Assembly: GCF_000383575.1 (NCBI RefSeq)
Contig: NZ_KB911579.1
Location: 4,983,424-5,047,423 of the forward strand
Direction: 5' to 3'
Source: Salinispora oceanensis
Lineage (GTDB): Bacteria; Actinomycetota; Actinomycetes; Mycobacteriales; Micromonosporaceae
Length of the DNA stretch: 64,000 nucleotides
Part shown: piece by piece, positions 1 to 64,000 of the stretch
How positions within the stretch are numbered: the first letter of the stretch is position 1
Layout: every line of letters begins with the position of its first letter
Notes under the pieces: generated by a model
What the model was told of the DNA's origin: nothing
The model's input: the letters and a program-made list of their open reading frames with translations, nothing else
Databases searched by the model: none
Translations under genes and position numbers: made by a program

Positions 1-1018
1 CATCAACCAGGTAACGCAGGTTCTCGGCGTAGACGGCGCGCTGTCGGACCGTTGCCGCGACCAGGCTGCAATCGTGGGCGAGCAGCACACCGCCGACCAC
101 CGCCTGGGCCACCGGCGAGGTGTTCACCGAGACCATGCTCTTGACCTTGGCCAGCTGGTCGGCGAGGAGGCCCGGCGCACCGTCGGCGTCCCCCACCGAC
201 TGGTCGGCCACCACGTAGCCAACCCGTGCGCCGGGCAGCACCGTTTTCGCGAACGATCCCAGGTATACCACCTGACGATTGGTGTCCAAGGCCTTCAACG
301 TGGGCAGCCGCCGACTCTGCGTGGCCGGGAAAAGTCCGTACGGGTTGTCCTCGATCAGGAGCAACTCCTCCTCGGCGGCCAGGTCCAGCAGCGCCCGCCG
401 GCCGGCCAACGAAATGCTGGTGCCCGACGGATTGGCAAAGTCCGGCATCAGATAGCAGGCGCGCGGACGCAGCCCCTCCGCCCGGGCCCGATGCACCTGG
501 CCGCGCAGGTCCGCCAGGTCCACCCCGGAGTCCGTCGTCGCCACCGGGCGGACCGGAAAGTCCAGCAGCCGTGCTGCTCCGGTAAGCCCCACATAGGTCG
601 GCGCCGCCGCGAGCAGGACATCCCGGGGACCGGCGCGTAGCGCCCGCAGCACCAGGAACATCGCCTCCTGGCACCCGACGGTCACCACGATCGCCTCCGG
701 GTCGACCGTCATCCCCTCGTCCACGGCGAGGTTCCGGGCGACCAGGTGATGCACGATCCCCTTGGTCCGCCCGTACTGGAACAGGGTGCGATGCACCTGC
801 ACCGGGTCCTGGCCGAGGTCATCGACCAGGTGCTGCCGAAAGATGTCCAGGTACCGGTGCAGTGCCGAGAACTCGAAAAACTCCTCGTACGGCCGGCCAG
901 CGGCGAGTGACACCGCGTCCGGGTAGTCCTGCGCCACCTCGTTCAGGAAGTTCATCGAGTTCAGAGCCGGATCGTCTAGCGCCGGATGCAGGTCGGCCAA
1001 GTGCAGTTCCACGATCAC
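1..1018 (-). CDS. hpgT: HpgT-like PLP aminotransferase (3' end cut by window edge)
   Basis: Fold-type I PLP aminotransferase, read leftward and truncated by the window edge after about 339 codons. The usual family length is about 430, so roughly 90 C-terminal residues lie outside. An N-terminal MNFLNEV segment, an AAGRPYEEFF stretch and the Schiff-base lysine motif SFAKTVLPGARVGY resemble the 4-hydroxyphenylglycine aminotransferases of glycopeptide clusters, which convert 4-hydroxybenzoylformate to Hpg using tyrosine as amino donor. The GTG start at 1018 overlaps the TGA of the hydroxymandelate oxidase (GTGA), indicating translational coupling; an in-frame GTG at 1012 is an alternative. The preceding oxidase and the mandelate synthase at 14600-15700 support the Hpg role. 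Another aryl or aliphatic 2-oxo acid is possible. Confidence 0.8.
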   Translation of the reverse strand, partial: MIVELHLADLHPALDDPALNSMNFLNEVAQDYPDAVSLAAGRPYEEFFEFSALHRYLDIFRQHLVDDLGQDPVQVHRTLFQYGRTKGIVHHLVARNLAVDEGMTVDPEAIVVTVGCQEAMFLVLRALRAGPRDVLLAAAPTYVGLTGAARLLDFPVRPVATTDSGVDLADLRGQVHRARAEGLRPRACYLMPDFANPSGTSISLAGRRALLDLAAEEELLLIEDNPYGLFPATQSRRLPTLKALDTNRQVVYLGSFAKTVLPGARVGYVVADQSVGDADGAPGLLADQLAKVKSMVSVNTSPVAQAVVGGVLLAHDCSLVAATVRQRAVYAENLRYLVD

Positions 1019-2112
1019 TGCACCGTCGTCGTCCGCAGTCGCCGGGCCGCCGCCACGTCGGTGCACCCCGCCAACGTGAGCGCGTCCCGAAGCTCCTCAG
1101 CCAGCAGCGACAGGGCGGTCTCGGCCCCGGCCCGGCCACCGGCCGCCAGCGCCCAGAGCAGCGGGCGGCCCAGCAGGACGCCCCGCGCACCGAGGGCGAG
1201 GGCCCGCAACACGTCCACTCCGCCCCGAACACCGCTGTCCAGGAACACCTCGGCACGGTCGCCCACGGCGTCAACGACCGCGGGCAGCGCGGTCGCGGTG
1301 GCCGGTGCGCCGTCGAGCTGGCGCCCCCCGTGGTTGGAGACCACCACCGCGTCCGCTCCGGCCGTCACCGCGCGAGCGGCGTCACGCGGATCGAGCACCC
1401 CTTTGACGACCAGCGGGACCGCGGTCCGCTCCCGCAGCCACTCCACGTCGTCCCAGCTCACGGCCGGCGCGAAGACCGCGCCGGTGTGTGCGGCCACCGC
1501 GGATACACCCGGGGTCGCCGCGTGGGCGAGGCTGTCCCGGCCGGTGGGTAGGTTCGCGGCGATCACCTCCGGTGGAATGACGAACGAGTTACGCAGGTCC
1601 CGCAGCCGACGGCCGAGAATTGGCACATCCACGGTGAGCACCAGCGCGGTGCAGCCCGCCGCTTCGGCCCGGTCCAGCAGGTCGGCGACGAGCCCCCGGT
1701 CCCGCAGCCAGTAGAGCTGGAACCAGACGTCGCCGCCGGCACGCGCGACCTCCTCGATCGGAATGCTGCCAAGCGTGCTGGCCACATACGGGATGCCGGC
1801 CGCGCCGGCCGCCGCGGCAAGGGCAACCTCCCCGTCGGGGTGCAGCAGCCGCTGATATGCCATCGGCGCGACCGCCACCGGCAGCGCATGGACGGCTCCC
1901 AACAGCCGGGCGTCGGTCGGCGGCGTTGACGTACCGCACAACACTCGGGGCAGCACGCCGGTCTGGTCCAGGGCCCGTCGATTCGCCGCCAGCGTCGTCT
2001 CGGCGCCGCTGCCACCGGCCACGAAGTCCCACACCTCCGGCGGTAGTACCGCGCGGGCGAGGTCGGCGAAGTCGGCCAGCGCCACCGGCGGCCCGCCGGG
2101 CAGCTCAGCCAT
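1015..2112 (-). CDS. hmo: FMN-dependent 4-hydroxymandelate oxidase
   Basis: A 365-residue FMN-dependent alpha-hydroxyacid oxidase (TIM barrel, lactate/mandelate oxidase family). The VVSNHGGRQLD motif carries the catalytic His and substrate-binding Arg, followed by the phosphate-binding DSGVRGG segment. In Hpg pathways this enzyme oxidises 4-hydroxymandelate to 4-hydroxybenzoylformate. The ATG at 2112 was chosen because the family domain begins at once and it overlaps the end of the upstream hydrolase; a longer in-frame extension is low-complexity and inside that gene. It is coupled to the aminotransferase at its end (GTGA), so the last two Hpg steps are translated together, while the first enzyme (HmaS) lies in another operon about 12 kb away. 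Confidence 0.87.
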   Translation of the reverse strand: MAELPGGPPVALADFADLARAVLPPEVWDFVAGGSGAETTLAANRRALDQTGVLPRVLCGTSTPPTDARLLGAVHALPVAVAPMAYQRLLHPDGEVALAAAAGAAGIPYVASTLGSIPIEEVARAGGDVWFQLYWLRDRGLVADLLDRAEAAGCTALVLTVDVPILGRRLRDLRNSFVIPPEVIAANLPTGRDSLAHAATPGVSAVAAHTGAVFAPAVSWDDVEWLRERTAVPLVVKGVLDPRDAARAVTAGADAVVVSNHGGRQLDGAPATATALPAVVDAVGDRAEVFLDSGVRGGVDVLRALALGARGVLLGRPLLWALAAGGRAGAETALSLLAEELRDALTLAGCTDVAAARRLRTTTVQ

Positions 2113-3076
2113 CGTCGGCCGGCGTCCGACGGAGGCGGCGGCGCAGGAAGGTCGCCGCCGCTGCCTGAGCCTCCCGCCCGGCATCGAAGACGCCGGGCAT
2201 GGTGAAGAAGCCGTGGACCATGCCCGCGTACCGGGTGAGGACGGTCTGCACGCCAGCGACGCGAAGCCGGTCGGCGTACCGTTCGCCCTCGGCACAGAGC
2301 GGGTCGTGCTCGGCGGTCACCACGAACGCCGGCGGCAGACCGGTGAGGTCGTCGGCGAGTAGCGGCGACGCGAGTGGGTGTTGGGCGTCGGTCGGGTCGG
2401 CCAGGTAGTGGGACCGGTACCAGGCGACCGAGCGGCGGTTGAACAGCAGCGGATCCTCGCCACCGGGCGGCTCGATCGTCTGGTCGGTGTTCGGGTAGAC
2501 CAACAACTGCGCTACCAGCCGGGGACCGTCCTTCTGAGCCAGCAGCGTGACCGCGGCGGCCAAGTTGCCACCGGCGCTGTCCCCGCCCACCGCGAGCCGC
2601 TCCGGGTCTGCGTCGAACTCCGCTGGATGCGCCGCGATGTGGCGCAGAGCAGCGTGGCAGTCGTGCACGGCCGCCGGGAACGGGTGCTCGGGGGCCAGCC
2701 GATAGCCGACAGTGATCACCTGGCAGGGCACCGCATTGGCCAGTCGCCGACAGACCCCGTCCGCGGTATCGATGCTGCCCAGCGTCCACCCACCGCCGAA
2801 GAAGTAGAGCAGTGTCGGCAGTGGCCCCGGCCCCGCGGGGCGGTACACCCGGACCGGGAGGTCACCGGCCGGTCCGGGGAGGCACGCGTCGCGTACCTCG
2901 TGGACCGGCTCGACCGGGCCGGAGCCAGCCCGGATCGCAGCGAGGTCGGCCGCGCGGGCCTCGGTGAGGGTCTGCGTGTACAGCGGCGGCGTACCGGCCG
3001 CCGCGCGGCCCGCCCGGTACGCCTCAGCCTCAGGATGCAGGCCCACGCCACCACCCCGTGCCGATTGGTCGCTCAC
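2105..3076 (-). CDS. Alpha/beta hydrolase, hormone-sensitive-lipase family
   Basis: A 323-residue esterase of the HSL (bacterial family IV) type. The nucleophile is in GDSAGGN, with the acid in EHDPLCAEG and the catalytic His in MVHGFF. The oxyanion-hole motif reads FFGGGW, so the conserved His of HGGGW is Phe; the backbone Gly residues that form the hole are kept, so the enzyme is probably active. The GTG start directly follows the P450 stop (TGAGTG) and the 3' end overlaps the oxidase by 8 bases, placing it in the P450-hydrolase-oxidase-aminotransferase operon. It may remove an acyl protecting group or release an acyl chain; the substrate is unknown. Confidence 0.8.
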   Translation of the reverse strand: MSDQSARGGGVGLHPEAEAYRAGRAAAGTPPLYTQTLTEARAADLAAIRAGSGPVEPVHEVRDACLPGPAGDLPVRVYRPAGPGPLPTLLYFFGGGWTLGSIDTADGVCRRLANAVPCQVITVGYRLAPEHPFPAAVHDCHAALRHIAAHPAEFDADPERLAVGGDSAGGNLAAAVTLLAQKDGPRLVAQLLVYPNTDQTIEPPGGEDPLLFNRRSVAWYRSHYLADPTDAQHPLASPLLADDLTGLPPAFVVTAEHDPLCAEGERYADRLRVAGVQTVLTRYAGMVHGFFTMPGVFDAGREAQAAAATFLRRRLRRTPADDG

Positions 3077-4303
3077 TCACGGATGCTCCCTTCCCCCCGG
3101 GCTGACCGAGAGTTTGTCGATTCCACGTAGGAAGAGGCTGCCGCTGTAAACCGGCTGCTCTAGGATTCGCAGCCGCGGGAAACGGGACAGCAGCCGGGGT
3201 AGCGCCAGCCGGCCCTCCAGCCGGGAGACGGCGGCGCCGAGGCAGTAGTGCAGGCCGAGGCCGAACGCCAGCGAAGGCGGACCCGACCGCCGCGGGTCGA
3301 ACCGGTCCGGGTCTGGGAAGTGGGCCGGATCCCGGTTAGCGGCGGCGATCAGCAACAGAACGTTCTGGCCCTGGGGGATCGATACCCCGCCGAGCACCGT
3401 GTCCCGCGGCGCGGCGCGGGCCAACAGGTGCACCGGCGTCTGCAGCCGCAGGATCTCGTCGACAGCACCAGCGGCCAGTTCTGGGCTGCTGGTCAGCGCA
3501 GCCGCCACCTCCGGATGCGCCAGCAGCACCGGCAAGCCGTTGCTGAGCAGGTAGACGGTGGTAACGAAGCTGGCGTTGAAGAGCACGATCAGGTTGCTGA
3601 TTAACTCATCCTCGGTCAGCTCGACACCGCCCGCGTCAACCGCCTCCACCAGCCCGCTGATCAGGTCTTCGCCCGGCGTCCGGCGGCGATGTGCGAGTAG
3701 TTCCCGGTAGAAGAATCGCAGTTCGGCCCCGGCGGCGTTCGCCGCTGCCAGCCGCTCTGGTGTCTTGCCGGCCACGTCCAGGAACGCGTCAACCCGGTCC
3801 ACCCGCTCCCGGTACCAGGCCAGCTCGGTCGCGGGAATACCGATGAACTCGGCCATCACCCGGGCTGGCAGTGGGTACGCGAACTCGGCGACGAAGTCCA
3901 CCTCACCCGGCCCGGCGTCGGCCATCCGGTCCAGTAGTTCGTCGGTCACCCGGTTGATCACCGGTTCCAGGGCACCGAGTCGACGCGGCGTGAAGGTGCC
4001 GGCGAACACGTGCCGCATCCGGCCATGATCGGGAGGATTGATGAACATCATCGATGACTGAAGGATCCGGAGGATCTCCTGGTCCCTCCAGCCCGGCGGC
4101 GGCTGCTTGAACCACTCCGGGTCCCGCAGCACCGCAGCGACCAGGTCATAGCCGACCGCCACCGCGGCGACCCGCTGCCGCTCCGGCCGCGGCTCCAGCG
4201 CGGCGATCGCCGCCTTCGCGTGGAGGTCGGCGTAGACGGGATAGGGATCCTGCCGGCCCTGTGCACTGTAGAGACGGGCTAGTAGCCCCTCGATGTCCGG
4301 CAC
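3077..4303 (-). CDS. Cytochrome P450 with non-canonical I-helix
   Basis: A 408-residue class I bacterial P450. The K-helix ExxR is EILR and the haem-ligand motif is FGLGLHYCLG. The I-helix, normally AGxE/D-TT, reads NASFVTT: the Gly is Ser and the acidic residue that delivers protons during O2 activation is Val, while the Thr pair is kept. Such changes occur in P450s doing atypical chemistry, so a role other than simple hydroxylation is possible (inference). The GTG start has a good ribosome-binding site (GGGAGG about 5 bases upstream). It heads the P450-hydrolase-hmo-hpgT train. A strong hairpin lies about 20 bases upstream, so it either relies on read-through or has a promoter inside the preceding gene. 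Confidence 0.88.
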   Translation of the reverse strand: MPDIEGLLARLYSAQGRQDPYPVYADLHAKAAIAALEPRPERQRVAAVAVGYDLVAAVLRDPEWFKQPPPGWRDQEILRILQSSMMFINPPDHGRMRHVFAGTFTPRRLGALEPVINRVTDELLDRMADAGPGEVDFVAEFAYPLPARVMAEFIGIPATELAWYRERVDRVDAFLDVAGKTPERLAAANAAGAELRFFYRELLAHRRRTPGEDLISGLVEAVDAGGVELTEDELISNLIVLFNASFVTTVYLLSNGLPVLLAHPEVAAALTSSPELAAGAVDEILRLQTPVHLLARAAPRDTVLGGVSIPQGQNVLLLIAAANRDPAHFPDPDRFDPRRSGPPSLAFGLGLHYCLGAAVSRLEGRLALPRLLSRFPRLRILEQPVYSGSLFLRGIDKLSVSPGGREHP

Positions 4304-4324
4304 GGCACCTCCCTACGATACGGC

Positions 4325-4358
4325 GGTTCGGGCGGCGGAATTCGCCGCCGCCCGAACC
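4325..4358 (-). terminator. Perfect hairpin between SGNH hydrolase and P450
   Basis: A 14-bp perfect stem (4325-4338 paired with 4345-4358, arm GGTTCGGGCGGCGG) with a 6-base loop, starting 5 bases after the SGNH hydrolase stop. No U-tract follows, as is common in high-GC actinomycetes. It probably ends the secreted hydrolase transcript, but the P450 start is only about 20 bases further on. Confidence 0.7.
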
Positions 4359-4362
4359 AAGG

Positions 4363-5661
4363 TCACAGACCGAGCAGGCGCAAGGAGACGGCGCCGGCCA
4401 TCGCCTGGTTGCCGGCGTCGTTCGGGTGAATGTGATCCCCCGAGTCGTACGCCGGCAACAGCCGGCTGGGCTGTGCCGGGTCACGCAGCACCCGATCGAA
4501 GTCAATGACCCCGTCGAACTCCTTACTGGTGCGCAGATACTCGTTCACCGCCTGCCGGGTGGCCTCCTTCTCCGGCGTCCACACACCCGGCTCGCCGTGC
4601 CCCTCGTACGGCGTCAACGTGCCCACCAGGCTCCGCAGGCCACGTGCCTTGACCTGCTGGTTGATCTGCCGGAGCGAGGTAATGATCGCCTCGGCGGAGT
4701 CGTCGGACATCCAGATGTCGTTGATACCCAGGTGGGTAACCACGGCTCGAGCGCCGTTCTGGGCGAAGATGTCCTCGTCGAGCCGGGCGAGCGCGTTCGG
4801 CCCCAACTCGTTGTAGCCGGGGAATCCGCCTGCTCCCGGCTCCGCACCCTCGTGGTTGAGGCGGTTCCCGGCGAGACTCATGTTGAGCACGGCCGGGGTC
4901 CGGGAGTCCGGACGGGCATCGATGAACCGGTCGGCCAACAGATCCGGCCAGCGCTTGTTGGCGTTGAGCGTGCTGCCGTTGCCGTCGGCGATCGAGTCAC
5001 CGAAAACCACCACTGAGCCGGGACTCTTGCGGCGCTGCACATCGACGCCGGACAGAAAGAACCAACAGCAGTCCGCAAGCCTCGAGAGGCCGGCACCGGT
5101 ATCCGAGGTCAGGTCCTCATCACCGATGAAGCTCGTCTGGCGGGAGGTGCCGTGGAAGGTCACCGGCCCGGTCAGGACCGGGTAGTAGACCGTAACCACC
5201 AGGTCCTGCTGGTCACCGACCGGGAAGTCGATCGGGTCGCTGATCAACTCGGCGCCCTGGTTCATCGTCGCCGAGGTCGCCCCAGAGAAGGTCAGCTCTC
5301 GCACCGTACTGGGGTCGATGTCGGACAGATCGTCAGGAGTTGTCTCGTCCGGTCGCGCGATTGTCGCCCGACCGACCTGGACGGGCTGCTCGCCGTACAT
5401 ATTGCTGAGCCGGACCCGCAGCACCGAACCACCGACGGTGGTGTGCACGATGTTCCGGATAGTTTGGTCCTCAAGGCCCCTGTTGGTCAGGCCGCCCGAA
5501 TTGCCCCGGGCCACCGCGGTCGCCCAACTCGCGGCCCAGGTGTTCTTGCCATGCCTTGCCACCTCGGCTGACGAATCTGCGTTCGCCACCACGCTGGGGG
5601 TGGCGACCATCAGCAGCGCGGCAGCGGCCGCCACAAAATGCCATTTTTTCGGGGTCGACAT
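4363..5661 (-). CDS. Secreted SGNH/GDSL hydrolase
   Basis: A 432-residue secreted esterase/lipase-like protein. The ATG at 5661 follows a strong GGAGG and is followed by a Sec signal peptide (STPKKW then a hydrophobic stretch ending near VVANA). SGNH blocks: Ser in VVFGDSIADG, Asn in HLGINDIW, and the Asp/His pair in DHIHPND. The Cys pair before block I (ADCCWF) could form a disulfide outside the cell. It is divergent from the AMP-ligase operon and separated from the P450 operon by a hairpin, so it may be a host gene rather than part of the pathway. Substrate unknown. Confidence 0.85.
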   Translation of the reverse strand: MSTPKKWHFVAAAAALLMVATPSVVANADSSAEVARHGKNTWAASWATAVARGNSGGLTNRGLEDQTIRNIVHTTVGGSVLRVRLSNMYGEQPVQVGRATIARPDETTPDDLSDIDPSTVRELTFSGATSATMNQGAELISDPIDFPVGDQQDLVVTVYYPVLTGPVTFHGTSRQTSFIGDEDLTSDTGAGLSRLADCCWFFLSGVDVQRRKSPGSVVVFGDSIADGNGSTLNANKRWPDLLADRFIDARPDSRTPAVLNMSLAGNRLNHEGAEPGAGGFPGYNELGPNALARLDEDIFAQNGARAVVTHLGINDIWMSDDSAEAIITSLRQINQQVKARGLRSLVGTLTPYEGHGEPGVWTPEKEATRQAVNEYLRTSKEFDGVIDFDRVLRDPAQPSRLLPAYDSGDHIHPNDAGNQAMAGAVSLRLLGL

Positions 5662-5730
5662 TGAACCTCCATTGTTGGCAGCCCAGCGTCCGTCCCGGCC
5701 ACTGCCGGCGTTCAACTGGGCGTGCTGCGG

Positions 5731-5760
5731 AACGTATCCGTCGCCGCGTGGAGGCGTCAA
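5731..5760 (-). promoter_or_regulatory. Candidate sigma-70-type promoter for SGNH hydrolase
   Basis: On the minus strand, TTGACG (5760-5755) and TACGTT (5736-5731) are separated by 18 bases, which would give a 5' UTR of about 60 bases before the ATG at 5661. The match is good at -35 and moderate at -10. The divergent AMP-ligase promoter must lie in the same 277-base gap (5662-5938), but I see no convincing hexamers for it. Confidence 0.35.
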
Positions 5761-5938
5761 TCAACCTGACCGGCGTGATCAAGTGTCCTGCCGGCCTGGT
5801 CGAAGGCCCCCTTCGGCTCGTGTTTCGTTTCCGTTGCCTCCCCTAGGCTCAGAACTGGTGGCGCGGTCGCTCGTGGCCCGCACCGTGCCCCGGGCACCTA
5901 TCCCCGGGCACATCGCTGCCGTGAATGGGGGCGTCCGG

Positions 5939-7504
5939 ATGGCCGACCGACCGCAGCCGAGCTACGTGCACCAGGCATTGGCGCTTTTCGCCGAATTCGG
6001 GGACCGCCTGGCAATCGTTAACGGTGCACAACGGCTGACCTATACCGACATACACGCCCAGATATGCGGATTCACCACGACACTGCTCCGCCACGGAGTC
6101 CGACCCGGCGCCGCGGTGCTGTTGTCGCTCGGAAATCCAGTGGAAGGCCCACTGCTACAGCTCGCGTTACACCTAATTGGCTGCCGTACGATGTGGATCG
6201 CTCCGGTGACCTCGCACCGGGAGATCAAGGAATTTGTCGCACTCGCCCAGCCCGACGCGCTGCTCTACGATGCCCGCGACCCGGCCAACGTCGGTGCGGA
6301 ACTGGCCGCGGGGCTGGGTGACCGACCGGTGCTTCGCCTCGGCGTAGACCTGGTCCCCGCACCAGCCGCCGCCGACCTGCCCATCCAGGTGCCGGCAGCG
6401 GAGTCTCTCCTGCAGACCTCCGGCACCACCGGCACCCCGAAACTGGTGCGGCACCAGGAGAGCTTCTACACCCAGGTCCTCGCGCTGGCCGCCGGCTTCC
6501 GCACCGCCGGGTTGCCGCTGCTGCGACACCTCTCCTACTCCCCCATGTGGCTGGCCAGTGGCCAGATCACCACCTTGTTCAATCTCTTCACCGGCGGGGT
6601 GCTGTTTCCCCGCGAGGGCTGGGACGCGGTGGAGTTCATTCAGACCGTGCCGGCCGAGCAGATCACCTCCACCTTCCTGACCCCGCCGATGCTCTACGAG
6701 GTGCTCGATCACCCCACCCTGCCCGGTGCCGACTTCACCTCGATGTTCATGTTCAACGTGGGCGCCGGTCCCGCCGCACCCGCCCGGCTCCGCCAGGCGA
6801 TCACTCGATTCGGTCCGGTGCTACGCATCGTGTACGGGCTCAGTGAGGCGGTGGTGGTCACCGCGCAACCGGGCCTGACCGAGGACCCGGCACACCCGGA
6901 GCGCCTGTACTCCTGCGGGGAGCCGTACGGCGACGTACGAATCGAGATCCGCGGCCCAGACGGGGATGTCCTGCCACCTGATGTGGATGGTGAGGTGTGG
7001 GTACAGACCGCACTCCGCTTCGCCGGCTACCACGGCAACCCGGACCTGACGGCAGACACCCTGGTGGATGGTTGGGTACGCACCCGAGATGTCGGCCACC
7101 TCGACGTGGATGGCTACCTGTACCTGGTTGACCGGTTGCAGGACCGGATCCTCACCCGCCGGCGTAGTTGGCCGATCTACTCCCGGCCGATCGAGGACGC
7201 GCTGGCGGGGCATCCCGACGTCCGGGCGGCGGCGGTGATCGGAGTACCCGACGAGGTGGCCGGCGAACTGCCGTGGGCTTACGTGGTGCCGAGGCCCGGT
7301 GCGGCGGTGACCGCCGCGGAGCTGATCGACGTGGTGACCGCCGCGCTCAGCGACACCTGGGCGCCCGGCGGGGTGGAGTTCGTCGCCGCACTACCCCTGA
7401 ACCGCGCCAACAAGGTCGACAAACGGGTCCTCCGGGCGCGGCACGCGGCCAGCCACCCGTCGGCCGTCGAGCACCCGGAGGCGTCGATCGGCCGTCGCGC
7501 GTGA
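5939..7504 (+). CDS. AMP-dependent acyl ligase (class I adenylating, first copy)
   Basis: A 521-residue ANL-superfamily ligase, probably acyl-CoA or acyl-ACP forming. The A3/P-loop is SGTTGTPK, A5 is YGLSE, A7 is VRTRDVG, and the A10 lysine region is NRANKVDKR. The domain begins at the ATG at 5939 (RPQPSYVHQAL); the reading frame stays open about 600 bases upstream but that extension runs antisense through the SGNH gene and is not family-like. An in-frame GTG at 5921 is an alternative. The gene is coupled by GTGA to an MFS exporter. It differs from the other two ligases of the cluster (17009-18625 and 21353-22753) and could activate an aryl or fatty acid; specificity cannot be read from the sequence. 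Confidence 0.85.
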   Translation: MADRPQPSYVHQALALFAEFGDRLAIVNGAQRLTYTDIHAQICGFTTTLLRHGVRPGAAVLLSLGNPVEGPLLQLALHLIGCRTMWIAPVTSHREIKEFVALAQPDALLYDARDPANVGAELAAGLGDRPVLRLGVDLVPAPAAADLPIQVPAAESLLQTSGTTGTPKLVRHQESFYTQVLALAAGFRTAGLPLLRHLSYSPMWLASGQITTLFNLFTGGVLFPREGWDAVEFIQTVPAEQITSTFLTPPMLYEVLDHPTLPGADFTSMFMFNVGAGPAAPARLRQAITRFGPVLRIVYGLSEAVVVTAQPGLTEDPAHPERLYSCGEPYGDVRIEIRGPDGDVLPPDVDGEVWVQTALRFAGYHGNPDLTADTLVDGWVRTRDVGHLDVDGYLYLVDRLQDRILTRRRSWPIYSRPIEDALAGHPDVRAAAVIGVPDEVAGELPWAYVVPRPGAAVTAAELIDVVTAALSDTWAPGGVEFVAALPLNRANKVDKRVLRARHAASHPSAVEHPEASIGRRA

Positions 7505-8736
7505 CCCCACGGCGAGAACTGGTCGCGCTCGTCGGCGCCGACCTGCTCTCCAACCTCGGTAGCCGAATCTCGATCCTCGCCATTCCCTGGCTGGTGCTGG
7601 AGACGACCGGCAGCCCGGCGAAGATGGGGCTGGTCGCTGCCGCCGAGACCCTGCCCTACCTACTCTCCAGCGGCCTCGGCCCTCCGCTGGCCGACCGGAT
7701 CGGCCTTCGCCGCACCGCTATCCTCGCCGATCTGGGTAGCGCCGCGCTGATGGTGGCGGTGGCACTCACCCCGTGGCTCGGCTTCGGCGCGCTGCTGATC
7801 CTGGTGGCCCTGGTGGGAACGCTGCGCGGAGTCGGCGACCGGGTCAAGCACGTGATGTTCCGCCCGGCCGCGTTAGCCGCCGGGGTCCGGCTGATCCGGC
7901 TCACCTCGGTCTACGACGGGCTGTCCCGGCTGACGACCCTACTCGGGGCGAGCGTTGGTGGCCTGCTCATCTGGTGGCTCGGAGCCACCCTGGCGATTCT
8001 CGTTGACGCGGCGACCTTCGCGGTCTGCGCGCTACTGGTTTCCACCCTGGTGCGTCGCAGCACCGGTAGGCCGGCCAGTTCGACGCCGGAACCCTATGCA
8101 CGGGCACTCGCCGGCGGCCTCCGGTATCTCCGGCAGGACCGGATGGTGCTCACCATGCTGCTGGTGATCTCCGCACTGAACATGGTGGTGAATGCGAGTA
8201 TCGCGGTCTACATCCCACTCTGGGTGGCTGACGTGTTGGGAAGCCCGGCCGGGTTGGGGCTGGTGCTCGGCGCCTTCGCCGCCGGATCCCTGCTCGGAAA
8301 CGTGCTGTTCACCAGCTTCGGCTCGCGGCTCCGCCGGGACCTGACCTTCGCGGTTGGCGCCGCGGTCAGTGGCCCACCCCGGCTGCTGGTCCTGGCCCTC
8401 AGCGACAACCTCACGGTCGTGGTCGTGGTGACCTTCGTTTCTGGGGTCGGCATCGCCGTGGTCAACCCGCTGCTCGGAGTCGCGCTCTACGAACGTCCCC
8501 CGGCCGAGCTCCAGGCCCGGGTGATCGGGCTGGCCGGCGCGCTTGCCTTCGCCGGCCTACCCCTGGGTGCCCTGCTCGGTGGCGCGTCCGTCACCACCCT
8601 CGGCCTCCAGTCCGCGCTGCTGATCGCGGCCCTGTTCATCTTCACCGCCACCGCTGTTCCCCTCGCCGCTGTCCTGCGCCGGATCCGGACAACACCGTTG
8701 GTCGACTCCTCCGACCAAGGACGGATCTCCGCTTAG
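7501..8736 (+). CDS. MFS transporter, probable product exporter
   Basis: A 411-residue major facilitator with about 12 hydrophobic segments, beginning with a short basic N-terminus (TPRREL) and a first helix containing the DLLSNLGSRIS pattern of the MFS-3/enterobactin-exporter branch. The GTG start overlaps the ligase stop (GTGA). Its place between a ligase and an SGNH hydrolase inside the biosynthetic region suggests export or self-resistance. Nothing in the sequence fixes the substrate. Confidence 0.85.
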   Translation: MTPRRELVALVGADLLSNLGSRISILAIPWLVLETTGSPAKMGLVAAAETLPYLLSSGLGPPLADRIGLRRTAILADLGSAALMVAVALTPWLGFGALLILVALVGTLRGVGDRVKHVMFRPAALAAGVRLIRLTSVYDGLSRLTTLLGASVGGLLIWWLGATLAILVDAATFAVCALLVSTLVRRSTGRPASSTPEPYARALAGGLRYLRQDRMVLTMLLVISALNMVVNASIAVYIPLWVADVLGSPAGLGLVLGAFAAGSLLGNVLFTSFGSRLRRDLTFAVGAAVSGPPRLLVLALSDNLTVVVVVTFVSGVGIAVVNPLLGVALYERPPAELQARVIGLAGALAFAGLPLGALLGGASVTTLGLQSALLIAALFIFTATAVPLAAVLRRIRTTPLVDSSDQGRISA

Positions 8737-8768
8737 CACCCCGGTGTCTCCTGCGCTAACGTCCGTAC

Positions 8769-9473
8769 ATGGCAGCGACGCAGAGCGAAGCCACCGACCC
8801 TTACTGCCTATCGGCGCAGGAGAGCCACGCCCTGCTCCAGGGGCATCCGTGGCGACGCTTCGTGGTGCTGGGCGACAGCGTCGCGGAAGGACTCTGTGAG
8901 CCGGAAGACGGCTACCCGGATGTGCAGTTGGGCGACCGGATCGCCGCCGAGCTGCGCACCCGGGCGCCGGAATTCGCCTACCGCAATCTTGGGTTGCGCG
9001 GGCTGCGGGCGTACCAGGTCCGGGCCAGCCAACTCGGTCCGGCACTGGAGTTCGAACCGGATCTCGCCCTGGTCGTCTGTGGCGGCAACGACGCGTTTCG
9101 GCCCAGCTACGACGCCGCCGCGGTGGACGCCGAGCTCGCCCAGATGGTCGAGGCACTACAGCACGCCGGGGCGACGGTCATCACGGTGGGGATGTTCGAC
9201 GTCTCGCACAGCCCCGCCGTACCGAAGGCGCTCCGCGCCGGCCTCGGTCTACGCCTGCGCCGACTGGCCGAACACACCCGGGCGGTGGCCCACCGACTCG
9301 ACACGGTCCACGTACACCTGACCGACCATCCGTTGACCGCCGACCCCTCCATCTACAGCAGCGACGGCCGCCACGGAAGTGCCCGCAGCGACGCCGTCGC
9401 CGCGGCGGAGACGCTCCGTCGCCTCGCCCACCATCTCGGTGCGACGGGCACTGACCGGAGCAGTCTCCGCTGA
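8769..9473 (+). CDS. Cytoplasmic SGNH/GDSL hydrolase
   Basis: A 234-residue SGNH hydrolase without signal peptide. Block I is VVLGDSVAEG, block III is VVCGGNDAF, and the C-terminal Asp/His lie in the SSDGRHGSARSD segment. It has the size of intracellular GDSL esterases and no similarity I can see to the secreted SGNH at 4363-5661 beyond the motifs. It follows the MFS gene by 32 bases and ends just before a bidirectional hairpin. A deacylase or acyl-transfer role is possible. Confidence 0.82.
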   Translation: MAATQSEATDPYCLSAQESHALLQGHPWRRFVVLGDSVAEGLCEPEDGYPDVQLGDRIAAELRTRAPEFAYRNLGLRGLRAYQVRASQLGPALEFEPDLALVVCGGNDAFRPSYDAAAVDAELAQMVEALQHAGATVITVGMFDVSHSPAVPKALRAGLGLRLRRLAEHTRAVAHRLDTVHVHLTDHPLTADPSIYSSDGRHGSARSDAVAAAETLRRLAHHLGATGTDRSSLR

Positions 9474-9479
9474 CGGGTG

Positions 9480-9508
9480 GCCAAGGCTGGCCGGTGGTCA
9501 GCCTTGGC
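9480..9508. terminator. Bidirectional terminator between convergent operons
   Basis: A perfect 10-bp stem (GCCAAGGCTG at 9480-9489, CAGCCTTGGC at 9499-9508) with a 9-base loop, lying between the stop codons of the rightward SGNH gene and the leftward ATP-grasp gene. Confidence 0.75.
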
Positions 9509-9548
9509 GGGGCCGACTCCCGGTGAGAGTCCCGCACGACCCGGGGGG

Positions 9549-10916
9549 TCAGGAGGGCGGCGGGTCCGTCACCAGCAGGCCGGAGATGAGCACGCCGCGG
9601 GCCAAGTTGAGCACTCCCTGGCTGCCGGGGAAGCCGATGCGAACACAGGCGCCCGCCGGTTTACGGCCGAAGAGATACGGGGCGATGCTGTACGGCACCT
9701 CCGCCGTGACCAGGTCCCCGCTTTCCAAGTGCACGAACTCCACCGGCACGTCGTCAGCGCGCACATAGCGTTGCAGAATGAACCCGCCCTGCTGGGCGAA
9801 CCGGCCCACCGCCTCCCGCCAGGCGTCCGCTTCGGTTTCCCGGCCGATCAGCACGTTCACCCCGGCGGATCCACCGGATGGCTTGACTACCAGGTCATGC
9901 CGGTCCGCCACCGCCTGCTCGACCAGGTCCGGAGTGAACAGCCAGGTCTGCGGCACATACCGGTGAATCAGCTCCCGGTCGACCACCGGCAACGTATCAG
10001 CGTCTGCCCAGAGCCAGGCGAGCACCTGCTTGTTCCCAAGCAGCCACGCTGCCGCCGACACCCACATCGGGACGGTTCCCGCCCGCACCGCCGCTTCCAG
10101 GGCCTCTACCCCGGCGCTGGGCGTGACCCGGTTCGGCACGAAGAGCCGGAACAGCCCGTCAACCGGGCCGCCCCGGACGACCAGCCGCCCCTCGGTGTCC
10201 TGGGTAGCCTCCCCAACCGGTGCGACGACCAGGTCCAGGCCGGCGACGGCGGCGCGGTCAACCACGGGTGCCAACTTCCGGTAGAAGCGCTCCGGGTTCT
10301 CCAGCCCCGGATACTCGGCGTCAAAGTCGATCAACAGTGCGAGCCGCGCCCCGGCCGCCAAGCCAAGACCGTCCCGAATCGCGGCAAACCGCATGTCCAC
10401 CGCCGACGGCGCCGGTTCCATCCGGACCCGATCAAGGCCACGGCGCCGATAGAGATCAACGAAACGGCGCACCGTCGTGTCCGCGTCGAGTACCCCACCG
10501 AGGCTACTGTCGATGTTGTACTCCACTACCCGCGGCACCCCGTCGCTCAACAACACATCCGGGCGGAAACCGGCGAGCAACGCCTCCGTGAGGGGCTCGG
10601 ACTCGTCAAGCAACCGGTTCTGCCCCGCCGGCATCCCGAGCAGGTGACGCAGCTCCCCCGCCGTCCTGGCCCGCCGCCGACACGCTTCGAAGATCAGCTG
10701 GGCGAGCCGGTCACAGACGGAGTTGAGCACCCGCAGCGAGACCCGGTCCATCACCGGTGGTCGGGCCAGCCGCCACTGCTGGTTGTACGAAGCCCGGCCA
10801 TCAAAGACCTCGCGCCAGGACTCCACCCCGGCAGAGACCAGGTCGGAGCGGAGGTCAGCGGGCAGGTCCAACCAGGCCTGCGCGGTGGACGGCCAACGGT
10901 AGTCAACATCGGTCAT
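9549..10916 (-). CDS. ATP-grasp ligase-like protein
   Basis: About 455 residues; last gene of the 12-gene leftward operon. The C-terminal half has ATP-grasp hallmarks: the nucleotide-binding lysine segment DLVVKPSGGSAG, then a GGFILQRYV strand. The N-terminal half contains VVEYNIDSSLGG, like the acidic/Asn metal-site strand of circularly permuted ATP-grasp proteins related to glutathionylspermidine synthase; the exact subfamily is uncertain. Such enzymes make amide bonds from a carboxylate via an acyl-phosphate. Since the cluster makes an amino acid (Hpg) but shows no NRPS, this is the leading candidate for amide formation (inference). The ATG at 10916 has an AGGATGGA ribosome site; an ATG at 10928 overlapping the E1-beta stop is an alternative. 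Confidence 0.7.
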   Translation of the reverse strand: MTDVDYRWPSTAQAWLDLPADLRSDLVSAGVESWREVFDGRASYNQQWRLARPPVMDRVSLRVLNSVCDRLAQLIFEACRRRARTAGELRHLLGMPAGQNRLLDESEPLTEALLAGFRPDVLLSDGVPRVVEYNIDSSLGGVLDADTTVRRFVDLYRRRGLDRVRMEPAPSAVDMRFAAIRDGLGLAAGARLALLIDFDAEYPGLENPERFYRKLAPVVDRAAVAGLDLVVAPVGEATQDTEGRLVVRGGPVDGLFRLFVPNRVTPSAGVEALEAAVRAGTVPMWVSAAAWLLGNKQVLAWLWADADTLPVVDRELIHRYVPQTWLFTPDLVEQAVADRHDLVVKPSGGSAGVNVLIGRETEADAWREAVGRFAQQGGFILQRYVRADDVPVEFVHLESGDLVTAEVPYSIAPYLFGRKPAGACVRIGFPGSQGVLNLARGVLISGLLVTDPPPS

Positions 10917-10920
10917 GTGG

Positions 10921-11886
10921 TCATCCATCCTTGCTGACGTGGGCGATGGCGTGCCGCAGCAGCTCACGGCCCGGTTGTACGGCTCGGTCCAGGACCGGGG
11001 CGAACGGCAACACCGCGCCGTCCGGGCGGGTGACCCGACGCGGCGGCGCCTGCAGTCGGACCTGTTCGACCACGGTGGCGATGACCTCACCGGCGATGCC
11101 GCAGGAACGGTTCGAGTCGTCCACCACCACCAGCCGCCCGGTCCGGGCCACCGAGCCGAGCAGTCCGTCCCAGTCGAACGGGTACAGGGTGCGCGGGTCG
11201 AAGACCTCCACCGAGACCTCGCCGGCCAGTTCGTCGGCGACGGCGAGCGCATCGTGCACCAGATGCCCGACGGCGACCACCGTCACATCGTCGCCGGTCC
11301 GATGCACCCGCCCCCGCCCCAACGGCACCGGCACCGGGTCACTGACCTCGGCGCGGAGTTCCATCGCCGCCGCCGGGGCGAACACCACCACCGGGTCGTC
11401 ACAGCGGATCGCCGACACCAGCAGTCCGTAGGCGTCCGCCGGGGTGGCCGGCACCACAGTGGTCACCCCGGCATGGGCGAAGAGGCTATACGGATGGTCG
11501 GAGTGTTGCCCCGCCCACCCGGTACGCGACCCGGACCCGGGCACCAGGTAGGTGACCGGCACCGCGCACTGGCCGCCGGTCATCAACGGGAACTTGTGCG
11601 CGTGGTTGACAATCTGTTCGAAGACCAGAAACAGCAGTGCCGGGATCTGGAACTCCACCACCGGCCGAGCCCCGACCAGGGCCGCACCGGTGGCGAAGCT
11701 GGTGAACGCCTGCTCCGAGAGCGGGGTGTCGCGGACCCGCTCGGGGCCGAAGCGCTTCAGTAGACCGGCGGTGACCGCCGACGCGGCGACCCGGATGTCC
11801 TCCCCGAGCAGGAACACCTCCTCGTCGCGGGCCAACTCGTCGGCGAGCGCCCGGTTGAGCGCCTTGCGGTAGGACAGCCGCGGCAT
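10921..11886 (-). CDS. 2-oxo acid dehydrogenase E1 beta subunit (TPP enzyme)
   Basis: A 321-residue E1-beta subunit of pyruvate/branched-chain 2-oxo acid dehydrogenase type. It begins LSYRKALNRAL, has the DTPLSEQAF motif contributing the cofactor-activating Glu region, and the C-terminal transketolase domain (VEVFDPRTLYPFDWDG). Its ATG immediately follows the E1-alpha stop (TAGATG). No E2 or E3 gene is in the window, so the pair acts either with the housekeeping E2/E3 or as a stand-alone decarboxylase/acyl-transfer enzyme. PglB/PglC in phenylglycine biosynthesis are precedents for E1-like pairs in secondary metabolism. 4-Hydroxybenzoylformate from the oxidase at 1015-2112 is a tempting substrate (inference). 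Confidence 0.88.
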   Translation of the reverse strand: MPRLSYRKALNRALADELARDEEVFLLGEDIRVAASAVTAGLLKRFGPERVRDTPLSEQAFTSFATGAALVGARPVVEFQIPALLFLVFEQIVNHAHKFPLMTGGQCAVPVTYLVPGSGSRTGWAGQHSDHPYSLFAHAGVTTVVPATPADAYGLLVSAIRCDDPVVVFAPAAAMELRAEVSDPVPVPLGRGRVHRTGDDVTVVAVGHLVHDALAVADELAGEVSVEVFDPRTLYPFDWDGLLGSVARTGRLVVVDDSNRSCGIAGEVIATVVEQVRLQAPPRRVTRPDGAVLPFAPVLDRAVQPGRELLRHAIAHVSKDG

Positions 11887-12858
11887 CTATCCACCTCCGG
11901 TGCGGGCGGTCAGCCCACTGGCATACAGGTACTCCAGCGCGGTGGCGGGGTCGGGCTCGGCGGCGGCGAGCGCCTGCGCCACCGCCGCCTCGAGCACCGC
12001 CTCCACGTCGGCGTCGATCGCCGCCCGTTCGGCGGCCGGCAGCCGGGAGCCGGCGATCCGCACCGGATCCCGGGACCGCCCCCGCGCGACCTCCTCCGGC
12101 GAGCGATAGTCGAGGCGGACAGCGTGTTCGAAGGTGTGGTGGGCGTCAAACCGGAACGTGCGGGCCTCCAGGAACTCGGGACCCCCATCGGCGCGCATCC
12201 GGGCGAGGGCGGCAGCGGTGGTGGCGTGCACCGCTGCCGGGTCCTGACCGTCCACCGTGCTTGCCCGGATGCCGAAAGCCTCTGCTCGCGCCGAGATACT
12301 GCCCGCCACCGCGTCGGCCACCGGCATGGTGGTGGCGTAGCCGTTGTTCTCGCAGACGAACAGCACCGGCACCCGCCAGAGTGCCGCCAGGTTGAACGCC
12401 TCCAGCAGCATCCCCTCATTGACCGCGCCGTCACCGAGGAAGCTGACCCCCACCAGGTCCTCGCCGCGCCGGCGTCGAGCCCAGACAGCGCCGGTCACGA
12501 TCGCACCGCCCGCGCCGACGATGGCGTTGGCCCCGAGTACTCCGGCGGCGAAGTCAGCGGCGTGCATCGACCCGCCCCGGCCTCGGTTCAGGCCCGTCAC
12601 CCGACCACACAGCTCCGCCATCATCTGGCCCGGGTCAGCGCCCTTCGCGAGCACGTGCCCGTGCCCACGATGGGTGCCGGCGACCACGTCGTCGGGGCGC
12701 AGCGCCGCGCACACCCCGGCCGCGATCCCCTCCTGGCCCAGGTACGGATGAATGCCGCCGACGATGTCGCCGGAGCGGACCAGTTCGATCGCCCGCTCCT
12801 CGAACCGGCGGATCAGCCGCACCGTACGGTAGAGCCAGATCGGGTCGGCTCCGCTCAC
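11887..12858 (-). CDS. 2-oxo acid dehydrogenase E1 alpha subunit (TPP enzyme)
   Basis: A 323-residue E1-alpha subunit. The TPP/Mg motif runs from GDGAVNEG to CENN, and the preceding RGRGGSMH and THRGHGH segments are typical. The GTG at 12858 overlaps the stop of the DUF3050 gene (GTGA) and gives the expected family length; further upstream sequence in frame is inside that gene. It forms a heterotetramer with the next gene. The coupling to two oxygenases and HmaS in one operon suggests an oxidative decarboxylation in the pathway rather than central metabolism. Confidence 0.88.
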
Positions 12859-13667
12859 CCGTGCCCCGATGCCGCTGCCGGGGCACCCTTGACCGCGGCG
12901 AGGATGTCGTCCCACAACCGGGCGCGGGCGGTGAGCGCGGTGTTGACGACATCCGCGCACTCCTGCCACCTGGTGTCGTCGTCGCCACAGAGGTCGGCGA
13001 GCATCTGCATGGCCATGGGGGTGTGCTGCTCGCCATCGACCTCGATGTGTCGCTCCAGGTAGTCAACGAACCGGGTCAGTCGTCCGGACTGGTGGTTGAC
13101 GGCGACTACCTGGGTGAACATCTCCGGGATCAGATCCTCCCGCCCGAACGCGAACGCGGCGGCCTGGCAGTGCACCGGCGTGGTTTCGATGATCCGCCAG
13201 GTGGTGCTGGCGAACGCCACGGACGGGGCGGGCACCCCGGCCGCCGCCAACGATTCGGTTACCGGGCGGCCGGCGCGCAACGACTCGATCAACTCCTCCA
13301 CCGGCTTGGTGTCGGCGCCGGCCTCGGTCATGCCCTGCAGGTACAGCTCGAAGTGGCTGAGGTAGCCGGACCCCAGTTCGTCGCTCTCCTCCACCATCAC
13401 GATGTCGTTGATCAGGCGGCGGCTGCCGGTCGGCCCGGTCGGGATCCAGGGCACCGTCACGCAGGTGAGCTGCCGCTGCAGCGACTTGAGCAGGGACATG
13501 AAGTCCCAGACCGCGAAGACGTGGTGCTCCATGAAGGTGACCAGCGCCGAATGGTTGTCGAGGCTGGCGTACAGCGGGTGCTTGACCACCCGGTCCCGAC
13601 TGTCAGCCACCGCCCTTTCCAGCCGCTCGATCCCCGGGTGCGTCTTTCCCCAGTCGTACCGTGACAT
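12855..13667 (-). CDS. DUF3050 protein, candidate haem-oxygenase-like di-metal oxygenase
   Basis: A 270-residue DUF3050-family protein with HP at 30-31, a conserved [16 protein letters not shown] helix (45-60), EESDE (93-97) with SHFELYL (104-110), a Glu at 161, and a helix carrying His207, Asp211 and His215. That Hx3Dx3H spacing is the signature of haem-oxygenase-like diiron/metal oxygenases (HDO: UndA, SznF, CADD, BelK relatives). By analogy the other ligands would be Glu93 or 94, His105 and Glu161 (inference). HDO enzymes do N-oxygenation, oxidative decarboxylation and C-C cleavage, so an unusual oxidation is likely. It starts 3 bases after the phytanoyl-CoA dioxygenase stop with a GGAGG site, and is coupled to E1-alpha. 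No biochemical function can be assigned from sequence. Confidence 0.82.
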
Positions 13668-13670
13668 GAC

Positions 13671-14603
13671 TCAGCCTCCCTGCTTGGCGCGGTGACGCCA
13701 GATGACCGGGCAGTATTCGGGGTCCGCGTAGTCCGGCCGCCCGTCGTCGGTACGGCGAACCAGCACGTCGTGGTTGTACGCGGCGTTCTCACCGGTGGAG
13801 AGCGGATACGCCCGCCACCGGTTGTCGCCGTCCTGCAGGTGCAGCGAGATCGCCTGGCGGGGCTGTCCGCTGACGTTCGCACCGCTGCCGTGGTAGGTCC
13901 GGCAGTGGTGGAAGCTCATGTGGCCCTTCGGGATGACCATCGGGATCTTCCGGACTTCGGCGTCGTTGTGTCCGGCGTTGCGGGCCAGCATGTCGTCGAG
14001 TTGGTCGCGGTCACGGTCAGCGAAGTGCCGCACCACGGTGTCGTCGGCACCGACCTCGGCCCACCGGTGTGAGCCGTCGACCATGACAATGGTGCCCAAC
14101 TCCTCCCCGCAGTCGTGGAACGGGATGAAGGCGGTCAACATCCGCTCCGACGACGAGGACGCCCAGTAGTGCTTGTCGAAGTGCCAGGGCACGATGTTCG
14201 ACGGCTCCCCGTCAATGGGTGGCTTGAGGATCAACGTGGACTGGAAGATTCGGATCTCGTCGGCCTGCGCCAGCCGGGCGGCGACCGCCCCGATCAGCCG
14301 CTTGCGCAGGATCGCCCCGAGCCCGTCGTGCTCGTGGTGGACGTAGTCGTTGTGCCGCTGCACCGCACCCTTGGCCGGCTCCCAGTAGGCGAGCTTCGGG
14401 GGCCGCACCGGTAACCGGCGGTGCCGTTCACCGGCGTAGTACCGGTCGGTAGCCGCGGCGAGGGCGTCCACCTCGTCGTCGGTGAGCAGTTTCTTCGACA
14501 GATACCAGCCGTGCTCGGCATAGAATTCCACGTCCTCGTCGGACGGGAGCAGCGACCTCTCCTCATCGGTCAGGCGTGATTCGAAAAAATCGGTAATAGT
14601 CAT
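13671..14603 (-). CDS. Phytanoyl-CoA dioxygenase-family Fe(II)/2-oxoglutarate oxygenase
   Basis: A 310-residue PhyH-family protein. The facial triad is visible as HxD in PWHFDKHYW and the distal His in CRTYHGSGAN, followed by a conserved Arg in GQPRQAISLH that would bind 2-oxoglutarate. The ATG start overlaps the HmaS stop (ATGA). With the DUF3050 protein it forms a two-oxygenase block between the aryl-supply and E1 genes, so hydroxylation, desaturation or ring formation on a carrier- or CoA-bound intermediate is plausible. Substrate unknown. Confidence 0.85.
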   Translation of the reverse strand: MTITDFFESRLTDEERSLLPSDEDVEFYAEHGWYLSKKLLTDDEVDALAAATDRYYAGERHRRLPVRPPKLAYWEPAKGAVQRHNDYVHHEHDGLGAILRKRLIGAVAARLAQADEIRIFQSTLILKPPIDGEPSNIVPWHFDKHYWASSSSERMLTAFIPFHDCGEELGTIVMVDGSHRWAEVGADDTVVRHFADRDRDQLDDMLARNAGHNDAEVRKIPMVIPKGHMSFHHCRTYHGSGANVSGQPRQAISLHLQDGDNRWRAYPLSTGENAAYNHDVLVRRTDDGRPDYADPEYCPVIWRHRAKQGG

Positions 14604-15700
14604 CCCGTCACCTCCTGGGTGGCGGCCAAACCCCCGGCGGAGGCCGCCACCGCCAATTCCCGCTCCTTGGCCTCATAGAGCGCCTTGATGTTGCCGCTAC
14701 CGAAGGTCCGCGCCCCACGCCGCTCGATCAGCTCCAGAAAGAGCGTGCGGCGCACGTGCATCGACTCAGTGAAGATCTGCAGTAGTTGGCCGTCGTGGTC
14801 CCGGTCAACCAGCACCCCGAATTCCCGCAACTGCTCCACGGAGCCGTCGACCTGGCCGACCCGGCTCTCCAGGTCGTCGTAGTAGGCCGCCGGCGTGCGA
14901 GCGAACCGCACCCCGCGCTGGCGCAGCGCGCCGATCGCCCCGATGATGTCGTCGGTGCGCAACCCGAGGTGCTGCACGCCCGCGCCGGAGTGCTGGGCGA
15001 GGAAGGCGTCGATCTGCCCGGCCCGCCGCCGGGTATCCGGTTCAAGCAGCACCAACGTCACCCGACCGGACCGACTCTGCACCACGGTGGAGTTCATCGC
15101 CTGGCCGTCAACCTCCACGTACTCGTGGAAGATCTCGTCGAAGCCGAAGACCTCGCGGTAGCCACGAACCGTCTCGGCGAGTTGCCCGGGCGGCACGCAC
15201 ACCGCCAGATGGTCGATCTCGGCGAGCAGGTTCTCGGCGGCATTTACCGGCGGCAGCTCCGCCAGGCCCGGCAGGAAGTCACCACCGCCTCGACGGCGCT
15301 CGACCAACCGGTGCCGCACATCGGCGAAACCCGCCACCTCGGCGATGACGACCTCGGCGTCCGCGCTGGTGATGGTGGTCGGCGGCAGCTCACTGACCGC
15401 GCCCCGGGCCAGCAGTTCGGCGTACGCCTCGGCGGCGTCGTCAACCGCCAGGGCGACCACAGCGATGCCGTCGCCATGCCGCCGCACATACGCCGCCGCC
15501 GGATGATCGCCGGTCAGCCCGGAGGTGAGCAGCAACCGGATGTCCGCGTGCCGGAGCAGCAGCGACCGCTGCCCGGTCAGCCCGGTCTCCGGGCCACCCT
15601 GGCCGCGCGGCCGCAGCCCCACGGCGTTGCCGAAGTAAGCGGCTGCCTCGCGGGTGTCGTCTACGTAGAGTTCGATGTGGTCTATTCCACGGATGTCCAT
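14600..15700 (-). CDS. hmaS: 4-Hydroxymandelate synthase
   Basis: A 366-residue vicinal-oxygen-chelate dioxygenase that converts 4-hydroxyphenylpyruvate to 4-hydroxymandelate with O2 and Fe(II). The iron ligands are His164 (EIDHLAV), His244 (VQHLGLR) and Glu323 (FLELIER), spaced as in known HmaS proteins. The C-terminal FGSGNIKALYEA segment is typical of the HmaS/HPPD family. Homogentisate-forming HPPD is the main alternative, but the linked hydroxymandelate oxidase and HpgT-like aminotransferase favour HmaS. It follows the ketosynthase gene after a 67-base gap with no visible terminator, so it is probably in the same operon as the KS/ACP genes. Confidence 0.87.
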   Translation of the reverse strand: MDIRGIDHIELYVDDTREAAAYFGNAVGLRPRGQGGPETGLTGQRSLLLRHADIRLLLTSGLTGDHPAAAYVRRHGDGIAVVALAVDDAAEAYAELLARGAVSELPPTTITSADAEVVIAEVAGFADVRHRLVERRRGGGDFLPGLAELPPVNAAENLLAEIDHLAVCVPPGQLAETVRGYREVFGFDEIFHEYVEVDGQAMNSTVVQSRSGRVTLVLLEPDTRRRAGQIDAFLAQHSGAGVQHLGLRTDDIIGAIGALRQRGVRFARTPAAYYDDLESRVGQVDGSVEQLREFGVLVDRDHDGQLLQIFTESMHVRRTLFLELIERRGARTFGSGNIKALYEAKERELAVAASAGGLAATQEVTG

Positions 15701-15767
15701 GTCCCAGCCTTTCCCACAGATCCCCCGCGCTGGTCGTGCGGGCGTTCCGCCCGCGAAGGTCGCACCG

Positions 15768-17012
15768 TCAAGTCCGCGGCCGGGTGGCTCGCGCGAGTAG
15801 CAGGCTCACGTTCTGCCCCCCGAACCCGAAGGAGTTGGTCAGCGCAAAGCCGGTCTCGGTCGCCCGGGGCTCCTTACGGATGTGATCAGCCGGGCACGCC
15901 GGGTCCGGGTCGTCGAGGTTCCAGGTCGGCGGAAGCAGGCCCCGCCCAAGTGCCAGGGCGGTCGCCGCCGTCTCCAGCACTCCGGAGGCCCCGAGCAGGT
16001 GGCCGGTGAGCGCCTTGGTGGAGCTGACCGGTACCCCGTGCACGCCAAAGACCTCGGCGAGTGCCGTGGTCTCGGCGATGTCGCCGAGTTTGGTTCCGGT
16101 GCCGTGCGCGTTGACGTAGCCGACCTCGGCCGCCGGCACCGGCACGCGGCGGCCGGTGAGCGCCCGCCGGATCGACTCGGCCGCGCCGGTGCCGTCGGGC
16201 CGGGGTGCGGTCGGATGGTAGGCGTCGGTCGTCACCCCGTACCCGGCGATCTCCGCGTACCCGGTGGCGCCCCGGGCCGCGGCGTGGGCGGCGCTCTCCA
16301 GCACCAGCAGGGCCGCTCCCTCGGCGAGCACGAACCCGTTCCGGCGAAGGTCGAACGGTCGGCTGGCCTCCGTCGGGTCGGCCCATCCGCGGGCGAGAGC
16401 GCGGGCGTTGCCGAAGGTGTCGGCGAAGGTCGGGAAGAGCGGCGCCTCGCTGGCCCCGCAGAGCACCACGTCTGCCTCGCCAGCCCGGATCAACCGAACG
16501 GCGTCGGCGACCGCCTGGACACCGGAGGCGCAGGCGGTGCCGACCGAGGAGCTGTAGCCCCGGATGCCGTGCCGGATCGCGATCCGGGCCGACGGCATGT
16601 TCGGCAGTACCCCGGTGAGCAGGTACGGGCTGACTCCCGCTCGCCCCCGGGCCGCCCGGGTGAGCACCTGCGTCTCCAGGGTGGCCAGGCCGCCGACCCC
16701 GCCGACGATGACCGCCGCCCGCTCCGGGGCAACGTCCCGGCCCACCTCGAGACCAGCATCGGCGAGGGCGTCCGCGGCGGTGAGCAGGGCGAGCAGCACG
16801 ATCCGGTCCAGGACCTTGGTGTCCGGCCCGGACGCTACCGACCGCGGGTCGATCGCCGGTAGCACCCCGGCGACCTCCAGGCTTCCGGCGGCGGGGTGGT
16901 CGGCCGGCGGACGGGCCAGCCCAGAGCCGCCGGTGCAGAGCGCCTCGAAGGTGGCCGCAGCCCCTCGGCCTACCGGGGTGTACAAACCCATCCCGGTGAT
17001 GACCGCGGTCAT
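15768..17012 (-). CDS. Stand-alone beta-ketoacyl synthase (KAS II type), intact triad
   Basis: A 414-residue condensing enzyme with the full Cys-His-His set: Cys161 in GTACASG, His in NAHGTGTKLGD and His in TGHLLGASG. It resembles FabF-type and aryl-polyene/type II ketosynthases more than KS-alpha of aromatic PKSs. Its ATG overlaps the ligase stop (ATGA). With the KS-like protein at 19137-20216 and the carrier proteins at 20209-20714 it forms a minimal type II condensing set. Because no KR, DH or ER is present, the expected product is an unreduced beta-ketoacyl unit on an ACP (inference). Confidence 0.88.
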   Translation of the reverse strand: MTAVITGMGLYTPVGRGAAATFEALCTGGSGLARPPADHPAAGSLEVAGVLPAIDPRSVASGPDTKVLDRIVLLALLTAADALADAGLEVGRDVAPERAAVIVGGVGGLATLETQVLTRAARGRAGVSPYLLTGVLPNMPSARIAIRHGIRGYSSSVGTACASGVQAVADAVRLIRAGEADVVLCGASEAPLFPTFADTFGNARALARGWADPTEASRPFDLRRNGFVLAEGAALLVLESAAHAAARGATGYAEIAGYGVTTDAYHPTAPRPDGTGAAESIRRALTGRRVPVPAAEVGYVNAHGTGTKLGDIAETTALAEVFGVHGVPVSSTKALTGHLLGASGVLETAATALALGRGLLPPTWNLDDPDPACPADHIRKEPRATETGFALTNSFGFGGQNVSLLLARATRPRT

Positions 17013-18625
17013 CGGGACACCTCACTCAGGTAGCGTTCCCGCAGCGCCACCTTGCGAACCTTGCCCGTCACCGTGACCGGGATGTCGGCGGAGCGGACCG
17101 GAACCACCCGCCGTAGGGTCGCCCCGACCTCCCCACCCAGCGCCTCCCGAACCGCCGCGGTGCGGTCCGTGGTCTCATCCGCGTCGGTGGCCAGTTCCAG
17201 CAGCACGTCGGTGACGACACCGGCCGGCTGGCGCACCATGACCACCGTGCAGTCGGTGACCTCGGGGCAGGCGGCGAGGATTCGTTCCTCGGAGAGCGCG
17301 GTGTAGAAGCGCTTTCCGTCGACCGAGTCGACCGAGTCGACCGCGCGGTCCAGGTGGTAGTACCAGCCGTCGGCATCGGCGTAGACCAGGTCCCCGGTCA
17401 GGTACCAGCCGCGCTGGCGGTAGCGATGGGTGGTGACCGAGTCGTTCCAGTAGCCGCGGAACAACGACGGCGAGTCGATACCCAGCCAGCCAGCTTCGCC
17501 CGTGGGCACCGGCTCGCCCGCCGTGTCCAGCACGGCGGCCCTCGTGAACTGGTACGGCCGACCGATGCACCGTCCGTACCGCTCGGTCTCCTGGGTATGG
17601 GTGATGTGGAACATGGAGTGTCCCATCTCGGAGGAGCCGAGACCGTCAATGAACACCGAGCCCGGCACCCGGGTGACCCCCCTGCGGGTCATCACGTCCC
17701 GGGAGCCGACCGCCACCAGGTGCCGGATGTGTGGCTCGTGCGACGAGTCACCGGTGTTGAACCACAGCCGTACCGAGTCCAGGTCGTGTCCGGCCAGATC
17801 GCACCGGGCCAGCTCGGCCCAGGTGACGGAGAAGCCGAACACCCCGTCCGGGCGCCAGCGCTGGATGGCCTCCAGAACCCGCTCTCCACCTTGTTCGGAG
17901 AGGAGGAGCATCTCCGCGCGGTTGCCGAGCACCTGGTTGACCATGAGCACGGTGGCGGTGTGTGGGGCGGGCAAGGCACTCAGGATCCGGCTGGTGCCCT
18001 GCGCCTGCGGCATACTCAGCAGGTGCCGCGTCGCCGCGAAGAGGCTGGCGTGCGAGTGCAGCACCGCCTTCGGCACTCCGGTGGTGCCGGAGGTGTGGGT
18101 GATCACGATCGGGTCGTCCGGGTGGTGCCGGTAGTGGGCGGGCGCCGCGTCCGGGTCACCGCTGCCGGCCTCGGCCGGGGTGCCCAGCACCGGGACCCCA
18201 AGGTCGTGTTCGGCGAGCAGCGTTCGGTGTGCCTCGTCGGCGAGCACCGCGACGCCCCGCAACCGCCGGATGTACTCGGCGGCGATGGTCGGCTGTAGCT
18301 GCCCGTTCATCAGCGCCGGGATCGCGCCCAGCCGGGTCAGCGCGAGGTAGCTCAGCACCATGTCAGCGACCGCGGTGGCCCAGACCGCCACCGGGTCACG
18401 GGGACCGATTCCCCGTTCGTGCAGCCAGGCGGCCCGAGCTGCCACCCGGCGGTCGAGCTGTCCCAGCGTGAGCGCCGTCTCCGCCGGGTGCCCGTCCAGC
18501 GCGGTGTCGAACGTCAGGCAGGGCGTATCCGGGTCGGTGCCATGCGCAAGCACCCGCTCGAGCACGTTCCCGGCGCCAATGTGACTATCGGCGGCGAGCA
18601 GCCCACGAATTCCCCGTGGTCTCAT
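17009..18625 (-). CDS. AMP-dependent acyl ligase (second copy)
   Basis: A 538-residue ANL-family ligase with P-loop THTSGTTGVPKAV, A5 GLGSSEMG, A7 YLTGDLVY and A10 lysine VTGKVRKVAL. The ATG at 18625 has a strong GGGGAGGAG site; the longer open frame upstream crosses other genes. A 9-bp tandem repeat near 17319-17342 encodes a duplicated DSV unit just before the C-terminal domain, in the hinge region. It is coupled at both ends (ATGA) to KS genes, so it most likely loads the starter acid for that KS set, onto CoA or directly onto one of the two ACPs. Confidence 0.85.
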   Translation of the reverse strand: MRPRGIRGLLAADSHIGAGNVLERVLAHGTDPDTPCLTFDTALDGHPAETALTLGQLDRRVAARAAWLHERGIGPRDPVAVWATAVADMVLSYLALTRLGAIPALMNGQLQPTIAAEYIRRLRGVAVLADEAHRTLLAEHDLGVPVLGTPAEAGSGDPDAAPAHYRHHPDDPIVITHTSGTTGVPKAVLHSHASLFAATRHLLSMPQAQGTSRILSALPAPHTATVLMVNQVLGNRAEMLLLSEQGGERVLEAIQRWRPDGVFGFSVTWAELARCDLAGHDLDSVRLWFNTGDSSHEPHIRHLVAVGSRDVMTRRGVTRVPGSVFIDGLGSSEMGHSMFHITHTQETERYGRCIGRPYQFTRAAVLDTAGEPVPTGEAGWLGIDSPSLFRGYWNDSVTTHRYRQRGWYLTGDLVYADADGWYYHLDRAVDSVDSVDGKRFYTALSEERILAACPEVTDCTVVMVRQPAGVVTDVLLELATDADETTDRTAAVREALGGEVGATLRRVVPVRSADIPVTVTGKVRKVALRERYLSEVSR

Positions 18626-19140
18626 GGTCGGTCTCCTCCCCCCAGCAGCACGGCGACAGCTGACTCCACATCGCCGTCGTCCGGTGCCGTGTCGATCAGG
18701 ATCAGCAACACCGCGTCGGCGTCGCCGTCGTACAGCAACAGGTCGGCCTGGGCGAACCCGGCCGCCCGTGGGTCGTCGGTCGGCGCGAGGCAGACCACCG
18801 GTCCACCCAGCCCCCAGCGGGCGGCTACGTGACCGGCCACGCTGTTCGGCACCGACTGGAAAAAGAACAGCGGTCCCGGCCGACGGTCGGCGGCGACCGC
18901 GGCCCGCACGTGCGCCGCGCTGGCCTCGTCGCCGGTCGGGCTGACCAGCACGATCGCGGTACGCTCGGCGTCGGCGGCCGGGGTGGCTCGGTACGCCCGG
19001 CGCAGGCAGCGATCCGCTACCGCCGCCACCAGCGGGTTGAACGCCGAGTGGACGAATCCTGGTAGCGGCGGTACCGCGTCGTCGCCCGGCTCCGGCCAGG
19101 CCGCCTGAGCCCGAATGGTCGGTCCACTCGGGCCGGTCAC
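18622..19140 (-). CDS. Short beta-ketoacyl synthase N-domain-like protein
   Basis: 172 residues, GTG start overlapping the KS-like gene stop (GTGA). The middle (VPNSVAGHVAARWGLGGP) resembles the part of a ketosynthase before its active-site Cys, and the length and composition match the small KS N-domain family found in aryl-polyene and dialkylresorcinol clusters. There is no catalytic Cys or His motif, so a structural or chain-length role is more likely than catalysis. Assignment is by pattern only and is moderate. It is a separate short gene between a ligase and a KS-like gene, not a broken copy: both ends are coupled and there are no internal stops. Confidence 0.6.
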   Translation of the reverse strand: MTGPSGPTIRAQAAWPEPGDDAVPPLPGFVHSAFNPLVAAVADRCLRRAYRATPAADAERTAIVLVSPTGDEASAAHVRAAVAADRRPGPLFFFQSVPNSVAGHVAARWGLGGPVVCLAPTDDPRAAGFAQADLLLYDGDADAVLLILIDTAPDDGDVESAVAVLLGGGDRP

Positions 19141-20216
19141 GTCGCCCCCACCAGCAGTGCGGTGCTCGCGCCGCCGAAGGCGGCGTTGAGGGTGAGCGCG
19201 TAGCCGGTAGCCGCCGGTCGGGGCGCGTCCCGGATGACATCGAGCGGGCAGTCCGGGTCCGGTCCGAGCCAGCCCGCGTTCACCGGCAGCTTGCCGCGCT
19301 GCAGCGCGAGCACCGTCACCACCAGTTCCAGTAGGCCGGATGCCTCCAGGGCATGCCCGTGCAGGGCTTTGGTGGAGCTCACCGGTACCCGCTGGGCCGT
19401 CGGGCCCAACGCGGTCCGCAGCGCCGCCGCCTCGGCCGCGTCGCCCGGCCCGGACCCGGTGGCATTGGCGTTGACATAACCGATGTCCGCTGGGTCACGG
19501 CCGGCACGAACCAGCGCGGCGGTGATCGCCCGGGCCAGGCCACGGCCCTTCGGTTCCGGCTGGCACGGATGGAAGGCGTCACCGGCCCGTCCCCATCCGA
19601 GCAGGCCGGCGATCGGTTGCCGGGCGGTGTCGGCGCGTTCCAGCACCACCGCCGCCACTCCGTCGCCGAGCAGCAGGCCGGTCCGCCCGAGGCTGAACGG
19701 TCGCACCGCCGCATCGGTGGCGAGTGCCCGGCCGACGTCGAAGAGGGCGTACTGGTCGGGCTCGACCAGGTAGCCGGCGGCGACCACGGCCCGGTTGACC
19801 TCGCCGCGACGCAGCAACACCGCCGCGTCGGCGACCGCATTGGTTCCCGAGACGCACGCCGTGGTGTATGTGCGCACGGCGGGGAAACCGGTGGCCGCGG
19901 CGAGGCCAGCGCTCAACGTCGGTACGGACCTCCCGCCATGCACCGCGAGCAGCAGTGCCGCCTCAGCGCGTTGGGACGCGGTGAGCCTCGCCGAACGGCA
20001 CGCCATCATCACCGCCTCGGTCAGTTCGTCGGCGAGTGGACCGGTATCCGGCAGGGTGGCCGCCGCGTTGACCCGCCGGGGGCTGGTGTTGAACCGACCG
20101 ACCGGCCGGAACGCGGGGATTCCGGCAAGCACCCCGGCCACCTGCGCCGCGGCACCCCGACCGAGTGCACTGGTCGCGTGGACACCGGTGAGGAGAACAT
20201 CGGCCGGCTCAGCCAT
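19137..20216 (-). CDS. Ketosynthase-like protein with Asn in place of first catalytic His
   Basis: A 359-residue thiolase-fold condensing-enzyme homologue, shorter than the usual 400-415. The Cys is kept (Cys121 in TTACVSG) and the second His is kept (ALHGHALEAS), but the first His motif reads NANATGSGPGD, with Asn for His. Loss of that His would impair decarboxylation, so this may be a chain-length-factor-like partner of the KS at 15768-17012, or an acyltransferase. The ATG at 20216 overlaps the end of the preceding carrier-protein gene by 8 bases; a longer in-frame extension is not family-like. Confidence 0.82.
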   Translation of the reverse strand: MAEPADVLLTGVHATSALGRGAAAQVAGVLAGIPAFRPVGRFNTSPRRVNAAATLPDTGPLADELTEAVMMACRSARLTASQRAEAALLLAVHGGRSVPTLSAGLAAATGFPAVRTYTTACVSGTNAVADAAVLLRRGEVNRAVVAAGYLVEPDQYALFDVGRALATDAAVRPFSLGRTGLLLGDGVAAVVLERADTARQPIAGLLGWGRAGDAFHPCQPEPKGRGLARAITAALVRAGRDPADIGYVNANATGSGPGDAAEAAALRTALGPTAQRVPVSSTKALHGHALEASGLLELVVTVLALQRGKLPVNAGWLGPDPDCPLDVIRDAPRPAATGYALTLNAAFGGASTALLVGAT

Positions 20217-20448
20217 CGGCGACGGCCAGGGCGGTCTGGAATACCACCAGTGCGTCGTCAATGGTGCGAATCCCGGCGAGTTGGTCATCGGTGAGGTCGA
20301 GTCGCCGGTCATAGCGCTGCTCGACCAGGTGCACGAGCCAGGCCAGCTCCATCGAGCCGATCCGCTCGGGCTGGTCGGTGGGTCGGTCGGTGAGCTGGGC
20401 GAGCATGGCCACCAGGTCGCCTCGCGCCAGGTCGGGCTGACCGGCCAT
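20209..20448 (-). CDS. Small acyl-carrier-like protein with GSM motif
   Basis: 79 residues, mostly helical. The segment ERIGSMELAWLV aligns with the phosphopantetheine site of ACPs, but the usual Asp-Ser-Leu is Gly-Ser-Met; the acceptor Ser is kept. The ATG overlaps the first ACP stop by one base (TGATG) and the 3' end overlaps the KS-like gene. Two adjacent discrete ACPs also occur in aryl-polyene-type clusters. Whether this one is modified is uncertain. Confidence 0.7.
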   Translation of the reverse strand: MAGQPDLARGDLVAMLAQLTDRPTDQPERIGSMELAWLVHLVEQRYDRRLDLTDDQLAGIRTIDDALVVFQTALAVADG

Positions 20449-20714
20449 CAGGAGTGGTCGCTCGGCGCCCCGGCAAGCCGGTTGGCGACCATCGTGGTGA
20501 ACTCGCCCACCGTCATCAGAGCCAGCTGCTCCGACTCCTCCTCGGCGAACGTCAGCCCGTACCGGTCCTCGACCCGGACAGCCAGGTCCGCGAGGGCCAG
20601 GGACTCCAGGTCCACTCCCGCAGGCCCGAGAGTGGCGTCGTCGTCGATCCCCTCCACGTCGTAGTTCATGTCGGTAAGTTGCTCGATGACGAAGGCGCGG
20701 ACCTCGGCTCTCAT
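20448..20714 (-). CDS. Discrete acyl carrier protein
   Basis: An 88-residue acidic ACP and first gene of the 12-gene leftward operon. The 4'-phosphopantetheine serine is in GVDLESLALADL. The ATG at 20714 has a strong purine-rich ribosome site (GGAGAGAGG). The divergent PPTase starts only 15 bases away, so the operon promoter must lie inside the PPTase gene. Expected partner of the neighbouring KS and ligases. Confidence 0.85.
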   Translation of the reverse strand: MRAEVRAFVIEQLTDMNYDVEGIDDDATLGPAGVDLESLALADLAVRVEDRYGLTFAEEESEQLALMTVGEFTTMVANRLAGAPSDHS

Positions 20715-20729
20715 GGTTAACCTCTCTCC

Positions 20730-21458
20730 GTGAACCTGTCACCGGTGTCGGGTCGGGACACCGTCTACGTCTGGATTGGTCGGGGTTCTGGCGGTCAGCC
20801 GGTCTCAGCCGAGCGGCTGCTGCGACAGGCCGCCGCTGGGGTGCTGGACTGTCCGGCGGCGGACCTCGTGGTGACCCACCGGCCCGGCGCGGCTGCGCAG
20901 GTCACCAGGGACACGGGCCGGAGCCGGGTCACCGTGCCGGCGAGTGTGAGCCGTGGCGGCGGCGTGACGGTGGTCGCCCTCCGGACCGGCGGACCGGTGG
21001 GGGTGGACGTCGAGCAGTGCCGTCAGCTGCCCGCGCTGGGCCTGGCCCGCCGCTGGTTCGACCCGGCCGAAGTGGCCTGGCTCGCCGCCCGTCCCGAAGC
21101 CGGACGGAGTCGGGACTTCCTGCGGTTGTGGACCGCGAAGGAGGCCGTCGGCAAGGCACTCGGCCTCGGTCTGCGCGCTGGGGGTCCGGGCCGGCGGATG
21201 CCAGTCCCCGGCCCCGGAGGGATGCGCCCGGTGCCGGCTGTCGCCGATGTCTGGGTCGGCCATCCCCACTGCCCCGGGACGCTGCTCCTGGCGGTAGCGG
21301 CGGTCGGCGGCGAAGCTGAGATGGTCGTCGTCGGGGAGGCGGAGCAACCTGGTCACGATGTCCCTGCCGTCCGCAGCGTGTCCACCGAGCGCACCAGCTT
21401 GCCGGTGGTCGTGCGGGGCAGCTGGTCGAGCAGCCGCAGGGTACGGGGCCGCTTGTAG
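20730..21458 (+). CDS. Sfp-type 4'-phosphopantetheinyl transferase
   Basis: 242 residues with the PPTase motifs: Asp93 and Glu95 in GVDVEQ (Mg/CoA binding), and WTAKEAVGKALG (Trp134, Lys137, Glu138, Lys142). It would activate the two ACPs encoded beside it. No Shine-Dalgarno sequence precedes the GTG at 20730; GTG at 20745 is an alternative start. The last 106 bases overlap tail-to-tail with the ligase on the other strand, and the C-terminal 40 residues look low-complexity, so the essential domain ends before the overlap. Confidence 0.85.
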   Translation: MNLSPVSGRDTVYVWIGRGSGGQPVSAERLLRQAAAGVLDCPAADLVVTHRPGAAAQVTRDTGRSRVTVPASVSRGGGVTVVALRTGGPVGVDVEQCRQLPALGLARRWFDPAEVAWLAARPEAGRSRDFLRLWTAKEAVGKALGLGLRAGGPGRRMPVPGPGGMRPVPAVADVWVGHPHCPGTLLLAVAAVGGEAEMVVVGEAEQPGHDVPAVRSVSTERTSLPVVVRGSWSSSRRVRGRL

Positions 21459-22753
21459 CTGGCGAGCCGCTCGGCGAGCTGTTGGTCCAGGGTCGCCTCG
21501 GTGAGGGTGCCCACCGGCTGCACGTACGCGGTGATGCCGTCGTCCCAGACGACCACCGCGGCGGCGACCCCTGGCAGCTCGGCGACCGTATTCTCCACCT
21601 CGGTGAGATCCACCTTCATCCCGCCGACGGAGACCTGGGAGTCGAGCCGGCCGTGGATGGTCACCAGGCCGCTGGCCGGGTCCACAGTGCCCGCGTCCCG
21701 GGTGTGTAGCCAACCTTCGGACCAGCGAGATGGATCGGTGCCGCCGAGGTACGGGGAGGCAGGGCAGCTCACCTGCAGCTCGCCGGCGACCTCGCGAACC
21801 TCGAGGCCGGGGACGGGGACGATCCCTGGCCGATGTCGTCCATGCAGGTCAGTGCCGATGACTCCGACCTCGGTCATCCCATACATGTTGCCCAGCGGCA
21901 CGCCGAACCGATCGGTAAAGGAGCGAACCGTGGCGGCCGGCACCAGTTCCCCACCGGTGATCATCCGGGCGAACATGGGCAGTGGCCGGTCGAGCTGGGT
22001 CGCGGCCAGAAGTCCGATATGGAAGGGAACGCCGAGAACGGTGGCTGGGCTGTCGGCGGCGCCGATCGCATCGAGTACCGCCGCGCCGCTGAGTCGTTCC
22101 GGTGGGACCAGTTCGACGCCGGCGTGCAGCCCGTAGAGCAGGCCGCCGACGAGGCCGAGCACGTGCACCATGGACGGAAGCAGGATGAGTCGTTCACCGG
22201 GTAGGGCCACACCATCGAGTTGGGTGTAGCGACGCACCTCAGCGATCAGGTCGGCGGCGGTCCGACCGATCACCTTGGCGGGCCCGGTGGAGCCGGAGCT
22301 GAGTTGGACCACCGCGTGGTCGGTGGCGGCCGGGCGGTCGCCGTACGAAGTGACTCCCTCGGTGACCTCGACGAAGACTCGTAGTGCCGCGCCACCGGTG
22401 CGGACCGGCGCCACGACCACCTGTGGGGTGAGCCGTCGCAGCGCGCGGTCGGCCTCGTGGTCGGTGAGGCGATGGTCCAGCAGGATGGCCTGGGCACCGC
22501 TCCGCCAGGTGGCGAGCAGGTTCACCACGTACGCCAGGGACGGCGGCAGCCGTAGCGCGACGGCACCCCCGGGGCGCAGTCCAGCGGCGCCGAGGCGGGT
22601 CTGCGCCTCGGTGACCAGCCGGTGTAGAGTGCCGCGGTCGACCGGGGCGGGGAGCCGGAAGCAGACGTCGGCCGGTTTGCCGGTAAACAGAAAATCGTCC
22701 ACCCAGTCGGGATCGGTCGAATTGGAATAGTGGGACGAGGGTTTCCCGTTCAC
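21353..22753 (-). CDS. AMP-dependent acyl ligase (third copy)
   Basis: A 466-residue ANL-family ligase, shorter than the other two. P-loop QLSSGSTGPAK, A5 YGMTE, A7 WLHTRDAG, A8 GRLDSQVSVGGMK, A10 RTTTGKLVR. The compact size resembles acyl-ACP ligases of aryl-polyene and benzoate-activating type. The GTG at 22753 lacks a strong ribosome site; a 6-bp hairpin (22778-22783 with 22790-22795) lies 25-42 bases upstream of the start and could affect its translation. It is transcribed alone; the PPTase gene converges on its 3' end. Confidence 0.84.
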   Translation of the reverse strand: MNGKPSSHYSNSTDPDWVDDFLFTGKPADVCFRLPAPVDRGTLHRLVTEAQTRLGAAGLRPGGAVALRLPPSLAYVVNLLATWRSGAQAILLDHRLTDHEADRALRRLTPQVVVAPVRTGGAALRVFVEVTEGVTSYGDRPAATDHAVVQLSSGSTGPAKVIGRTAADLIAEVRRYTQLDGVALPGERLILLPSMVHVLGLVGGLLYGLHAGVELVPPERLSGAAVLDAIGAADSPATVLGVPFHIGLLAATQLDRPLPMFARMITGGELVPAATVRSFTDRFGVPLGNMYGMTEVGVIGTDLHGRHRPGIVPVPGLEVREVAGELQVSCPASPYLGGTDPSRWSEGWLHTRDAGTVDPASGLVTIHGRLDSQVSVGGMKVDLTEVENTVAELPGVAAAVVVWDDGITAYVQPVGTLTEATLDQQLAERLASYKRPRTLRLLDQLPRTTTGKLVRSVDTLRTAGTS

Positions 22754-23243
22754 TGCCGTTCACCGCCCAGCGCAAATAAGGGCATTCCCGCCCTTGAGGA
22801 AGTTTCACTGAGATGCTGCGGCTGACCCTACGGCAGACTTCAGATCCGCTAACAGGTGCGAAAGGATAGATCAAAAAAAGCGGCTGGCCGGATTGCCGGC
22901 AACCACTTCGCCGTGCAGGATCGCGCGCGTGCACCCACACCGAAACCAACGGGTGACCCTTCATGCGTTAGGAGGACCTTCAATACCCGAACGCATGATG
23001 CGTCTGCCCCACGACCGCCTTCCCCGCCGATCGCATCCGCGTGCGGGGATACCCCATCCTCAAATATGACATTTATTCTTCCACACCTATTGCCCAAATA
23101 CGCCGGGTAATAGGCAGCCGCGCTTCGTGAACCTGCTGTCGGAGCACCCTTGTGGGTAGACACGCTGGCGCGTCGTTGCGGGGCGGCTGCTTGCGGTTCG
23201 AACATGAACGACAACCGTCAGGGGTTGCCGTAGGGTCGAGGCC
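22754..23243. other. Intergenic region flanking the cluster, relatively AT-richer
   Basis: About 490 bases without a supportable gene, between the third ligase (leftward) and the zinc-ribbon gene (rightward). Part of it (about 22850-23100) is clearly AT-richer than its surroundings, with A/T runs near 23065-23100. It should hold both divergent promoters, but I see no convincing hexamer pairs. Possible boundary of the first cluster. Confidence 0.5.
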
Positions 23244-23651
23244 ATGTCGCTGCCTGCACCCGACGGTGTCCTGGCCGCTGTGCGAGACTTCGTGGCCCGG
23301 ATCGACGAGCTGGATCCGGACGCGCCCCCGCTGGGGGACCTGACGATATGCCTGAGCGGGCGGGAGTCGCGGCTGGCGCTGCGCGCCCCGGTCGCCCGGG
23401 CATTGGTGGAGGCGTTGCGGGGATACCACGATCCGCGGGATCGGGGTCGCTGCGACCATTGTGGTAGCCCGCGGCTTGACGACAACTTCCTGTGTCGGGA
23501 CTGCGGACAACCCAACGGGCTATTCGGGCAGATGCTCGCGGAGCGGGCAGCGCGGCACATCGAGCCGGCCGCGATTTCGACCACGCCGGTCGACGAGAGC
23601 CGGCACGCGCGGCCGGCGGGTCAGTTCGGCCGCTCGGGCAACTCCGAGTAG
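23244..23651 (+). CDS. Zinc-ribbon protein of unknown function
   Basis: 135 residues. A CxxC-x10-CxxC zinc ribbon is formed by Cys70, Cys73, Cys84 and Cys87; the N-terminal 60 residues look helical and the tail is disordered. It resembles small conserved actinomycete proteins of unknown function. It is transcribed away from the first cluster and converges on the spore-pigment operon. The following 265 bases (23652-23916) show no gene I can support. Confidence 0.7.
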   Translation: MSLPAPDGVLAAVRDFVARIDELDPDAPPLGDLTICLSGRESRLALRAPVARALVEALRGYHDPRDRGRCDHCGSPRLDDNFLCRDCGQPNGLFGQMLAERAARHIEPAAISTTPVDESRHARPAGQFGRSGNSE

Positions 23652-23916
23652 CACTTCACCAGGTCGTTGAAGGGAAGGCTGCCCGCCCCGCGGTGCCGGT
23701 CGGCCGGCCTCCCGGTCGAGCGACTCGCCCAGCTTGTCCAGAGCCAGGTGGAAGCCGACGGCGCTCTGCGGGGACCGCGTGGGGCAAGGGCACACGCCAC
23801 GGCCACGCCGGGCGGGCCGGCATGGCCGTGGGCGCTGCGCCAGTCAGTCGTGGCAGGAGCTCGCTGTCGCGTAGCCGGAGCTGTCTCGACCAGGGTGCGG
23901 AATGGCCGCGGTGCCG

Positions 23917-24276
23917 TCAGGACAGGGTGGGAGTCTGGGCAAGAATGTGGAAGCGCAGGGAGCGGGCATCGGTGAAACACTCCCGCATCGGGCGAACCAG
24001 GTCACGGTGCTCCGGGCTCCGCTCCCACGCCTCGAAGTCCCCCAGACTCGCCCACTCGCTGGTGATCAACCACTGCTCCGGGTCCGCCGCCGACCGGCAG
24101 ACCTGGTCAACCCGGTGTCCCGGCACCCCGTCCGCGACGAGGTGGCGCACCGCCTCGTACGCGGCTAGGAACGCCTCCGTCCGCTCGGCCGGCACCCGCA
24201 CCAGGAACACCACCCGCGCCTGTGCCGCACCCACGCCAGACCGGGTCGACGCCTTCCGTTCGTCCAGTTCGGTCAC
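23917..24276 (-). CDS. ABM-family monooxygenase-like protein (WhiE ORF I type)
   Basis: A 119-residue dimeric alpha-beta barrel protein of the antibiotic biosynthesis monooxygenase family (VVFLVRVP, then LITSEWASLGDFEAW). It corresponds to whiE ORF I of the Streptomyces coelicolor spore-pigment locus. The GTG overlaps the KS-beta stop by one base (TAGTG). Last gene of the leftward pigment operon. Probable role: oxidation or cyclisation of the polyketide. Confidence 0.78.
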   Translation of the reverse strand: MTELDERKASTRSGVGAAQARVVFLVRVPAERTEAFLAAYEAVRHLVADGVPGHRVDQVCRSAADPEQWLITSEWASLGDFEAWERSPEHRDLVRPMRECFTDARSLRFHILAQTPTLS

Positions 24277-25520
24277 TACTCACCGCCGTCACTCGGCGCC
24301 GCCCCAAGCAGGACCAGCGCACTGTTGAATCCGTCGAAGCCGCGGGCGCAGACCAACGACAACCGGTTTACCGGCCGCCGCTGCTCCCGCAGGAAATCCA
24401 GCTCGCACCCCGGCGCGACCTCCTCCGGTCCCGCGGATGCGGGCAGCGTGTCATGCGCGAAGGCGAGCAGCGCGGTCGCCACGTCCAAGGCGGCTCCCCC
24501 CTGATGGGCCCGCCCGGTCAACGACTTCTGCGTGGTGACCGGGGGCAGCCGATCCCCGAAGACAGCACGCAACGCGATCGCCTCGCTGCGGTCGTAGCGC
24601 GGCACCCCCAACGCATCCGGCACCACCACGTCGACCGCGTCCGCGCCGACCCCCGCCCGGTCCAGCGCCAGCCGCATCGCCCGGGCGTACTGCACCGGGT
24701 CGCCCGCTGTGTCCGCAGTGGTGTGCGCGCCGTCGTGGGTGGCACCCCACCCCATCACCTCGCCGTAGATCCGGGCCCCGCGGGCCAGGGCATGACTCAA
24801 CTCCTCCACGACGAAGACCGCGCCCCCCTCGGCCGGCAGGTAGCCACTCGCCGACGCGTCGAAGGGTCGGTACGCCCGTTCCGGGTCCGCCCCCTCGCTG
24901 AGCATCCCGGAGGCGAGCTGACAGGCGAGCGCGTACGGGCTCAACGGGCACTCGGTCGCCCCCGCTATCACCACCGGGGTCCCCCGGCGGACCGCCCGGG
25001 CGGCGTGCGCCAAGCTGTCCAGCCCACCGGCGGTCTCGGACACCAGCACCCCGCACGGCCCCTTGAACTGGTGGTGGATCGAGAGCTGACCGACGCTGGC
25101 GGCGTAGAACCAGGCGATCGACTGATACGCCCCGACCGTCCGGTTGGACCCGCCCCACAACCGTTGCAGCTCCCGCTGCCCAAACAGGTTCCCCCCGGAG
25201 GAACTGGCCAGGGCGACCGCGTAGCCGTACGGGTCCGGGGCCCGCGGGGGCAGCCCCGCGTCGGCCAGGGCCAGCCGGGTGGCGGCGAACCCGAGATGCG
25301 TCCACCGGTCGGTCTGCACCAACCGGCGGTTGTCGGCGTAGGCGGCGGCGTCGAACCCCGACACCTCACCGCCGAAACGGGTCGGGTAACTGGATGGGTC
25401 GAACAGGGTGATCGGCCCGGTGCGGCGGGTCCCGGTACGCACCGTCTGCCAGTGCGCGTCCGCGCCGATACCACTCGGGGCGACCACCCCGATCCCGGTC
25501 ACCACCGCCCGCGCGGTCAC
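24276..25520 (-). CDS. KS-beta / chain length factor of type II PKS
   Basis: A 414-residue chain-length factor (WhiE ORF IV type). The active-site region, normally Glu-Gln-Ala-Gly-Gly-Leu-Asp, reads SETAGGLD: the Gln thought to assist malonyl-ACP decarboxylation is Thr163. The downstream His motifs of a true KS are also absent, as expected for a CLF. GTG start at 25520 overlaps the KS-alpha TGA (GTGA), giving the strict KS-alpha/KS-beta coupling seen in aromatic PKS loci. The open frame further upstream is within KS-alpha. Sets chain length with KS-alpha; for spore pigments about 24 carbons is usual (family knowledge). Confidence 0.9.
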
Positions 25521-26788
25521 GACGTCACCGCCGACAACCGCCGGAACACCATCGCGGACTGGAAGCCGCCGAAACCGCTGCCGACCGACAATGCCACATC
25601 CACCGGCAGTTCCCGCGCCTCGTTCGGCACGTAGTCCAGGTCGCACTCCGGGTCGCGGGTCGCCCAGTTGGCCGTCGGCGGGACCACACCGAACTCGATG
25701 GCCAGCGCACAGGCGGCCATCTCGATCGACCCGATCGCACCGAGGGAGTGCCCCACCATCGACTTGATTGAACTGATCGGCACCCGGTACGCGGACTCCC
25801 CGAGCGCCCGCTTGAACGCGGCGGTCTCATGCCGGTCGTTCTGTCGGGTGCCGGAGCCATGGGCGCTGATGTAGGAGACCTGATCGGCCCGGATCCGCCC
25901 CTGGCCGAGCGCGTCGGTGATGGCGAGCCCCATCTCCAGCCCGTCCGGACGGAGCCCGGTCATGTGGTAGCCGTTGCTGCGGCTGGCGTACCCGGCGACC
26001 TCGCAGTAGATGTGCGCGCCCCGCCGCCGGGCCCGCTCCTCCTCCTCCAGCACCAGCACCGCGGCGCCCTCGGCGAGGACGAAGCCGTGCCGGTCGGCGT
26101 CGAACGGGCGGGAGGCGTGCTCCGGGTCGTCGTTGTCCGGGCTGGTCGCCTGGATGGCGTCGAACGAGGCGACGGTGACCGGGGAGATCGGCGAGTCGGC
26201 GGCGCCGCTGAGCACCACGTCCGCCTCCCCGTCGGCGATGAGTTGGTGGGCGTAGCCGATCGCGTCGATGCCGGACGTGCAGCCGGTGGAGACCACCTGA
26301 ACCGGGCCGTGCAGCCCGTGCCGGCAGGCTACGTCGGCGGCGAGGCTGCTCGGTACCAACGCCTGGTACAGGTACGGGCCACCCCGGGCGGCGTCAACCA
26401 GCCAGTTCCGACCGCCGTCGCTGACCGTGACGTACTCCTTCTCCAACGCCATCGTCCCGCCGACGGCGGTGCCCAGGACCACCCCGGTGCGATCACGCAA
26501 CGCGTCGGTGAATTCCAGGCCGGCGTCAACGACCGCCTCGGCCGCGCAGGCGAGCGCGAACTGCACGTACCGGTCGGCACGACGTTGTTCGGGAATGCTG
26601 AGGCCGGCGGCCACCGGCTCAAAGTCACACTCGGCGGCGATTCGCGACCGGAACGGCGACGGATCGAAGAAGGAGATCCGCCGGGTCGCCGTACGCCCCT
26701 CGGTGATCGTCTTCCAGAACCTGTCCCGAGTGGCGCCACCCGGCGCGACCACCCCGACGCCGGTCACCACCGAGCGGCGCCCGGTCAC
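25517..26788 (-). CDS. KS-alpha of type II PKS
   Basis: A 423-residue ketosynthase with Cys170 in VSTGCTSG, His in [11 protein letters not shown] and His in [10 protein letters not shown], matching WhiE ORF III/KS-alpha proteins. The GTG at 26788 gives the standard N-terminus ([17 protein letters not shown]); the longer open frame runs through the cupin gene. Together with the CLF and the ACP domain of the 27208-27927 protein it forms the minimal PKS that builds the pigment polyketide from malonyl units. Confidence 0.93.
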
Positions 26789-26810
26789 GGCGCCACTCCG
26801 ATCTTCACGG

Positions 26811-29300
<2,490 letters not shown>

Positions 29301-29313
29301 CAGCCCACCCCCC

Positions 29314-29919
29314 TCAGGCCGGATCCACCGCGAGCAACGGCTGGTCGTACTCCACCGGTTGGCCGTCATCGGCGAGGACCTCGGTGATGCGCCCGGCGCG
29401 GTCAGCGGTCACCTCGTTCATCAGCTTCATCGCCTCTACAATGCCGACGACCTGGCCGGGATGAATCTGGTCGCCGACGGCGACGAACGGCGCAGCGCCG
29501 GGCTCCGGCGCCCGGTAGAAGGTGCCGACTATCGGCGACCGAACGGCGTGCCGAGCGACGGGCACGGCTGCTGGTTGCGGAGGGACGACCGGCGGCGCGG
29601 CGAGGAGCGGTTGCGGGGGGACGACCGGCGGCCCGGTGAGGACCGGTTGCGGGGGCGGTTGTCCGGCGTCAGCCGCCGCGTGCCACTCCACCTCCAGGAT
29701 CGCGTCGCCGCTGCCCAGCCGGATCCGCCGGATCGGCCCGGCCAGCTCGGCGAGGAGTTCCCGGGCCTGTCGGCGCAGCCCGGTCAGCGCGGCGTCCGCC
29801 GCAACGTTGGATACCGCCGCCGGAGTGGCGTCGAAGGCGCCGGCGGCCCCTGGTTCCGTGTCCGCCGTCGCGTCACCGTTGAGAGTCGTGACGCCGATCG
29901 GCGCCAGTTCGGCGGTCAT
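29314..29919 (-). CDS. accB: Biotin carboxyl carrier protein
   Basis: 201 residues. The biotinyl lysine is Lys165 in EAMKLMN. The N-terminal 85 residues are helical, followed by a Pro-rich swinging linker with an imperfect duplication of PPVVPPQP (98-105 and 109-116). The thumb-loop type and C-terminal domain match AccB. The ATG overlaps the stop of the carboxyltransferase gene (ATGA). It works with the flanking genes to supply malonyl-CoA. Confidence 0.92.
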   Translation of the reverse strand: MTAELAPIGVTTLNGDATADTEPGAAGAFDATPAAVSNVAADAALTGLRRQARELLAELAGPIRRIRLGSGDAILEVEWHAAADAGQPPPQPVLTGPPVVPPQPLLAAPPVVPPQPAAVPVARHAVRSPIVGTFYRAPEPGAAPFVAVGDQIHPGQVVGIVEAMKLMNEVTADRAGRITEVLADDGQPVEYDQPLLAVDPA

Positions 29920-31616
29920 CGGGCACCCGCCTTGGCTCCGAGGCCAGCGGCACCGAACCGGCGGAACCGCCGCCTTCGCTGGCGAACCAGGGTCGCGGTG
30001 GGCACGTCGAGCAAGGGCATCAGGTGCGCCAGCACCGCCTCCCGCACCGCCTGCATCGCGGCCGGCGGGTCGTGGTGCGCGGCTGGTGCCGGTTCCGGCA
30101 CCACCGCGTCCACCACCCCGAGACGACAGAGGTCGCCGCTGGTCAGCCGCAGCGCGCGGGCCGCCTGCGGCGCCGCGGACCGGTCCGGCCAGAGAATCGC
30201 CGCACACCCCTCCGGGCTGATCACCGAGTAGACGGCATGTTCCAGCATCAGCACCCGGTCGGCGACCGCGAGCGCCAGCGCGCCGCCGCTGCCGCCCTCA
30301 CCGGTGATCACCGCGACGACCGGGGTTGGCAGCATCGTCAGGGTCAGGATGTTCTCCGCGATCGCCGCGGCCTGGCCTTGTTCCTCCGCGCCCACTCCCG
30401 GGTCGGCACCCGGGGTGTCGACGAGGGTGACGACGGGCAGCCCCCACCGCGCCGCCAGCCGGACCAGCCGGAGCACCTTCCGGTGCCCGGCCGGACTCGC
30501 CATTCCGAAGTTACGCGCCATCAGGTCGGCGGTGGTGTGGCCCTTCTGGTGGCCGACCACCAGGACCGGGCGGCCGGCCAGCTCCGCCACACCGCCGACG
30601 ACCGCGGGGCAGTCCGAGCCCAGCCGATCACCATGCAGCTCGATGAAGCCGTCGAAGGCCGTCTCCAGATAGTCCAGGGTGGTTGGTCGACCCGGGTGCC
30701 GGGCCAGCCGGACCGTCTCCCAGGCATCCCGTCCGTCGGCACCGGGGCACGGTGCCGGCGGGCTCTCCACGGGTGGGCAATCCGGTTGGGGGCCGGCGCC
30801 CGCCCGTGGCCGCCCGCCGGATGCGGCGACGAGCAGGGTGGCGAGACAACCACGGAGGGCGTGCCGGGGCACCACCAGATCAACCTGGCCGTGCCGCAGC
30901 AGAAACTCGGCGGTTTGGAACCCGTCGGGCAGCTCCCGGCCGGTGACCTGGCGAATCACCCGAGGACCGGCGAAGCCCATCCGGGCGCCACTCTCGGCCA
31001 CCACCACGTCGGTGTTGGTGGCGAACGAGGCGGCAACGCCGCCGTACGTCGGGTCGGTGAGCACACTGACGCTCGGCACTCCGGCCTCGCGCAATGCCGC
31101 GACGGCCTGGCTGACCGTCGCCATCTGCATCAGCGACAGCACCCCTTCCTGCATCCGCGCTCCGCCGGAGGCGGTCACCACCACCAGCGGAACCCGGTCG
31201 GCGAGGGCTCGTTCGGCGGCCCGGGTGATCAGCTCTCCGACCGCGCAACCGAGGCTGCCGCCGAGGAAGCGGAAGTCCATCACGGCGATCACACAGGGCG
31301 CGCCGGCTACTGCGGCGGTACCGCAGACGACCGCCTCGGCCAGCCCGGTGCCGTTGCGCGCGGCGGTGAGCCGATGTGGGTAGGGAAGTACGTCGACGAA
31401 GCCGATCGGATCCACCTCCGGCGCCGGGTCAGCGAGCGCGGTGAACGATCCGGGGTCCACCAGCTGGGCCAGGCGGGCCGGCGCGTCCAGCCGGGAATGT
31501 GCGCCGCACTCCGGGCACACGTCCAGGTTCCGCCGCAGCCGCTTGCGATACAGCAGGCTGGCGCAGCCGCCGCAGCGCGACCAGAGCTGCCCGCCCCGGG
31601 GCGTGGTCGGGTTCAC
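29916..31616 (-). CDS. accDA: Fused acetyl-CoA carboxyltransferase beta-alpha subunit
   Basis: 566 residues. N-terminal half is AccD-like with a Cys4 zinc ribbon (Cys15, Cys18, Cys34, Cys37) and GGARMQEG; after a Pro-rich linker near residue 290, the C-terminal half is AccA-like (ELHGDR, VVTLVDTPGADPG, GEGGSGGALA, YSVISPEGCAAIL). Single-chain beta-alpha carboxyltransferases occur in pathway-associated carboxylases. The GTG overlaps the cyclase stop. With accB and accC it makes a complete acetyl-CoA carboxylase inside the pigment operon. Confidence 0.92.
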   Translation of the reverse strand: MNPTTPRGGQLWSRCGGCASLLYRKRLRRNLDVCPECGAHSRLDAPARLAQLVDPGSFTALADPAPEVDPIGFVDVLPYPHRLTAARNGTGLAEAVVCGTAAVAGAPCVIAVMDFRFLGGSLGCAVGELITRAAERALADRVPLVVVTASGGARMQEGVLSLMQMATVSQAVAALREAGVPSVSVLTDPTYGGVAASFATNTDVVVAESGARMGFAGPRVIRQVTGRELPDGFQTAEFLLRHGQVDLVVPRHALRGCLATLLVAASGGRPRAGAGPQPDCPPVESPPAPCPGADGRDAWETVRLARHPGRPTTLDYLETAFDGFIELHGDRLGSDCPAVVGGVAELAGRPVLVVGHQKGHTTADLMARNFGMASPAGHRKVLRLVRLAARWGLPVVTLVDTPGADPGVGAEEQGQAAAIAENILTLTMLPTPVVAVITGEGGSGGALALAVADRVLMLEHAVYSVISPEGCAAILWPDRSAAPQAARALRLTSGDLCRLGVVDAVVPEPAPAAHHDPPAAMQAVREAVLAHLMPLLDVPTATLVRQRRRRFRRFGAAGLGAKAGAR

Positions 31617-31945
31617 GGCCGGGTTCCAGGAGCGTCGAACCGGTAGACACACCGGGCCATCGCGTCTCGCGGCTCCCGCCAGGTCGGCAGGTACGGCGAG
31701 ACGTACGGACGCAACCGCTCACTGACCCGGACGAACTCCGGGTGCTGCCGGGCCCCGGCGACCGCCGTCTCCCCCGGTAGCTCCGTCTCCAGGAGGTGCA
31801 GGTACAGGTCTTGTAGCCGGTAGAGCGACCGGTGCTGGACCCCGGCCAGGCGAGGCAACTCGGTCGCGTCGGACTCGGCGAAGATCTCGGCGATCCGCTC
31901 CTCCGCGCTCGGGTCGACCTTCGCGACGATCAACGAACGCTCCAT
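31613..31945 (-). CDS. TcmI-type polyketide cyclase, copy 1 (WhiE ORF VII type)
   Basis: A 110-residue cyclase of the TcmI family (ferredoxin-like fold), first gene of the leftward pigment operon, with a GGGGGAGG ribosome site. Characteristic segments are AEIFAESDATELPRL, VQHRSLYRLQDLYLHLLE and PYLPTWREPRDAMARCVYRF. It is clearly paralogous to the protein at 33245-33592. In aromatic PKS loci these cyclases close later rings of the polyketide. Confidence 0.88.
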   Translation of the reverse strand: MERSLIVAKVDPSAEERIAEIFAESDATELPRLAGVQHRSLYRLQDLYLHLLETELPGETAVAGARQHPEFVRVSERLRPYVSPYLPTWREPRDAMARCVYRFDAPGTRP

Positions 31946-32025
31946 CGATGAACCTCCCCCAACGGCTGCGGGCGCCGGCGGCGCCGTACGCCGAAAAGCC
32001 GGATGACTATGCGCACCATGGCGGC

Positions 32026-32200
32026 GTCACCGTCACCGGGGCGTCACCGGAGCCGTCCCCGGCCCAGACTTTGGTGACGGTGCGTTGACGCTGACTGTGT
32101 AGGAGCTGTGACATGCAACCTGCACATAGTGGCCTATCCCCAGTTCAGAGTGGGTTTCACAGCAATTACACACCGATCGGGGATGTTGACGGTGCGTGAC
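32026..32200. promoter_or_regulatory. Symmetric GTCA/TGAC element array in divergent promoter region
   Basis: GTCA occurs at 32026, 32032 and 32043, and TGAC at 32075, 32086 and 32092. The two sets are exact mirror images about 32060.5 (spacings 6 and 11 against 11 and 6). The innermost pair extends to GTCACC/GGTGAC. A further direct copy of TGACGGTGCGT (32075-32085) recurs at 32187-32197 over the -35 of the SARP promoter. The 11-base step is the spacing typical of SARP operators. Candidate operator for the SARP or another dimeric regulator of both pigment operons. The rest of the gap (31946-32339) shows no gene. Confidence 0.45.
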
Positions 32201-32214
32201 TAGATTGATAATCT
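32186..32214 (+). promoter_or_regulatory. Candidate promoter of the SARP operon
   Basis: TTGACG (32186-32191), a 17-base spacer, then TAATCT (32209-32214): a near-consensus vegetative promoter. Transcription would start near 32221, leaving about 120 bases before the SARP ATG at 32340. The -35 overlaps one TGACGGTGCGT element. It also rules out the in-frame ATG at 32196 as the SARP start. Confidence 0.55.
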
Positions 32215-32339
32215 CCGTCACGGTTAACCCGGTGGCCGTGACCCGACGCCGTGCCGCGGGACCAGCTACCCCGACCTGTGGGGTCACGGGCAGCCGCGCC
32301 GGGGGACACAACCGAGGAACATTCCGCAGGGGGTCCGCC

Positions 32340-33164
32340 ATGGCCGCTGGTCCGTCCATGCCGACCGCCGGGGACCGTCCGGGTACTCCGATCCGGCTGC
32401 ACCTGCTGGGCGGGTTCCGGCTGTTGCACAGCAACGCCCCGGTGGTCGTACCGCGCGGGCTGCAACGCGTACTCGCGTTGGTCGGCCTGCGCCCCGGCAC
32501 CACTCGCAGCCACCTCGCCGGGCTGCTCTGGCCTGACACGCCGGAGGAGCGTGCCCTCTCCTCGCTCCGCACCGCGCTGTGGCGGTTACGGCAGGACCCC
32601 TACTGCCCGCTGCACACCAGTGGGGACACCCTCCGACTAGGACCCGCGGTCCACGTTGACGTGGACGCGCTGGTCGGCATGGCCGCCCGGGTCCGGGACG
32701 GGGACGACCCGAACACCGCCGCGGCCGTACTCGCGAAGGGCCGCCACGACCTACTGCCCGGCTGGTACGACGACTGGGTGTTGGCCGAACGGGAGCGGCT
32801 ACGCCAGCTGCGACTCCACATGCTCGAGGAACTGGCCGACCACTATCTGACAGCTGGCCGGCACGGTGAGGCGCTCGAAGCGGCGTTGGAAGCGCTCTCC
32901 GCCGAGCCGCTCCGGGAGACCCCCCACCGCCTGGTGGTCCGCATCCACCTCGCCGAGGGCAATGCCTTCGAGGCGGTGCACGCCTTCTACGTCTACCGAG
33001 ACCTACTGCGTCGGGAGCTACGGCTCGAGCCGTCGGCCACGATGACCGCCCTGCTGGACGACACGCTCCGGCCGATCCGGCAGGCCAGCCGTGACCCCCG
33101 CGGACGCCAGCAGCCACCAACTCCCCGCGTCACCAGGACGGACATGGATGTGACGGGCAGGTGA
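32340..33164 (+). CDS. SARP-family transcriptional activator
   Basis: 274 residues. N-terminal winged-helix DNA-binding domain (LHLLGGFRLL ... GLLWPDTPEERALSSLRTALWRLR) followed by the bacterial transcriptional activation domain (LAERERLRQLRLHMLEELADHYL ... VHAFYVYRDLLRRELRLEPS), the standard SARP layout. It lacks the NB-ARC extension of large SARPs. The ATG at 32340 was chosen because upstream in-frame starts fall in the promoter. Probable pathway-specific activator of both divergent pigment operons; classical whiE loci are controlled by sporulation sigma factors, so a SARP here is notable. Confidence 0.88.
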   Translation: MAAGPSMPTAGDRPGTPIRLHLLGGFRLLHSNAPVVVPRGLQRVLALVGLRPGTTRSHLAGLLWPDTPEERALSSLRTALWRLRQDPYCPLHTSGDTLRLGPAVHVDVDALVGMAARVRDGDDPNTAAAVLAKGRHDLLPGWYDDWVLAERERLRQLRLHMLEELADHYLTAGRHGEALEAALEALSAEPLRETPHRLVVRIHLAEGNAFEAVHAFYVYRDLLRRELRLEPSATMTALLDDTLRPIRQASRDPRGRQQPPTPRVTRTDMDVTGR

Positions 33165-33244
33165 CAGGGGGTTCGGCAGCGTGGAGGACGGCATCCGCCC
33201 CGAACCGGCCGCACGGGGCACCACGGCGGAAGGAATCTCTCAAA

Positions 33245-33592
33245 ATGAGCCGACTACTGATCGTCAGCAGAATCGTCCCCGGCGCGGAGGGACGGGTGGC
33301 CCAGATCTTCGCTGAGTCCGACGCCACCGAGTTGCCCAGCCTCACCGGCGTCCGGCACCGCTCCCTGTACTGCCTGCATGACCTGTGCATCCACCTGATG
33401 GAGACCGCCGACGTGGACCCGGACACCCTGGCCGGCGCCCGGAACCATCCGCTCTACCGGCAGGTCAACGAGCGACTCTCCGCGCACACCTCCCCGTACC
33501 TGCCGACCTGGCGCTCACCGCGCGACGCCATCGCCGGCTGCTTCTACCGTTGGGACTCCGCGGCTACCGCCGCGCCCCACGTGGCGGGCTGA
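33245..33592 (+). CDS. TcmI-type polyketide cyclase, copy 2
   Basis: 115 residues, paralogous along its whole length to the cyclase at 31613-31945 (shared IFAESDATELP, HRSLY, PYLPTWR and RDA segments). The ATG at 33245 is preceded by a GGAAGGA site and gives the same N-terminus as copy 1. It lies 80 bases after the SARP and 7 bases before the hydroxylase. The two copies may close different rings or form a heterodimer. Confidence 0.88.
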   Translation: MSRLLIVSRIVPGAEGRVAQIFAESDATELPSLTGVRHRSLYCLHDLCIHLMETADVDPDTLAGARNHPLYRQVNERLSAHTSPYLPTWRSPRDAIAGCFYRWDSAATAAPHVAG

Positions 33593-33599
33593 CGCCCAC

Positions 33600-34952
33600 G
33601 TGTCCCGCGACCAACCGCACGTTCTGATCATCGGGGCGGGGACCGGTGGGCTCTGCCTGGCGCAGGGACTGCGCCAGGCCGGAATCGCCGTGACCGTCTA
33701 TGAGCGGTACCGCACCCGAGGCGACGGCCTACTCGGCTACCGGGTGGGCATCGGACCAACCGGCAGCCGGGCACTACGCGAGTGCCTGCCGTCCGACCTT
33801 TTCCACACCTACCTGGCCACCTGCGCCAAGTCCCCCCGCTACTTCAACGTCATCACCCAACGGCTCCGGCAGACCGCGTCCTTTCCGCTACGACCGGAGA
33901 CCGACGTGGTGAACACCGAGCGCTCCGTCGCCCGGATGACCCTGCGCCAGGTCCTGCTCACCGGGCTGGAGGACGTGGTCCACTTCGACAAGGCCCTCAC
34001 CCACTTCGAGCAGCGCGATGACGGCAGCGTCACCGCGTACTTCGCGGACGGGGACAGCGCCACCGGCGACCTGTTGGTGGGCGCCGACGGCACCCACTCG
34101 GCGGTCCGGCGCCAGTATCTGCCGCACGCCGTCACCCGAAACGCGGGCACCATCAACATCGCCACCCGGATCCCGTTCACCGAGGAGGTGCGGGCGCTGC
34201 TGCCAGAGCGGATCGAGAAGGGCATCTCGCTCATCTTCGGCAGCGGTGGGGTGATGGGTGTCCTGCACGTCATGGAGTTTCCGTGGGACCGCTCGGGCGC
34301 CCTCAAGGACGGCCTCGATCCGGCCGACGTGGCGCTGTTAAACAGCTGGCCCGGACGGGCGCACGACAGCACCCGCGACAACGTGAACCTGGTGGTCTGG
34401 AGTACCGCCCGGCGATTCCCGCCGGACATCATGCGCCAACGCGGCGATGAGCTGATTCGGACCGCGCTCGGCCTGACCCACAACTGGCACCCGCACCTGC
34501 GCCAGCTGCTGGACCTCGCCGACCCGGCCAGCGCCCTGCCGGTCAAGGTCTCCACCAGCGAACCTGTTCCGCCCTGGAAGAGCAGCACGGTCACCCTGCT
34601 CGGCGACGCCATCCACACGATGACGCCGGGGCGCGGGGTGGGTGCGAACACCGCCCTGCGGGATGCCGCCCTGCTGACCCGGCAGCTGCGCCACACCGCC
34701 GCCGGGGAGAAGACGCTGTTGCAGGCGGTAGCCGACTACGAGGCGGCCATGCTGCCATACGGCTTCGCGCGGGTGGCGGATTCGTTGAACCGCAGCGGCA
34801 CCAGCGGCGACGATCCCATGTACAAACCGGTCGTCGGGCGGCTCGCCCTGCTCGGGGCCCGGGGCTACTTCGGCGTCACCAGCCGGGTGCCGCGGCTCGC
34901 CCGTCGGTTCGTCGATGACTTCTACAGCTACCGGGGCGAGGAGGAGAACTGA
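33600..34952 (+). CDS. FAD-dependent polyketide hydroxylase (WhiE ORF VIII type)
   Basis: 450 residues, group A flavoprotein monooxygenase. The dinucleotide-binding motif is IIGAGTGGLCLAQG, the DG motif is LVGADGTHSAVR and the GD motif is TLLGDAIHTMTPGRGVGAN. It corresponds to whiE ORF VIII, which hydroxylates the polycyclic pigment precursor. The GTG start follows the cyclase stop by 7 bases and has a weak ribosome site. It ends just before a strong hairpin terminator. Confidence 0.87.
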   Translation: MSRDQPHVLIIGAGTGGLCLAQGLRQAGIAVTVYERYRTRGDGLLGYRVGIGPTGSRALRECLPSDLFHTYLATCAKSPRYFNVITQRLRQTASFPLRPETDVVNTERSVARMTLRQVLLTGLEDVVHFDKALTHFEQRDDGSVTAYFADGDSATGDLLVGADGTHSAVRRQYLPHAVTRNAGTINIATRIPFTEEVRALLPERIEKGISLIFGSGGVMGVLHVMEFPWDRSGALKDGLDPADVALLNSWPGRAHDSTRDNVNLVVWSTARRFPPDIMRQRGDELIRTALGLTHNWHPHLRQLLDLADPASALPVKVSTSEPVPPWKSSTVTLLGDAIHTMTPGRGVGANTALRDAALLTRQLRHTAAGEKTLLQAVADYEAAMLPYGFARVADSLNRSGTSGDDPMYKPVVGRLALLGARGYFGVTSRVPRLARRFVDDFYSYRGEEEN

Positions 34953-34959
34953 CCACAAC

Positions 34960-34986
34960 GGCCGGACCCCAGCCCGGGGTCCGGCC
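34960..34986 (+). terminator. Hairpin terminator after pigment hydroxylase
   Basis: An 11-bp perfect stem (GGCCGGACCCC at 34960-34970, GGGGTCCGGCC at 34976-34986) with a 5-base loop, 8 bases after the hydroxylase stop. No U-tract. Confidence 0.8.
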
Positions 34987-35159
34987 ATGCCCGCGCCGAC
35001 CCTTCCGGCAACTTTGAGTTGCGCTATGACCACTGTGGGTGTGATCCGATCTGGCTACGAGCTGTGTTACCTGGCCATGCTGTCGTACCGCACCGGGAAT
35101 GTGGCAAGCTGCGGCGAGCTTTCTCGACTAACTCGCTAATCGAAAAGGGGAGGTCTGCC

Positions 35160-35909
35160 GTGGCGTGGTCGGACTGGCCGTTGATTGTCGTGGCTCTGCT
35201 AGTGGGCGCCGCCGCCGGCTGGGTGGTCCGCGGCCGGCGTCAAGCCGCGCGGGGTGACACCACTGGGGATGGTACGCCGGCACCCGCGACGAGGATCGCC
35301 GTAGGGGAGCCCGCCCCCACCTCCACCAACCGCGACGCCAGCACCAGCACCAGCACCAGCACCAGCACCAGCACCAGCACCAGCAACAACAACAACAACA
35401 GCAACAACACCGACGGTCCTGGTGCGACCGAATCGGCTCCGGCCCCGGCTCCTGCCGCGTCAGAGCCGGCGTCGGCGGCAGAGCAGGTCGACCTGGCGCC
35501 AGCAGCCCGGGAGCACACCCCGACGGCCGACAGCGACCAGGCCGAGGAGCCGGCCGACGCCGACACGACGGCGCCCCCGGTGGTCGTCCCACACCCGGTG
35601 ACGCCCGACACCGAGCCGGCGGACCCGGCCCCGGTCGCCGCCGAGTCCGGACCGGAGCCGGACACCGCTGACGACTTCCGCCGAATCCAGGGGGTCGGGC
35701 CGAAAATGGCCGCGGCGCTCCACGCCGCCGGCATCCGTACCTACCGGCAGCTCGCCGAGTTGGACGAGCCGGCGCTGCGGGAGATGATTCGCGCCGCCGG
35801 CCTGCGTGGCGCGGCGAGCCTGCCGACCTGGCCTCAGCAGGCGAAGGCGCTGGCCAAGGCGCCCGAGCCAGCGGGTGCGCTGCCGGCCGAGAGCGGCTCG
35901 GGCGCCTAA
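35160..35909 (+). CDS. Membrane-anchored helix-hairpin-helix protein with low-complexity linker
   Basis: 249 residues. One N-terminal transmembrane segment (WPLIVVALLVGAAAGWVV), then about 150 residues of Ser/Thr, Asn, Pro, Ala and Glu-rich linker including a (Ser-Thr)n tract and an Asn run, then a C-terminal helix-hairpin-helix domain (DDFRRIQGVGPKMAAALHAAG) of the type found after ribosomal proteins and nucleases. GTG at 35160 has a strong GGGGAGG site; the longer frame upstream is not protein-like. Function unknown; a cytoplasmic DNA-contacting domain tethered to the membrane is suggested. Confidence 0.8.
   Translation: MAWSDWPLIVVALLVGAAAGWVVRGRRQAARGDTTGDGTPAPATRIAVGEPAPTSTNRDASTSTSTSTSTSTSTSNNNNNSNNTDGPGATESAPAPAPAASEPASAAEQVDLAPAAREHTPTADSDQAEEPADADTTAPPVVVPHPVTPDTEPADPAPVAAESGPEPDTADDFRRIQGVGPKMAAALHAAGIRTYRQLAELDEPALREMIRAAGLRGAASLPTWPQQAKALAKAPEPAGALPAESGSGA
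35343..35384. repeat. Hexanucleotide microsatellite (ACCAGC)7
   Basis: Seven perfect tandem copies of ACCAGC followed by five AAC triplets, inside the coding sequence of the HHH protein. The unit is a multiple of three, so copy-number changes alter the Ser-Thr linker length without a frameshift. Confidence 0.9.
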
Positions 35910-35945
35910 CGGCGTGGGCCCGGCGACACCGGCCGACGGATACCG

Positions 35946-35975
35946 CACCGGGGACGGCAGTTGCCGTCCCCGGTG
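35946..35975. terminator. Bidirectional terminator between convergent genes
   Basis: A 14-bp perfect stem (35946-35959 with 35962-35975, arm CACCGGGGACGGCA) with a 2-base apex, between the HHH gene and the first beta-helix gene, which converge. Confidence 0.75.
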
Positions 35976-36006
35976 TGGTCGGATATCTATGTAATCGCGA
36001 CTGGTG

Positions 36007-37446
36007 TTACCGGAAGCAGTTCAGCACCGGGCCGGTGCTACCCAGACAGTTGGTCTGCTGGTTCTCCCCGACCACAGTCTGCGAGTCCAGCGTCGCCTGC
36101 GCCTTGTCCACAAGCAGGCCGCCAGCCGGCAGCGTTGACTGATTCCCGGTCACGTGACTGCGGTAGAGCGAGATCCGGCCCATGCTGACCGCGATCCCAC
36201 CGCCGGTGGACTTCGCTTCGACGGCGCGGTTGTCCCGGACCGCGCTGTTCCGGACCAACAGGTTCGACTTGGCCGCGTGGATGCCGCCGCCCGAGCCGTG
36301 CGCCGTGTTGCCCTCCACCACGCTGTCATCCAGCGGCACGAGGCCCTGGGAGGTGGAGACGCCGCCGCCGTTGCCGGTCGCGAGGTTGTCCCGGATCTCC
36401 ATTCCCCGCAGGAAGATCAGCGCGTCCGAGTTCGCGATCCCGCCCCCGGTTCCCGCCTGGTTGCCGACAACGGTCGAGTCGGAGACGCGGGTACGGGCCG
36501 AGAAGCTGGCCAAGCCCCCACCCTGCGCCGCCGAGTTCTGCTCGAAGGTGCTCGTGTGTACCTCCGCCGCGGCCTGGTAGTTGCCCAGCCCGCCGCCGTA
36601 GGCGGTGGCGCTGTTGCCCGTGAAGGTCGAAGAGTGCAGGGCCAGCACCCCGTTGTTGAGCAGCCCCCCACCCTTGCCCGCCACTCCGAGGGCGTGGTTG
36701 TTGATCAGCGTGCTGTCCCGAACGACCATATTGCCGTCGTTGAACAGGGCTCCCCCGCCACCCTCCGCCGAGGACGAGGTGTTGTTCATCGCCGTCACCT
36801 GCTCGATCAACGCCGATGCGCCGTGCACCACGTGGACGGCGCCTCCCTCGGCGTCCGAGTGACCACCGACGAGCCGGACGTTACGCAGAGTCAACTCACC
36901 GGCGTCACGGACAGTGAAGAAGCGGAACACTTCGGCATCCTGCGCACGCTCGATCGTGGCCTGCTCACCCTCGATGGTGACCGGGTGGTAGATGACCGGC
37001 AGCCCCGCCTTGTCATCGGCGGGGTCACGCGGCGGCTTCTCGGCCGCGCCCGGGTTCTCGGCCGCGTCCGCCGCCTCCCGCGCGTCCCGGATCCCACCGT
37101 CGTACAGGTCGGGCTGCTGGAAGGCGTCGGTGAGCGTGTAGGTGCACCTCGGCGCGAGCCGCAGCACCCCGCCACCCTCGGCGTTGGCCCGGACCAACGC
37201 GGCGATCAGCTGGGCGCTGTCACAGGGCACCGGCGTCCCGAGGGCCTCTCCGCCGAGTTCACCGGCGGAGTCACCCTGGGCCACGGAGGCGTTCTCGCTG
37301 CCGTGCGGTCGCTCGTGCGCCGCGGCCGTGCCGGCGAACCCCGCCGCTCCGACCACCAGGCCGCTGGCTACCAGCCCGCCGGCGAGCAACCGTCGGGGCC
37401 GGCGCCGGCCCCGCGGCGGTCGCTGGCTGTCGTGATACGTGGACAT
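36007..37446 (-). CDS. Secreted right-handed beta-helix repeat protein A
   Basis: 479 residues. A basic N-terminus (GRRRPRRLLAGG) and hydrophobic stretch ending at AAAHE form a signal peptide, possibly Tat-like. The body contains repeated turns of about 20-25 residues marked by GGG-A/I/L (GGALFND, GGGLLNN, GGGLGNY, GGGIANS, GGGVSTS, GGGIHAA), typical of parallel beta-helix/polymorphic outer-membrane-type repeats. Two C-terminal Cys (NCLGS, LNCF) could form a disulfide. No catalytic motif of a polysaccharide lyase is evident. The ATG has a GGAGAG site. A paralogue is divergently encoded next to it. Probably a cell-surface or extracellular protein of unknown role. Confidence 0.8.
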   Translation of the reverse strand: MSTYHDSQRPPRGRRRPRRLLAGGLVASGLVVGAAGFAGTAAAHERPHGSENASVAQGDSAGELGGEALGTPVPCDSAQLIAALVRANAEGGGVLRLAPRCTYTLTDAFQQPDLYDGGIRDAREAADAAENPGAAEKPPRDPADDKAGLPVIYHPVTIEGEQATIERAQDAEVFRFFTVRDAGELTLRNVRLVGGHSDAEGGAVHVVHGASALIEQVTAMNNTSSSAEGGGGALFNDGNMVVRDSTLINNHALGVAGKGGGLLNNGVLALHSSTFTGNSATAYGGGLGNYQAAAEVHTSTFEQNSAAQGGGLASFSARTRVSDSTVVGNQAGTGGGIANSDALIFLRGMEIRDNLATGNGGGVSTSQGLVPLDDSVVEGNTAHGSGGGIHAAKSNLLVRNSAVRDNRAVEAKSTGGGIAVSMGRISLYRSHVTGNQSTLPAGGLLVDKAQATLDSQTVVGENQQTNCLGSTGPVLNCFR

Positions 37447-37865
37447 CGTGCTCTCCTGCCTTCCCCTCGCACCTGAGCCGACCGGACGATTCCGGACGGT
37501 AAGGCACCGACCACGTGGTCGTCACCGAACGTCACGGTACGGACCGCAGAGAGAGCAGGCTCGACAACGTGAATAAATCACCTCTTTACCTCACATTCTG
37601 GAACACAGTGCCGACGGGTGACCGACCGGCTGGCAGTCGGCATCGTCGGGCGTTCACACCGCCGCCCCAACGGCTCGCGGGCAGCCAGAGCAACACAGCC
37701 ACCCCCTTTTGGGGAGATCTACTCGCATTTGTGCCACTTTGGCGGTTATGTCGGTTTAGCTCGAGGATGGTTGCTGCCGCCTACCTGGTAGCCGAGGAAC
37801 GGCACCCGGCCCCGTCCGGGTGTGCTGACTTCTCGTCCGCGACGGGGAAGGACACCAAGACCGCG
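37447..37865. other. Divergent intergenic region between the two beta-helix genes
   Basis: About 420 bases with locally lower GC (37560-37790) and no clear gene. It must contain both promoters. An in-frame ATG at 37767 could extend the right-hand gene by 33 residues, but that extension has no signal-peptide character. Confidence 0.45.
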
Positions 37866-39215
37866 ATGAAACATCCGCACCACAACCACAACCACGAACC
37901 AACCCAGCCAGTTGGAGGCCGGACGAGGGGACGATGGTGGACCCTCGGGCTGGCCGGGGTAGCGGGCCTGGCCTTGACCGCCACCGCCGCCACCCCGGCC
38001 GCCGCCGCCATCGGGCGCACTCTCGCCCCCGACGACCGCCCCTCCGCCGACGGGCACCGCGAGGCGGACAAGGGCGACGGCAAGGGACGCAAGGAGGACA
38101 AGGCCAAGGGCACCCCCGTCCCCTGCAGCGCGGACAAACTCATCGCCGCGATCACCCTCGCCAACGCCCGCGGCGGCGGCATCCTCGACCTCGCCAAGGA
38201 CTGCACCTACCTGCTTACCACCAACATCGAAGGCAACGGCCTTCCCGCGATCACCACCCCAATCACCCTGAATGGCAGCAAGCACACCACCATCGAACGC
38301 TCCACGGCCGCCGATCCATTCAGAATCCTCAGCGTCGACACCGGCGGCAACCTCACCCTCAACAAATTGAAGATCACTGGCGGTGTGGCCGAGGAGGACG
38401 GCGGGGGCGTCCTGGTCAACCAAGGCGGAGAGTTGACCGTCAAACACAGCACCATCACCCGCAACATCGCCGAGGACAACGGCGGAGGCATCGCCAACAA
38501 CGGCACCACCAGGGTCAAGAGCTCCACTCTCACCCTCAATCGAGCACAGGCGGGTGGTGGCATCCAGAGCAACGGCCACCTCAGTGTGATCGAAACAGAG
38601 ATCAACCTCAACGCCGCCGGTGATATCGGTGGCGGCATTGACGTAGGCGAGGATGGCACCGTACTGATACACAAGAGCATGGTGAACGACAACACGGCGG
38701 AAGTGGCCGGCGGACTGAACATCGATTCCGGGATCCTCCAGCTCACCCACTCGGAGGTCGTCGGCAACTCCGGCGCCGATGACGGTGGCGGAATCGTCCT
38801 CGGCGAGGCGCAGGCCACGCTACAGCAGGTGAAGATCGTAAAGAACACCTCCTTCGAGGGCGGGGGAATAGCCGCCTTCTCCGATTCCACGCTGGTGGCC
38901 GAAAAGACTCTGATCAAGAACAACATCTCTCTTGGAGAGGGCGGCGGAATCTACAACGACGGCCAGGCCGTACTGCGCAAAACCGAAATCGTCAGCAACC
39001 TCGCGGACGAGGCGGGTGGCGGGATCTTCAACGACAGCGACGGCACAATCAGCCTGTTCACCACCAAGGTCATTAAGAACATCTCCGCCGAGGACGGTGG
39101 CGGGATCTTCAACGAAGCCGGCGGCACGGTGAACCTCAACACCGCCACCGGCACCGTGGTGGCCAAGAACCGGCCGAACAACTGCTCCGGCGACGTGCCT
39201 GACTGCGCCGGATAA
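37866..39215 (+). CDS. Secreted right-handed beta-helix repeat protein B
   Basis: 449 residues, paralogue of the protein at 36007-37446. Starts MKHPHHNHNHEP, an unusual His/Asn-rich N-terminus, followed by a signal peptide ending near AAAAIG. Both proteins share the GTPVPC segment, the conserved first strand region and about ten GGG-I/V/L repeat turns (GGGVLVN, GGGIANN, GGGIQSN, GGGIDVG and so on). The C-terminus again has a Cys pair (NCSGDVPDC). The ATG at 37866 is chosen because the signal peptide follows; its ribosome site (GGAAGG) is rather distant. Extracellular or surface role; function unknown. Confidence 0.78.
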   Translation: MKHPHHNHNHEPTQPVGGRTRGRWWTLGLAGVAGLALTATAATPAAAAIGRTLAPDDRPSADGHREADKGDGKGRKEDKAKGTPVPCSADKLIAAITLANARGGGILDLAKDCTYLLTTNIEGNGLPAITTPITLNGSKHTTIERSTAADPFRILSVDTGGNLTLNKLKITGGVAEEDGGGVLVNQGGELTVKHSTITRNIAEDNGGGIANNGTTRVKSSTLTLNRAQAGGGIQSNGHLSVIETEINLNAAGDIGGGIDVGEDGTVLIHKSMVNDNTAEVAGGLNIDSGILQLTHSEVVGNSGADDGGGIVLGEAQATLQQVKIVKNTSFEGGGIAAFSDSTLVAEKTLIKNNISLGEGGGIYNDGQAVLRKTEIVSNLADEAGGGIFNDSDGTISLFTTKVIKNISAEDGGGIFNEAGGTVNLNTATGTVVAKNRPNNCSGDVPDCAG

Positions 39216-39238
39216 CAGCATCCGAACACCTCGGACTC

Positions 39239-39283
39239 GAGGGGTTTCGTTCCCGCCGCCTGGTGGTGGGGGCGGAACCCCTC
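39239..39283. terminator. Hairpin between convergent beta-helix and thioesterase genes
   Basis: Outer 8-bp stem GAGGGGTT (39239-39246) with AACCCCTC (39276-39283), and an inner GC-rich CCGCC/GGCGG pairing. Lies between two convergent stops. Confidence 0.65.
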
Positions 39284-39307
39284 AGCCGCGCCGCCGCCCC
39301 GTGCCGC

Positions 39308-39811
39308 TCAGTCCCCGTTCAGGACTCGGCTACGACCACGGAACTCGGCGATCACCACACCGTCGGCTCTGGTGACCGTGACGTCGTAGATCCCGCTGCG
39401 GCCGTAGCGGAGGCGTTCGGCGGCGTGGGCAAGCAGCAGATCCCCCTCGCGGGCCGGCCGGACGAAGATGATGTCACCGCCGGCCGCTACTGTCACCGGT
39501 CCGTGGCTGTTGCCGGCCAACGCGAACGCGGTGTCGGCGAGCAGGAACAGATAGCCACCGTGGGCGATGCCGTGACCGTTGACCATCGCCCCGGTTACCC
39601 GCATCCGGGCCACCGCCGCCCCCGCCGCCGCCTCAACCAGCTCGATACCGAGCGCACGCGAGGCGACATCGGCAGCAAACATGTCGTACGCGGCGTTGCG
39701 TCGCTGCGGGTCCGGCTTTGGATGGTGACCGGGCCCGTCCGGCTCCGGTACCGTCGCGCTCTCCCGCCCGGTCGGCTCCCGCCGGTCCGGGTGGGGCGGA
39801 CGATCCGACAT
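39308..39811 (-). CDS. PaaI-like hotdog thioesterase
   Basis: A 167-residue hotdog-fold acyl-CoA thioesterase. The motif GIAHGGYLFLLADTAFA carries the catalytic His-Gly-Gly and Asp, as in PaaI (hydroxyphenylacetyl-CoA thioesterase). The first 35 residues are disordered and Pro-rich, so the ATG at 39811 could be replaced by a start nearer the domain. No other phenylacetate genes are present, so its substrate is open. Confidence 0.83.
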   Translation of the reverse strand: MSDRPPHPDRREPTGRESATVPEPDGPGHHPKPDPQRRNAAYDMFAADVASRALGIELVEAAAGAAVARMRVTGAMVNGHGIAHGGYLFLLADTAFALAGNSHGPVTVAAGGDIIFVRPAREGDLLLAHAAERLRYGRSGIYDVTVTRADGVVIAEFRGRSRVLNGD

Positions 39812-39965
39812 CGCCGCTCTCCTCACTGCACGGACGAACGCTTCGACGATCTTGCCACCGTACGCCACCGCCGCGGGGTCCGGCACCACCCACGCCCCGC
39901 CGGACCCGCTACCGCGTGGCCGTGCTGCCCCGCCGTTAGGGTGGGCTCGGTCAACGGCGGGGTGG

Positions 39966-40481
39966 ATGGGGGAACGGGTGTCCGGACCGGAGCAGCGACG
40001 CGTCGACCCCGATGTCGACCTGGCCGTGCCCGCCGATCGAGCCGAGCTGCCCGCCCACCCGGCCGCGGTGCTCGCCGCCGTCTCCGCCGGCGGTGTGCTG
40101 GGCGCGCTGGCCCGCGCCGGCCTCTCGGCTGCGCTGCCGCACGATCCCGCAGGCTTCCCGTGGCCGACGTTCGCGGTCAATCTGAGCGGATGCCTACTCA
40201 TCGGCGTGCTGATGGCGGTACTCACCAAGCGGGCCGACCCACCGGTGCTGGCCCGGCCGTTCCTCGGGGTCGGGGTACTCGGCGGCTACACCACCTTCGC
40301 CACCCACGCCGTGGAGGCGCGGCAGCTGGCCGCCGACGGCGCGCCGACGACCGCCCTGGCCTACCTCGCGGCGACCCTGGCCGGTGCGCTGCTCGCCGTC
40401 TGGGTCGGCTACGCGGCCACCGACCGGCTCACCCCGTCGGTCGGCGGGACCGGGGCGGGACAACGGGCGGTGCGCAGATGA
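39966..40481 (+). CDS. crcB: CrcB/Fluc fluoride channel subunit 1
   Basis: 171 residues with four membrane segments and the Fluc signatures FAVNLSGCLLIG and GVGVLGGYTTFATHAVE. The N-terminal 45 residues are an extra hydrophilic extension, so a start at GTG 39978 is also possible. Fluoride exporters often come as two different subunits that form a dual-topology heterodimer, matching the overlapping second gene. No fluoride riboswitch is visible upstream. Confidence 0.87.
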   Translation: MGERVSGPEQRRVDPDVDLAVPADRAELPAHPAAVLAAVSAGGVLGALARAGLSAALPHDPAGFPWPTFAVNLSGCLLIGVLMAVLTKRADPPVLARPFLGVGVLGGYTTFATHAVEARQLAADGAPTTALAYLAATLAGALLAVWVGYAATDRLTPSVGGTGAGQRAVRR

Positions 40482-40843
40482 CCGCGCTGCTCGTCGCGCT
40501 CGGCGCGGCCGTCGGGGCGCCGCTGCGCTACCTCGCCGACCGAGCGGTACAGGACCGCTTCGGTGCCCGCTTCCCCTGGGGAACGTTGACGGTCAACGTG
40601 GCCGGCTCGCTGCTGCTCGGGTTCCTGCTGGGACTCCCGCTCCCGCCGGCGGCCGGCGTACTGCTCGGCACCGGGCTGTGCGGCGCCCTCACCACATACT
40701 CGACAGCCAGCTACGAGACCCTGCGCCTGGCCACCGCCGGTCGGTTTCGTCCGGCGGCGGCCAACGCGGTACTCGGCGTCGCCGCCGCGGTGGCCGCGGC
40801 GGCGCTCGGCCACCTCGCGGCGACCGCCCTGCCCTGGGCGTGA
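40478..40843 (+). CDS. crcB: CrcB/Fluc fluoride channel subunit 2
   Basis: 121 residues, four membrane helices, with TVNVAGSLLLGF and GTGLCGALTTYSTASYE. The ATG overlaps the stop of subunit 1 (ATGA). Pairs with subunit 1 to form the fluoride channel in the cell membrane. Confidence 0.88.
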   Translation: MTALLVALGAAVGAPLRYLADRAVQDRFGARFPWGTLTVNVAGSLLLGFLLGLPLPPAAGVLLGTGLCGALTTYSTASYETLRLATAGRFRPAAANAVLGVAAAVAAAALGHLAATALPWA

Positions 40844-40919
40844 GCCGGGCCCGCCACACACCTCACCAACCCGGAGTGGGTCAGGTCACCTGCGCGGCGG
40901 ACACCCTCCGGGAGTCAGC

Positions 40920-42599
40920 TCAATGGCCCGACGTGGCCAGAACGGGCTCCGCGGCGAACGCCACGACCGGACCGACCACGAAGACCGCCGGTGGACACAC
41001 CCCCGCCCGAGCCGCCACCGCGGCGATCTCGTCCAGGCGTGCCGGCAACGAACGCTGCCCCGCGTGACCGGCGTCCTGCACGGCGAGGGCCGGGGTGTCC
41101 GGGGCGCGCCCGTGCGCGATCAGCTCCGCGGCGACGGCGCCGATCGTCTCGACTCCCATCAGCACCACCAGGGTGCCCCGGGACCGGCCCAGCGCCGCCC
41201 AGTCGACCAGCGAGTCCGGATGTCCCGGCGGTAGGTGCCCGGAGACGACGGTGAACTCGTGCGCCGTCCCGCGATGGGTGACCGGCACCCCGGCCAGGGC
41301 CGCCGCGGCCACCGCGCTGGTCACCCCCGGCACCACGGTCACCGGGATCCCGGCCGCCGCGCAGGCCAACACCTCCTCGTGTCCGCGTCCGAAGACATAC
41401 GGGTCGCCGCCCTTGAGCCGGACCACCCGCCGCCCAGCACGGGCGTGCCGGACCAACGCGGTGTTGATGGTGTCCTGCCCGACGGAGGGCCCCCGGGGTG
41501 ACTTCGCCGCGTCTACCACCTGCACCCCCGGGCGTAGTCCGGCGAGCAGTTCCTGCGGGGCGAGCCGGTCCACCACCACCACGTCGGCGACCGCCAGCAA
41601 CGCCCGGCCTCGGACGGTGATCAGGTCCGCCGGACCGGGCCCACCTCCGACGACCGCCACCGCACCCGGCCGCAACACGGGCTCGGAGTGCTGATGCTGA
41701 TGCTGATGCTGATGCGGGTGCGGGTGCGGGTGACTGTGCCCGCCCACCGGGTCGTCCGGGTGGTCGTGCGGGGTCTGCGGCCGACCCACCTTGTCGACGA
41801 AGCCCGGCATCGACACCCGGTACGCGCAGGTGTCGCAGTTCATCCGGATATCGCCCCGCACCGCCTCGGCGTGGCGTTCCAGCACCAGGTCGGCGAGGGA
41901 GTCGCAGTCACCGATCAGGTCCGCCACCCGCAGGTCCAGCCCCGGGTGGGCGGCGGCGTACTCCCGGGACTGGGCCCGGATGCGATCCGGTAGCACCCCG
42001 GTGAAGAGGAAGTACGGAGCGACGACGATCCGCCGCGCCCCGAGCCGGCGCAGCCGGTCCAGGACCGCCGGCACGGACGGCTCGGCGAGCGAGATGAAGC
42101 CCGGCTCAACGCCCGCGTAGCCCCGTCCCTCCCACAACAACCGGGCCACCTTGGCAACCTCGGCGTTCGCGTCCGGATCGGTAGAGCCGCGCCCGATCAA
42201 CGCCACCCAGGTGTCGGCCCGATCCGCACCGGCCAGCGCGGCATCGATCCGCTCCTCGAGCGCGGTGTGCAGCAACGGGTGCGGGCCGAGCGGTCGGCCG
42301 TAGGCGTAGGACAGGCCGGGGTGGCGCTGCTGTTCCCGGGCCAGCGCGGCCGGGATGTCACCCTTGCCGTGTCCGGCCGCGGTCAACACCAGCGGCAGCG
42401 CCACCAGTGCCCGGTGTCCCCGGCCGGCGAGCGCGCCGACCGCATCGGTCAGGGGCGGACGAGACAACTCGATGAAGCCGCCCTCGACGTCGCCGACCAT
42501 ACCGCCGGCACGGGTGCGGACCCGTTCGACCAGCGCGGCGAACTGCGCCACCCCCTCGGCGCTGCGGGTACCGTGCCCGACGATGACCAGTGCGGTCAC
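40920..42599 (-). CDS. Fused sirohydrochlorin cobaltochelatase (CbiX) and uroporphyrinogen III methyltransferase (CobA)
   Basis: 559 residues. Residues 1-235 are a CbiX-type chelatase (VIVGHGTRSAEG, ALPLVLTAAGHGKGD, VAPYFLFTG), which inserts cobalt into sirohydrochlorin. A short Cys pair (MNCDTCAYR) and a His-rich tract of alternating His with Pro or Gln follow, then residues 320-559 are SUMT/CobA (VVGGGPGPADLITVRG, VVRLKGGDPYVFGRG, GVTSAVAAAALAG), which methylates uroporphyrinogen III twice. The GTG at 42599 overlaps the cobH stop. The His tract may bind cobalt. Last gene of the cobalamin operon. Precorrin-2 oxidation to sirohydrochlorin would need another enzyme, not in the window. Confidence 0.9.
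   Translation of the reverse strand: MTALVIVGHGTRSAEGVAQFAALVERVRTRAGGMVGDVEGGFIELSRPPLTDAVGALAGRGHRALVALPLVLTAAGHGKGDIPAALAREQQRHPGLSYAYGRPLGPHPLLHTALEERIDAALAGADRADTWVALIGRGSTDPDANAEVAKVARLLWEGRGYAGVEPGFISLAEPSVPAVLDRLRRLGARRIVVAPYFLFTGVLPDRIRAQSREYAAAHPGLDLRVADLIGDCDSLADLVLERHAEAVRGDIRMNCDTCAYRVSMPGFVDKVGRPQTPHDHPDDPVGGHSHPHPHPHQHQHQHQHSEPVLRPGAVAVVGGGPGPADLITVRGRALLAVADVVVVDRLAPQELLAGLRPGVQVVDAAKSPRGPSVGQDTINTALVRHARAGRRVVRLKGGDPYVFGRGHEEVLACAAAGIPVTVVPGVTSAVAAAALAGVPVTHRGTAHEFTVVSGHLPPGHPDSLVDWAALGRSRGTLVVLMGVETIGAVAAELIAHGRAPDTPALAVQDAGHAGQRSLPARLDEIAAVAARAGVCPPAVFVVGPVVAFAAEPVLATSGH
41691..41732. repeat. Tandem hexamers encoding the His-rich linker
   Basis: On the plus strand, four CTGATG copies (41691-41714) are followed by three CGGGTG copies (41715-41732). 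On the coding strand they give the alternating His-Gln and His-Pro tract of the CbiX-CobA fusion. Confidence 0.85.
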
Positions 42600-43186
42600 T
42601 CTTCCCCCTCCACATAGAGCAGGGCGTTGAGGGCGGCGGCGGCCACCGCCGACCCGCCCTTCTCGCCCCGGTTCGAGATTCCCGGCAGGCCGCTGACGCG
42701 CAGCGCGGCCTTCGACTCCGCGGCGCCGACGAAGCCCACCGGCAGGCCGACCACCAGGGCCGGCCGGGCATCCAGGGCGAGCAGTTCGGTCAGCGCGGTG
42801 GGTGCGCAGCCCACCACCCACACCGCACCGGGCCCCACCCGGTCCAGGGCGATCCGCACCGCGGCGGCCGAGCGGGTGATCCCGGCCCGCCGGGCCAGCG
42901 CGGCGGTGCCCGCCTCGGCAACCGGGCAGACCGTTTCCCGGCCAGTGATCCCGGCGGCGACCATCGCCACATCGGCCACGACCGGCGCACCGGACCGGAG
43001 CGCGGCCAGCCCACCGGCCAGCGCGGCCTCGTCACAGACCAGATCTGTCACGTAGCTCAGGTCCGCGCTGGCGTGTACCACCCGCTCGATGACCGCGCGG
43101 GTCAGCGGCGACAGGTGCCGAAGGTCAACCCGCTCCCGCAGAATCCGGTACGACTCGACCTCGATCGGATGCACCAGCCGACTCAC
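42596..43186 (-). CDS. cobH: Precorrin-8X methylmutase
   Basis: A 196-residue CobH/CbiC protein, moving the C-11 methyl to C-12 to give (cobalt-)hydrogenobyrinic acid. The catalytic His is in LVHPIEVESYRIL, and the conserved C-terminal segment GVxxFVGAAESK appears as VGFVGAAESK with GNRG-like ISNRGEKGGS. GTG at 43186 overlaps the ferredoxin stop (GTGA). Confidence 0.92.
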   Translation of the reverse strand: MSRLVHPIEVESYRILRERVDLRHLSPLTRAVIERVVHASADLSYVTDLVCDEAALAGGLAALRSGAPVVADVAMVAAGITGRETVCPVAEAGTAALARRAGITRSAAAVRIALDRVGPGAVWVVGCAPTALTELLALDARPALVVGLPVGFVGAAESKAALRVSGLPGISNRGEKGGSAVAAAALNALLYVEGEE

Positions 43187-43437
43187 CCGTCCTCCCGCAC
43201 CGCTGCGGCGTTGTCCGGGGTCATGATCATCGGCTCCTCCTGTCGCGGGCCGGCGGTGCGGATGGCACCAACCGGGCAGATCTCCAGACACTCCAAGCAA
43301 CCGGTGCAGCGGTCGGCCCGGATGACGAGGCCGCCGGGCACCGGCCGGATGGCGTGCGTGGGGCAGGTCAGCAGGCAGGCCCCGCAGCCCTGGCAGGCGT
43401 CAACCCGCACCGGAGCGGGGCCGGTCACGTCCGCCAC
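43183..43437 (-). CDS. 2[4Fe-4S] ferredoxin
   Basis: 84 residues with two CxxCxxCxxxCP clusters (CQGCGACLLTCP and CTGCLECLEICP). The GTG start lies within the last codons of cbiG-cobJ (13-base overlap). Embedded in the cobalamin operon, it may supply electrons for cobalt reduction before adenosylation or for ring-contraction chemistry (inference). Confidence 0.88.
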   Translation of the reverse strand: MADVTGPAPVRVDACQGCGACLLTCPTHAIRPVPGGLVIRADRCTGCLECLEICPVGAIRTAGPRQEEPMIMTPDNAAAVREDG

Positions 43438-45149
43438 CGGTAGCCGCGCGGGGTGACCATCCGGCCGGCGACCCGGCGCGTCTGGCTACTGCCCACGACC
43501 ACGACGCTGTACATGTCGACGATCGCCGGGTCAAGGGTCGCCAGGGTGGCCAGGTGCACCCGCTGCCCATCCCGGCTGGCGTTCCGGACCACCCCGACGG
43601 GTGTGTCCGGCGGTCGGTGCTCCGCGAGGAGCCGCAGCGCCGCCGGCAACTGCCAGTCCCGGTTGCGGCTACGCGGGTTGTAGAGCACCGCTACGAAGTC
43701 CCCCTGCGCCGCGGCGGCCACCCGACGGGCGATGACCTCCCACGGGGTGTGCAGGTCGGAGAGGCTCAGGTAGGCGTGGTCGTGCCCCAGCGGCGCCCCG
43801 AGCAGGGCCGCCGCCGCGAGGGCGGCGGTCACCCCGGGCACACCGACCACATCGACCCGGTCGTCGGCGTACTCCAGGGCCGGGCTCGCCATCGCGTACA
43901 CCCCGGCGTCGCCGGATCCGACCAGGGCGACGGCCTGGCCGGCGGTGGCCTCGGCGACGGCGGACCGGGCCCGCTCCTCCTCGGCGCCGAGCCCGCTGGC
44001 GAGCACCCGGGTCCCCGGGCGCAACAGGTCGCGGATCTGGTCCAGGTACTGGTCCAAACCGACCACGACGGCGGACCGCCGTAGCTCGGTCACCGCCCGG
44101 GGGGTACGCAGTTCGGCCGCTCCGGGTCCGAGGCCGACCAGGGCGAGCCGGCCGCGCGGCGCATGCCGGGCGACCGCGACGGTCGCCATCGCGGTCGCGG
44201 TCTTGGCTACCAGCAGTTCAGCGTCCCCGCCGAGTAGGGCCGCGGCCTCCGCGACGCTCGGCGTGCCGACCGCGGCGCGAACCACCTCGCTGGGGTTGGG
44301 CACCGCAACCGCCGCCAGCTCCGCGGCGGACCAGGTCGTCAGGGGTATCCGCAGCGCGTCGGCGGTGGTGCGAATACCGTCCTCATCGGCCTTGATGTCG
44401 GCGCTGGCCAGACAGCGCAGGCTCGCCGCGCTGAGGCCCGCGGTGGCGAGCACCCGATCCAGCAGGGCACGCACCTCCGCAGCTGGCACGCCGCGGCTCG
44501 CCCCAACTCCGGCGACCAGTGCGGGGGGCCGGAGCACGGCGGTCCGCTCATCCAGGGGCACGATCCGGTCGGTGACCAGCACCCGATAGCCCGCCGCGGG
44601 GGCACCGGCGGGGACGACCTGGACGTTGGCTGGCAGTGCCGGCAGCGGCCAGGGCGCATCGGCGACCACCGTGACCGGCTCGCCGTCCAGGATCGCCCGG
44701 CTTACCGCGGCGACCGCCCCCTCGACTGGCCAACCGAGGGTGTCCAGGCCGGGCAGGTCGACCGCGTCGGTGGCGGTGGTGACCACCGGCGCCGCGTCGA
44801 GTAGCGCCCCGACCTCGGCAGCGAGGGCGTTGGCGCCCCCGGCGTGCCCACCGAGCAGGGCCACCGCGTACCGGGCCGCCTCGTCCACCGTCACCACCGC
44901 CGGATCGCTGCGCTTGTCGTCGAGCAGCGGTGCAAGGAGGCGGACCACCGCTCCGGTGGCCAGAAACGCGACGACCTGGTCGCACTCCAACCAGGCGGTC
45001 CGGAGTCCGGCGGCGGCGCTCTCCGCCTCCAGCAGCCGGGCCTGCGGCCAGGCATCGGCGAGGACACGGGCGTGCCGGCGCCCCGCCGCGGTGACCGCGA
45101 CCAGACCAATCCGGCGCGACCGGGTCTCGGTGCGTTCGACGTGCTTCAC
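43425..45149 (-). CDS. Fused CbiG and precorrin-3B C17-methyltransferase (CobJ/CbiH)
   Basis: 574 residues. Residues 1-170 are CbiG N-terminal domain (DDKRSDPAVVTVDE, LLGGHAGGANALA), about 200-315 the CbiG C-terminal domain (GVGASRGVPAAEV, DIKADEDG), and 330-574 CobJ/CbiH (LALVGLGPGAAELRTPRA, GSGDAGVYAMASPA, VLYNPRSRNRDWQL). CbiG opens the ring-A delta-lactone in the cobalt-early route; CobJ methylates C-17 with ring contraction. The GTG overlaps the cobL stop. Confidence 0.9.
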   Translation of the reverse strand: MKHVERTETRSRRIGLVAVTAAGRRHARVLADAWPQARLLEAESAAAGLRTAWLECDQVVAFLATGAVVRLLAPLLDDKRSDPAVVTVDEAARYAVALLGGHAGGANALAAEVGALLDAAPVVTTATDAVDLPGLDTLGWPVEGAVAAVSRAILDGEPVTVVADAPWPLPALPANVQVVPAGAPAAGYRVLVTDRIVPLDERTAVLRPPALVAGVGASRGVPAAEVRALLDRVLATAGLSAASLRCLASADIKADEDGIRTTADALRIPLTTWSAAELAAVAVPNPSEVVRAAVGTPSVAEAAALLGGDAELLVAKTATAMATVAVARHAPRGRLALVGLGPGAAELRTPRAVTELRRSAVVVGLDQYLDQIRDLLRPGTRVLASGLGAEEERARSAVAEATAGQAVALVGSGDAGVYAMASPALEYADDRVDVVGVPGVTAALAAAALLGAPLGHDHAYLSLSDLHTPWEVIARRVAAAAQGDFVAVLYNPRSRNRDWQLPAALRLLAEHRPPDTPVGVVRNASRDGQRVHLATLATLDPAIVDMYSVVVVGSSQTRRVAGRMVTPRGYRWRT

Positions 45150-46441
45150 AGGAGCTCCCCGGTGAGGACGACCACCGGATTGGTGGCCGCGAGACGGATC
45201 GACCCGCCGGGCAGGTCGGCGAGGCGGGCGGCGGAGAGTTGGACACCGTTGACCGTGTAGCCGGCGGCACGCAGCACGTCCCGGGCCGGGGCGACCCGGT
45301 CCAGCGCGGCGAGCGCGACGAGCACCCGCGCCGGCCGGCGGGCCGCCACCGCGGCGAGCACCCCGGTGCCGCCCCCGCCGACGAAGACCGCGTCGGCGTC
45401 GGGGAGCCCGCCCAGGGCGGCCGGGGCGGCGCCGGGAACCACCCGTACGTCCACGCCGTGCCGAGCGGCGTTGCCGTGAACCAGGTCCACGGCGGCCGGA
45501 TCCCGCTCAACCGCGACGACGGCCGCACCGAGCAGGGCACACTCGATGCCCACCGAGCCGCTGCCGGCACCCACGTCCCACACCAGCCGGCCGAGCCGGG
45601 GCCGCAGCCCGGCCACGACCAGCGCCCGCACCTCCGCCTTGGTAATCATCGAGTCGCGGTGCCGGTACGCCCCCTCGGGCAGCGCCCACCCGGCGGCCGG
45701 GGCGGCGGCCGGCTGGTTGTCCACCCGGGCCGCTCCGACCGGTCCGGGGGCGAGGCTCAGCAGCACGTGCGGATCGGTCCAGCTACCGGCCGCCGCCTCC
45801 GCCGGGGTCATCCAGGTGATCCGTTCGGCGTCGGTGCCGAGGTGCTCGGCCACCACCAGCCGACGCGACCAGCCGGCCAGACCGGCACCGAGCTCCGCGG
45901 CCCCCGCGCCCGGCGCGGTGAGCACCGCGACCCGGGGCAGCGCCCGGCAGGCGTTGAGCGCCTCCCGGACATCCCGGCCATGGGCGCTGACCACGGCCGC
46001 GCCGTCCCAGGAGAGCCCGGCGCGGGCGAACGCGGCGGCGACGCTGGACACCGCCGGTAACACCCGCACCGGCAGCCCGGCCGCCCGCAGTCGCCGCACG
46101 ATCCCGAAGCAGCCCGGATCACCGCTGGCGAGGACGACGGCCGGGGTGCCGGCGGCAACCGCGGTGGTGAGCCGCTCCAGGGCCGGCACCAACGGACCGA
46201 GCACGACCGTCTCCACGCCGGCCGGCACCGGCGCGGCCGCCAGGTGCCGGGCCGCACCGACCACGAGCCCCGCCCGCGCCAGCTCGGCGGCGAGGGCGGG
46301 GTGCGCCGGGTTGCCGGCGGCGTCCACACCGGCCACCGTCACCACCGTCGCTCCGACTCCGGCACCGGCACCATTGACGACGGAGTCACCGGCGCCGTCG
46401 GCACCGGTCCCCCGCCGATCCACCCCCGGCGTACCTGTCAC
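45146..46441 (-). CDS. cobL: Precorrin-6Y C5,15-methyltransferase (decarboxylating)
   Basis: 431 residues: N-terminal CbiE-like tetrapyrrole methylase (VVLASGDPGCFGI) and C-terminal CbiT-like SAM domain (ALPEGAYRHRDSMITKAEVR, VWDVGAGSGSVGIECAL). It methylates C-5 and C-15 and decarboxylates the acetate on ring C. GTG at 46441 overlaps the cbiD stop (GTGA); an ATG at 46471 inside cbiD is less likely. The first 30 residues are low-complexity. Confidence 0.9.
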   Translation of the reverse strand: MTGTPGVDRRGTGADGAGDSVVNGAGAGVGATVVTVAGVDAAGNPAHPALAAELARAGLVVGAARHLAAAPVPAGVETVVLGPLVPALERLTTAVAAGTPAVVLASGDPGCFGIVRRLRAAGLPVRVLPAVSSVAAAFARAGLSWDGAAVVSAHGRDVREALNACRALPRVAVLTAPGAGAAELGAGLAGWSRRLVVAEHLGTDAERITWMTPAEAAAGSWTDPHVLLSLAPGPVGAARVDNQPAAAPAAGWALPEGAYRHRDSMITKAEVRALVVAGLRPRLGRLVWDVGAGSGSVGIECALLGAAVVAVERDPAAVDLVHGNAARHGVDVRVVPGAAPAALGGLPDADAVFVGGGGTGVLAAVAARRPARVLVALAALDRVAPARDVLRAAGYTVNGVQLSAARLADLPGGSIRLAATNPVVVLTGELL

Positions 46442-47580
46442 CGGGCCCACCGCCCGCTGGCGGCCACGCATCGCCGCCCGGCGAAGTCCACCATCGCCAC
46501 GTCAACGGCGACGGCGTCCCCGGCGAAGCGGCGCAGTACCGCGCGGACCCGACCGCAGAGCAGGTCACCGGCGGGGCCGAGCAGGCCGGCGGCCTCCCAC
46601 AACTCGTACGCGTGCCGGCCGGTGTTAGCGGCGGTGACGGCGGCGGCCAGCTCGGCGGCGCCGCCCGCCTCGATGGTGACGGCACCGAGGAGTGACAGAT
46701 CCACCTTGGAGCGGGTGTAGTGGGTCATCAGCACCCCGGCGGCGAGCTTGGCCAGCTTGCCAGCCATCCCGACAAAGGCCACTCCGGACATTCCGTGGGT
46801 GACCGCGGCGGTGACCGCCGCACCGGTGAAGTCACCCACCTCCACGAAGCACACCTCGGGCAGCTCCGGCAGCAGCGCACGGGCGGCCCGCTCGGTCCGC
46901 CCACCCGTGCACAGCACCACGGTCGACTCTCCCTGAGCGGCCGCCACCTGTACGGCCTGCACGACACTGGCCCGCCAGGACGCGGTGGAGAAGGGTCTGA
47001 CGACGCCGGTCGTACCGAGGATCGAGATGCCGCCGAGGATGCCGAGCCGGCGGTTCGTGGTCTTCCGGGCCATGATCTCGCCACCCGGGACACTGATCAC
47101 CACCCGGACGCCGCGGACGGCCACATCGACCAGCTCGGCGACCGCCGCGCCGATCATCTGGCGCGGGGTGTCGTTGATCGCCGGTCCGCCGACGGGCAGT
47201 CCCAACCCCGGCTTGGTCACCGTGCCCACCCCGGGCCCACCCACCAGGGCCAGCCCCGGGACCCGTCGCCAGCCGACCGTGGCGGTCAGCTCGGCGCCGT
47301 GGGTGACGTCCGGGTCATCGCCAGCATCCTTGACCACCACCGCCTCGGCGCCGCCGGCCGTACGGCCGCAGCGGGCCACCGGGAAGCACACCCGCCGCCC
47401 GGCCGGCAGTCCGATCTCGACCTGCTCCGGCGACACGCCGGTGACCAGGGCGGTCAGCGCAGCCTTCGTCGCGGCCGTCGCGCAGGCGCCGGTGGTCCAG
47501 CCGGTGCGAAGCGCCACGGGCCGGACCTTCGCGGTACGCGGCAGGTCCGGCTCACGCAACGGCGGCACCTCGTAGGCCAT
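46438..47580 (-). CDS. cbiD: Cobalt-precorrin-5B C1-methyltransferase
   Basis: 380 residues. CbiD hallmarks are LRTGWTTGACATAATKAAL near the start, the VVKDAGDDPDVTHGAE segment, and LGILGGISILGTTGVV with PFS. CbiD methylates C-1 in the cobalt-early (anaerobic) route. ATG at 47580 overlaps the cobM stop (TGATG); the longer frame upstream lies antisense-like within cobM and is not used. Its presence beside cobN is notable. Confidence 0.92.
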   Translation of the reverse strand: MAYEVPPLREPDLPRTAKVRPVALRTGWTTGACATAATKAALTALVTGVSPEQVEIGLPAGRRVCFPVARCGRTAGGAEAVVVKDAGDDPDVTHGAELTATVGWRRVPGLALVGGPGVGTVTKPGLGLPVGGPAINDTPRQMIGAAVAELVDVAVRGVRVVISVPGGEIMARKTTNRRLGILGGISILGTTGVVRPFSTASWRASVVQAVQVAAAQGESTVVLCTGGRTERAARALLPELPEVCFVEVGDFTGAAVTAAVTHGMSGVAFVGMAGKLAKLAAGVLMTHYTRSKVDLSLLGAVTIEAGGAAELAAAVTAANTGRHAYELWEAAGLLGPAGDLLCGRVRAVLRRFAGDAVAVDVAMVDFAGRRCVAASGRWAR

Positions 47581-48401
47581 CAGGTCGGCCGTTCCGCCCG
47601 AGCGGTGACCCCCTGGCGAAGGGCGGCCCGCGCGGCCGGTTCCGCCCGCCGGTGACCGTGAAAGTGCCCCGGATGGTAGAGGTGCGAACGGGTACCGGCG
47701 GCCGCCAGCGCCGGCCCGACCAGGATGAGGGTGTGCTTCCAGAGCCGGTGTTCCTTGACCGTCGCCGCGAGGGTGCCGACGGTACAGGGCGCCACCAGCT
47801 CGTCCGGCCAGGTCGCCTGATACGCCACGACCGCCGGGGTGTCGGCCGAATACCCCCCGGCGAGCAGCTCGGCCTGCACCTGACCGGAGCGGGCGGCGGA
47901 GAGGAACAACGCCATCGTCGTGCCGTGCCGGGCGAACTCGCGCACCCGCTCCCCCGGCGGCATCGGCGTCTTCCCACCCTCCAGCCGGGTGAGGATGACC
48001 GACTGGGCGATCTCGGGAACGGTCAGCTCCCGACCGATCCGGGCGGCGACCGCGGTGAACGAGGAGACCCCCGGCACGATCTCCACGGCCAGCCCGAGCG
48101 CCCGACACAGGTCAAGCTGCTCCTGCACCGCGCCCCACAGCGCCGGATCGCCCGAGTGGATCCGGGCCACGGTCAACCCGTCGGCGGCGGCTCGTCGAAA
48201 CAGGGGCAGCACCCCCTCCATCGGCAGCCGCGACGAGTCGACGATCTCGGCGTCCGGTCGGGCGTGCGTCAGCACGTCGGCGTGGACCAGGCTGGCCGCC
48301 CAGACCACCACGTCGGCGGCGGCGATCACCCGGGCCGCGCGCAGGGTCAGCAGATCCGCCGCGCCGGGTCCCGCACCCACGAACCAGATGGTGCCGCTCA
48401 C
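47580..48401 (-). CDS. cobM: Precorrin-4 C11-methyltransferase
   Basis: A 273-residue CobM/CbiF: WFVGAGPGAADLLTLRA, HSGDPALWGA, VPGVSSFTAVAARIGRELT and the C-terminal TLILVGPAL. The last 30 residues are a His/Arg-rich extension (HLYHPGHFHGHRR). GTG overlaps the cobI stop (GTGA). Confidence 0.92.
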   Translation of the reverse strand: MSGTIWFVGAGPGAADLLTLRAARVIAAADVVVWAASLVHADVLTHARPDAEIVDSSRLPMEGVLPLFRRAAADGLTVARIHSGDPALWGAVQEQLDLCRALGLAVEIVPGVSSFTAVAARIGRELTVPEIAQSVILTRLEGGKTPMPPGERVREFARHGTTMALFLSAARSGQVQAELLAGGYSADTPAVVAYQATWPDELVAPCTVGTLAATVKEHRLWKHTLILVGPALAAAGTRSHLYHPGHFHGHRRAEPAARAALRQGVTARAERPT

Positions 48402-49141
48402 AGTTTCCCCCCTCGGCGGTCCCGGCGGGCCGGGACCAGCAGTGTCGACAGGTACGGCGGGTCGTCGCCGGCCTCGGTGGCCGGACCGACGCGGTCGCCG
48501 GCCAGGCCCAGCCCGCTACCCAGCACCGCGTCGGTGAGTCGACCCTGCCGGCGGAGCTCGGCCAGCAACTCCGGGTGCCGCCGCCACCCCTTGTAGGCGA
48601 CGACCGTGCCCGGCCCGGCGACCGCGTCGGCGAAGAGCGCCAGCCCGGCGGTGGCCGGCAGCAGGGTCAGTGGCTCTCGCCCCTCGCAGAGTGGAACTCC
48701 GCTTCTGGCGGCGAGTTCCTGCATGGCAGTTATGCCGGGGACGGTGTGCACGGCGACCGCCGGCCGCAGTTCGCGGAGGGTCTGCGCCAGATAGCCGAAG
48801 GTGGAGTAGACGTTGGGGTCGCCGATGGTGGCGAAGGCCAGAGCCCGGGCGCCATCGTCAACGGCGGTGGCGACCGCCTGCGCGGCGGCGTTCCACGCGC
48901 TCTCCCGCCGTCGGGTCACCCCACCCCGGTCGTCCAGGGCGAACGGCAGCCGGCGCAGCCGCTCCGGCGGAAGGTACGGGGCGATCGTGGTCTCGGCCCG
49001 GCCGGGAGTCACGGCGCCCGCCGGCCGGTCCAGCACGGGTACGAAGACCACGTCAGCCTCGCGCAGCACCCGTACCGCGCGCACGGTGAGTAGCTCGGGG
49101 TCGCCGGGGCCCACCCCGACCCCGGTCAGCGTCACGGTCAT
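48398..49141 (-). CDS. cobI: Precorrin-2 C20-methyltransferase
   Basis: 247 residues, CobI/CbiL: GVGVGPGDPELLTVRAVR, ATIGDPNVYSTFGYL and VPGITAMQELAARSG. The ATG overlaps the cobB stop (ATGA). In many actinomycetes cobI is fused to cobJ; here cobJ is fused to cbiG instead. Confidence 0.92.
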   Translation of the reverse strand: MTVTLTGVGVGPGDPELLTVRAVRVLREADVVFVPVLDRPAGAVTPGRAETTIAPYLPPERLRRLPFALDDRGGVTRRRESAWNAAAQAVATAVDDGARALAFATIGDPNVYSTFGYLAQTLRELRPAVAVHTVPGITAMQELAARSGVPLCEGREPLTLLPATAGLALFADAVAGPGTVVAYKGWRRHPELLAELRRQGRLTDAVLGSGLGLAGDRVGPATEAGDDPPYLSTLLVPARRDRRGGKL

Positions 49142-50493
49142 CGGGTCGCCGCCGCTACCAGCCGCCGGGCTGCTCGGGGCTGGCCGGCCCAGTGGGTGTG
49201 CAGGTATGAGGCGTGGATCCGGCCGGCGACGAAGCCGTGCGCGGCCCCGTCCCAGCGCCATGCCGGCTGCTCACCATGACCGGGATCGGTGCCGGTGCGG
49301 TGGAACTCGTGCCCACGAACCAGGTCACCGGCGGCGTGCGGCACCGAATCGGCGGCGGCGACCGCCGCCCGGTAGCCAAGGGTAAGCCGTCCGGTCATCC
49401 GGGCGGTCAGGTCAAGTCGGCCGCACATCGGCACCCCGTCCAGTTCGCGTCCCAGATAGAGCAGTCCGGCGCACTCGGCCACCACCGGTCCGTCGAAGGC
49501 GGCCAGATCGGCGCGCAGCCCGGTGTTGGCGGCGAGCGCCTCCACGTACATCTCGGGAAACCCGCCGCCGACAACCACGGCCCGGGTATCGGCGGGCAGC
49601 GCCTCAGCTCGCAGCGGATCGAACGGCACAACGGTGGCACCGGCGGCCGTGAGCAGCTCGGTCGTCTCGGTGTAGCCGAAGGTGAAGGCCGGGCCACCGG
49701 CGACGGCTACCACCGGCCGGTCGGTTCCGACCGGGCCGCCGACGGCGGCGGTCGGGTCCCAGGCCGGCGCGGTCAGTGGCGGCGCGCTTCGGGCCAACTC
49801 CAGCACCGCGTCGAGGTCCACCGTCGCTCCCACCAGGTCGGCCAGTGCGTCAACCACGGCGATCGACTCGGCGGCCCGCTCGGCGACCGGCACCAGGCCG
49901 AGGTGGCGGGCGGGGGCGGCGACCTCGGCGGCCCGGGTGACCGCGCCCAGCACCGGTACGCCGCCCTCGGCCAGGGCCTCGCGCAGCAACGACTCGTGCC
50001 GGGGCGAGCCGACCCGGTTGAGCACCACCCCGCCGATTCGCACCGCCGGGTCGAAGGCACCCATTCCGAGGGCCAGGGCGGCGGCGCTGCGCCCCTGACC
50101 AGTGGTGTCGAGCACCAGCAGCACGGGCGCGGCGACGAGCCGGGCGACGTGGGCGGTGGAGGCGTACCCGCGGTGGCCGACCGCACCGTCGTGCAGCCCC
50201 ATCACCCCCTCGATCACCGCGATGTCGGCGGGACGGGGCATGGCTGCGCCGTACCGCAGCAGACCGGTGATCCGCTCCTCCCCCACCAGCCACGGGTCGA
50301 GGTTGCGGCCGGGTCGGCCGGCGGCGAGGGCGTGGTAGCCGGGGTCGATGTAGTCCGGACCGACCTTGTGTGGACTGACCAGGTGGCCCCGACGGCGCAG
50401 CGCGGCGAGCAGCCCGGTGGCGATCGTGGTCTTGCCGTGGCCGCTGGCCGGCGCGGCGACCACGACCCGCGGCAGGGACCAGGGGACGCTCAC
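49138..50493 (-). CDS. cobB: Cobyrinic / hydrogenobyrinic acid a,c-diamide synthase
   Basis: 451 residues. N-terminal dethiobiotin-synthetase-like ATPase (ASGHGKTTIATGLLAAL, KVGPDYIDPGYH, GVMGLHDG) and C-terminal class I glutamine amidotransferase domain with the Cys in VVAECAGLLYLG and the His in GHEFH. It amidates the a and c side chains. The GTG overlaps the cobO stop. Confidence 0.92.
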   Translation of the reverse strand: MSVPWSLPRVVVAAPASGHGKTTIATGLLAALRRRGHLVSPHKVGPDYIDPGYHALAAGRPGRNLDPWLVGEERITGLLRYGAAMPRPADIAVIEGVMGLHDGAVGHRGYASTAHVARLVAAPVLLVLDTTGQGRSAAALALGMGAFDPAVRIGGVVLNRVGSPRHESLLREALAEGGVPVLGAVTRAAEVAAPARHLGLVPVAERAAESIAVVDALADLVGATVDLDAVLELARSAPPLTAPAWDPTAAVGGPVGTDRPVVAVAGGPAFTFGYTETTELLTAAGATVVPFDPLRAEALPADTRAVVVGGGFPEMYVEALAANTGLRADLAAFDGPVVAECAGLLYLGRELDGVPMCGRLDLTARMTGRLTLGYRAAVAAADSVPHAAGDLVRGHEFHRTGTDPGHGEQPAWRWDGAAHGFVAGRIHASYLHTHWAGQPRAARRLVAAATR

Positions 50494-51101
50494 CACTCGA
50501 TGCCCTTCTGGCCCTTCTGGCCGGCGTCCATCGGATGCTTCACCTTGGTCAGCTCGGCAACCAGGTCGGCGGCGGCCACCAGGCGCGGGTCGGCGTCCCG
50601 ACCGGTGATGACGACGTGTTGAAAACCGGGTCGGGTGGTGAGGGTGTCGACCACCTCGGCGACGTCCACCCAGCCCCACTTCATCGGGTAGGTGAACTCG
50701 TCGAGCACGTAGAGGCCGTACCGCTGGGCGGCCAGGTCACGCTGGATCTGCCGCCACCCCTCGCGGGCGTCGGCGGCGTGGTCGGCCGCGCCGTCGCGCT
50801 GGATCCAGGACCAGCCCTCACCCATCTTGTGCCAGCTCACCGGGGCGCCCTGACCGGTCTGCTCGTGCACCTCGCCGAGGGCGCGGAAGGCGCTCTCCTC
50901 GCCCACCCGCCACTTGGCGCTCTTGACGAACTGGAACACCCCGATCGGCAGTCCCGCGGTCCAGGCCCGCAGCGCGAGACCGAAGGCGGCGGTGGACTTC
51001 CCCTTCATCGATCCGGTGTGGACGATCAACAATGGGCGATTTCGCCGCTGCCGGGTCGTGAGCCCGTCGGCCGGCACATGCGTCGGCTTACCCTGCGGCA
51101 T
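50490..51101 (-). CDS. cobO: Cob(I)yrinic acid a,c-diamide adenosyltransferase
   Basis: 203 residues, BtuR/CobO family. The P-loop TGSMKGKSTAA (residues 29-39), FVKSAKW and LDEFTYPMKWGW are characteristic. It transfers the adenosyl group of ATP to the reduced corrinoid. The ATG overlaps the chelatase stop (TGATG). Confidence 0.93.
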   Translation of the reverse strand: MPQGKPTHVPADGLTTRQRRNRPLLIVHTGSMKGKSTAAFGLALRAWTAGLPIGVFQFVKSAKWRVGEESAFRALGEVHEQTGQGAPVSWHKMGEGWSWIQRDGAADHAADAREGWRQIQRDLAAQRYGLYVLDEFTYPMKWGWVDVAEVVDTLTTRPGFQHVVITGRDADPRLVAAADLVAELTKVKHPMDAGQKGQKGIEW

Positions 51102-53323
51102 CAGCGCACGCTCCGCTCGGCGGCGACACCGGCGGTCGCCAGGGCCGCCAACGGGGCGGTCGTCACGGTGGGCAGGGGGTGGTGGGCGGCGGCCAACTGG
51201 GTGGCCAGGCGGCGGGCCAGATCGAGGCGGACGGGGCCGGACTCGCAGTCCACGACGACACAGGGCGCGCCGGTCGCCCGTAGCACCGCCGCCGCCCGCG
51301 CCGCGCGGGGCAACGGGTCGGCGCCGGCGGTGGCCCGACCATCGGTCAGGACCAGGGTCAACGGTTGCCGGCGGGGGTCCCGCAGGCGCTCCACCCGCAG
51401 CAGCTCGGCGGCGGCGAGCAGGCCCTCCGCGAGCGGGGTACGCCCGCCGGTGGGCAGCTCGGCCAGCCGGGTGGAGGCGGCGAGCACCGAGGCGGTAGCG
51501 GGCAGCAGGACCTGCGCGCCAGCACCACGGAAGGCGACCACCGCCACCTTGTCGCGGCGCTGGTAGGCGTCGGTGAGCAGGGCGAGCACCGCGCCCTTGA
51601 CGGCACTCATCCGCTGCCGGGCACCCATCGAACCGCTGGCGTCCACCACGAAGAGCACCAGGTTGCCCGCCCGCCCCTCCCGAACGGCCTCCCGTACGTC
51701 AACCGGGTGTATCCGCAGCGGTCCACCCGTCCGTCCCCGGGCGACCTGGTGTCCGGCGGCGGCCCGGACCGTCGCCGGCAGGTGCAGCGCACCGAGGCGG
51801 CCAGCCGGCACCCGGGCGCCGGTGGTGCGGCCACGCCCGGTCCGCGCCCGCGACCGCCGGCCCGGCACCCCCTCGCCGATGCCCGGCACGGTGAACAACC
51901 GCGCCCGGAGCCCGAGCTGCGGCGCGGCCACCGGGTGCGGGACCCCACCCGGATGGGCGTCCCCGCTCGGATGCGCGGACTGGGTGGCACCGTCCTCGGG
52001 GCCTACGGGCCGTTCCGAACCGGACGGGTCAGCCATCGAGTCGGCGCTGCCACCGGGACGGATGTCTGCCGCGGAGCCGCTGTCCGGCTCGGGCCCGGTG
52101 TCGCCAGCCGGGCCGCCCGCACCACTGGGACCGGTGTCCCCGCCCGAGCCGCCGTCGGGTGTGGTGCCGCCCCCCGGACCACCGTCGGGACCGGCGTCAT
52201 CTCCCGGACCACGGTCGGGACCGGGGTCGTCGTCCGGGTCATCGGGATGCTCCTCCTGCGCCCGGTTCAGCGCCTCGTCGAGGCGTTGTTCGTCCAGTCC
52301 CGGCGGGTCGAACGGGTCCCGGCGGCGACGGTGCGGCAGAGCGAGCCGGGCGGCCACCCGGACATCTTCCGCGGTCACCCGGTCCCGGCGCTGCCAGGCG
52401 GCGTGCGCCACAGCCGTCCGGGCGGTGACGATGTCGGCCCGCATCCCGTCCACGTCGAACGCCGCACAGACCTCGGCGATCTGCCGTAGTGCCGCGTCGG
52501 TCAGCACCACCCGGTCCAGCCGGGCGCGGGCGTCGGCCACCCGCCCGGCGACCGCCGCGTCCTCCCCCGCCCAGCGGGCGGCGAAACCGGCCGGGTCCGC
52601 GTCGGCGTCGAGTCGGCGACGCACCACCTCCACCCGTACGGCCGGGTCGCGGCTGGCCGTCACCTCCACGGTCAGCCCGAACCGGTCGAGGAATTGTGGA
52701 CGCAGCTCCCCCTCCTCCGGGTTCATCGTGCCGACCAGCAGAAACCGGGCCGCGTGGCGGACCGACACGCCCTCCCGCTCCACGTGGCAGCGCCCCATCG
52801 CGGCGGCGTCCAACAGCAGGTCAACCAGATGGTCGTGGAGCAGGTTCACCTCGTCGACGTAGAGCACCCCCCGGTGGGCGGCGGCGAGCAGGCCGGGCTC
52901 GTAGGCGCGGACCCCGTCGGCGAGCACCCGCTCCAGGTCGAGCGAGCCGACCACCCGGTCCTCGGCGGCGCCGACCGGCAGCTCGACCAACGCGGCCGGG
53001 CGACGTTCGGTCGCCGGCGCCGCCGGGTGGGGCCCGTCCGGGCAGCCGGGGTCGGGCGTCCGCGGATCGCAGGCGAACCGGCAGCCGGCGACCCGGACCA
53101 CCGGCGGCAGCAGGGCGGCGAGGGCGCGCACCGCGGTCGACTTGGCGGTGCCCTTCTCGCCCCGCACCAGCACCCCGCCGATCGTCGGGTTGACCGCGTT
53201 CAGCAACAGCGCCAGGCGCATGTCGGCCATGCCGAGTACGGCCGAGAACGGGTAGTTCGCCCCGGGGGCCTCCGGTCGCGGCGGCCGTGGGACCCGCAGG
53301 CCCGGTTCACTCGTCGTGCTCAT
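51101..53323 (-). CDS. ChlI/ChlD-like fused AAA+/vWA cobaltochelatase subunit
   Basis: 740 residues. Residues 20-350 are an AAA+ motor (Walker [10 protein letters not shown], Walker [10 protein letters not shown], sensor GTMNPEEG), then an acidic Asp/Gly/Pro/Ser-rich linker of about 110 residues, and a C-terminal von Willebrand A domain with MIDAS DASGSMG. It resembles single-chain magnesium-chelatase BchI/BchD fusions and would supply the ATPase for CobN, replacing CobS/CobT. The ATG overlaps the cobN stop (ATGA). Confidence 0.88.
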
Positions 53324-56300
53324 CCGCGGTCCTCCAGATCACCCTCGCTGGCCAGATACGTCTCCCGGAGCCGCTCCAGGGTGCTCGGCTCCGGCTTTGC
53401 CCACAGCCCCCGGTCGGCGGCCTCAAGCAGCCGTTCGGTCATGCCGCGCAGCGCCCACGGGTTGGACCGCTCCAGGAACTCCCGGGTCTCTTCGTCAAAC
53501 AGGTACGCCTCGGCGAGCCGCTCGTACATCCAGTCGTCGACCACGCCCGCGGTGGCGTCGTAGCCGAACAGGTAGTCGACGGTGGCCGCCAGCTCGAAGG
53601 CGCCCTTGTAGCCGTGCCGGCGCATCGCCGCGATCCACCTCGGGTTGACCACCCGGGCCCGGAACACCCGGCGGGTCTCCTCGCTGAGGGTGCGGGTCCG
53701 CACGTCGTGCGGCATCGCCGAGTCGCCGACGTACGCGGCCGGGGCGGCACCGGTGAGGTGCCGGACCATCGCCACCATCCCGCCGTGGTACTGGAAGTAG
53801 TCGTCGGAGTCGACGATGTCGTGCTCCCGGGTGTCCTGGTTCTTCACCGCCACGGCGATCCGCGCGAAGGCGCGTTCCATGTCGGTGCGGGCCTCCCGGC
53901 CGTCCAGCCCCCGCCCGTACGCGTAGCCGCCCCACACCGCGTACACCTCGGCCAGGTCGGCGTCGCTGCGCCAGTTCCGGGCGTCGATCAGCGGAAGCAG
54001 CCCGGCCCCGTAGGCGCCCGGCTTCGACCCGAAGATCCGGGCGGTGGCCCGGCGCTCGTCGCCGTGCCCGGCGAGGTCCTCGGCCACGTGCGCCCGGAGG
54101 TGGTTGTCCGCGGCCGACTCGTCCAGCGCGGCCACCTGTCGTACCGCGTCGTCCAGGAGCGCCACCACGTGCGGAAAGGCGTCCCGGAAGAAGCCGGAGA
54201 TGCGGACGGTCACATCGATGCGGGGGCGACCCAACTCGGCCAGAGGCACCACCTCGACCCCGGTCACCCGCCGGGAGCGGTCGTCCCAGGTGGGTCGACA
54301 GCCGAGCAGCGCGAGCACCTCGGCGATGTCGTCGCCCTGCGTCCGCATGGCGCTGGTGCCCCACACGGTGAGCCCGACCGAGCGCGGGTACGCCCCGGTG
54401 TCGGCGAGGTGCCGGCTCAGCAGCGAGTCGGCCAGGGCCACGCCGACATCCCAGGCGTTGCGGCTCGGGATCGCCTTCGGGTCGACCGAGTAGAAGTTGC
54501 GACCGGTGGGCAGCACGTTGACCAGGCCCCGGGTGGGGGAGCCGGACGGACCCGGGGGCACGAACCGCCCACTGAGGGCGGCGAGGGTGTGCGCCAGCTC
54601 GTCGGTGGTGCGCTCCAGCCGCGGCACCAGTTCGGTGGCGCCGAAGCGCAACACCGCGGCGGCCGCCGGAATCGCCCCACCGGTGACCTCGGAGACGACC
54701 TCCTCCGTCCGGTCGGCGGGCCAGCCGAGCGTCTCCATCCCGAGAGCGAGACGCCGGGCCAAACCCTCGATCAGATCGACGGCGTCGGCGGCGGTGCTGG
54801 CGGGCCCATCGGCCGCCTCGGTCAACGGGGCCGGCACCCGCACCCGGGCTCCGGGCGCGGCGAGCAACGCGGACTCGTCCAGGCCGTAGCCGGCGGCGAG
54901 AGCCTGCCGCAGGCCGGGCAGGGCCCGGGTCCCGCCCCACACCTGTGGGGCGCGCAGCACGGCGAGCACCAGGTTGACCCGGGCCTCGCCGACGGGTGCT
55001 TCGGCCAGCACGTGCAGGCCGTCGCGGATCTGCACGTCCTTGACCTCGCAGAGGTAACCGTCGAGGTGCAACACGAAGTCGTCGAAGTCGTCGGCGGCCG
55101 GCATCTCCGACTGGTGCAGATCGTGGTGCAGCTCCGCGGTACGCACCAGCTCCCAGATCTGTCCCCGGACGACGGGCACCTTCGCCGGGTCGAGCGCCTG
55201 CACGGTGGCGTACTCGTCGAGTAGCTGCTCCAGCTTCGCCAGGTCCCCGTAGGTCTCGGCGCGGGCCATCGGCGGCACCAGGTGGTCGACGACGACCGCG
55301 TGCGCGCGGCGCTTGGCCTGCGTCCCCTCTCCCGGGTCGTTGACGATGAACGGGTACACCAGCGGCAGGTCACCGAGGACCGCGTCCGGGGCACAGTCGG
55401 CGGCCAGTCCGAGGCCCTTGCCCGGCAGCCACTCCAGGGTGCCGTGCTTGCCCAGGTGCACCACCGCGTCCGCACCGAAACCGCCCGCCGCGGCGGGGGC
55501 GGCCAGCCACCGGTACGCGGCCAGGTAGTGGTGGCTCGGGGGCAGGTCCGGATCGTGGTAGATGGCGATGGGGTTCTCCCCGAACCCGCGGGGCGGCTGG
55601 ATCAGCAGGACCACGTTGCCGAACCGCAGGCCGGCCAGGACGAGGTCGCCACCGTCGGTGTACAGCTCGCCCGGCGGCTCCCCCCAGTGGCTGACCATGT
55701 CGGCACGCAGTTGCGCCGGCACCTGGTCGAACCACCGCCGGTACGTCTCCCGCGGCACCCGCGCGCTGGCGGCGGCGAGTTGCTCGGGGGTGAGCCACTC
55801 GACGTCGTGGCCGCCGGCGGCGATGAGCGCGTGGATGAGGGCGTCCCCGTCGTCCGGGACCGGCGCCGCGCCGAGGTCGTAGCCGGCGGCGGCGAGCGCG
55901 GCGAGTAGCCGCACCGCGCTGGCCGGGGTGTCCAGGCCGACGGCGTTGCCGACCCGGGAGTGCTTCGTCGGATACGAGCTGAGCACCACCGCCACCCGTT
56001 TGTCGCCGTTCGGCAGGTGCCGCAGCCGGGCGTGCCGGACGGCGATTCCAGCTACCCGCGCAGCGCGCTCCGGCTCTGGTGCGTAGACCGACAGCCCGTC
56101 GGCGTCGAGCTGTTTGAACGAGAACGGCACGGAGATGATCCGCCCGTCGAACTCGGGGATCGCCACCTGCATCGCCGCGTCCAACGGGGACAGCCCGGCG
56201 TCGCTGTCGGCCCACTGCTCCCGCGTGCTGGTGAGGCAGAGCGCCTGGATGACCGGCAGGTCGAGGGCGGCGAGCGCACCCACGTCCCAGGCGTCCTCGT

Positions 56301-56988
56301 CGCCACCACCGGCCGCGTCGGCGGCCACAGTGCCCCCGGCGGCGAGCACGGTGACCAGCAGCGCGTCGCAGCGGGCGAAGAGTTCCAGTGGGCCCGCGCC
56401 GGCGGTCAGCCCGCGCAGCGAGCCGCAGAAGATCGGCACCGCGTTGCCCCCCGCGGTCTCCACGGCGTCGGCGAGCGTGTCCACGAAGGCGGTGTTGCCG
56501 GCGAGCGCGTGCGCCCGGTAGAAGACGATGCCGACGGTCGGCCGGTCAGGGCTGATCGACCGTTCCCCGTGCGTCCCGTACGCCGGGGTCGGTGCGGGGG
56601 GCGCGAACCCCTCCCCGGTGAGCAGCACCGTGTCAGAGAGGAACCGGGCCAGCTGCGCCAGGTTCTCCGGGCCCCCCTCGACCAGGTAGGACAGGGCTTG
56701 GGTGGTGACACCGGAGGGCACGGTGGAGGCGGCGGTCAGCTCGGCGTCGGGGACGCTCTCCCCGCCCAGCACCACCGTCGGCACGTCCGCGGCGAGGACC
56801 GCGGCCAATCCGTCCGGCCACGCGGCCCGACCGCCGAGCAGGCGTACGACGGCCAGGTCCACGCCGTCGAGCAGTTCCGGTACGCCGTCAGCGGCCACCC
56901 GGGTCGGGTTGGCCAGACGGTAGTCGGCCCCGCTCGCTCGCGCGGCGAGCAGGTCGGTGTCGGCGGTGGAGAGCAGCAGAATGCGCAC
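53320..56988 (-). CDS. cobN: Cobaltochelatase large subunit CobN
   Basis: 1222 residues, the usual CobN length. Recognisable segments are [10 protein letters not shown] near the N-terminus, [56 protein letters not shown], and [20 protein letters not shown], all typical of CobN/BchH. It inserts cobalt into hydrogenobyrinic acid a,c-diamide in the late-cobalt route, with the ATPase encoded next to it. First large gene after the riboswitch. Confidence 0.94.
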
Positions 56989-57117
56989 GGCAAACTCCGG
57001 AGAGTGACGCCCGCGCGGAGGTGCGGGCGATCAGCGGAACGGGAGACGATTCGGCTTCGCGGGCGCCACCTCGGGCCACCCGACCGGGCGGCCGACTGGA
57101 CCCGCGTCAGGCAGCGA

Positions 57118-57282
57118 TCAACCGCGGGCAGCGGGGCGGAGAGCGACGGCGCCAATCACGGCAGTGGGGCCGCTCTCGACAGCGGGCCCCGTCGCGGCAG
57201 CGCCGGGCCGCGGAGCGGTCGCGGGCACACCGTCACCCGCCAGGTTGGCACGACATTTGTCGATGAATGGGATGCTACGCAT
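57118..57282 (-). CDS. 54-residue peptide between cobalamin riboswitch and cobN
   Basis: A short ORF starting at an ATG with a strong GAGGAGG ribosome site about 5 bases upstream, directly downstream of the riboswitch. The product begins MRSIPFIDKCRANL, then becomes Ala/Pro/Gly-rich. No signal peptide, metal motif or family is recognised, and it does not look like CbtB. It could be a leader peptide coupling the riboswitch to cobN translation, or a small protein. It ends 129 bases before cobN. Confidence 0.5.
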   Translation of the reverse strand: MRSIPFIDKCRANLAGDGVPATAPRPGAAATGPAVESGPTAVIGAVALRPAARG

Positions 57283-57314
57283 CGGGTCCTCCTCGGGTAT
57301 CCACGCCCTGGGGT

Positions 57315-57500
57315 GCACCGACGGCCGAAGTATCCTGGCTCCCGGATTGACGCTCACCCCCGGCCTTCCAACCGCGCGACGCACGGTCGTGGCTCCACAA
57401 GGAGGATCGCTCCCCGGTGACAGTGGCGGGACCGCGCCGGATTCACACCGGCTTCCTTCACTGCCGTCCGGCCGCGAACTCTGCCACACCGCTACGTCCC
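57315..57500 (-). promoter_or_regulatory. Cobalamin riboswitch
   Basis: On the minus strand, GGAAGCCGGTGTGAATCC followed by GCGGTCCCGCCACTGT (57456 down to about 57421) matches the conserved core of AdoCbl riboswitches, and AGCCAGGATAC (about 57341-57331) matches the 3' conserved box. It lies upstream of the 54-codon ORF and cobN and should shut down the cobalamin operon when AdoCbl is high. End points are approximate. Confidence 0.92.
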
Positions 57501-57567
57501 GGTCAACGCAACCGAGGTGAGACCAGTGGGTCAACCGGTCCCGGAGCCATGGCCCCGGGCGCGGCGA

Positions 57568-57912
57568 CTACCGAAGGCGCCGCTCCGGGTGGGCCCGGTT
57601 CCAGGCGCGCATCCGCTCGGGATAGCCCATCTTGGCCGCTTCGTACAGCGGCAGGGCCAGCCGGCGGGCAAGCTCCGCGGCAACCCGTGGCGACCTGGTA
57701 CGGCGGCGAATCCACTCACCGTCGTGCGCGATCGCCACCACCGTCGTGTCCGTCGCCGTCGTCTCCGGCTCCAGGTAGAACTCGACTCCGGTCCGGCTGG
57801 CGACGAACTGCTCCAGCGCCACCAGGTCCGCACGGGTGCCCTCCCGGTCGAGCTTGGTCGGCACCCCGTCAGATCCCCAGGTACGCGACCGCTTCCGACT
57901 GAACCAGCCCAT
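57568..57912 (-). CDS. Small protein of unknown function
   Basis: 114 residues, ATG with an AAGGAGGAG site. Begins MGWFSRKRSRTWG, then a mixed alpha/beta region (ALEQFVASRTGVEFYLEPET, VVAIAHDGEWIRRR) and a basic C-terminus (YPERMRAWNRAHPERRLR). Composition and codon use are those of a real gene. I recognise no named family. It is transcribed toward the riboswitch and might read into the cobalamin operon. Confidence 0.7.
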   Translation of the reverse strand: MGWFSRKRSRTWGSDGVPTKLDREGTRADLVALEQFVASRTGVEFYLEPETTATDTTVVAIAHDGEWIRRRTRSPRVAAELARRLALPLYEAAKMGYPERMRAWNRAHPERRLR

Positions 57913-58048
57913 GCCGCTCCTCCTTGCATCTCCAGTGCCGCCGGCCTCCAGTGCACCACCCTTGGCTGAGCGCCATCTGTACGCCCCCTGATGCCGGGCT
58001 GAGGGTACGTCGTGAGCGGGTGGAGCCAGGTCCACAGGGCTGGCCGGC

Positions 58049-59326
58049 TCAGCGCGACGGGGGCGGGAGTGAGGCGTGCGTCACCGCGAGCACGAGCCGG
58101 TCCCAGGAGTGGGTCAAGCTGCGGCCAGTGAGCTCGGTGAGCCGGCGGAGCCGATGGCGCATGGTCTGTGGGTGCAGTCCGATCGTGGCCGCGGCCTCGA
58201 TCGCCGACCCGTGGGTGAGGTACGCGTGCAGCCCCTCGAGCAGGTGGGCGTTGGCGGGGGTGAGCACCGGCCCGAGGACCGCGGCGTGCAGTGCGGCACG
58301 GTCAACGGGGGGCGCGCCATGCAGTACCGCGACGGTGAGCGCGTCGCCGCGGTCGAGGAGGGTCCGGCGGGCGAACGCCGCCACGGGCGCGTGCTCGAGC
58401 GCGGCTACCGCGGCCCGGTAGTCCTGCGGCAGGGTCGCCGGGGAAGCGCCACTGATCAGACAGGCCCGCCAGCCGCCGGCGGCCACGGCCGTCGCGACCG
58501 CGGACCGATCGTGCTCGTCCGGGAGCAGCAGCACACCCGCGCCGGCCCGCACCGTGCTCAGCAGCGCTCCGGTACTCAGGTCGACCGGGCCGTGGTCCGC
58601 GCCGACGGCTGGCGACGCAACGAGCGCGGCCACGCGGGCCGGGTGGGTCTCCGGACTGGCCTGGTCGCCGACGGCGAGGAGGAGGCCGAAGCTGGCGGGA
58701 ACACGGACGTTGAGCTGCTCGGTACGGTCGGCGAGGGCGCCGGGCGAGGTCTGGCGACCGGCGAGCAGATCGTGCAGAAACTCGTCGATCAGCCGGCGCC
58801 GGTCGGTGATCAACTCGGCGGCCTTGTGCTGGTAGCCGTTGGCCAGCGCCTCGGACAACTCGTCAAGCGCGGCGACGAGGGCCTGCACCAGCGCGGCGAG
58901 GTCGGCGACGGTCAGCCCGGGCGGGGCGTGCTCGGCGACAGCGTCGGTGATGATGGCCGCCGCGACCCGATAGGCACGCAGCACCGCCAGCAGTGGTCGA
59001 CCGTCGGTGGCACGGGTGGCACCGATGCCCCGAAAGCGGCTGATGTCCCGGGCAGTCAGCCGAGTGCCATCCACCCACATCTCGGTGAGCCGGGTGACGG
59101 CCCACTGGGCGATGGCCGTAACCTCCCGCAGTTGGGTGTCGCTGAGTTCGCGGTAGATCGGGACCTGGTCAACGACCGCGCCGACCATCTCATCCACCAG
59201 GGGCGAGTTACGCTCGGTGAGCATCCGATGCATGACCAGGCGTTCCGCGAGGCCCACCCCGGTCACCGCCCCTCGCACTGCCAGCCGGCCCGACCTCCCC
59301 GGACCGCGCGGATTGACAATACTCAT
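58049..59326 (-). CDS. PucR-family transcriptional regulator
   Basis: 425 residues. Long N-terminal sensory region with RsbRD-like helices, then a degenerate GGDEF-like CdaR domain and a C-terminal PucR helix-turn-helix (SAIEAAATIGLHPQTMRHRLRRL). The ATG at 59326 begins MSIVNPRGPG; the frame stays open further upstream without family character. It is divergent from the FAD dehydrogenase, which it probably regulates from the 131-base gap. Confidence 0.85.
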   Translation of the reverse strand: MSIVNPRGPGRSGRLAVRGAVTGVGLAERLVMHRMLTERNSPLVDEMVGAVVDQVPIYRELSDTQLREVTAIAQWAVTRLTEMWVDGTRLTARDISRFRGIGATRATDGRPLLAVLRAYRVAAAIITDAVAEHAPPGLTVADLAALVQALVAALDELSEALANGYQHKAAELITDRRRLIDEFLHDLLAGRQTSPGALADRTEQLNVRVPASFGLLLAVGDQASPETHPARVAALVASPAVGADHGPVDLSTGALLSTVRAGAGVLLLPDEHDRSAVATAVAAGGWRACLISGASPATLPQDYRAAVAALEHAPVAAFARRTLLDRGDALTVAVLHGAPPVDRAALHAAVLGPVLTPANAHLLEGLHAYLTHGSAIEAAATIGLHPQTMRHRLRRLTELTGRSLTHSWDRLVLAVTHASLPPPSR

Positions 59327-59457
59327 GCTCACCTGGCGCGGAAGTGGTGGCGTCGCCCGGTTGACTGCGGCACGGTGGGGCAACCCCCGGCGCCGCCTTG
59401 CCCCCGCGAGCGGCCCGGAAGCGGGTCAATGCCCGCCCGCACCGATAGGAGGCAGCC

Positions 59458-61113
59458 GTGGAAGCTGACGTCGTCGTGGTCGGAGCCGGCCTGGCCGGGC
59501 TGGTCGCCGCCGCTGAGGCGGCAGACCTCGGCCGGAGCGTGCTCCTCGTTGACCAGGAGGGGGAGCAGAACCTGGGCGGGCAGGCCTTCTGGAGCCTGGG
59601 CGGACTGTTCCTGGTTGACAGCCCCGAGCAGCGGCGGATGGGCGTCCGGGACTCCCTCGAGCTGGCCCGGCAGGACTGGTTCGGCAGCGCCCAGTTCGAC
59701 CGGGACGAGGACCGGTGGCCGCGCGCCTGGGCCGAGGCGTACCTGGAGTTCGCCGCCGGAGAGAAGCGGTCCTGGCTACGGCAGTACGGGCATCGCGTCT
59801 TCCCGGTGGTCGGCTGGGCCGAACGCGGCGACGGCCGGCCCGGTGGGCACGGCAACTCGGTTCCACGGTTCCACATCACCTGGGGCACCGGTCCCGGCGT
59901 GGTGGAGCCGTTCGAGCGACGGGTCCGGGCGCACGTCGACACCGGGCGGATCCGGTTCGCGTTCCGCCACCAGGTTGACGGGCTACTCGTGGAAGCCGGC
60001 GCGGTGGTCGGGGTGCACGGCAGCCGGCTGGAGCCGACCACGGCCGAGCGAGGCCGGCCGAGCAGCCGCACCGTGGTCGGCGAGTTCCAGGCCCGGGCCC
60101 AGGCTGTCATCGTCACCAGCGGCGGCATCGGCGGCAACCACGACCTGATCCGCCGGGCGTGGCCGGCACGGCTCGGCAGCCCGCCGAAGCGGATGGTGGC
60201 CGGAGTGCCGGCCCACGTGGACGGCCGGATGCTCGGCATCGCCGAGGAGGCCGGCGCCAACATCATCAACCCGGACCGGATGTGGCACTACGTCGAAGGG
60301 CTACGGAACTGGGATCCGATCTGGGAGAACCACGGAATTCGCATCCTGCCCGGCCCCTCCTCGCTCTGGCTGGACGCCGCCGGCAACCGGCTGCCGGCTC
60401 CGTACTTCCCCGGCTTCGACACCCTCGGCACCCTGCGCCACCTGCGCCGCAGCGGCTACGACTACTCCTGGTTCCTACTCACCCAGAAGATCATCGAGAA
60501 GGAGTTCGCGCTCTCCGGCTCCGAGCAGAACCCGGACCTGACCGGCAAGGACCTCAAGCTGCTGCTGTCCCGGGTACGGGCCGGTGCTCCCGGACCGGTC
60601 GAGGCGTTCAAGCGGCACGGCGAGGACTTCGTCGTCGCGGACACCCTCGACGACCTCGTCACCGGGATGAACCGCATCGCCGACCCGGACGTGCCGGCGA
60701 TCGAGGTAGGCCGGATCCGTACGCTCGTCACCGAGCGGGACCGACAGCTCACCAACACCTTCTGCAAGGACGCCCAGGTCAAGGCGATCCGCTCCGCCCG
60801 CAACTACCGCGGTGACCGGCTCCTGCGGGTCGCCGCGCCGCATCGCCTCCTGGATCCGAAGGCCGGGCCGTTGATCGCCGTCCGGCTCAACATCCTCTCC
60901 CGCAAGACCCTCGGTGGGCTGGAGACCGACCTGGACGGTCGCTGCCGGACCCGCGACGGCGACGTCTTTCCCGGCCTCTACGCCGCTGGCGAGGTGGCCG
61001 GGTTCGGCGGTGGCGGCATGATGGGCTACAACGCCCTGGAGGGCTCCTTCCTCGGCGGCTGCCTCTTCTCCGGCCGGGTCGCCGGCCGCGCCGCCGCCCG
61101 CCAGCTCAGCTGA
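59458..61113 (+). CDS. FAD-binding dehydrogenase, 3-ketosteroid dehydrogenase/fumarate reductase type
   Basis: 551 residues. N-terminal Rossmann motif VVVGAGLAGLVAAAEAADLG with the acidic residue in LLVDQE; the second FAD segment near the C-terminus is FPGLYAAGEVAGFGGGGMMGYNALEGSFLGGCLFSGR (shown in parts: LYAAGEVAGFGG and GYNALEGSFLGG). This matches the subgroup annotated as FAD-binding dehydrogenase related to KsdD. GTG at 59458 has a GGAGGC site. Substrate unknown; the divergent PucR suggests induction by a small molecule. Confidence 0.85.
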   Translation: MEADVVVVGAGLAGLVAAAEAADLGRSVLLVDQEGEQNLGGQAFWSLGGLFLVDSPEQRRMGVRDSLELARQDWFGSAQFDRDEDRWPRAWAEAYLEFAAGEKRSWLRQYGHRVFPVVGWAERGDGRPGGHGNSVPRFHITWGTGPGVVEPFERRVRAHVDTGRIRFAFRHQVDGLLVEAGAVVGVHGSRLEPTTAERGRPSSRTVVGEFQARAQAVIVTSGGIGGNHDLIRRAWPARLGSPPKRMVAGVPAHVDGRMLGIAEEAGANIINPDRMWHYVEGLRNWDPIWENHGIRILPGPSSLWLDAAGNRLPAPYFPGFDTLGTLRHLRRSGYDYSWFLLTQKIIEKEFALSGSEQNPDLTGKDLKLLLSRVRAGAPGPVEAFKRHGEDFVVADTLDDLVTGMNRIADPDVPAIEVGRIRTLVTERDRQLTNTFCKDAQVKAIRSARNYRGDRLLRVAAPHRLLDPKAGPLIAVRLNILSRKTLGGLETDLDGRCRTRDGDVFPGLYAAGEVAGFGGGGMMGYNALEGSFLGGCLFSGRVAGRAAARQLS

Positions 61114-61251
61114 CCGGCTGGGCCGGGCGGGCCACCGTTCGAAGGTGTGGATCCACAGTCCGTGGGCGACGCCGACCTGCACCGCGGTCGGGCCGAGCAC
61201 CGCGAACGCAGCGACCAGGCACGTCAGCAGGGTGCGGCCGGGCCGGGACGA
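61114..61251 (-). other. Coding-like remnant directly after the MFS stop
   Basis: On the minus strand, in the same frame as the MFS gene but after its TGA, about 35 codons (RTLLTCLVAAFAVLGP ... GLWIHTFERW) have strong G/C third positions and a hydrophobic profile. This looks like the tail of a membrane protein or a lost C-terminal extension. No start or family can be given. No terminator is visible here. Confidence 0.3.
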
Positions 61252-62469
61252 TCAGCGGGGAGGGCGGGTCACCGGCAGCAACGCCAGCGACGGCAGCAGC
61301 AGGACCGGCACGACCAGCAGGGCCTGCAGCGTCCCGACCCGGTCCCCGAGCAGGCCCAGCAGCGGCGGTCCGGCGAGGAACGCGGTGTAGCCGATCACGG
61401 CCACCACGCTGACCCGGGCCGCGGCGTGCTCCTCCGCGTTGGCCGCAGCGCTCATCCCCACCGGGAAGCTGAGGGAAATGCCGAGGCCCCACAGCGCCAC
61501 CCCGGCGACCGCAACCGGTCCGGAACCGGCCAGCACCGCCACGATCACGCCGACCACGGCGAGCAGGATCGTGGTGCCGAGCACGGGCACCCGGCCCCAG
61601 CGGTCCAGGGCGAGGGTGCCGACGGTCCGTCCTACGGTCATGCCGATCACGAACACGCCGTAGACGGCGGCTCCGGCCGCCTCGGTGACCCCGTAGCCAT
61701 CCACGAACGCGACCGCGACCCAATCGGTGGCGACCCCTTCACTGAACGCTGCTACCAGCACAAACAGGCCGATCAGCAGGGTCCGCGGCTCCCGCCAGGC
61801 GGCCAGCACCGCCCGGCGGCGGGCCGCCGCGGAGCCCGCGTCACCGTCCGGCGCCGGCTCGGGGACCGGCAGGAACGCCCGAGTGCCGGACACCGTGCCG
61901 AGCAGCACCACCACGCCAACGAGCGGCAGGTGGACCGCCAGCGCCAGCCCCACCTCAGCGGCCACCGCACCGAGGCCAGCCCCCGCCACCGAGCCCAGGC
62001 TCCAGGCCGCGTGGAACCGCGGCATCACCGTACGACCGAGCCGCCGCTCAACCGCGGCACCCTCAATGTTCATCGCGACGTCACAGGTACCGGTGCCGTA
62101 GCCAAGGACAACCAGACCCACCGCCACCCCGGGCAGCCAGCCCGCCGCGCTCGCGCTGACGCCGGCGATCCCCAAGCCCACAGCCACCAACAGGGTCGCC
62201 ACCGCCACCGTCCGGGCGGTGCCCAGTCGCTGGGCGACCAGACCGGAGGTGGGCATCGCCAGTACCGCTCCCGCCGACATCGCGAGCAACAGCAGCCCTA
62301 GCCGGCCGGCGGTGAGGTCAAGCGCCTCCCGGACCGCCGGCACCCGGGCAAACCAGGACCCGATGGCGAGGCCGTTGAGGGCGAACACCACCGCGACACC
62401 GGTGCGGGCGGTGCGCACCAACCGGTGTGCGGCAGCAGGCGCGGCCGCGGATGTGACGCTGCTCACCAC
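61252..62469 (-). CDS. MFS transporter, LacI-regulated
   Basis: A 405-residue major facilitator with about 12 hydrophobic segments. The GSWFARVPAVREALDL segment after helix 1 and the VMPRFHAAWSLGSVAG segment are typical of the YbjJ-like branch. GTG at 62469 or 62466 follows a GAAAGGA site. Its promoter contains a perfect operator palindrome and it is divergent from a LacI regulator, so it is probably under that regulator's control. Substrate unknown; sugar is plausible. Confidence 0.83.
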   Translation of the reverse strand: MVSSVTSAAAPAAAHRLVRTARTGVAVVFALNGLAIGSWFARVPAVREALDLTAGRLGLLLLAMSAGAVLAMPTSGLVAQRLGTARTVAVATLLVAVGLGIAGVSASAAGWLPGVAVGLVVLGYGTGTCDVAMNIEGAAVERRLGRTVMPRFHAAWSLGSVAGAGLGAVAAEVGLALAVHLPLVGVVVLLGTVSGTRAFLPVPEPAPDGDAGSAAARRRAVLAAWREPRTLLIGLFVLVAAFSEGVATDWVAVAFVDGYGVTEAAGAAVYGVFVIGMTVGRTVGTLALDRWGRVPVLGTTILLAVVGVIVAVLAGSGPVAVAGVALWGLGISLSFPVGMSAAANAEEHAAARVSVVAVIGYTAFLAGPPLLGLLGDRVGTLQALLVVPVLLLPSLALLPVTRPPR

Positions 62470-62515
62470 AGGTTCCTTTCGCTTGAGTATTGGTCCTGGC
62501 CGCACGAGCACACCC

Positions 62516-62531
62516 CTGAGAACGTTCTCAG
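62516..62531. promoter_or_regulatory. LacI-type operator palindrome
   Basis: A perfect 16-bp palindrome, CTGAGAACGTTCTCAG, with the central CG typical of LacI/GalR operators. It lies directly downstream of the candidate -10 of the MFS promoter and 98 bases before the LacI start. Confidence 0.8.
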
Positions 62532-62560
62532 TGCAAACCGAAAAAGTGCCCGCAGGTCAA
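62532..62560 (-). promoter_or_regulatory. Candidate MFS promoter
   Basis: Minus strand TTGACC (62560-62555), 17-base spacer, TTTGCA (62537-62532), ending where the operator begins. The -10 is weak. Repressor binding at 62516-62531 would block the start site. Confidence 0.4.
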
Positions 62561-62628
62561 CGCCGTCGGGCCGAGCAATAATGTCCTGACGACAAGCGTC
62601 GCCCCGGCGACGGGAACGGGGGACCACG

Positions 62629-63615
62629 ATGCCGGCACCGCAGCGCGCGCCGACCCTGGCGGATGTGGCTCGGGTGGCCGACGTCTCCCGGGCCACCGCC
62701 TCTCGAGTACTCGCCAACAACGGATACGCCGCGGCCCATACCCGCGACCGGGTCACCGCCGCCGCCGAGCAGCTCGGCTACGTGCCGGACCCGGCCGCCC
62801 GCGCCCTGGTCCGGGGCACCGGTGTGCGGCTGGTCACGGTGGTCCACGGCACCTCGCCCCGGGTGCTCGAGGACCCGTACGTCGACCAGGTTGTCGGCGC
62901 CGCCGCCCGGGTGTGCGCCCCGCACGGCGTCGGTGTGGCCCTGCACTGGCTGCCGACCCGGGACCTGGCCCAGCTGCGCCAGCTCGGCGAGCAGCGCGGG
63001 GTGAGCGGGTTGATCCTGGTCAACACCACCCCCGCGGTCCTGGCCGCCGTGCCGCCCACGCTGCGCGGCCGGGTCGCCTCGCTCGGCGTCGGTTCCTCCG
63101 TGGTGGCCTCCTTCGACATCGACAACGGTGGCGGCACCACAGCGCTGGTGGAGCACCTGTACGCGACGGGCCGCCGCCGCATCGCCATGATCAGTGGTTC
63201 TCGCTGGCTACCCTGCGCCGGCCGCTCGGTACGCGCCTACCGGGGAGTGCTCCGCGCGGCGGGGCTGCCACCCCGGCTGGTTCGGGGTGACTTCACCGCG
63301 GGCCGAGGGCGTGCCGCAGCCCGGGAGGTGCTGGCCCGCTGGCCGGACACCGACGCGATCGTCGGCGCCAGCGACGTGACCTCGTTCGGCGTGATCAACG
63401 GGCTTCTCAGCGATGGCGTCCAAGTCCCCGGGGACATCGCGGTGACCGGCTTCGACGACACTCCACTGGCCGCGATGACCAACCCCTCGCTCACCACGTC
63501 CACCCACCCGGTCGCCGGAATCGCGACAGCAGCCGTGACCGCCGTACTCAACGGCGATGCGGTCCTACCGCCAACGCTCTTTCCGTCCCGCCCGGTGCAC
63601 CGGATGAGCGGCTGA
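62629..63615 (+). CDS. LacI-family transcriptional regulator
   Basis: 328 residues. N-terminal LacI helix-turn-helix and hinge ([26 protein letters not shown]), then a periplasmic-binding-like sensor domain ([53 protein letters not shown]). ATG at 62629 puts the HTH at its usual position. Likely repressor of the divergent MFS gene through the palindrome at 62516-62531. Confidence 0.9.
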
Positions 63616-63643
63616 CGCAACGCACTACTCCGCACAAACGGCA

Positions 63644-63894
63644 ATGCCCGGCGTGCGCATCGGCAGCGGGGCGATCGTTGCTTCTGGATCTGTCGTCGTT
63701 CACGATGTCCCCGAATACAGCCTCGTCGGCGGCAACCCGGCCCGGTTTTTGGCCGCCGCTTCCCCGAGGAAGAGGTTGCCCGCCTGATGGCGGTTGCCTG
63801 GTAGGGCCGTTTACCACTCATCACCGATCACATTCGCACGATCATGTCCGGCAGCATTGACGCCCTGGAGACCGCCGCGCCGCCCAAGGGCTGA
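63644..63894 (+). pseudogene. Decayed hexapeptide-repeat O-acetyltransferase (Vat/CatB type)
   Basis: Remnant of the C-terminal half of a left-handed beta-helix acetyltransferase. The first part reads [30 protein letters not shown]; a frameshift at the T-run near 63745 moves the continuation ([16 protein letters not shown]) to another frame; a TAG then interrupts it before LITDHIRTIMSGSIDALE and the final stop at 63892-63894. The N-terminal half is missing. The last 106 bases of the window show nothing recognisable. Confidence 0.75.
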
Positions 63895-64000
63895 CGGGTC
63901 TTATCCATCGGAATCATCGGTTCGGGGCCGCTACGGGGGACGACTCATTTGTCGCTCCCGACGGAACCGGGGTACTTCCGGTCTACTCGCTGTCGAGCTG

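What the first reader, a model, noticed from the sequence alone, without database searches (positions are those of the whole stretch)
1..22753. Uncharacterised hybrid cluster: Hpg supply joined to a reductase-free type II condensing set
HmaS, hydroxymandelate oxidase and an HpgT-like aminotransferase are all present, a set normally found with NRPSs, but the window holds no NRPS. Instead there are two KS-like proteins, a KS N-domain-like protein, two discrete ACPs, a PPTase and three AMP ligases, without KR, DH or ER. HmaS is in the same operon as the KS/ACP genes. This suggests an aryl starter (Hpg, 4-hydroxybenzoylformate or a decarboxylated derivative) extended by one or two unreduced C2 units, then amidated and oxidised. 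The combination matches no pathway I know.
Basis: partly seen in the sequence, partly recalled or inferred. Interest (0 to 1): 0.85.

Follow-up and report, generated by a model that had tools for sequence, protein, structure and literature searches.

The report
Hydroxyphenylglycine cluster for N–N bond chemistry
A marine actinobacterium carries a gene set, shared in many versions by other actinobacteria, that seems to turn the amino acid hydroxyphenylglycine into a compound with a nitrogen–nitrogen bond without the usual peptide-making enzymes, and it points to a poorly understood enzyme as the source of the second nitrogen.

Summary
His reading (aryl starter, one or two unreduced C2 units, amidation, oxidation) misses the main signal. 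Ligase 17009-18565 groups with nitrite-activating, N–N-bond-forming ligases (AvaA6, Tri17), and DUF3050 12855-13667 is a homologue of HamA, a di-iron protein tied to N–N bond formation in fragin. The cluster is not unique: its KS2 occurs in 93 of 160 genus genomes, and 80 named loci found through PhyH all carry HmaS. Of 69 such loci with the ligase, 14 carry nitrite-pathway CreE (13 with CreD), 43 carry DUF3050, 12 neither and none both, with several switches on the ligase tree. Best reading: hydroxyphenylglycine is loaded on an ACP, extended once by KS1 and nitrosated, DUF3050 standing in for CreE/CreD. Every reaction is inferred; the product (diazo-ketone or aryl-hydroxypyrazole) is a guess. 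The second ketosynthase (19137-20216) lacks the HGTGT histidine in 43 of 51 rows and probably does not elongate. The adjacent aromatic PKS is the near-universal spore-pigment type and is separable. I found no paper on the cassette in capped listings.

The parts
1..1018 (-). HpgT-like class I/II aminotransferase (gene continues to -301 left of the window)
   Evidence: PF00155; gene call to -301; on the PhyH contig within 16 kb in 16 of 20 queried genomes, one more by assumed contig match
1015..2112 (-). FMN-dependent alpha-hydroxy acid oxidase, Hmo-like
   Evidence: PF01070 1.7e-127; in 39 of 80 named loci within flanks of at most 10 kb
2105..3076 (-). alpha/beta hydrolase (abH)
   Evidence: PF07859; 10 of 10 extended relatives; 22 of 80 named loci within the flanks
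3077..4303 (-). cytochrome P450
   Evidence: PF00067; 10 of 10 extended relatives
4363..5634 (-). GDSL hydrolase (GDSL2)
   Evidence: PF13472 on 4363-5760; 10 of 10 extended relatives
6191..7504 (+). AMP ligase ANL_a
   Evidence: PF00501 on 5318-7504; 10 of 10 extended relatives
7501..8736 (+). MFS exporter
   Evidence: PF07690 on 7168-8736; found in 9 of 10 extended relatives
8769..9473 (+). GDSL hydrolase (GDSL1)
   Evidence: PF13472; found in 8 of 10 extended relatives
9549..10916 (-). ATP-grasp-like protein
   Evidence: PF14403 3.6e-6, below the curated cut-off; 18 of 18 main-type relatives
10921..11886 (-). E1 beta-like (TPP)
   Evidence: PF02779/PF02780
11887..12858 (-). E1 alpha-like (TPP)
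   Evidence: PF00676 on 11887-12969; 52 of 80 named loci have both E1 alpha and KS2
12855..13667 (-). DUF3050, haem-oxygenase-like di-iron protein homologous to HamA; proposed nitrite/nitrosyl donor
   Evidence: PF11251 3.8e-96; only PDB sequence hit 9vwb 1e-55, titled HamA and top fold hit; E93, H105, E177, Y203, H207, D211, H215 invariant in 11 of 11, residues of the same type and number as listed in PMC4520260
13671..14603 (-). PhyH-family Fe(II)/2-oxoglutarate oxygenase, step unknown
   Evidence: PF05721; His-x-Asp kept in 7 of 7; match in 7 of 394 class genomes
14600..15700 (-). hydroxymandelate synthase-type dioxygenase (HmaS)
   Evidence: TIGR01263 329 bits
15768..17012 (-). KS1, FabF-like ketosynthase with intact Cys-His-His
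   Evidence: PF00109/PF02801; triad in 69 of 69 rows
17009..18565 (-). ANL_b, AvaA6/Tri17-type ligase; proposed ATP-dependent nitrosating enzyme
   Evidence: NF058622 470 bits (cut-off 975) against 149 for the next model; PDB 8ztz 385, Tri17 8tf7/9bq0 304, 9xb8 244, then 101 bits
18622..19140 (-). short KS/CLF-like partner, AmcG-like (called CYF in the text)
   Evidence: NF058659 34 bits, cut-off 80, its only NCBIfam hit; PF13723; model pLDDT 82, best fold hit chain B of the ApeO-ApeC KS-CLF complex
19137..20216 (-). KS2; Cys kept, HGTGT His replaced by Asn
   Evidence: PF02801/PF00109 on 19137-20312; FabF model 188 bits, AmcF model 144 bits, both under cut-off; Asn in 43 of 51, Cys in 51 of 51, second His in 44 of 51 rows
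20209..20448 (-). ACP2
   Evidence: no Pfam hit; Ser in 22 of 22 rows
20448..20714 (-). ACP1
   Evidence: PF00550 20.3 bits, cut-off 20.8; Ser in 60 of 60 rows
20730..21371 (+). phosphopantetheinyl transferase
   Evidence: PF01648
21353..22702 (-). ANL_c, ligase proposed to load ACP1
   Evidence: PF00501 on 21353-22753; in 65 of 80 named loci
23917..34952 (.). neighbouring aromatic type II PKS region (ABM, CLF, KS-alpha, cupin, ACP-cyclase, carboxylase, SchA-like, SARP, FMO): spore-pigment type, adjacent but separable
   Evidence: CLF match in 155 of 160 genus genomes against KS2 in 93; ABM and SchA-like by Pfam, the rest named by eye

Best explanation
The locus is an NRPS-free cassette that makes L-4-hydroxyphenylglycine (HmaS, Hmo, aminotransferase), loads it on ACP1 (ANL_c, PPTase), extends it once with malonate (KS1) and nitrosates its amino group with the AvaA6/Tri17-type ligase ANL_b, making an N–N bond. 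DUF3050, a HamA homologue, supplies the nitrite or nitrosyl equivalent that CreE/CreD supply in sister cassettes. The likeliest immediate product is an ACP-bound alpha-diazo-beta-ketone, which may close to a 5-aryl-4-hydroxypyrazole-3-carboxyl unit. E1 alpha/beta, ACP2 and KS2 with its short partner form a second, optional, probably non-elongating acyl-transfer module; the ATP-grasp-like protein, P450, hydrolases and MFS tailor and export. Shown here: gene families, conservation, co-occurrence. Inferred: every reaction, and the role of PhyH is unknown.
For: ANL_b scores far higher to N–N-forming ligases than to other ANL models (8tf7/9bq0 are Tri17 by a passage of PMC11705231). Six Streptomyces cassettes have TyrA, CreE and CreD beside PhyH; CreD of L117 passes the nitrosuccinate lyase cut-off (691 against 650) and its CreE matches 8cp2 at 698 bits, an aspartate N-hydroxylase (passages). 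Seven Actinokineospora cassettes have CreE and CreD after E1 beta. Of 69 ANL_b loci 14 have CreE (13 with CreD), 43 DUF3050, 0 both, 12 neither. On the ANL_b tree (67 of the 69 plus window and an outgroup) the Cre label needs 5 changes and DUF3050 10; L160 (CreE) and L099 (DUF3050) are sisters at 100/97. DUF3050 is a HamA homologue; a hamA mutant makes product when fed the post-N–N intermediate, and HamA is not needed for the hydroxylamine (passages of PMC11659414). The own genome has no CreD match at E<=1e-110. KS1 triad invariant.
Against: ANL_b is far below the AvaA6 equivalog cut-off (470 of 975). 12 of 69 ANL_b loci have neither nitrite source; further flanks of six of them (five genomes) showed none, though G557 and G589 have CreD elsewhere. 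The same rescue result was seen for hamB and hamE mutants, so HamA is not singled out, and an mgoB insertion mutant still made mangotoxin, at a lower level. DUF3050 loci outside the cassette often have an AMP ligase near, but a general ligase model outscored AvaA6 in all six scanned. L160 and L099 are long rows, so their pairing is unsure; L160 showed no CreD nearby. Loci are related by descent, so the counts are not independent. The DUF3050 model is of low confidence at residues 70-101, which hold E93. No product is known.
Confidence: 0.55

Rival explanations
1. One reading: hydroxyphenylglycine or 4-hydroxybenzoylformate starter, one or two unreduced C2 units by KS1 and KS2, then amidation and oxidation; all three ligases are acyl activators and there is no N–N bond.
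For: HmaS, Hmo, aminotransferase, KS1, ACPs and ligases are real and co-conserved; an ATP-grasp-like protein and a P450 are in the block.
Against: Family of ANL_b; CreE with CreD in 13 sister cassettes and CreE alone in one; DUF3050 is a HamA homologue; KS2 lacks the HGTGT His in 43 of 51 rows.
Confidence: 0.2
2. Diazotisation is only transient, as in the ava/cma pathways, so the final product has lost its N–N bond; or KS2 and its short partner close a carbocycle as AmcF-AmcG do for cispentacin, from a 4-hydroxybenzoylformate triketide.
For: AvaA6 and CmaA6 products are later denitrified (passages); the short partner's only NCBIfam hit is AmcG; the C2-to-C6 closure would have the same register as in cispentacin (and inference).
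Against: No gene was identified as an AvaA7-type denitrification enzyme (not searched by sequence); KS2 scores higher to FabF than to AmcF and both below cut-off; KS2 and the partner are missing together in 24 of 80 loci, which lack only KS2-type functions.
Confidence: 0.12
3. The block is part of the neighbouring aromatic pathway and makes a building unit of the spore pigment.
For: KS2 lies within 12.5 kb of the CLF in 85 of 91 main-type rows, the other six not being testable; a similar neighbourhood in Actinacidiphila L145.
Against: 60 of 150 genomes with a listed CLF have no main-type KS2; of 35 named-locus genomes with an aromatic-type KS match, only L145's (8 kb) and S. fildesensis's (34 kb) have a close (60% or more) KS-alpha match on the PhyH contig within 50 kb; G029 has its cassette 2 Mb from its CLF.
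Confidence: 0.1

Closest known systems
ava/cma clusters (avenalumic and p-coumaric acid)
   Same: Ligase-loaded ACP, ketosynthase with a partner protein, AvaA6-family ligase, CreE/CreD in many relatives; 72 of 134 ava-like clusters lack the CreE/CreD homologues (PMC10777205, passages)
   Different: Hydroxyphenylglycine supply instead of 3,4-AHBA synthase, no ketoreductase, extra PhyH and E1 genes, DUF3050 instead of CreE/CreD in the window
fragin/valdiazen ham and mangotoxin mgo operons
   Same: DUF3050/HamA-type protein
   Different: ham uses an NRPS-like protein and an AurF-like N-oxygenase on valine (passages); neither was found here, and here an ANL ligase is present
cispentacin/coronafacate AmcF-AmcG system
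   Same: Discrete ligase, ACP, KS and short KS-like partner in one operon (passages and sections)
   Different: Scores far below the AmcF and AmcG cut-offs; hydroxyphenylglycine genes and a second, canonical KS1; the HGTGT His of KS2 is mostly lost
Hydroxyphenylglycine supply of NRPS clusters
   Same: HmaS, Hmo and aminotransferase genes
   Different: No NRPS near, PhyH always in this sample (by construction of the search), ACP loading by a discrete ligase

Membership tests
Hydroxyphenylglycine supply | HmaS, Hmo and HpgT-type aminotransferase together | tested here: met
   HmaS over HPPD and Hmo over other FMN oxidases rest partly on context
Hydroxyphenylglycine-using NRPS cluster | Condensation domain near the cluster | tested here: not met
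   none within about 235 kb left or 310 kb right
Nitrite-activating N–N ligases (CreM/Tri17/AvaA6) | Sequence nearer to these than to other ANL enzymes | tested here: met
Nitrite-activating N–N ligases (CreM/Tri17/AvaA6) | AvaA6 equivalog cut-off (975 bits) | tested here: not met
   470 bits
Nitrite-activating N–N ligases (CreM/Tri17/AvaA6) | ATP- and nitrite-dependent activity | not testable with these tools
   needs an assay
Aspartate-nitrosuccinate (CreE/CreD) nitrite pathway in the cluster | CreE and CreD genes in the cluster | tested here: not met
   none in the 124-kb own region and no CreD in the own genome at E<=1e-110; met in 13 sister cassettes
HamA (DUF3050) | PF11251, homology to solved HamA, di-iron ligands | tested here: met
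HamA (DUF3050) | Role in nitrosation | not testable with these tools
   indirect genetics only
Cispentacin-type KS-CYF | AmcF and AmcG model cut-offs | tested here: not met
   144 of 325 and 34 of 80 bits
Highly reducing type II PKS | KR and DH genes in the cluster | tested here: not met
   none among Pfam hits of the 22 called genes

The most novel reading that the evidence does not exclude
DUF3050/HamA proteins are stand-alone nitrite or nitrosyl generators, exchangeable with CreE/CreD, and this widespread cassette uses one to nitrosate an ACP-bound, malonate-extended hydroxyphenylglycine, building an aryl diazo-ketone or hydroxypyrazole unit on a carrier protein: carrier-bound nitrosative ring formation without an NRPS.
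Probability: 0.3. Interest if true: 0.9.

Novelty: new variant of a known kind. Interest (0 to 1): 0.76.

Why it matters
It defines a large, apparently undescribed cassette family (235 PhyH-type stretches matched, the best 80 kept) that joins hydroxyphenylglycine supply, discrete KS/ACP enzymes and an N–N-type ligase. The exchange between CreE/CreD and DUF3050 gives a direct way to find out what HamA does; [quoted passage not shown]

Tried and rejected
NRPS outside the window: none near. Identification as a known cluster: the paper listings showed none that joins hydroxymandelate synthase or hydroxyphenylglycine with nitrite/diazo chemistry or with the KS-CYF system; these cover CC-licensed PMC papers only, and searches listed only 25 of 142, 15 of 55, 20 of 484 and 15 of 283 papers. 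My first model, a cyclopentenone from a 4-hydroxybenzoylformate triketide, was set back after the KS2 His-to-Asn change and the Cre/DUF3050 pattern; it stays as a rival. The aromatic PKS as obligate partner was rejected for most relatives. DUF3050 outside the cassette (14 of 394 class genomes carry the family): in 11 of 14 enlarged loci a gene near it matched ANL_b best among my queries, but a general ligase model beat AvaA6 in all six scanned, so I do not count it as support. A PDB search of the ATP-grasp-like protein gave one hit at E 0.26. Gene calls come from my own codon model, not from a published caller; many functions were named by eye. Rows left out: seven of the 98 KS2 rows (56% identity or less, or a fragment) and the CLF rows that one search did not list, loci whose gene call did not cover 80% of the query (KS1 68, KS2 50, ACP1 59, ACP2 21 and ANL_b 67 loci were usable).
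Full report
OBSERVATION. The window is G000:C1:4983424-5047423 of a 5.43-Mb contig. The nearest Condensation matches lie about 235 kb left and 310 kb right of the cluster, and the genes next to the aminotransferase on the left look like housekeeping genes (by eye). No NRPS lies directly left of the window, which was his refutation test.

WHAT WAS NOT MENTIONED. The tight gene run 9549-20714 also encodes PhyH, DUF3050, E1 alpha and beta and an ATP-grasp-like protein. Ligase ANL_b (17009-18565) scores 470 bits to the AvaA6 diazotase model (cut-off 975) and 149 to the next model. Its nearest solved structures are 8ztz (385 bits), 8tf7/9bq0 (304) and 9xb8 (244), then 101 bits. 9BQ0 and 8TF7 are Tri17, an N-nitrosating ligase (PMC11705231, passages). 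AvaA6, CmaA6, CreM and Tri17 are described as using ATP and nitrite (passages).

CONSERVATION IN THE GENUS. KS2 matches at E<=1e-50 in 93 of 160 genus genomes. Of 20 loci read, 18 are of the main type, and all 18 have ANL_c, both ACPs, KS2, the short partner, ANL_b, KS1, HmaS, PhyH, DUF3050, E1 alpha/beta and the ATP-grasp-like gene; two lack a PPTase match. In 10 of 10 extended main-type relatives the block runs on to the aminotransferase, single relatives lacking MFS, GDSL1, PPTase, ABM, FMO or carboxylase matches. The aromatic PKS is nearly universal (CLF match at E<=1e-100 in 155 of 160 genomes). Main-type KS2 lies within 12.5 kb of the CLF in 85 of 91 rows; five are on different contigs and one genome had no listed CLF; 60 of 150 genomes with a listed CLF have no main-type KS2. 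G029 has a rearranged cassette beside a type I PKS, 2 Mb from its CLF. The two parts are thus separable, although adjacent wherever the main type could be judged.

RELATIVES ELSEWHERE. PhyH matched in 7 of 394 class genomes. In the named genome collection 235 stretches encoded a relative and the best 80 were kept, so the sample is limited to PhyH-bearing loci. HmaS, not used for the search, is present in 80 of 80; KS1 in 69, ANL_b 69, ANL_c 65, ACP1 63, E1 alpha 61, E1 beta 58, the short partner 55, KS2 54, ACP2 52, DUF3050 45, Hmo 39, aminotransferase 24 (flanks of at most 10 kb). The aminotransferase often lies just beyond: in 16 of 20 genomes queried it is on the PhyH contig within 16 kb, one more by assumed contig match, two on other contigs, one 48 kb or more away. 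Some loci carry only HmaS, Hmo, PhyH and aminotransferase; in three of them an EamA-like exporter follows (by eye).

NITRITE SUPPLY. Six Streptomyces cassettes have TyrA, CreE and CreD beside PhyH. In S. flavidovirens (L117) CreD scores 691 bits against a curated cut-off of 650 for nitrosuccinate lyase, and CreE matches 8cp2 at 698 bits, an L-aspartate N-hydroxylase (PMC10404684, passages). Seven of eight Actinokineospora cassettes of one type have CreE and CreD after E1 beta; L086 has neither. A ninth, L160, has CreE but no CreD among the genes called near it. Of 69 ANL_b loci, 14 have CreE (13 with CreD), 43 DUF3050, 0 both and 12 neither; of 11 without ANL_b none has CreE/CreD and two, on short Micromonospora contigs, have DUF3050 (Fisher p 6e-8, ignoring descent). 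On a tree of 67 of these ANL_b plus the window and an outgroup from another cluster, the Cre label (outgroup included) needs 5 changes and DUF3050 10 (8 forced by well-supported branches); none of 500 shuffles was as low, which shows clustering by descent as well as repeated exchange. L160 (CreE) and L099 (DUF3050) are sisters at 100/97, but both are long rows. The 12 exceptions include a short contig (L161) and L164, which has another haem-oxygenase-like protein (PF14518); further flanks of six exceptions showed no source, though genomes G557 and G589 carry CreD elsewhere. About half of ava-like clusters also lack CreE/CreD (72 of 134, PMC10777205, passages). The window's genome has no CreD at E<=1e-110.

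DUF3050. Its only PDB sequence hit is 9vwb (1e-55), titled HamA, also the top fold hit (E 4.9e-12, next 2e-4; model pLDDT 80 with residues 70-101 under 50). Residues of the same type and number as the di-iron ligands listed for DUF3050 (PMC4520260, passages) are invariant in 11 of 11 sequences. MgoB has DUF3050 (PMC3298696, passages), and mgo is a homologous operon without hamB (PMC5878181, passages). In ham, HamA and HamE are not needed for hydroxylamines, and hamA, hamB and hamE mutants make fragin and valdiazen when fed the 15N dihydrosydnone N-oxide (PMC11659414, passages); so HamA acts before or at N–N formation, but is not singled out. Against a strict need, an mgoB insertion mutant still made mangotoxin at a lower level, and its authors suspect a partly working gene. 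Exchange with CreE/CreD in our cassettes suggests that DUF3050 supplies the nitrosating nitrogen.

CONDENSING ENZYMES. KS1 keeps Cys-His-His in 69 of 69 rows. KS2 keeps Cys in 51 of 51, but has Asn for the HGTGT His in 43 and Gln for the second His in 7. Ketosynthases without that first His are usually non-elongating (recalled). KS2 scores 188 bits to FabF and 144 to AmcF, the short partner 34 to AmcG, all under the cut-offs. E1 alpha and KS2 occur together in 52 of 80 loci, E1 alpha alone in 9, KS2 alone in 2.

MECHANISM. HPP to 4-hydroxymandelate to 4-hydroxybenzoylformate to L-hydroxyphenylglycine (established families); loading by ANL_c on ACP1; one malonyl extension by KS1; nitrosation of the amine by ANL_b with nitrogen from DUF3050; then a diazo-ketone, or ring closure of the active methylene onto the diazo group to a hydroxypyrazole (chemical inference). 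The PhyH, E1 and KS2 steps are unknown. In S. [quoted passage not shown] their accession order fits ANL_b, KS2 and ANL_c, which is my inference. pks3 and the matching type II PKS are only thought to make the spore pigment (passages).

VERDICT. The locus is a new variant of nitrite-dependent N–N clusters, with a testable proposal for HamA.

Noticed in passing
G037:C13 171273-231272 (L081, L038, L082): A second KS2/short-partner cluster in a related genome with CreE, CreD and a ligase scoring 693 bits to AvaA6 (cut-off 975), plus genes that look UbiD-like and MaoC-like: ava-like, product unknown.
   Followed up: partly
L070, L073 (G513, G409) and L162: HmaS, Hmo, PhyH and aminotransferase followed by an EamA-like exporter, with no NRPS gene directly adjacent: possibly makes and exports a free hydroxyphenylglycine-type amino acid (by eye).
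   Followed up: partly
L110 (Streptomyces monashensis): The four-gene cassette with TyrA beside an ATP-grasp protein (PF13535), a second ATP-grasp-like gene, a flavin reductase-like and a luciferase-like gene: a possible dipeptide pathway.
   Followed up: no
G151:C1:1070541-1130540 (L077, L078, L084): Cassette joined to type I PKS genes, four halogenase-like flavoproteins and pyrrole-forming-type genes, without ANL_b or E1 (by eye).
   Followed up: partly
L209, L214, L215: DUF3050 within a few kb of aminodeoxychorismate-synthase-like genes (L209 scanned) and AMP ligases, with no CreE/CreD match: a possible arylamine case.
   Followed up: partly
L145 (Actinacidiphila acididurans): The cassette beside an aromatic KS-alpha, CLF, cupin and ABM outside the genus, repeating the Micromonospora neighbourhood.
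   Followed up: no
window 36007-39215: Two divergently transcribed secreted-looking proteins with repeat-rich sequence next to the pigment cluster (by eye).
   Followed up: no
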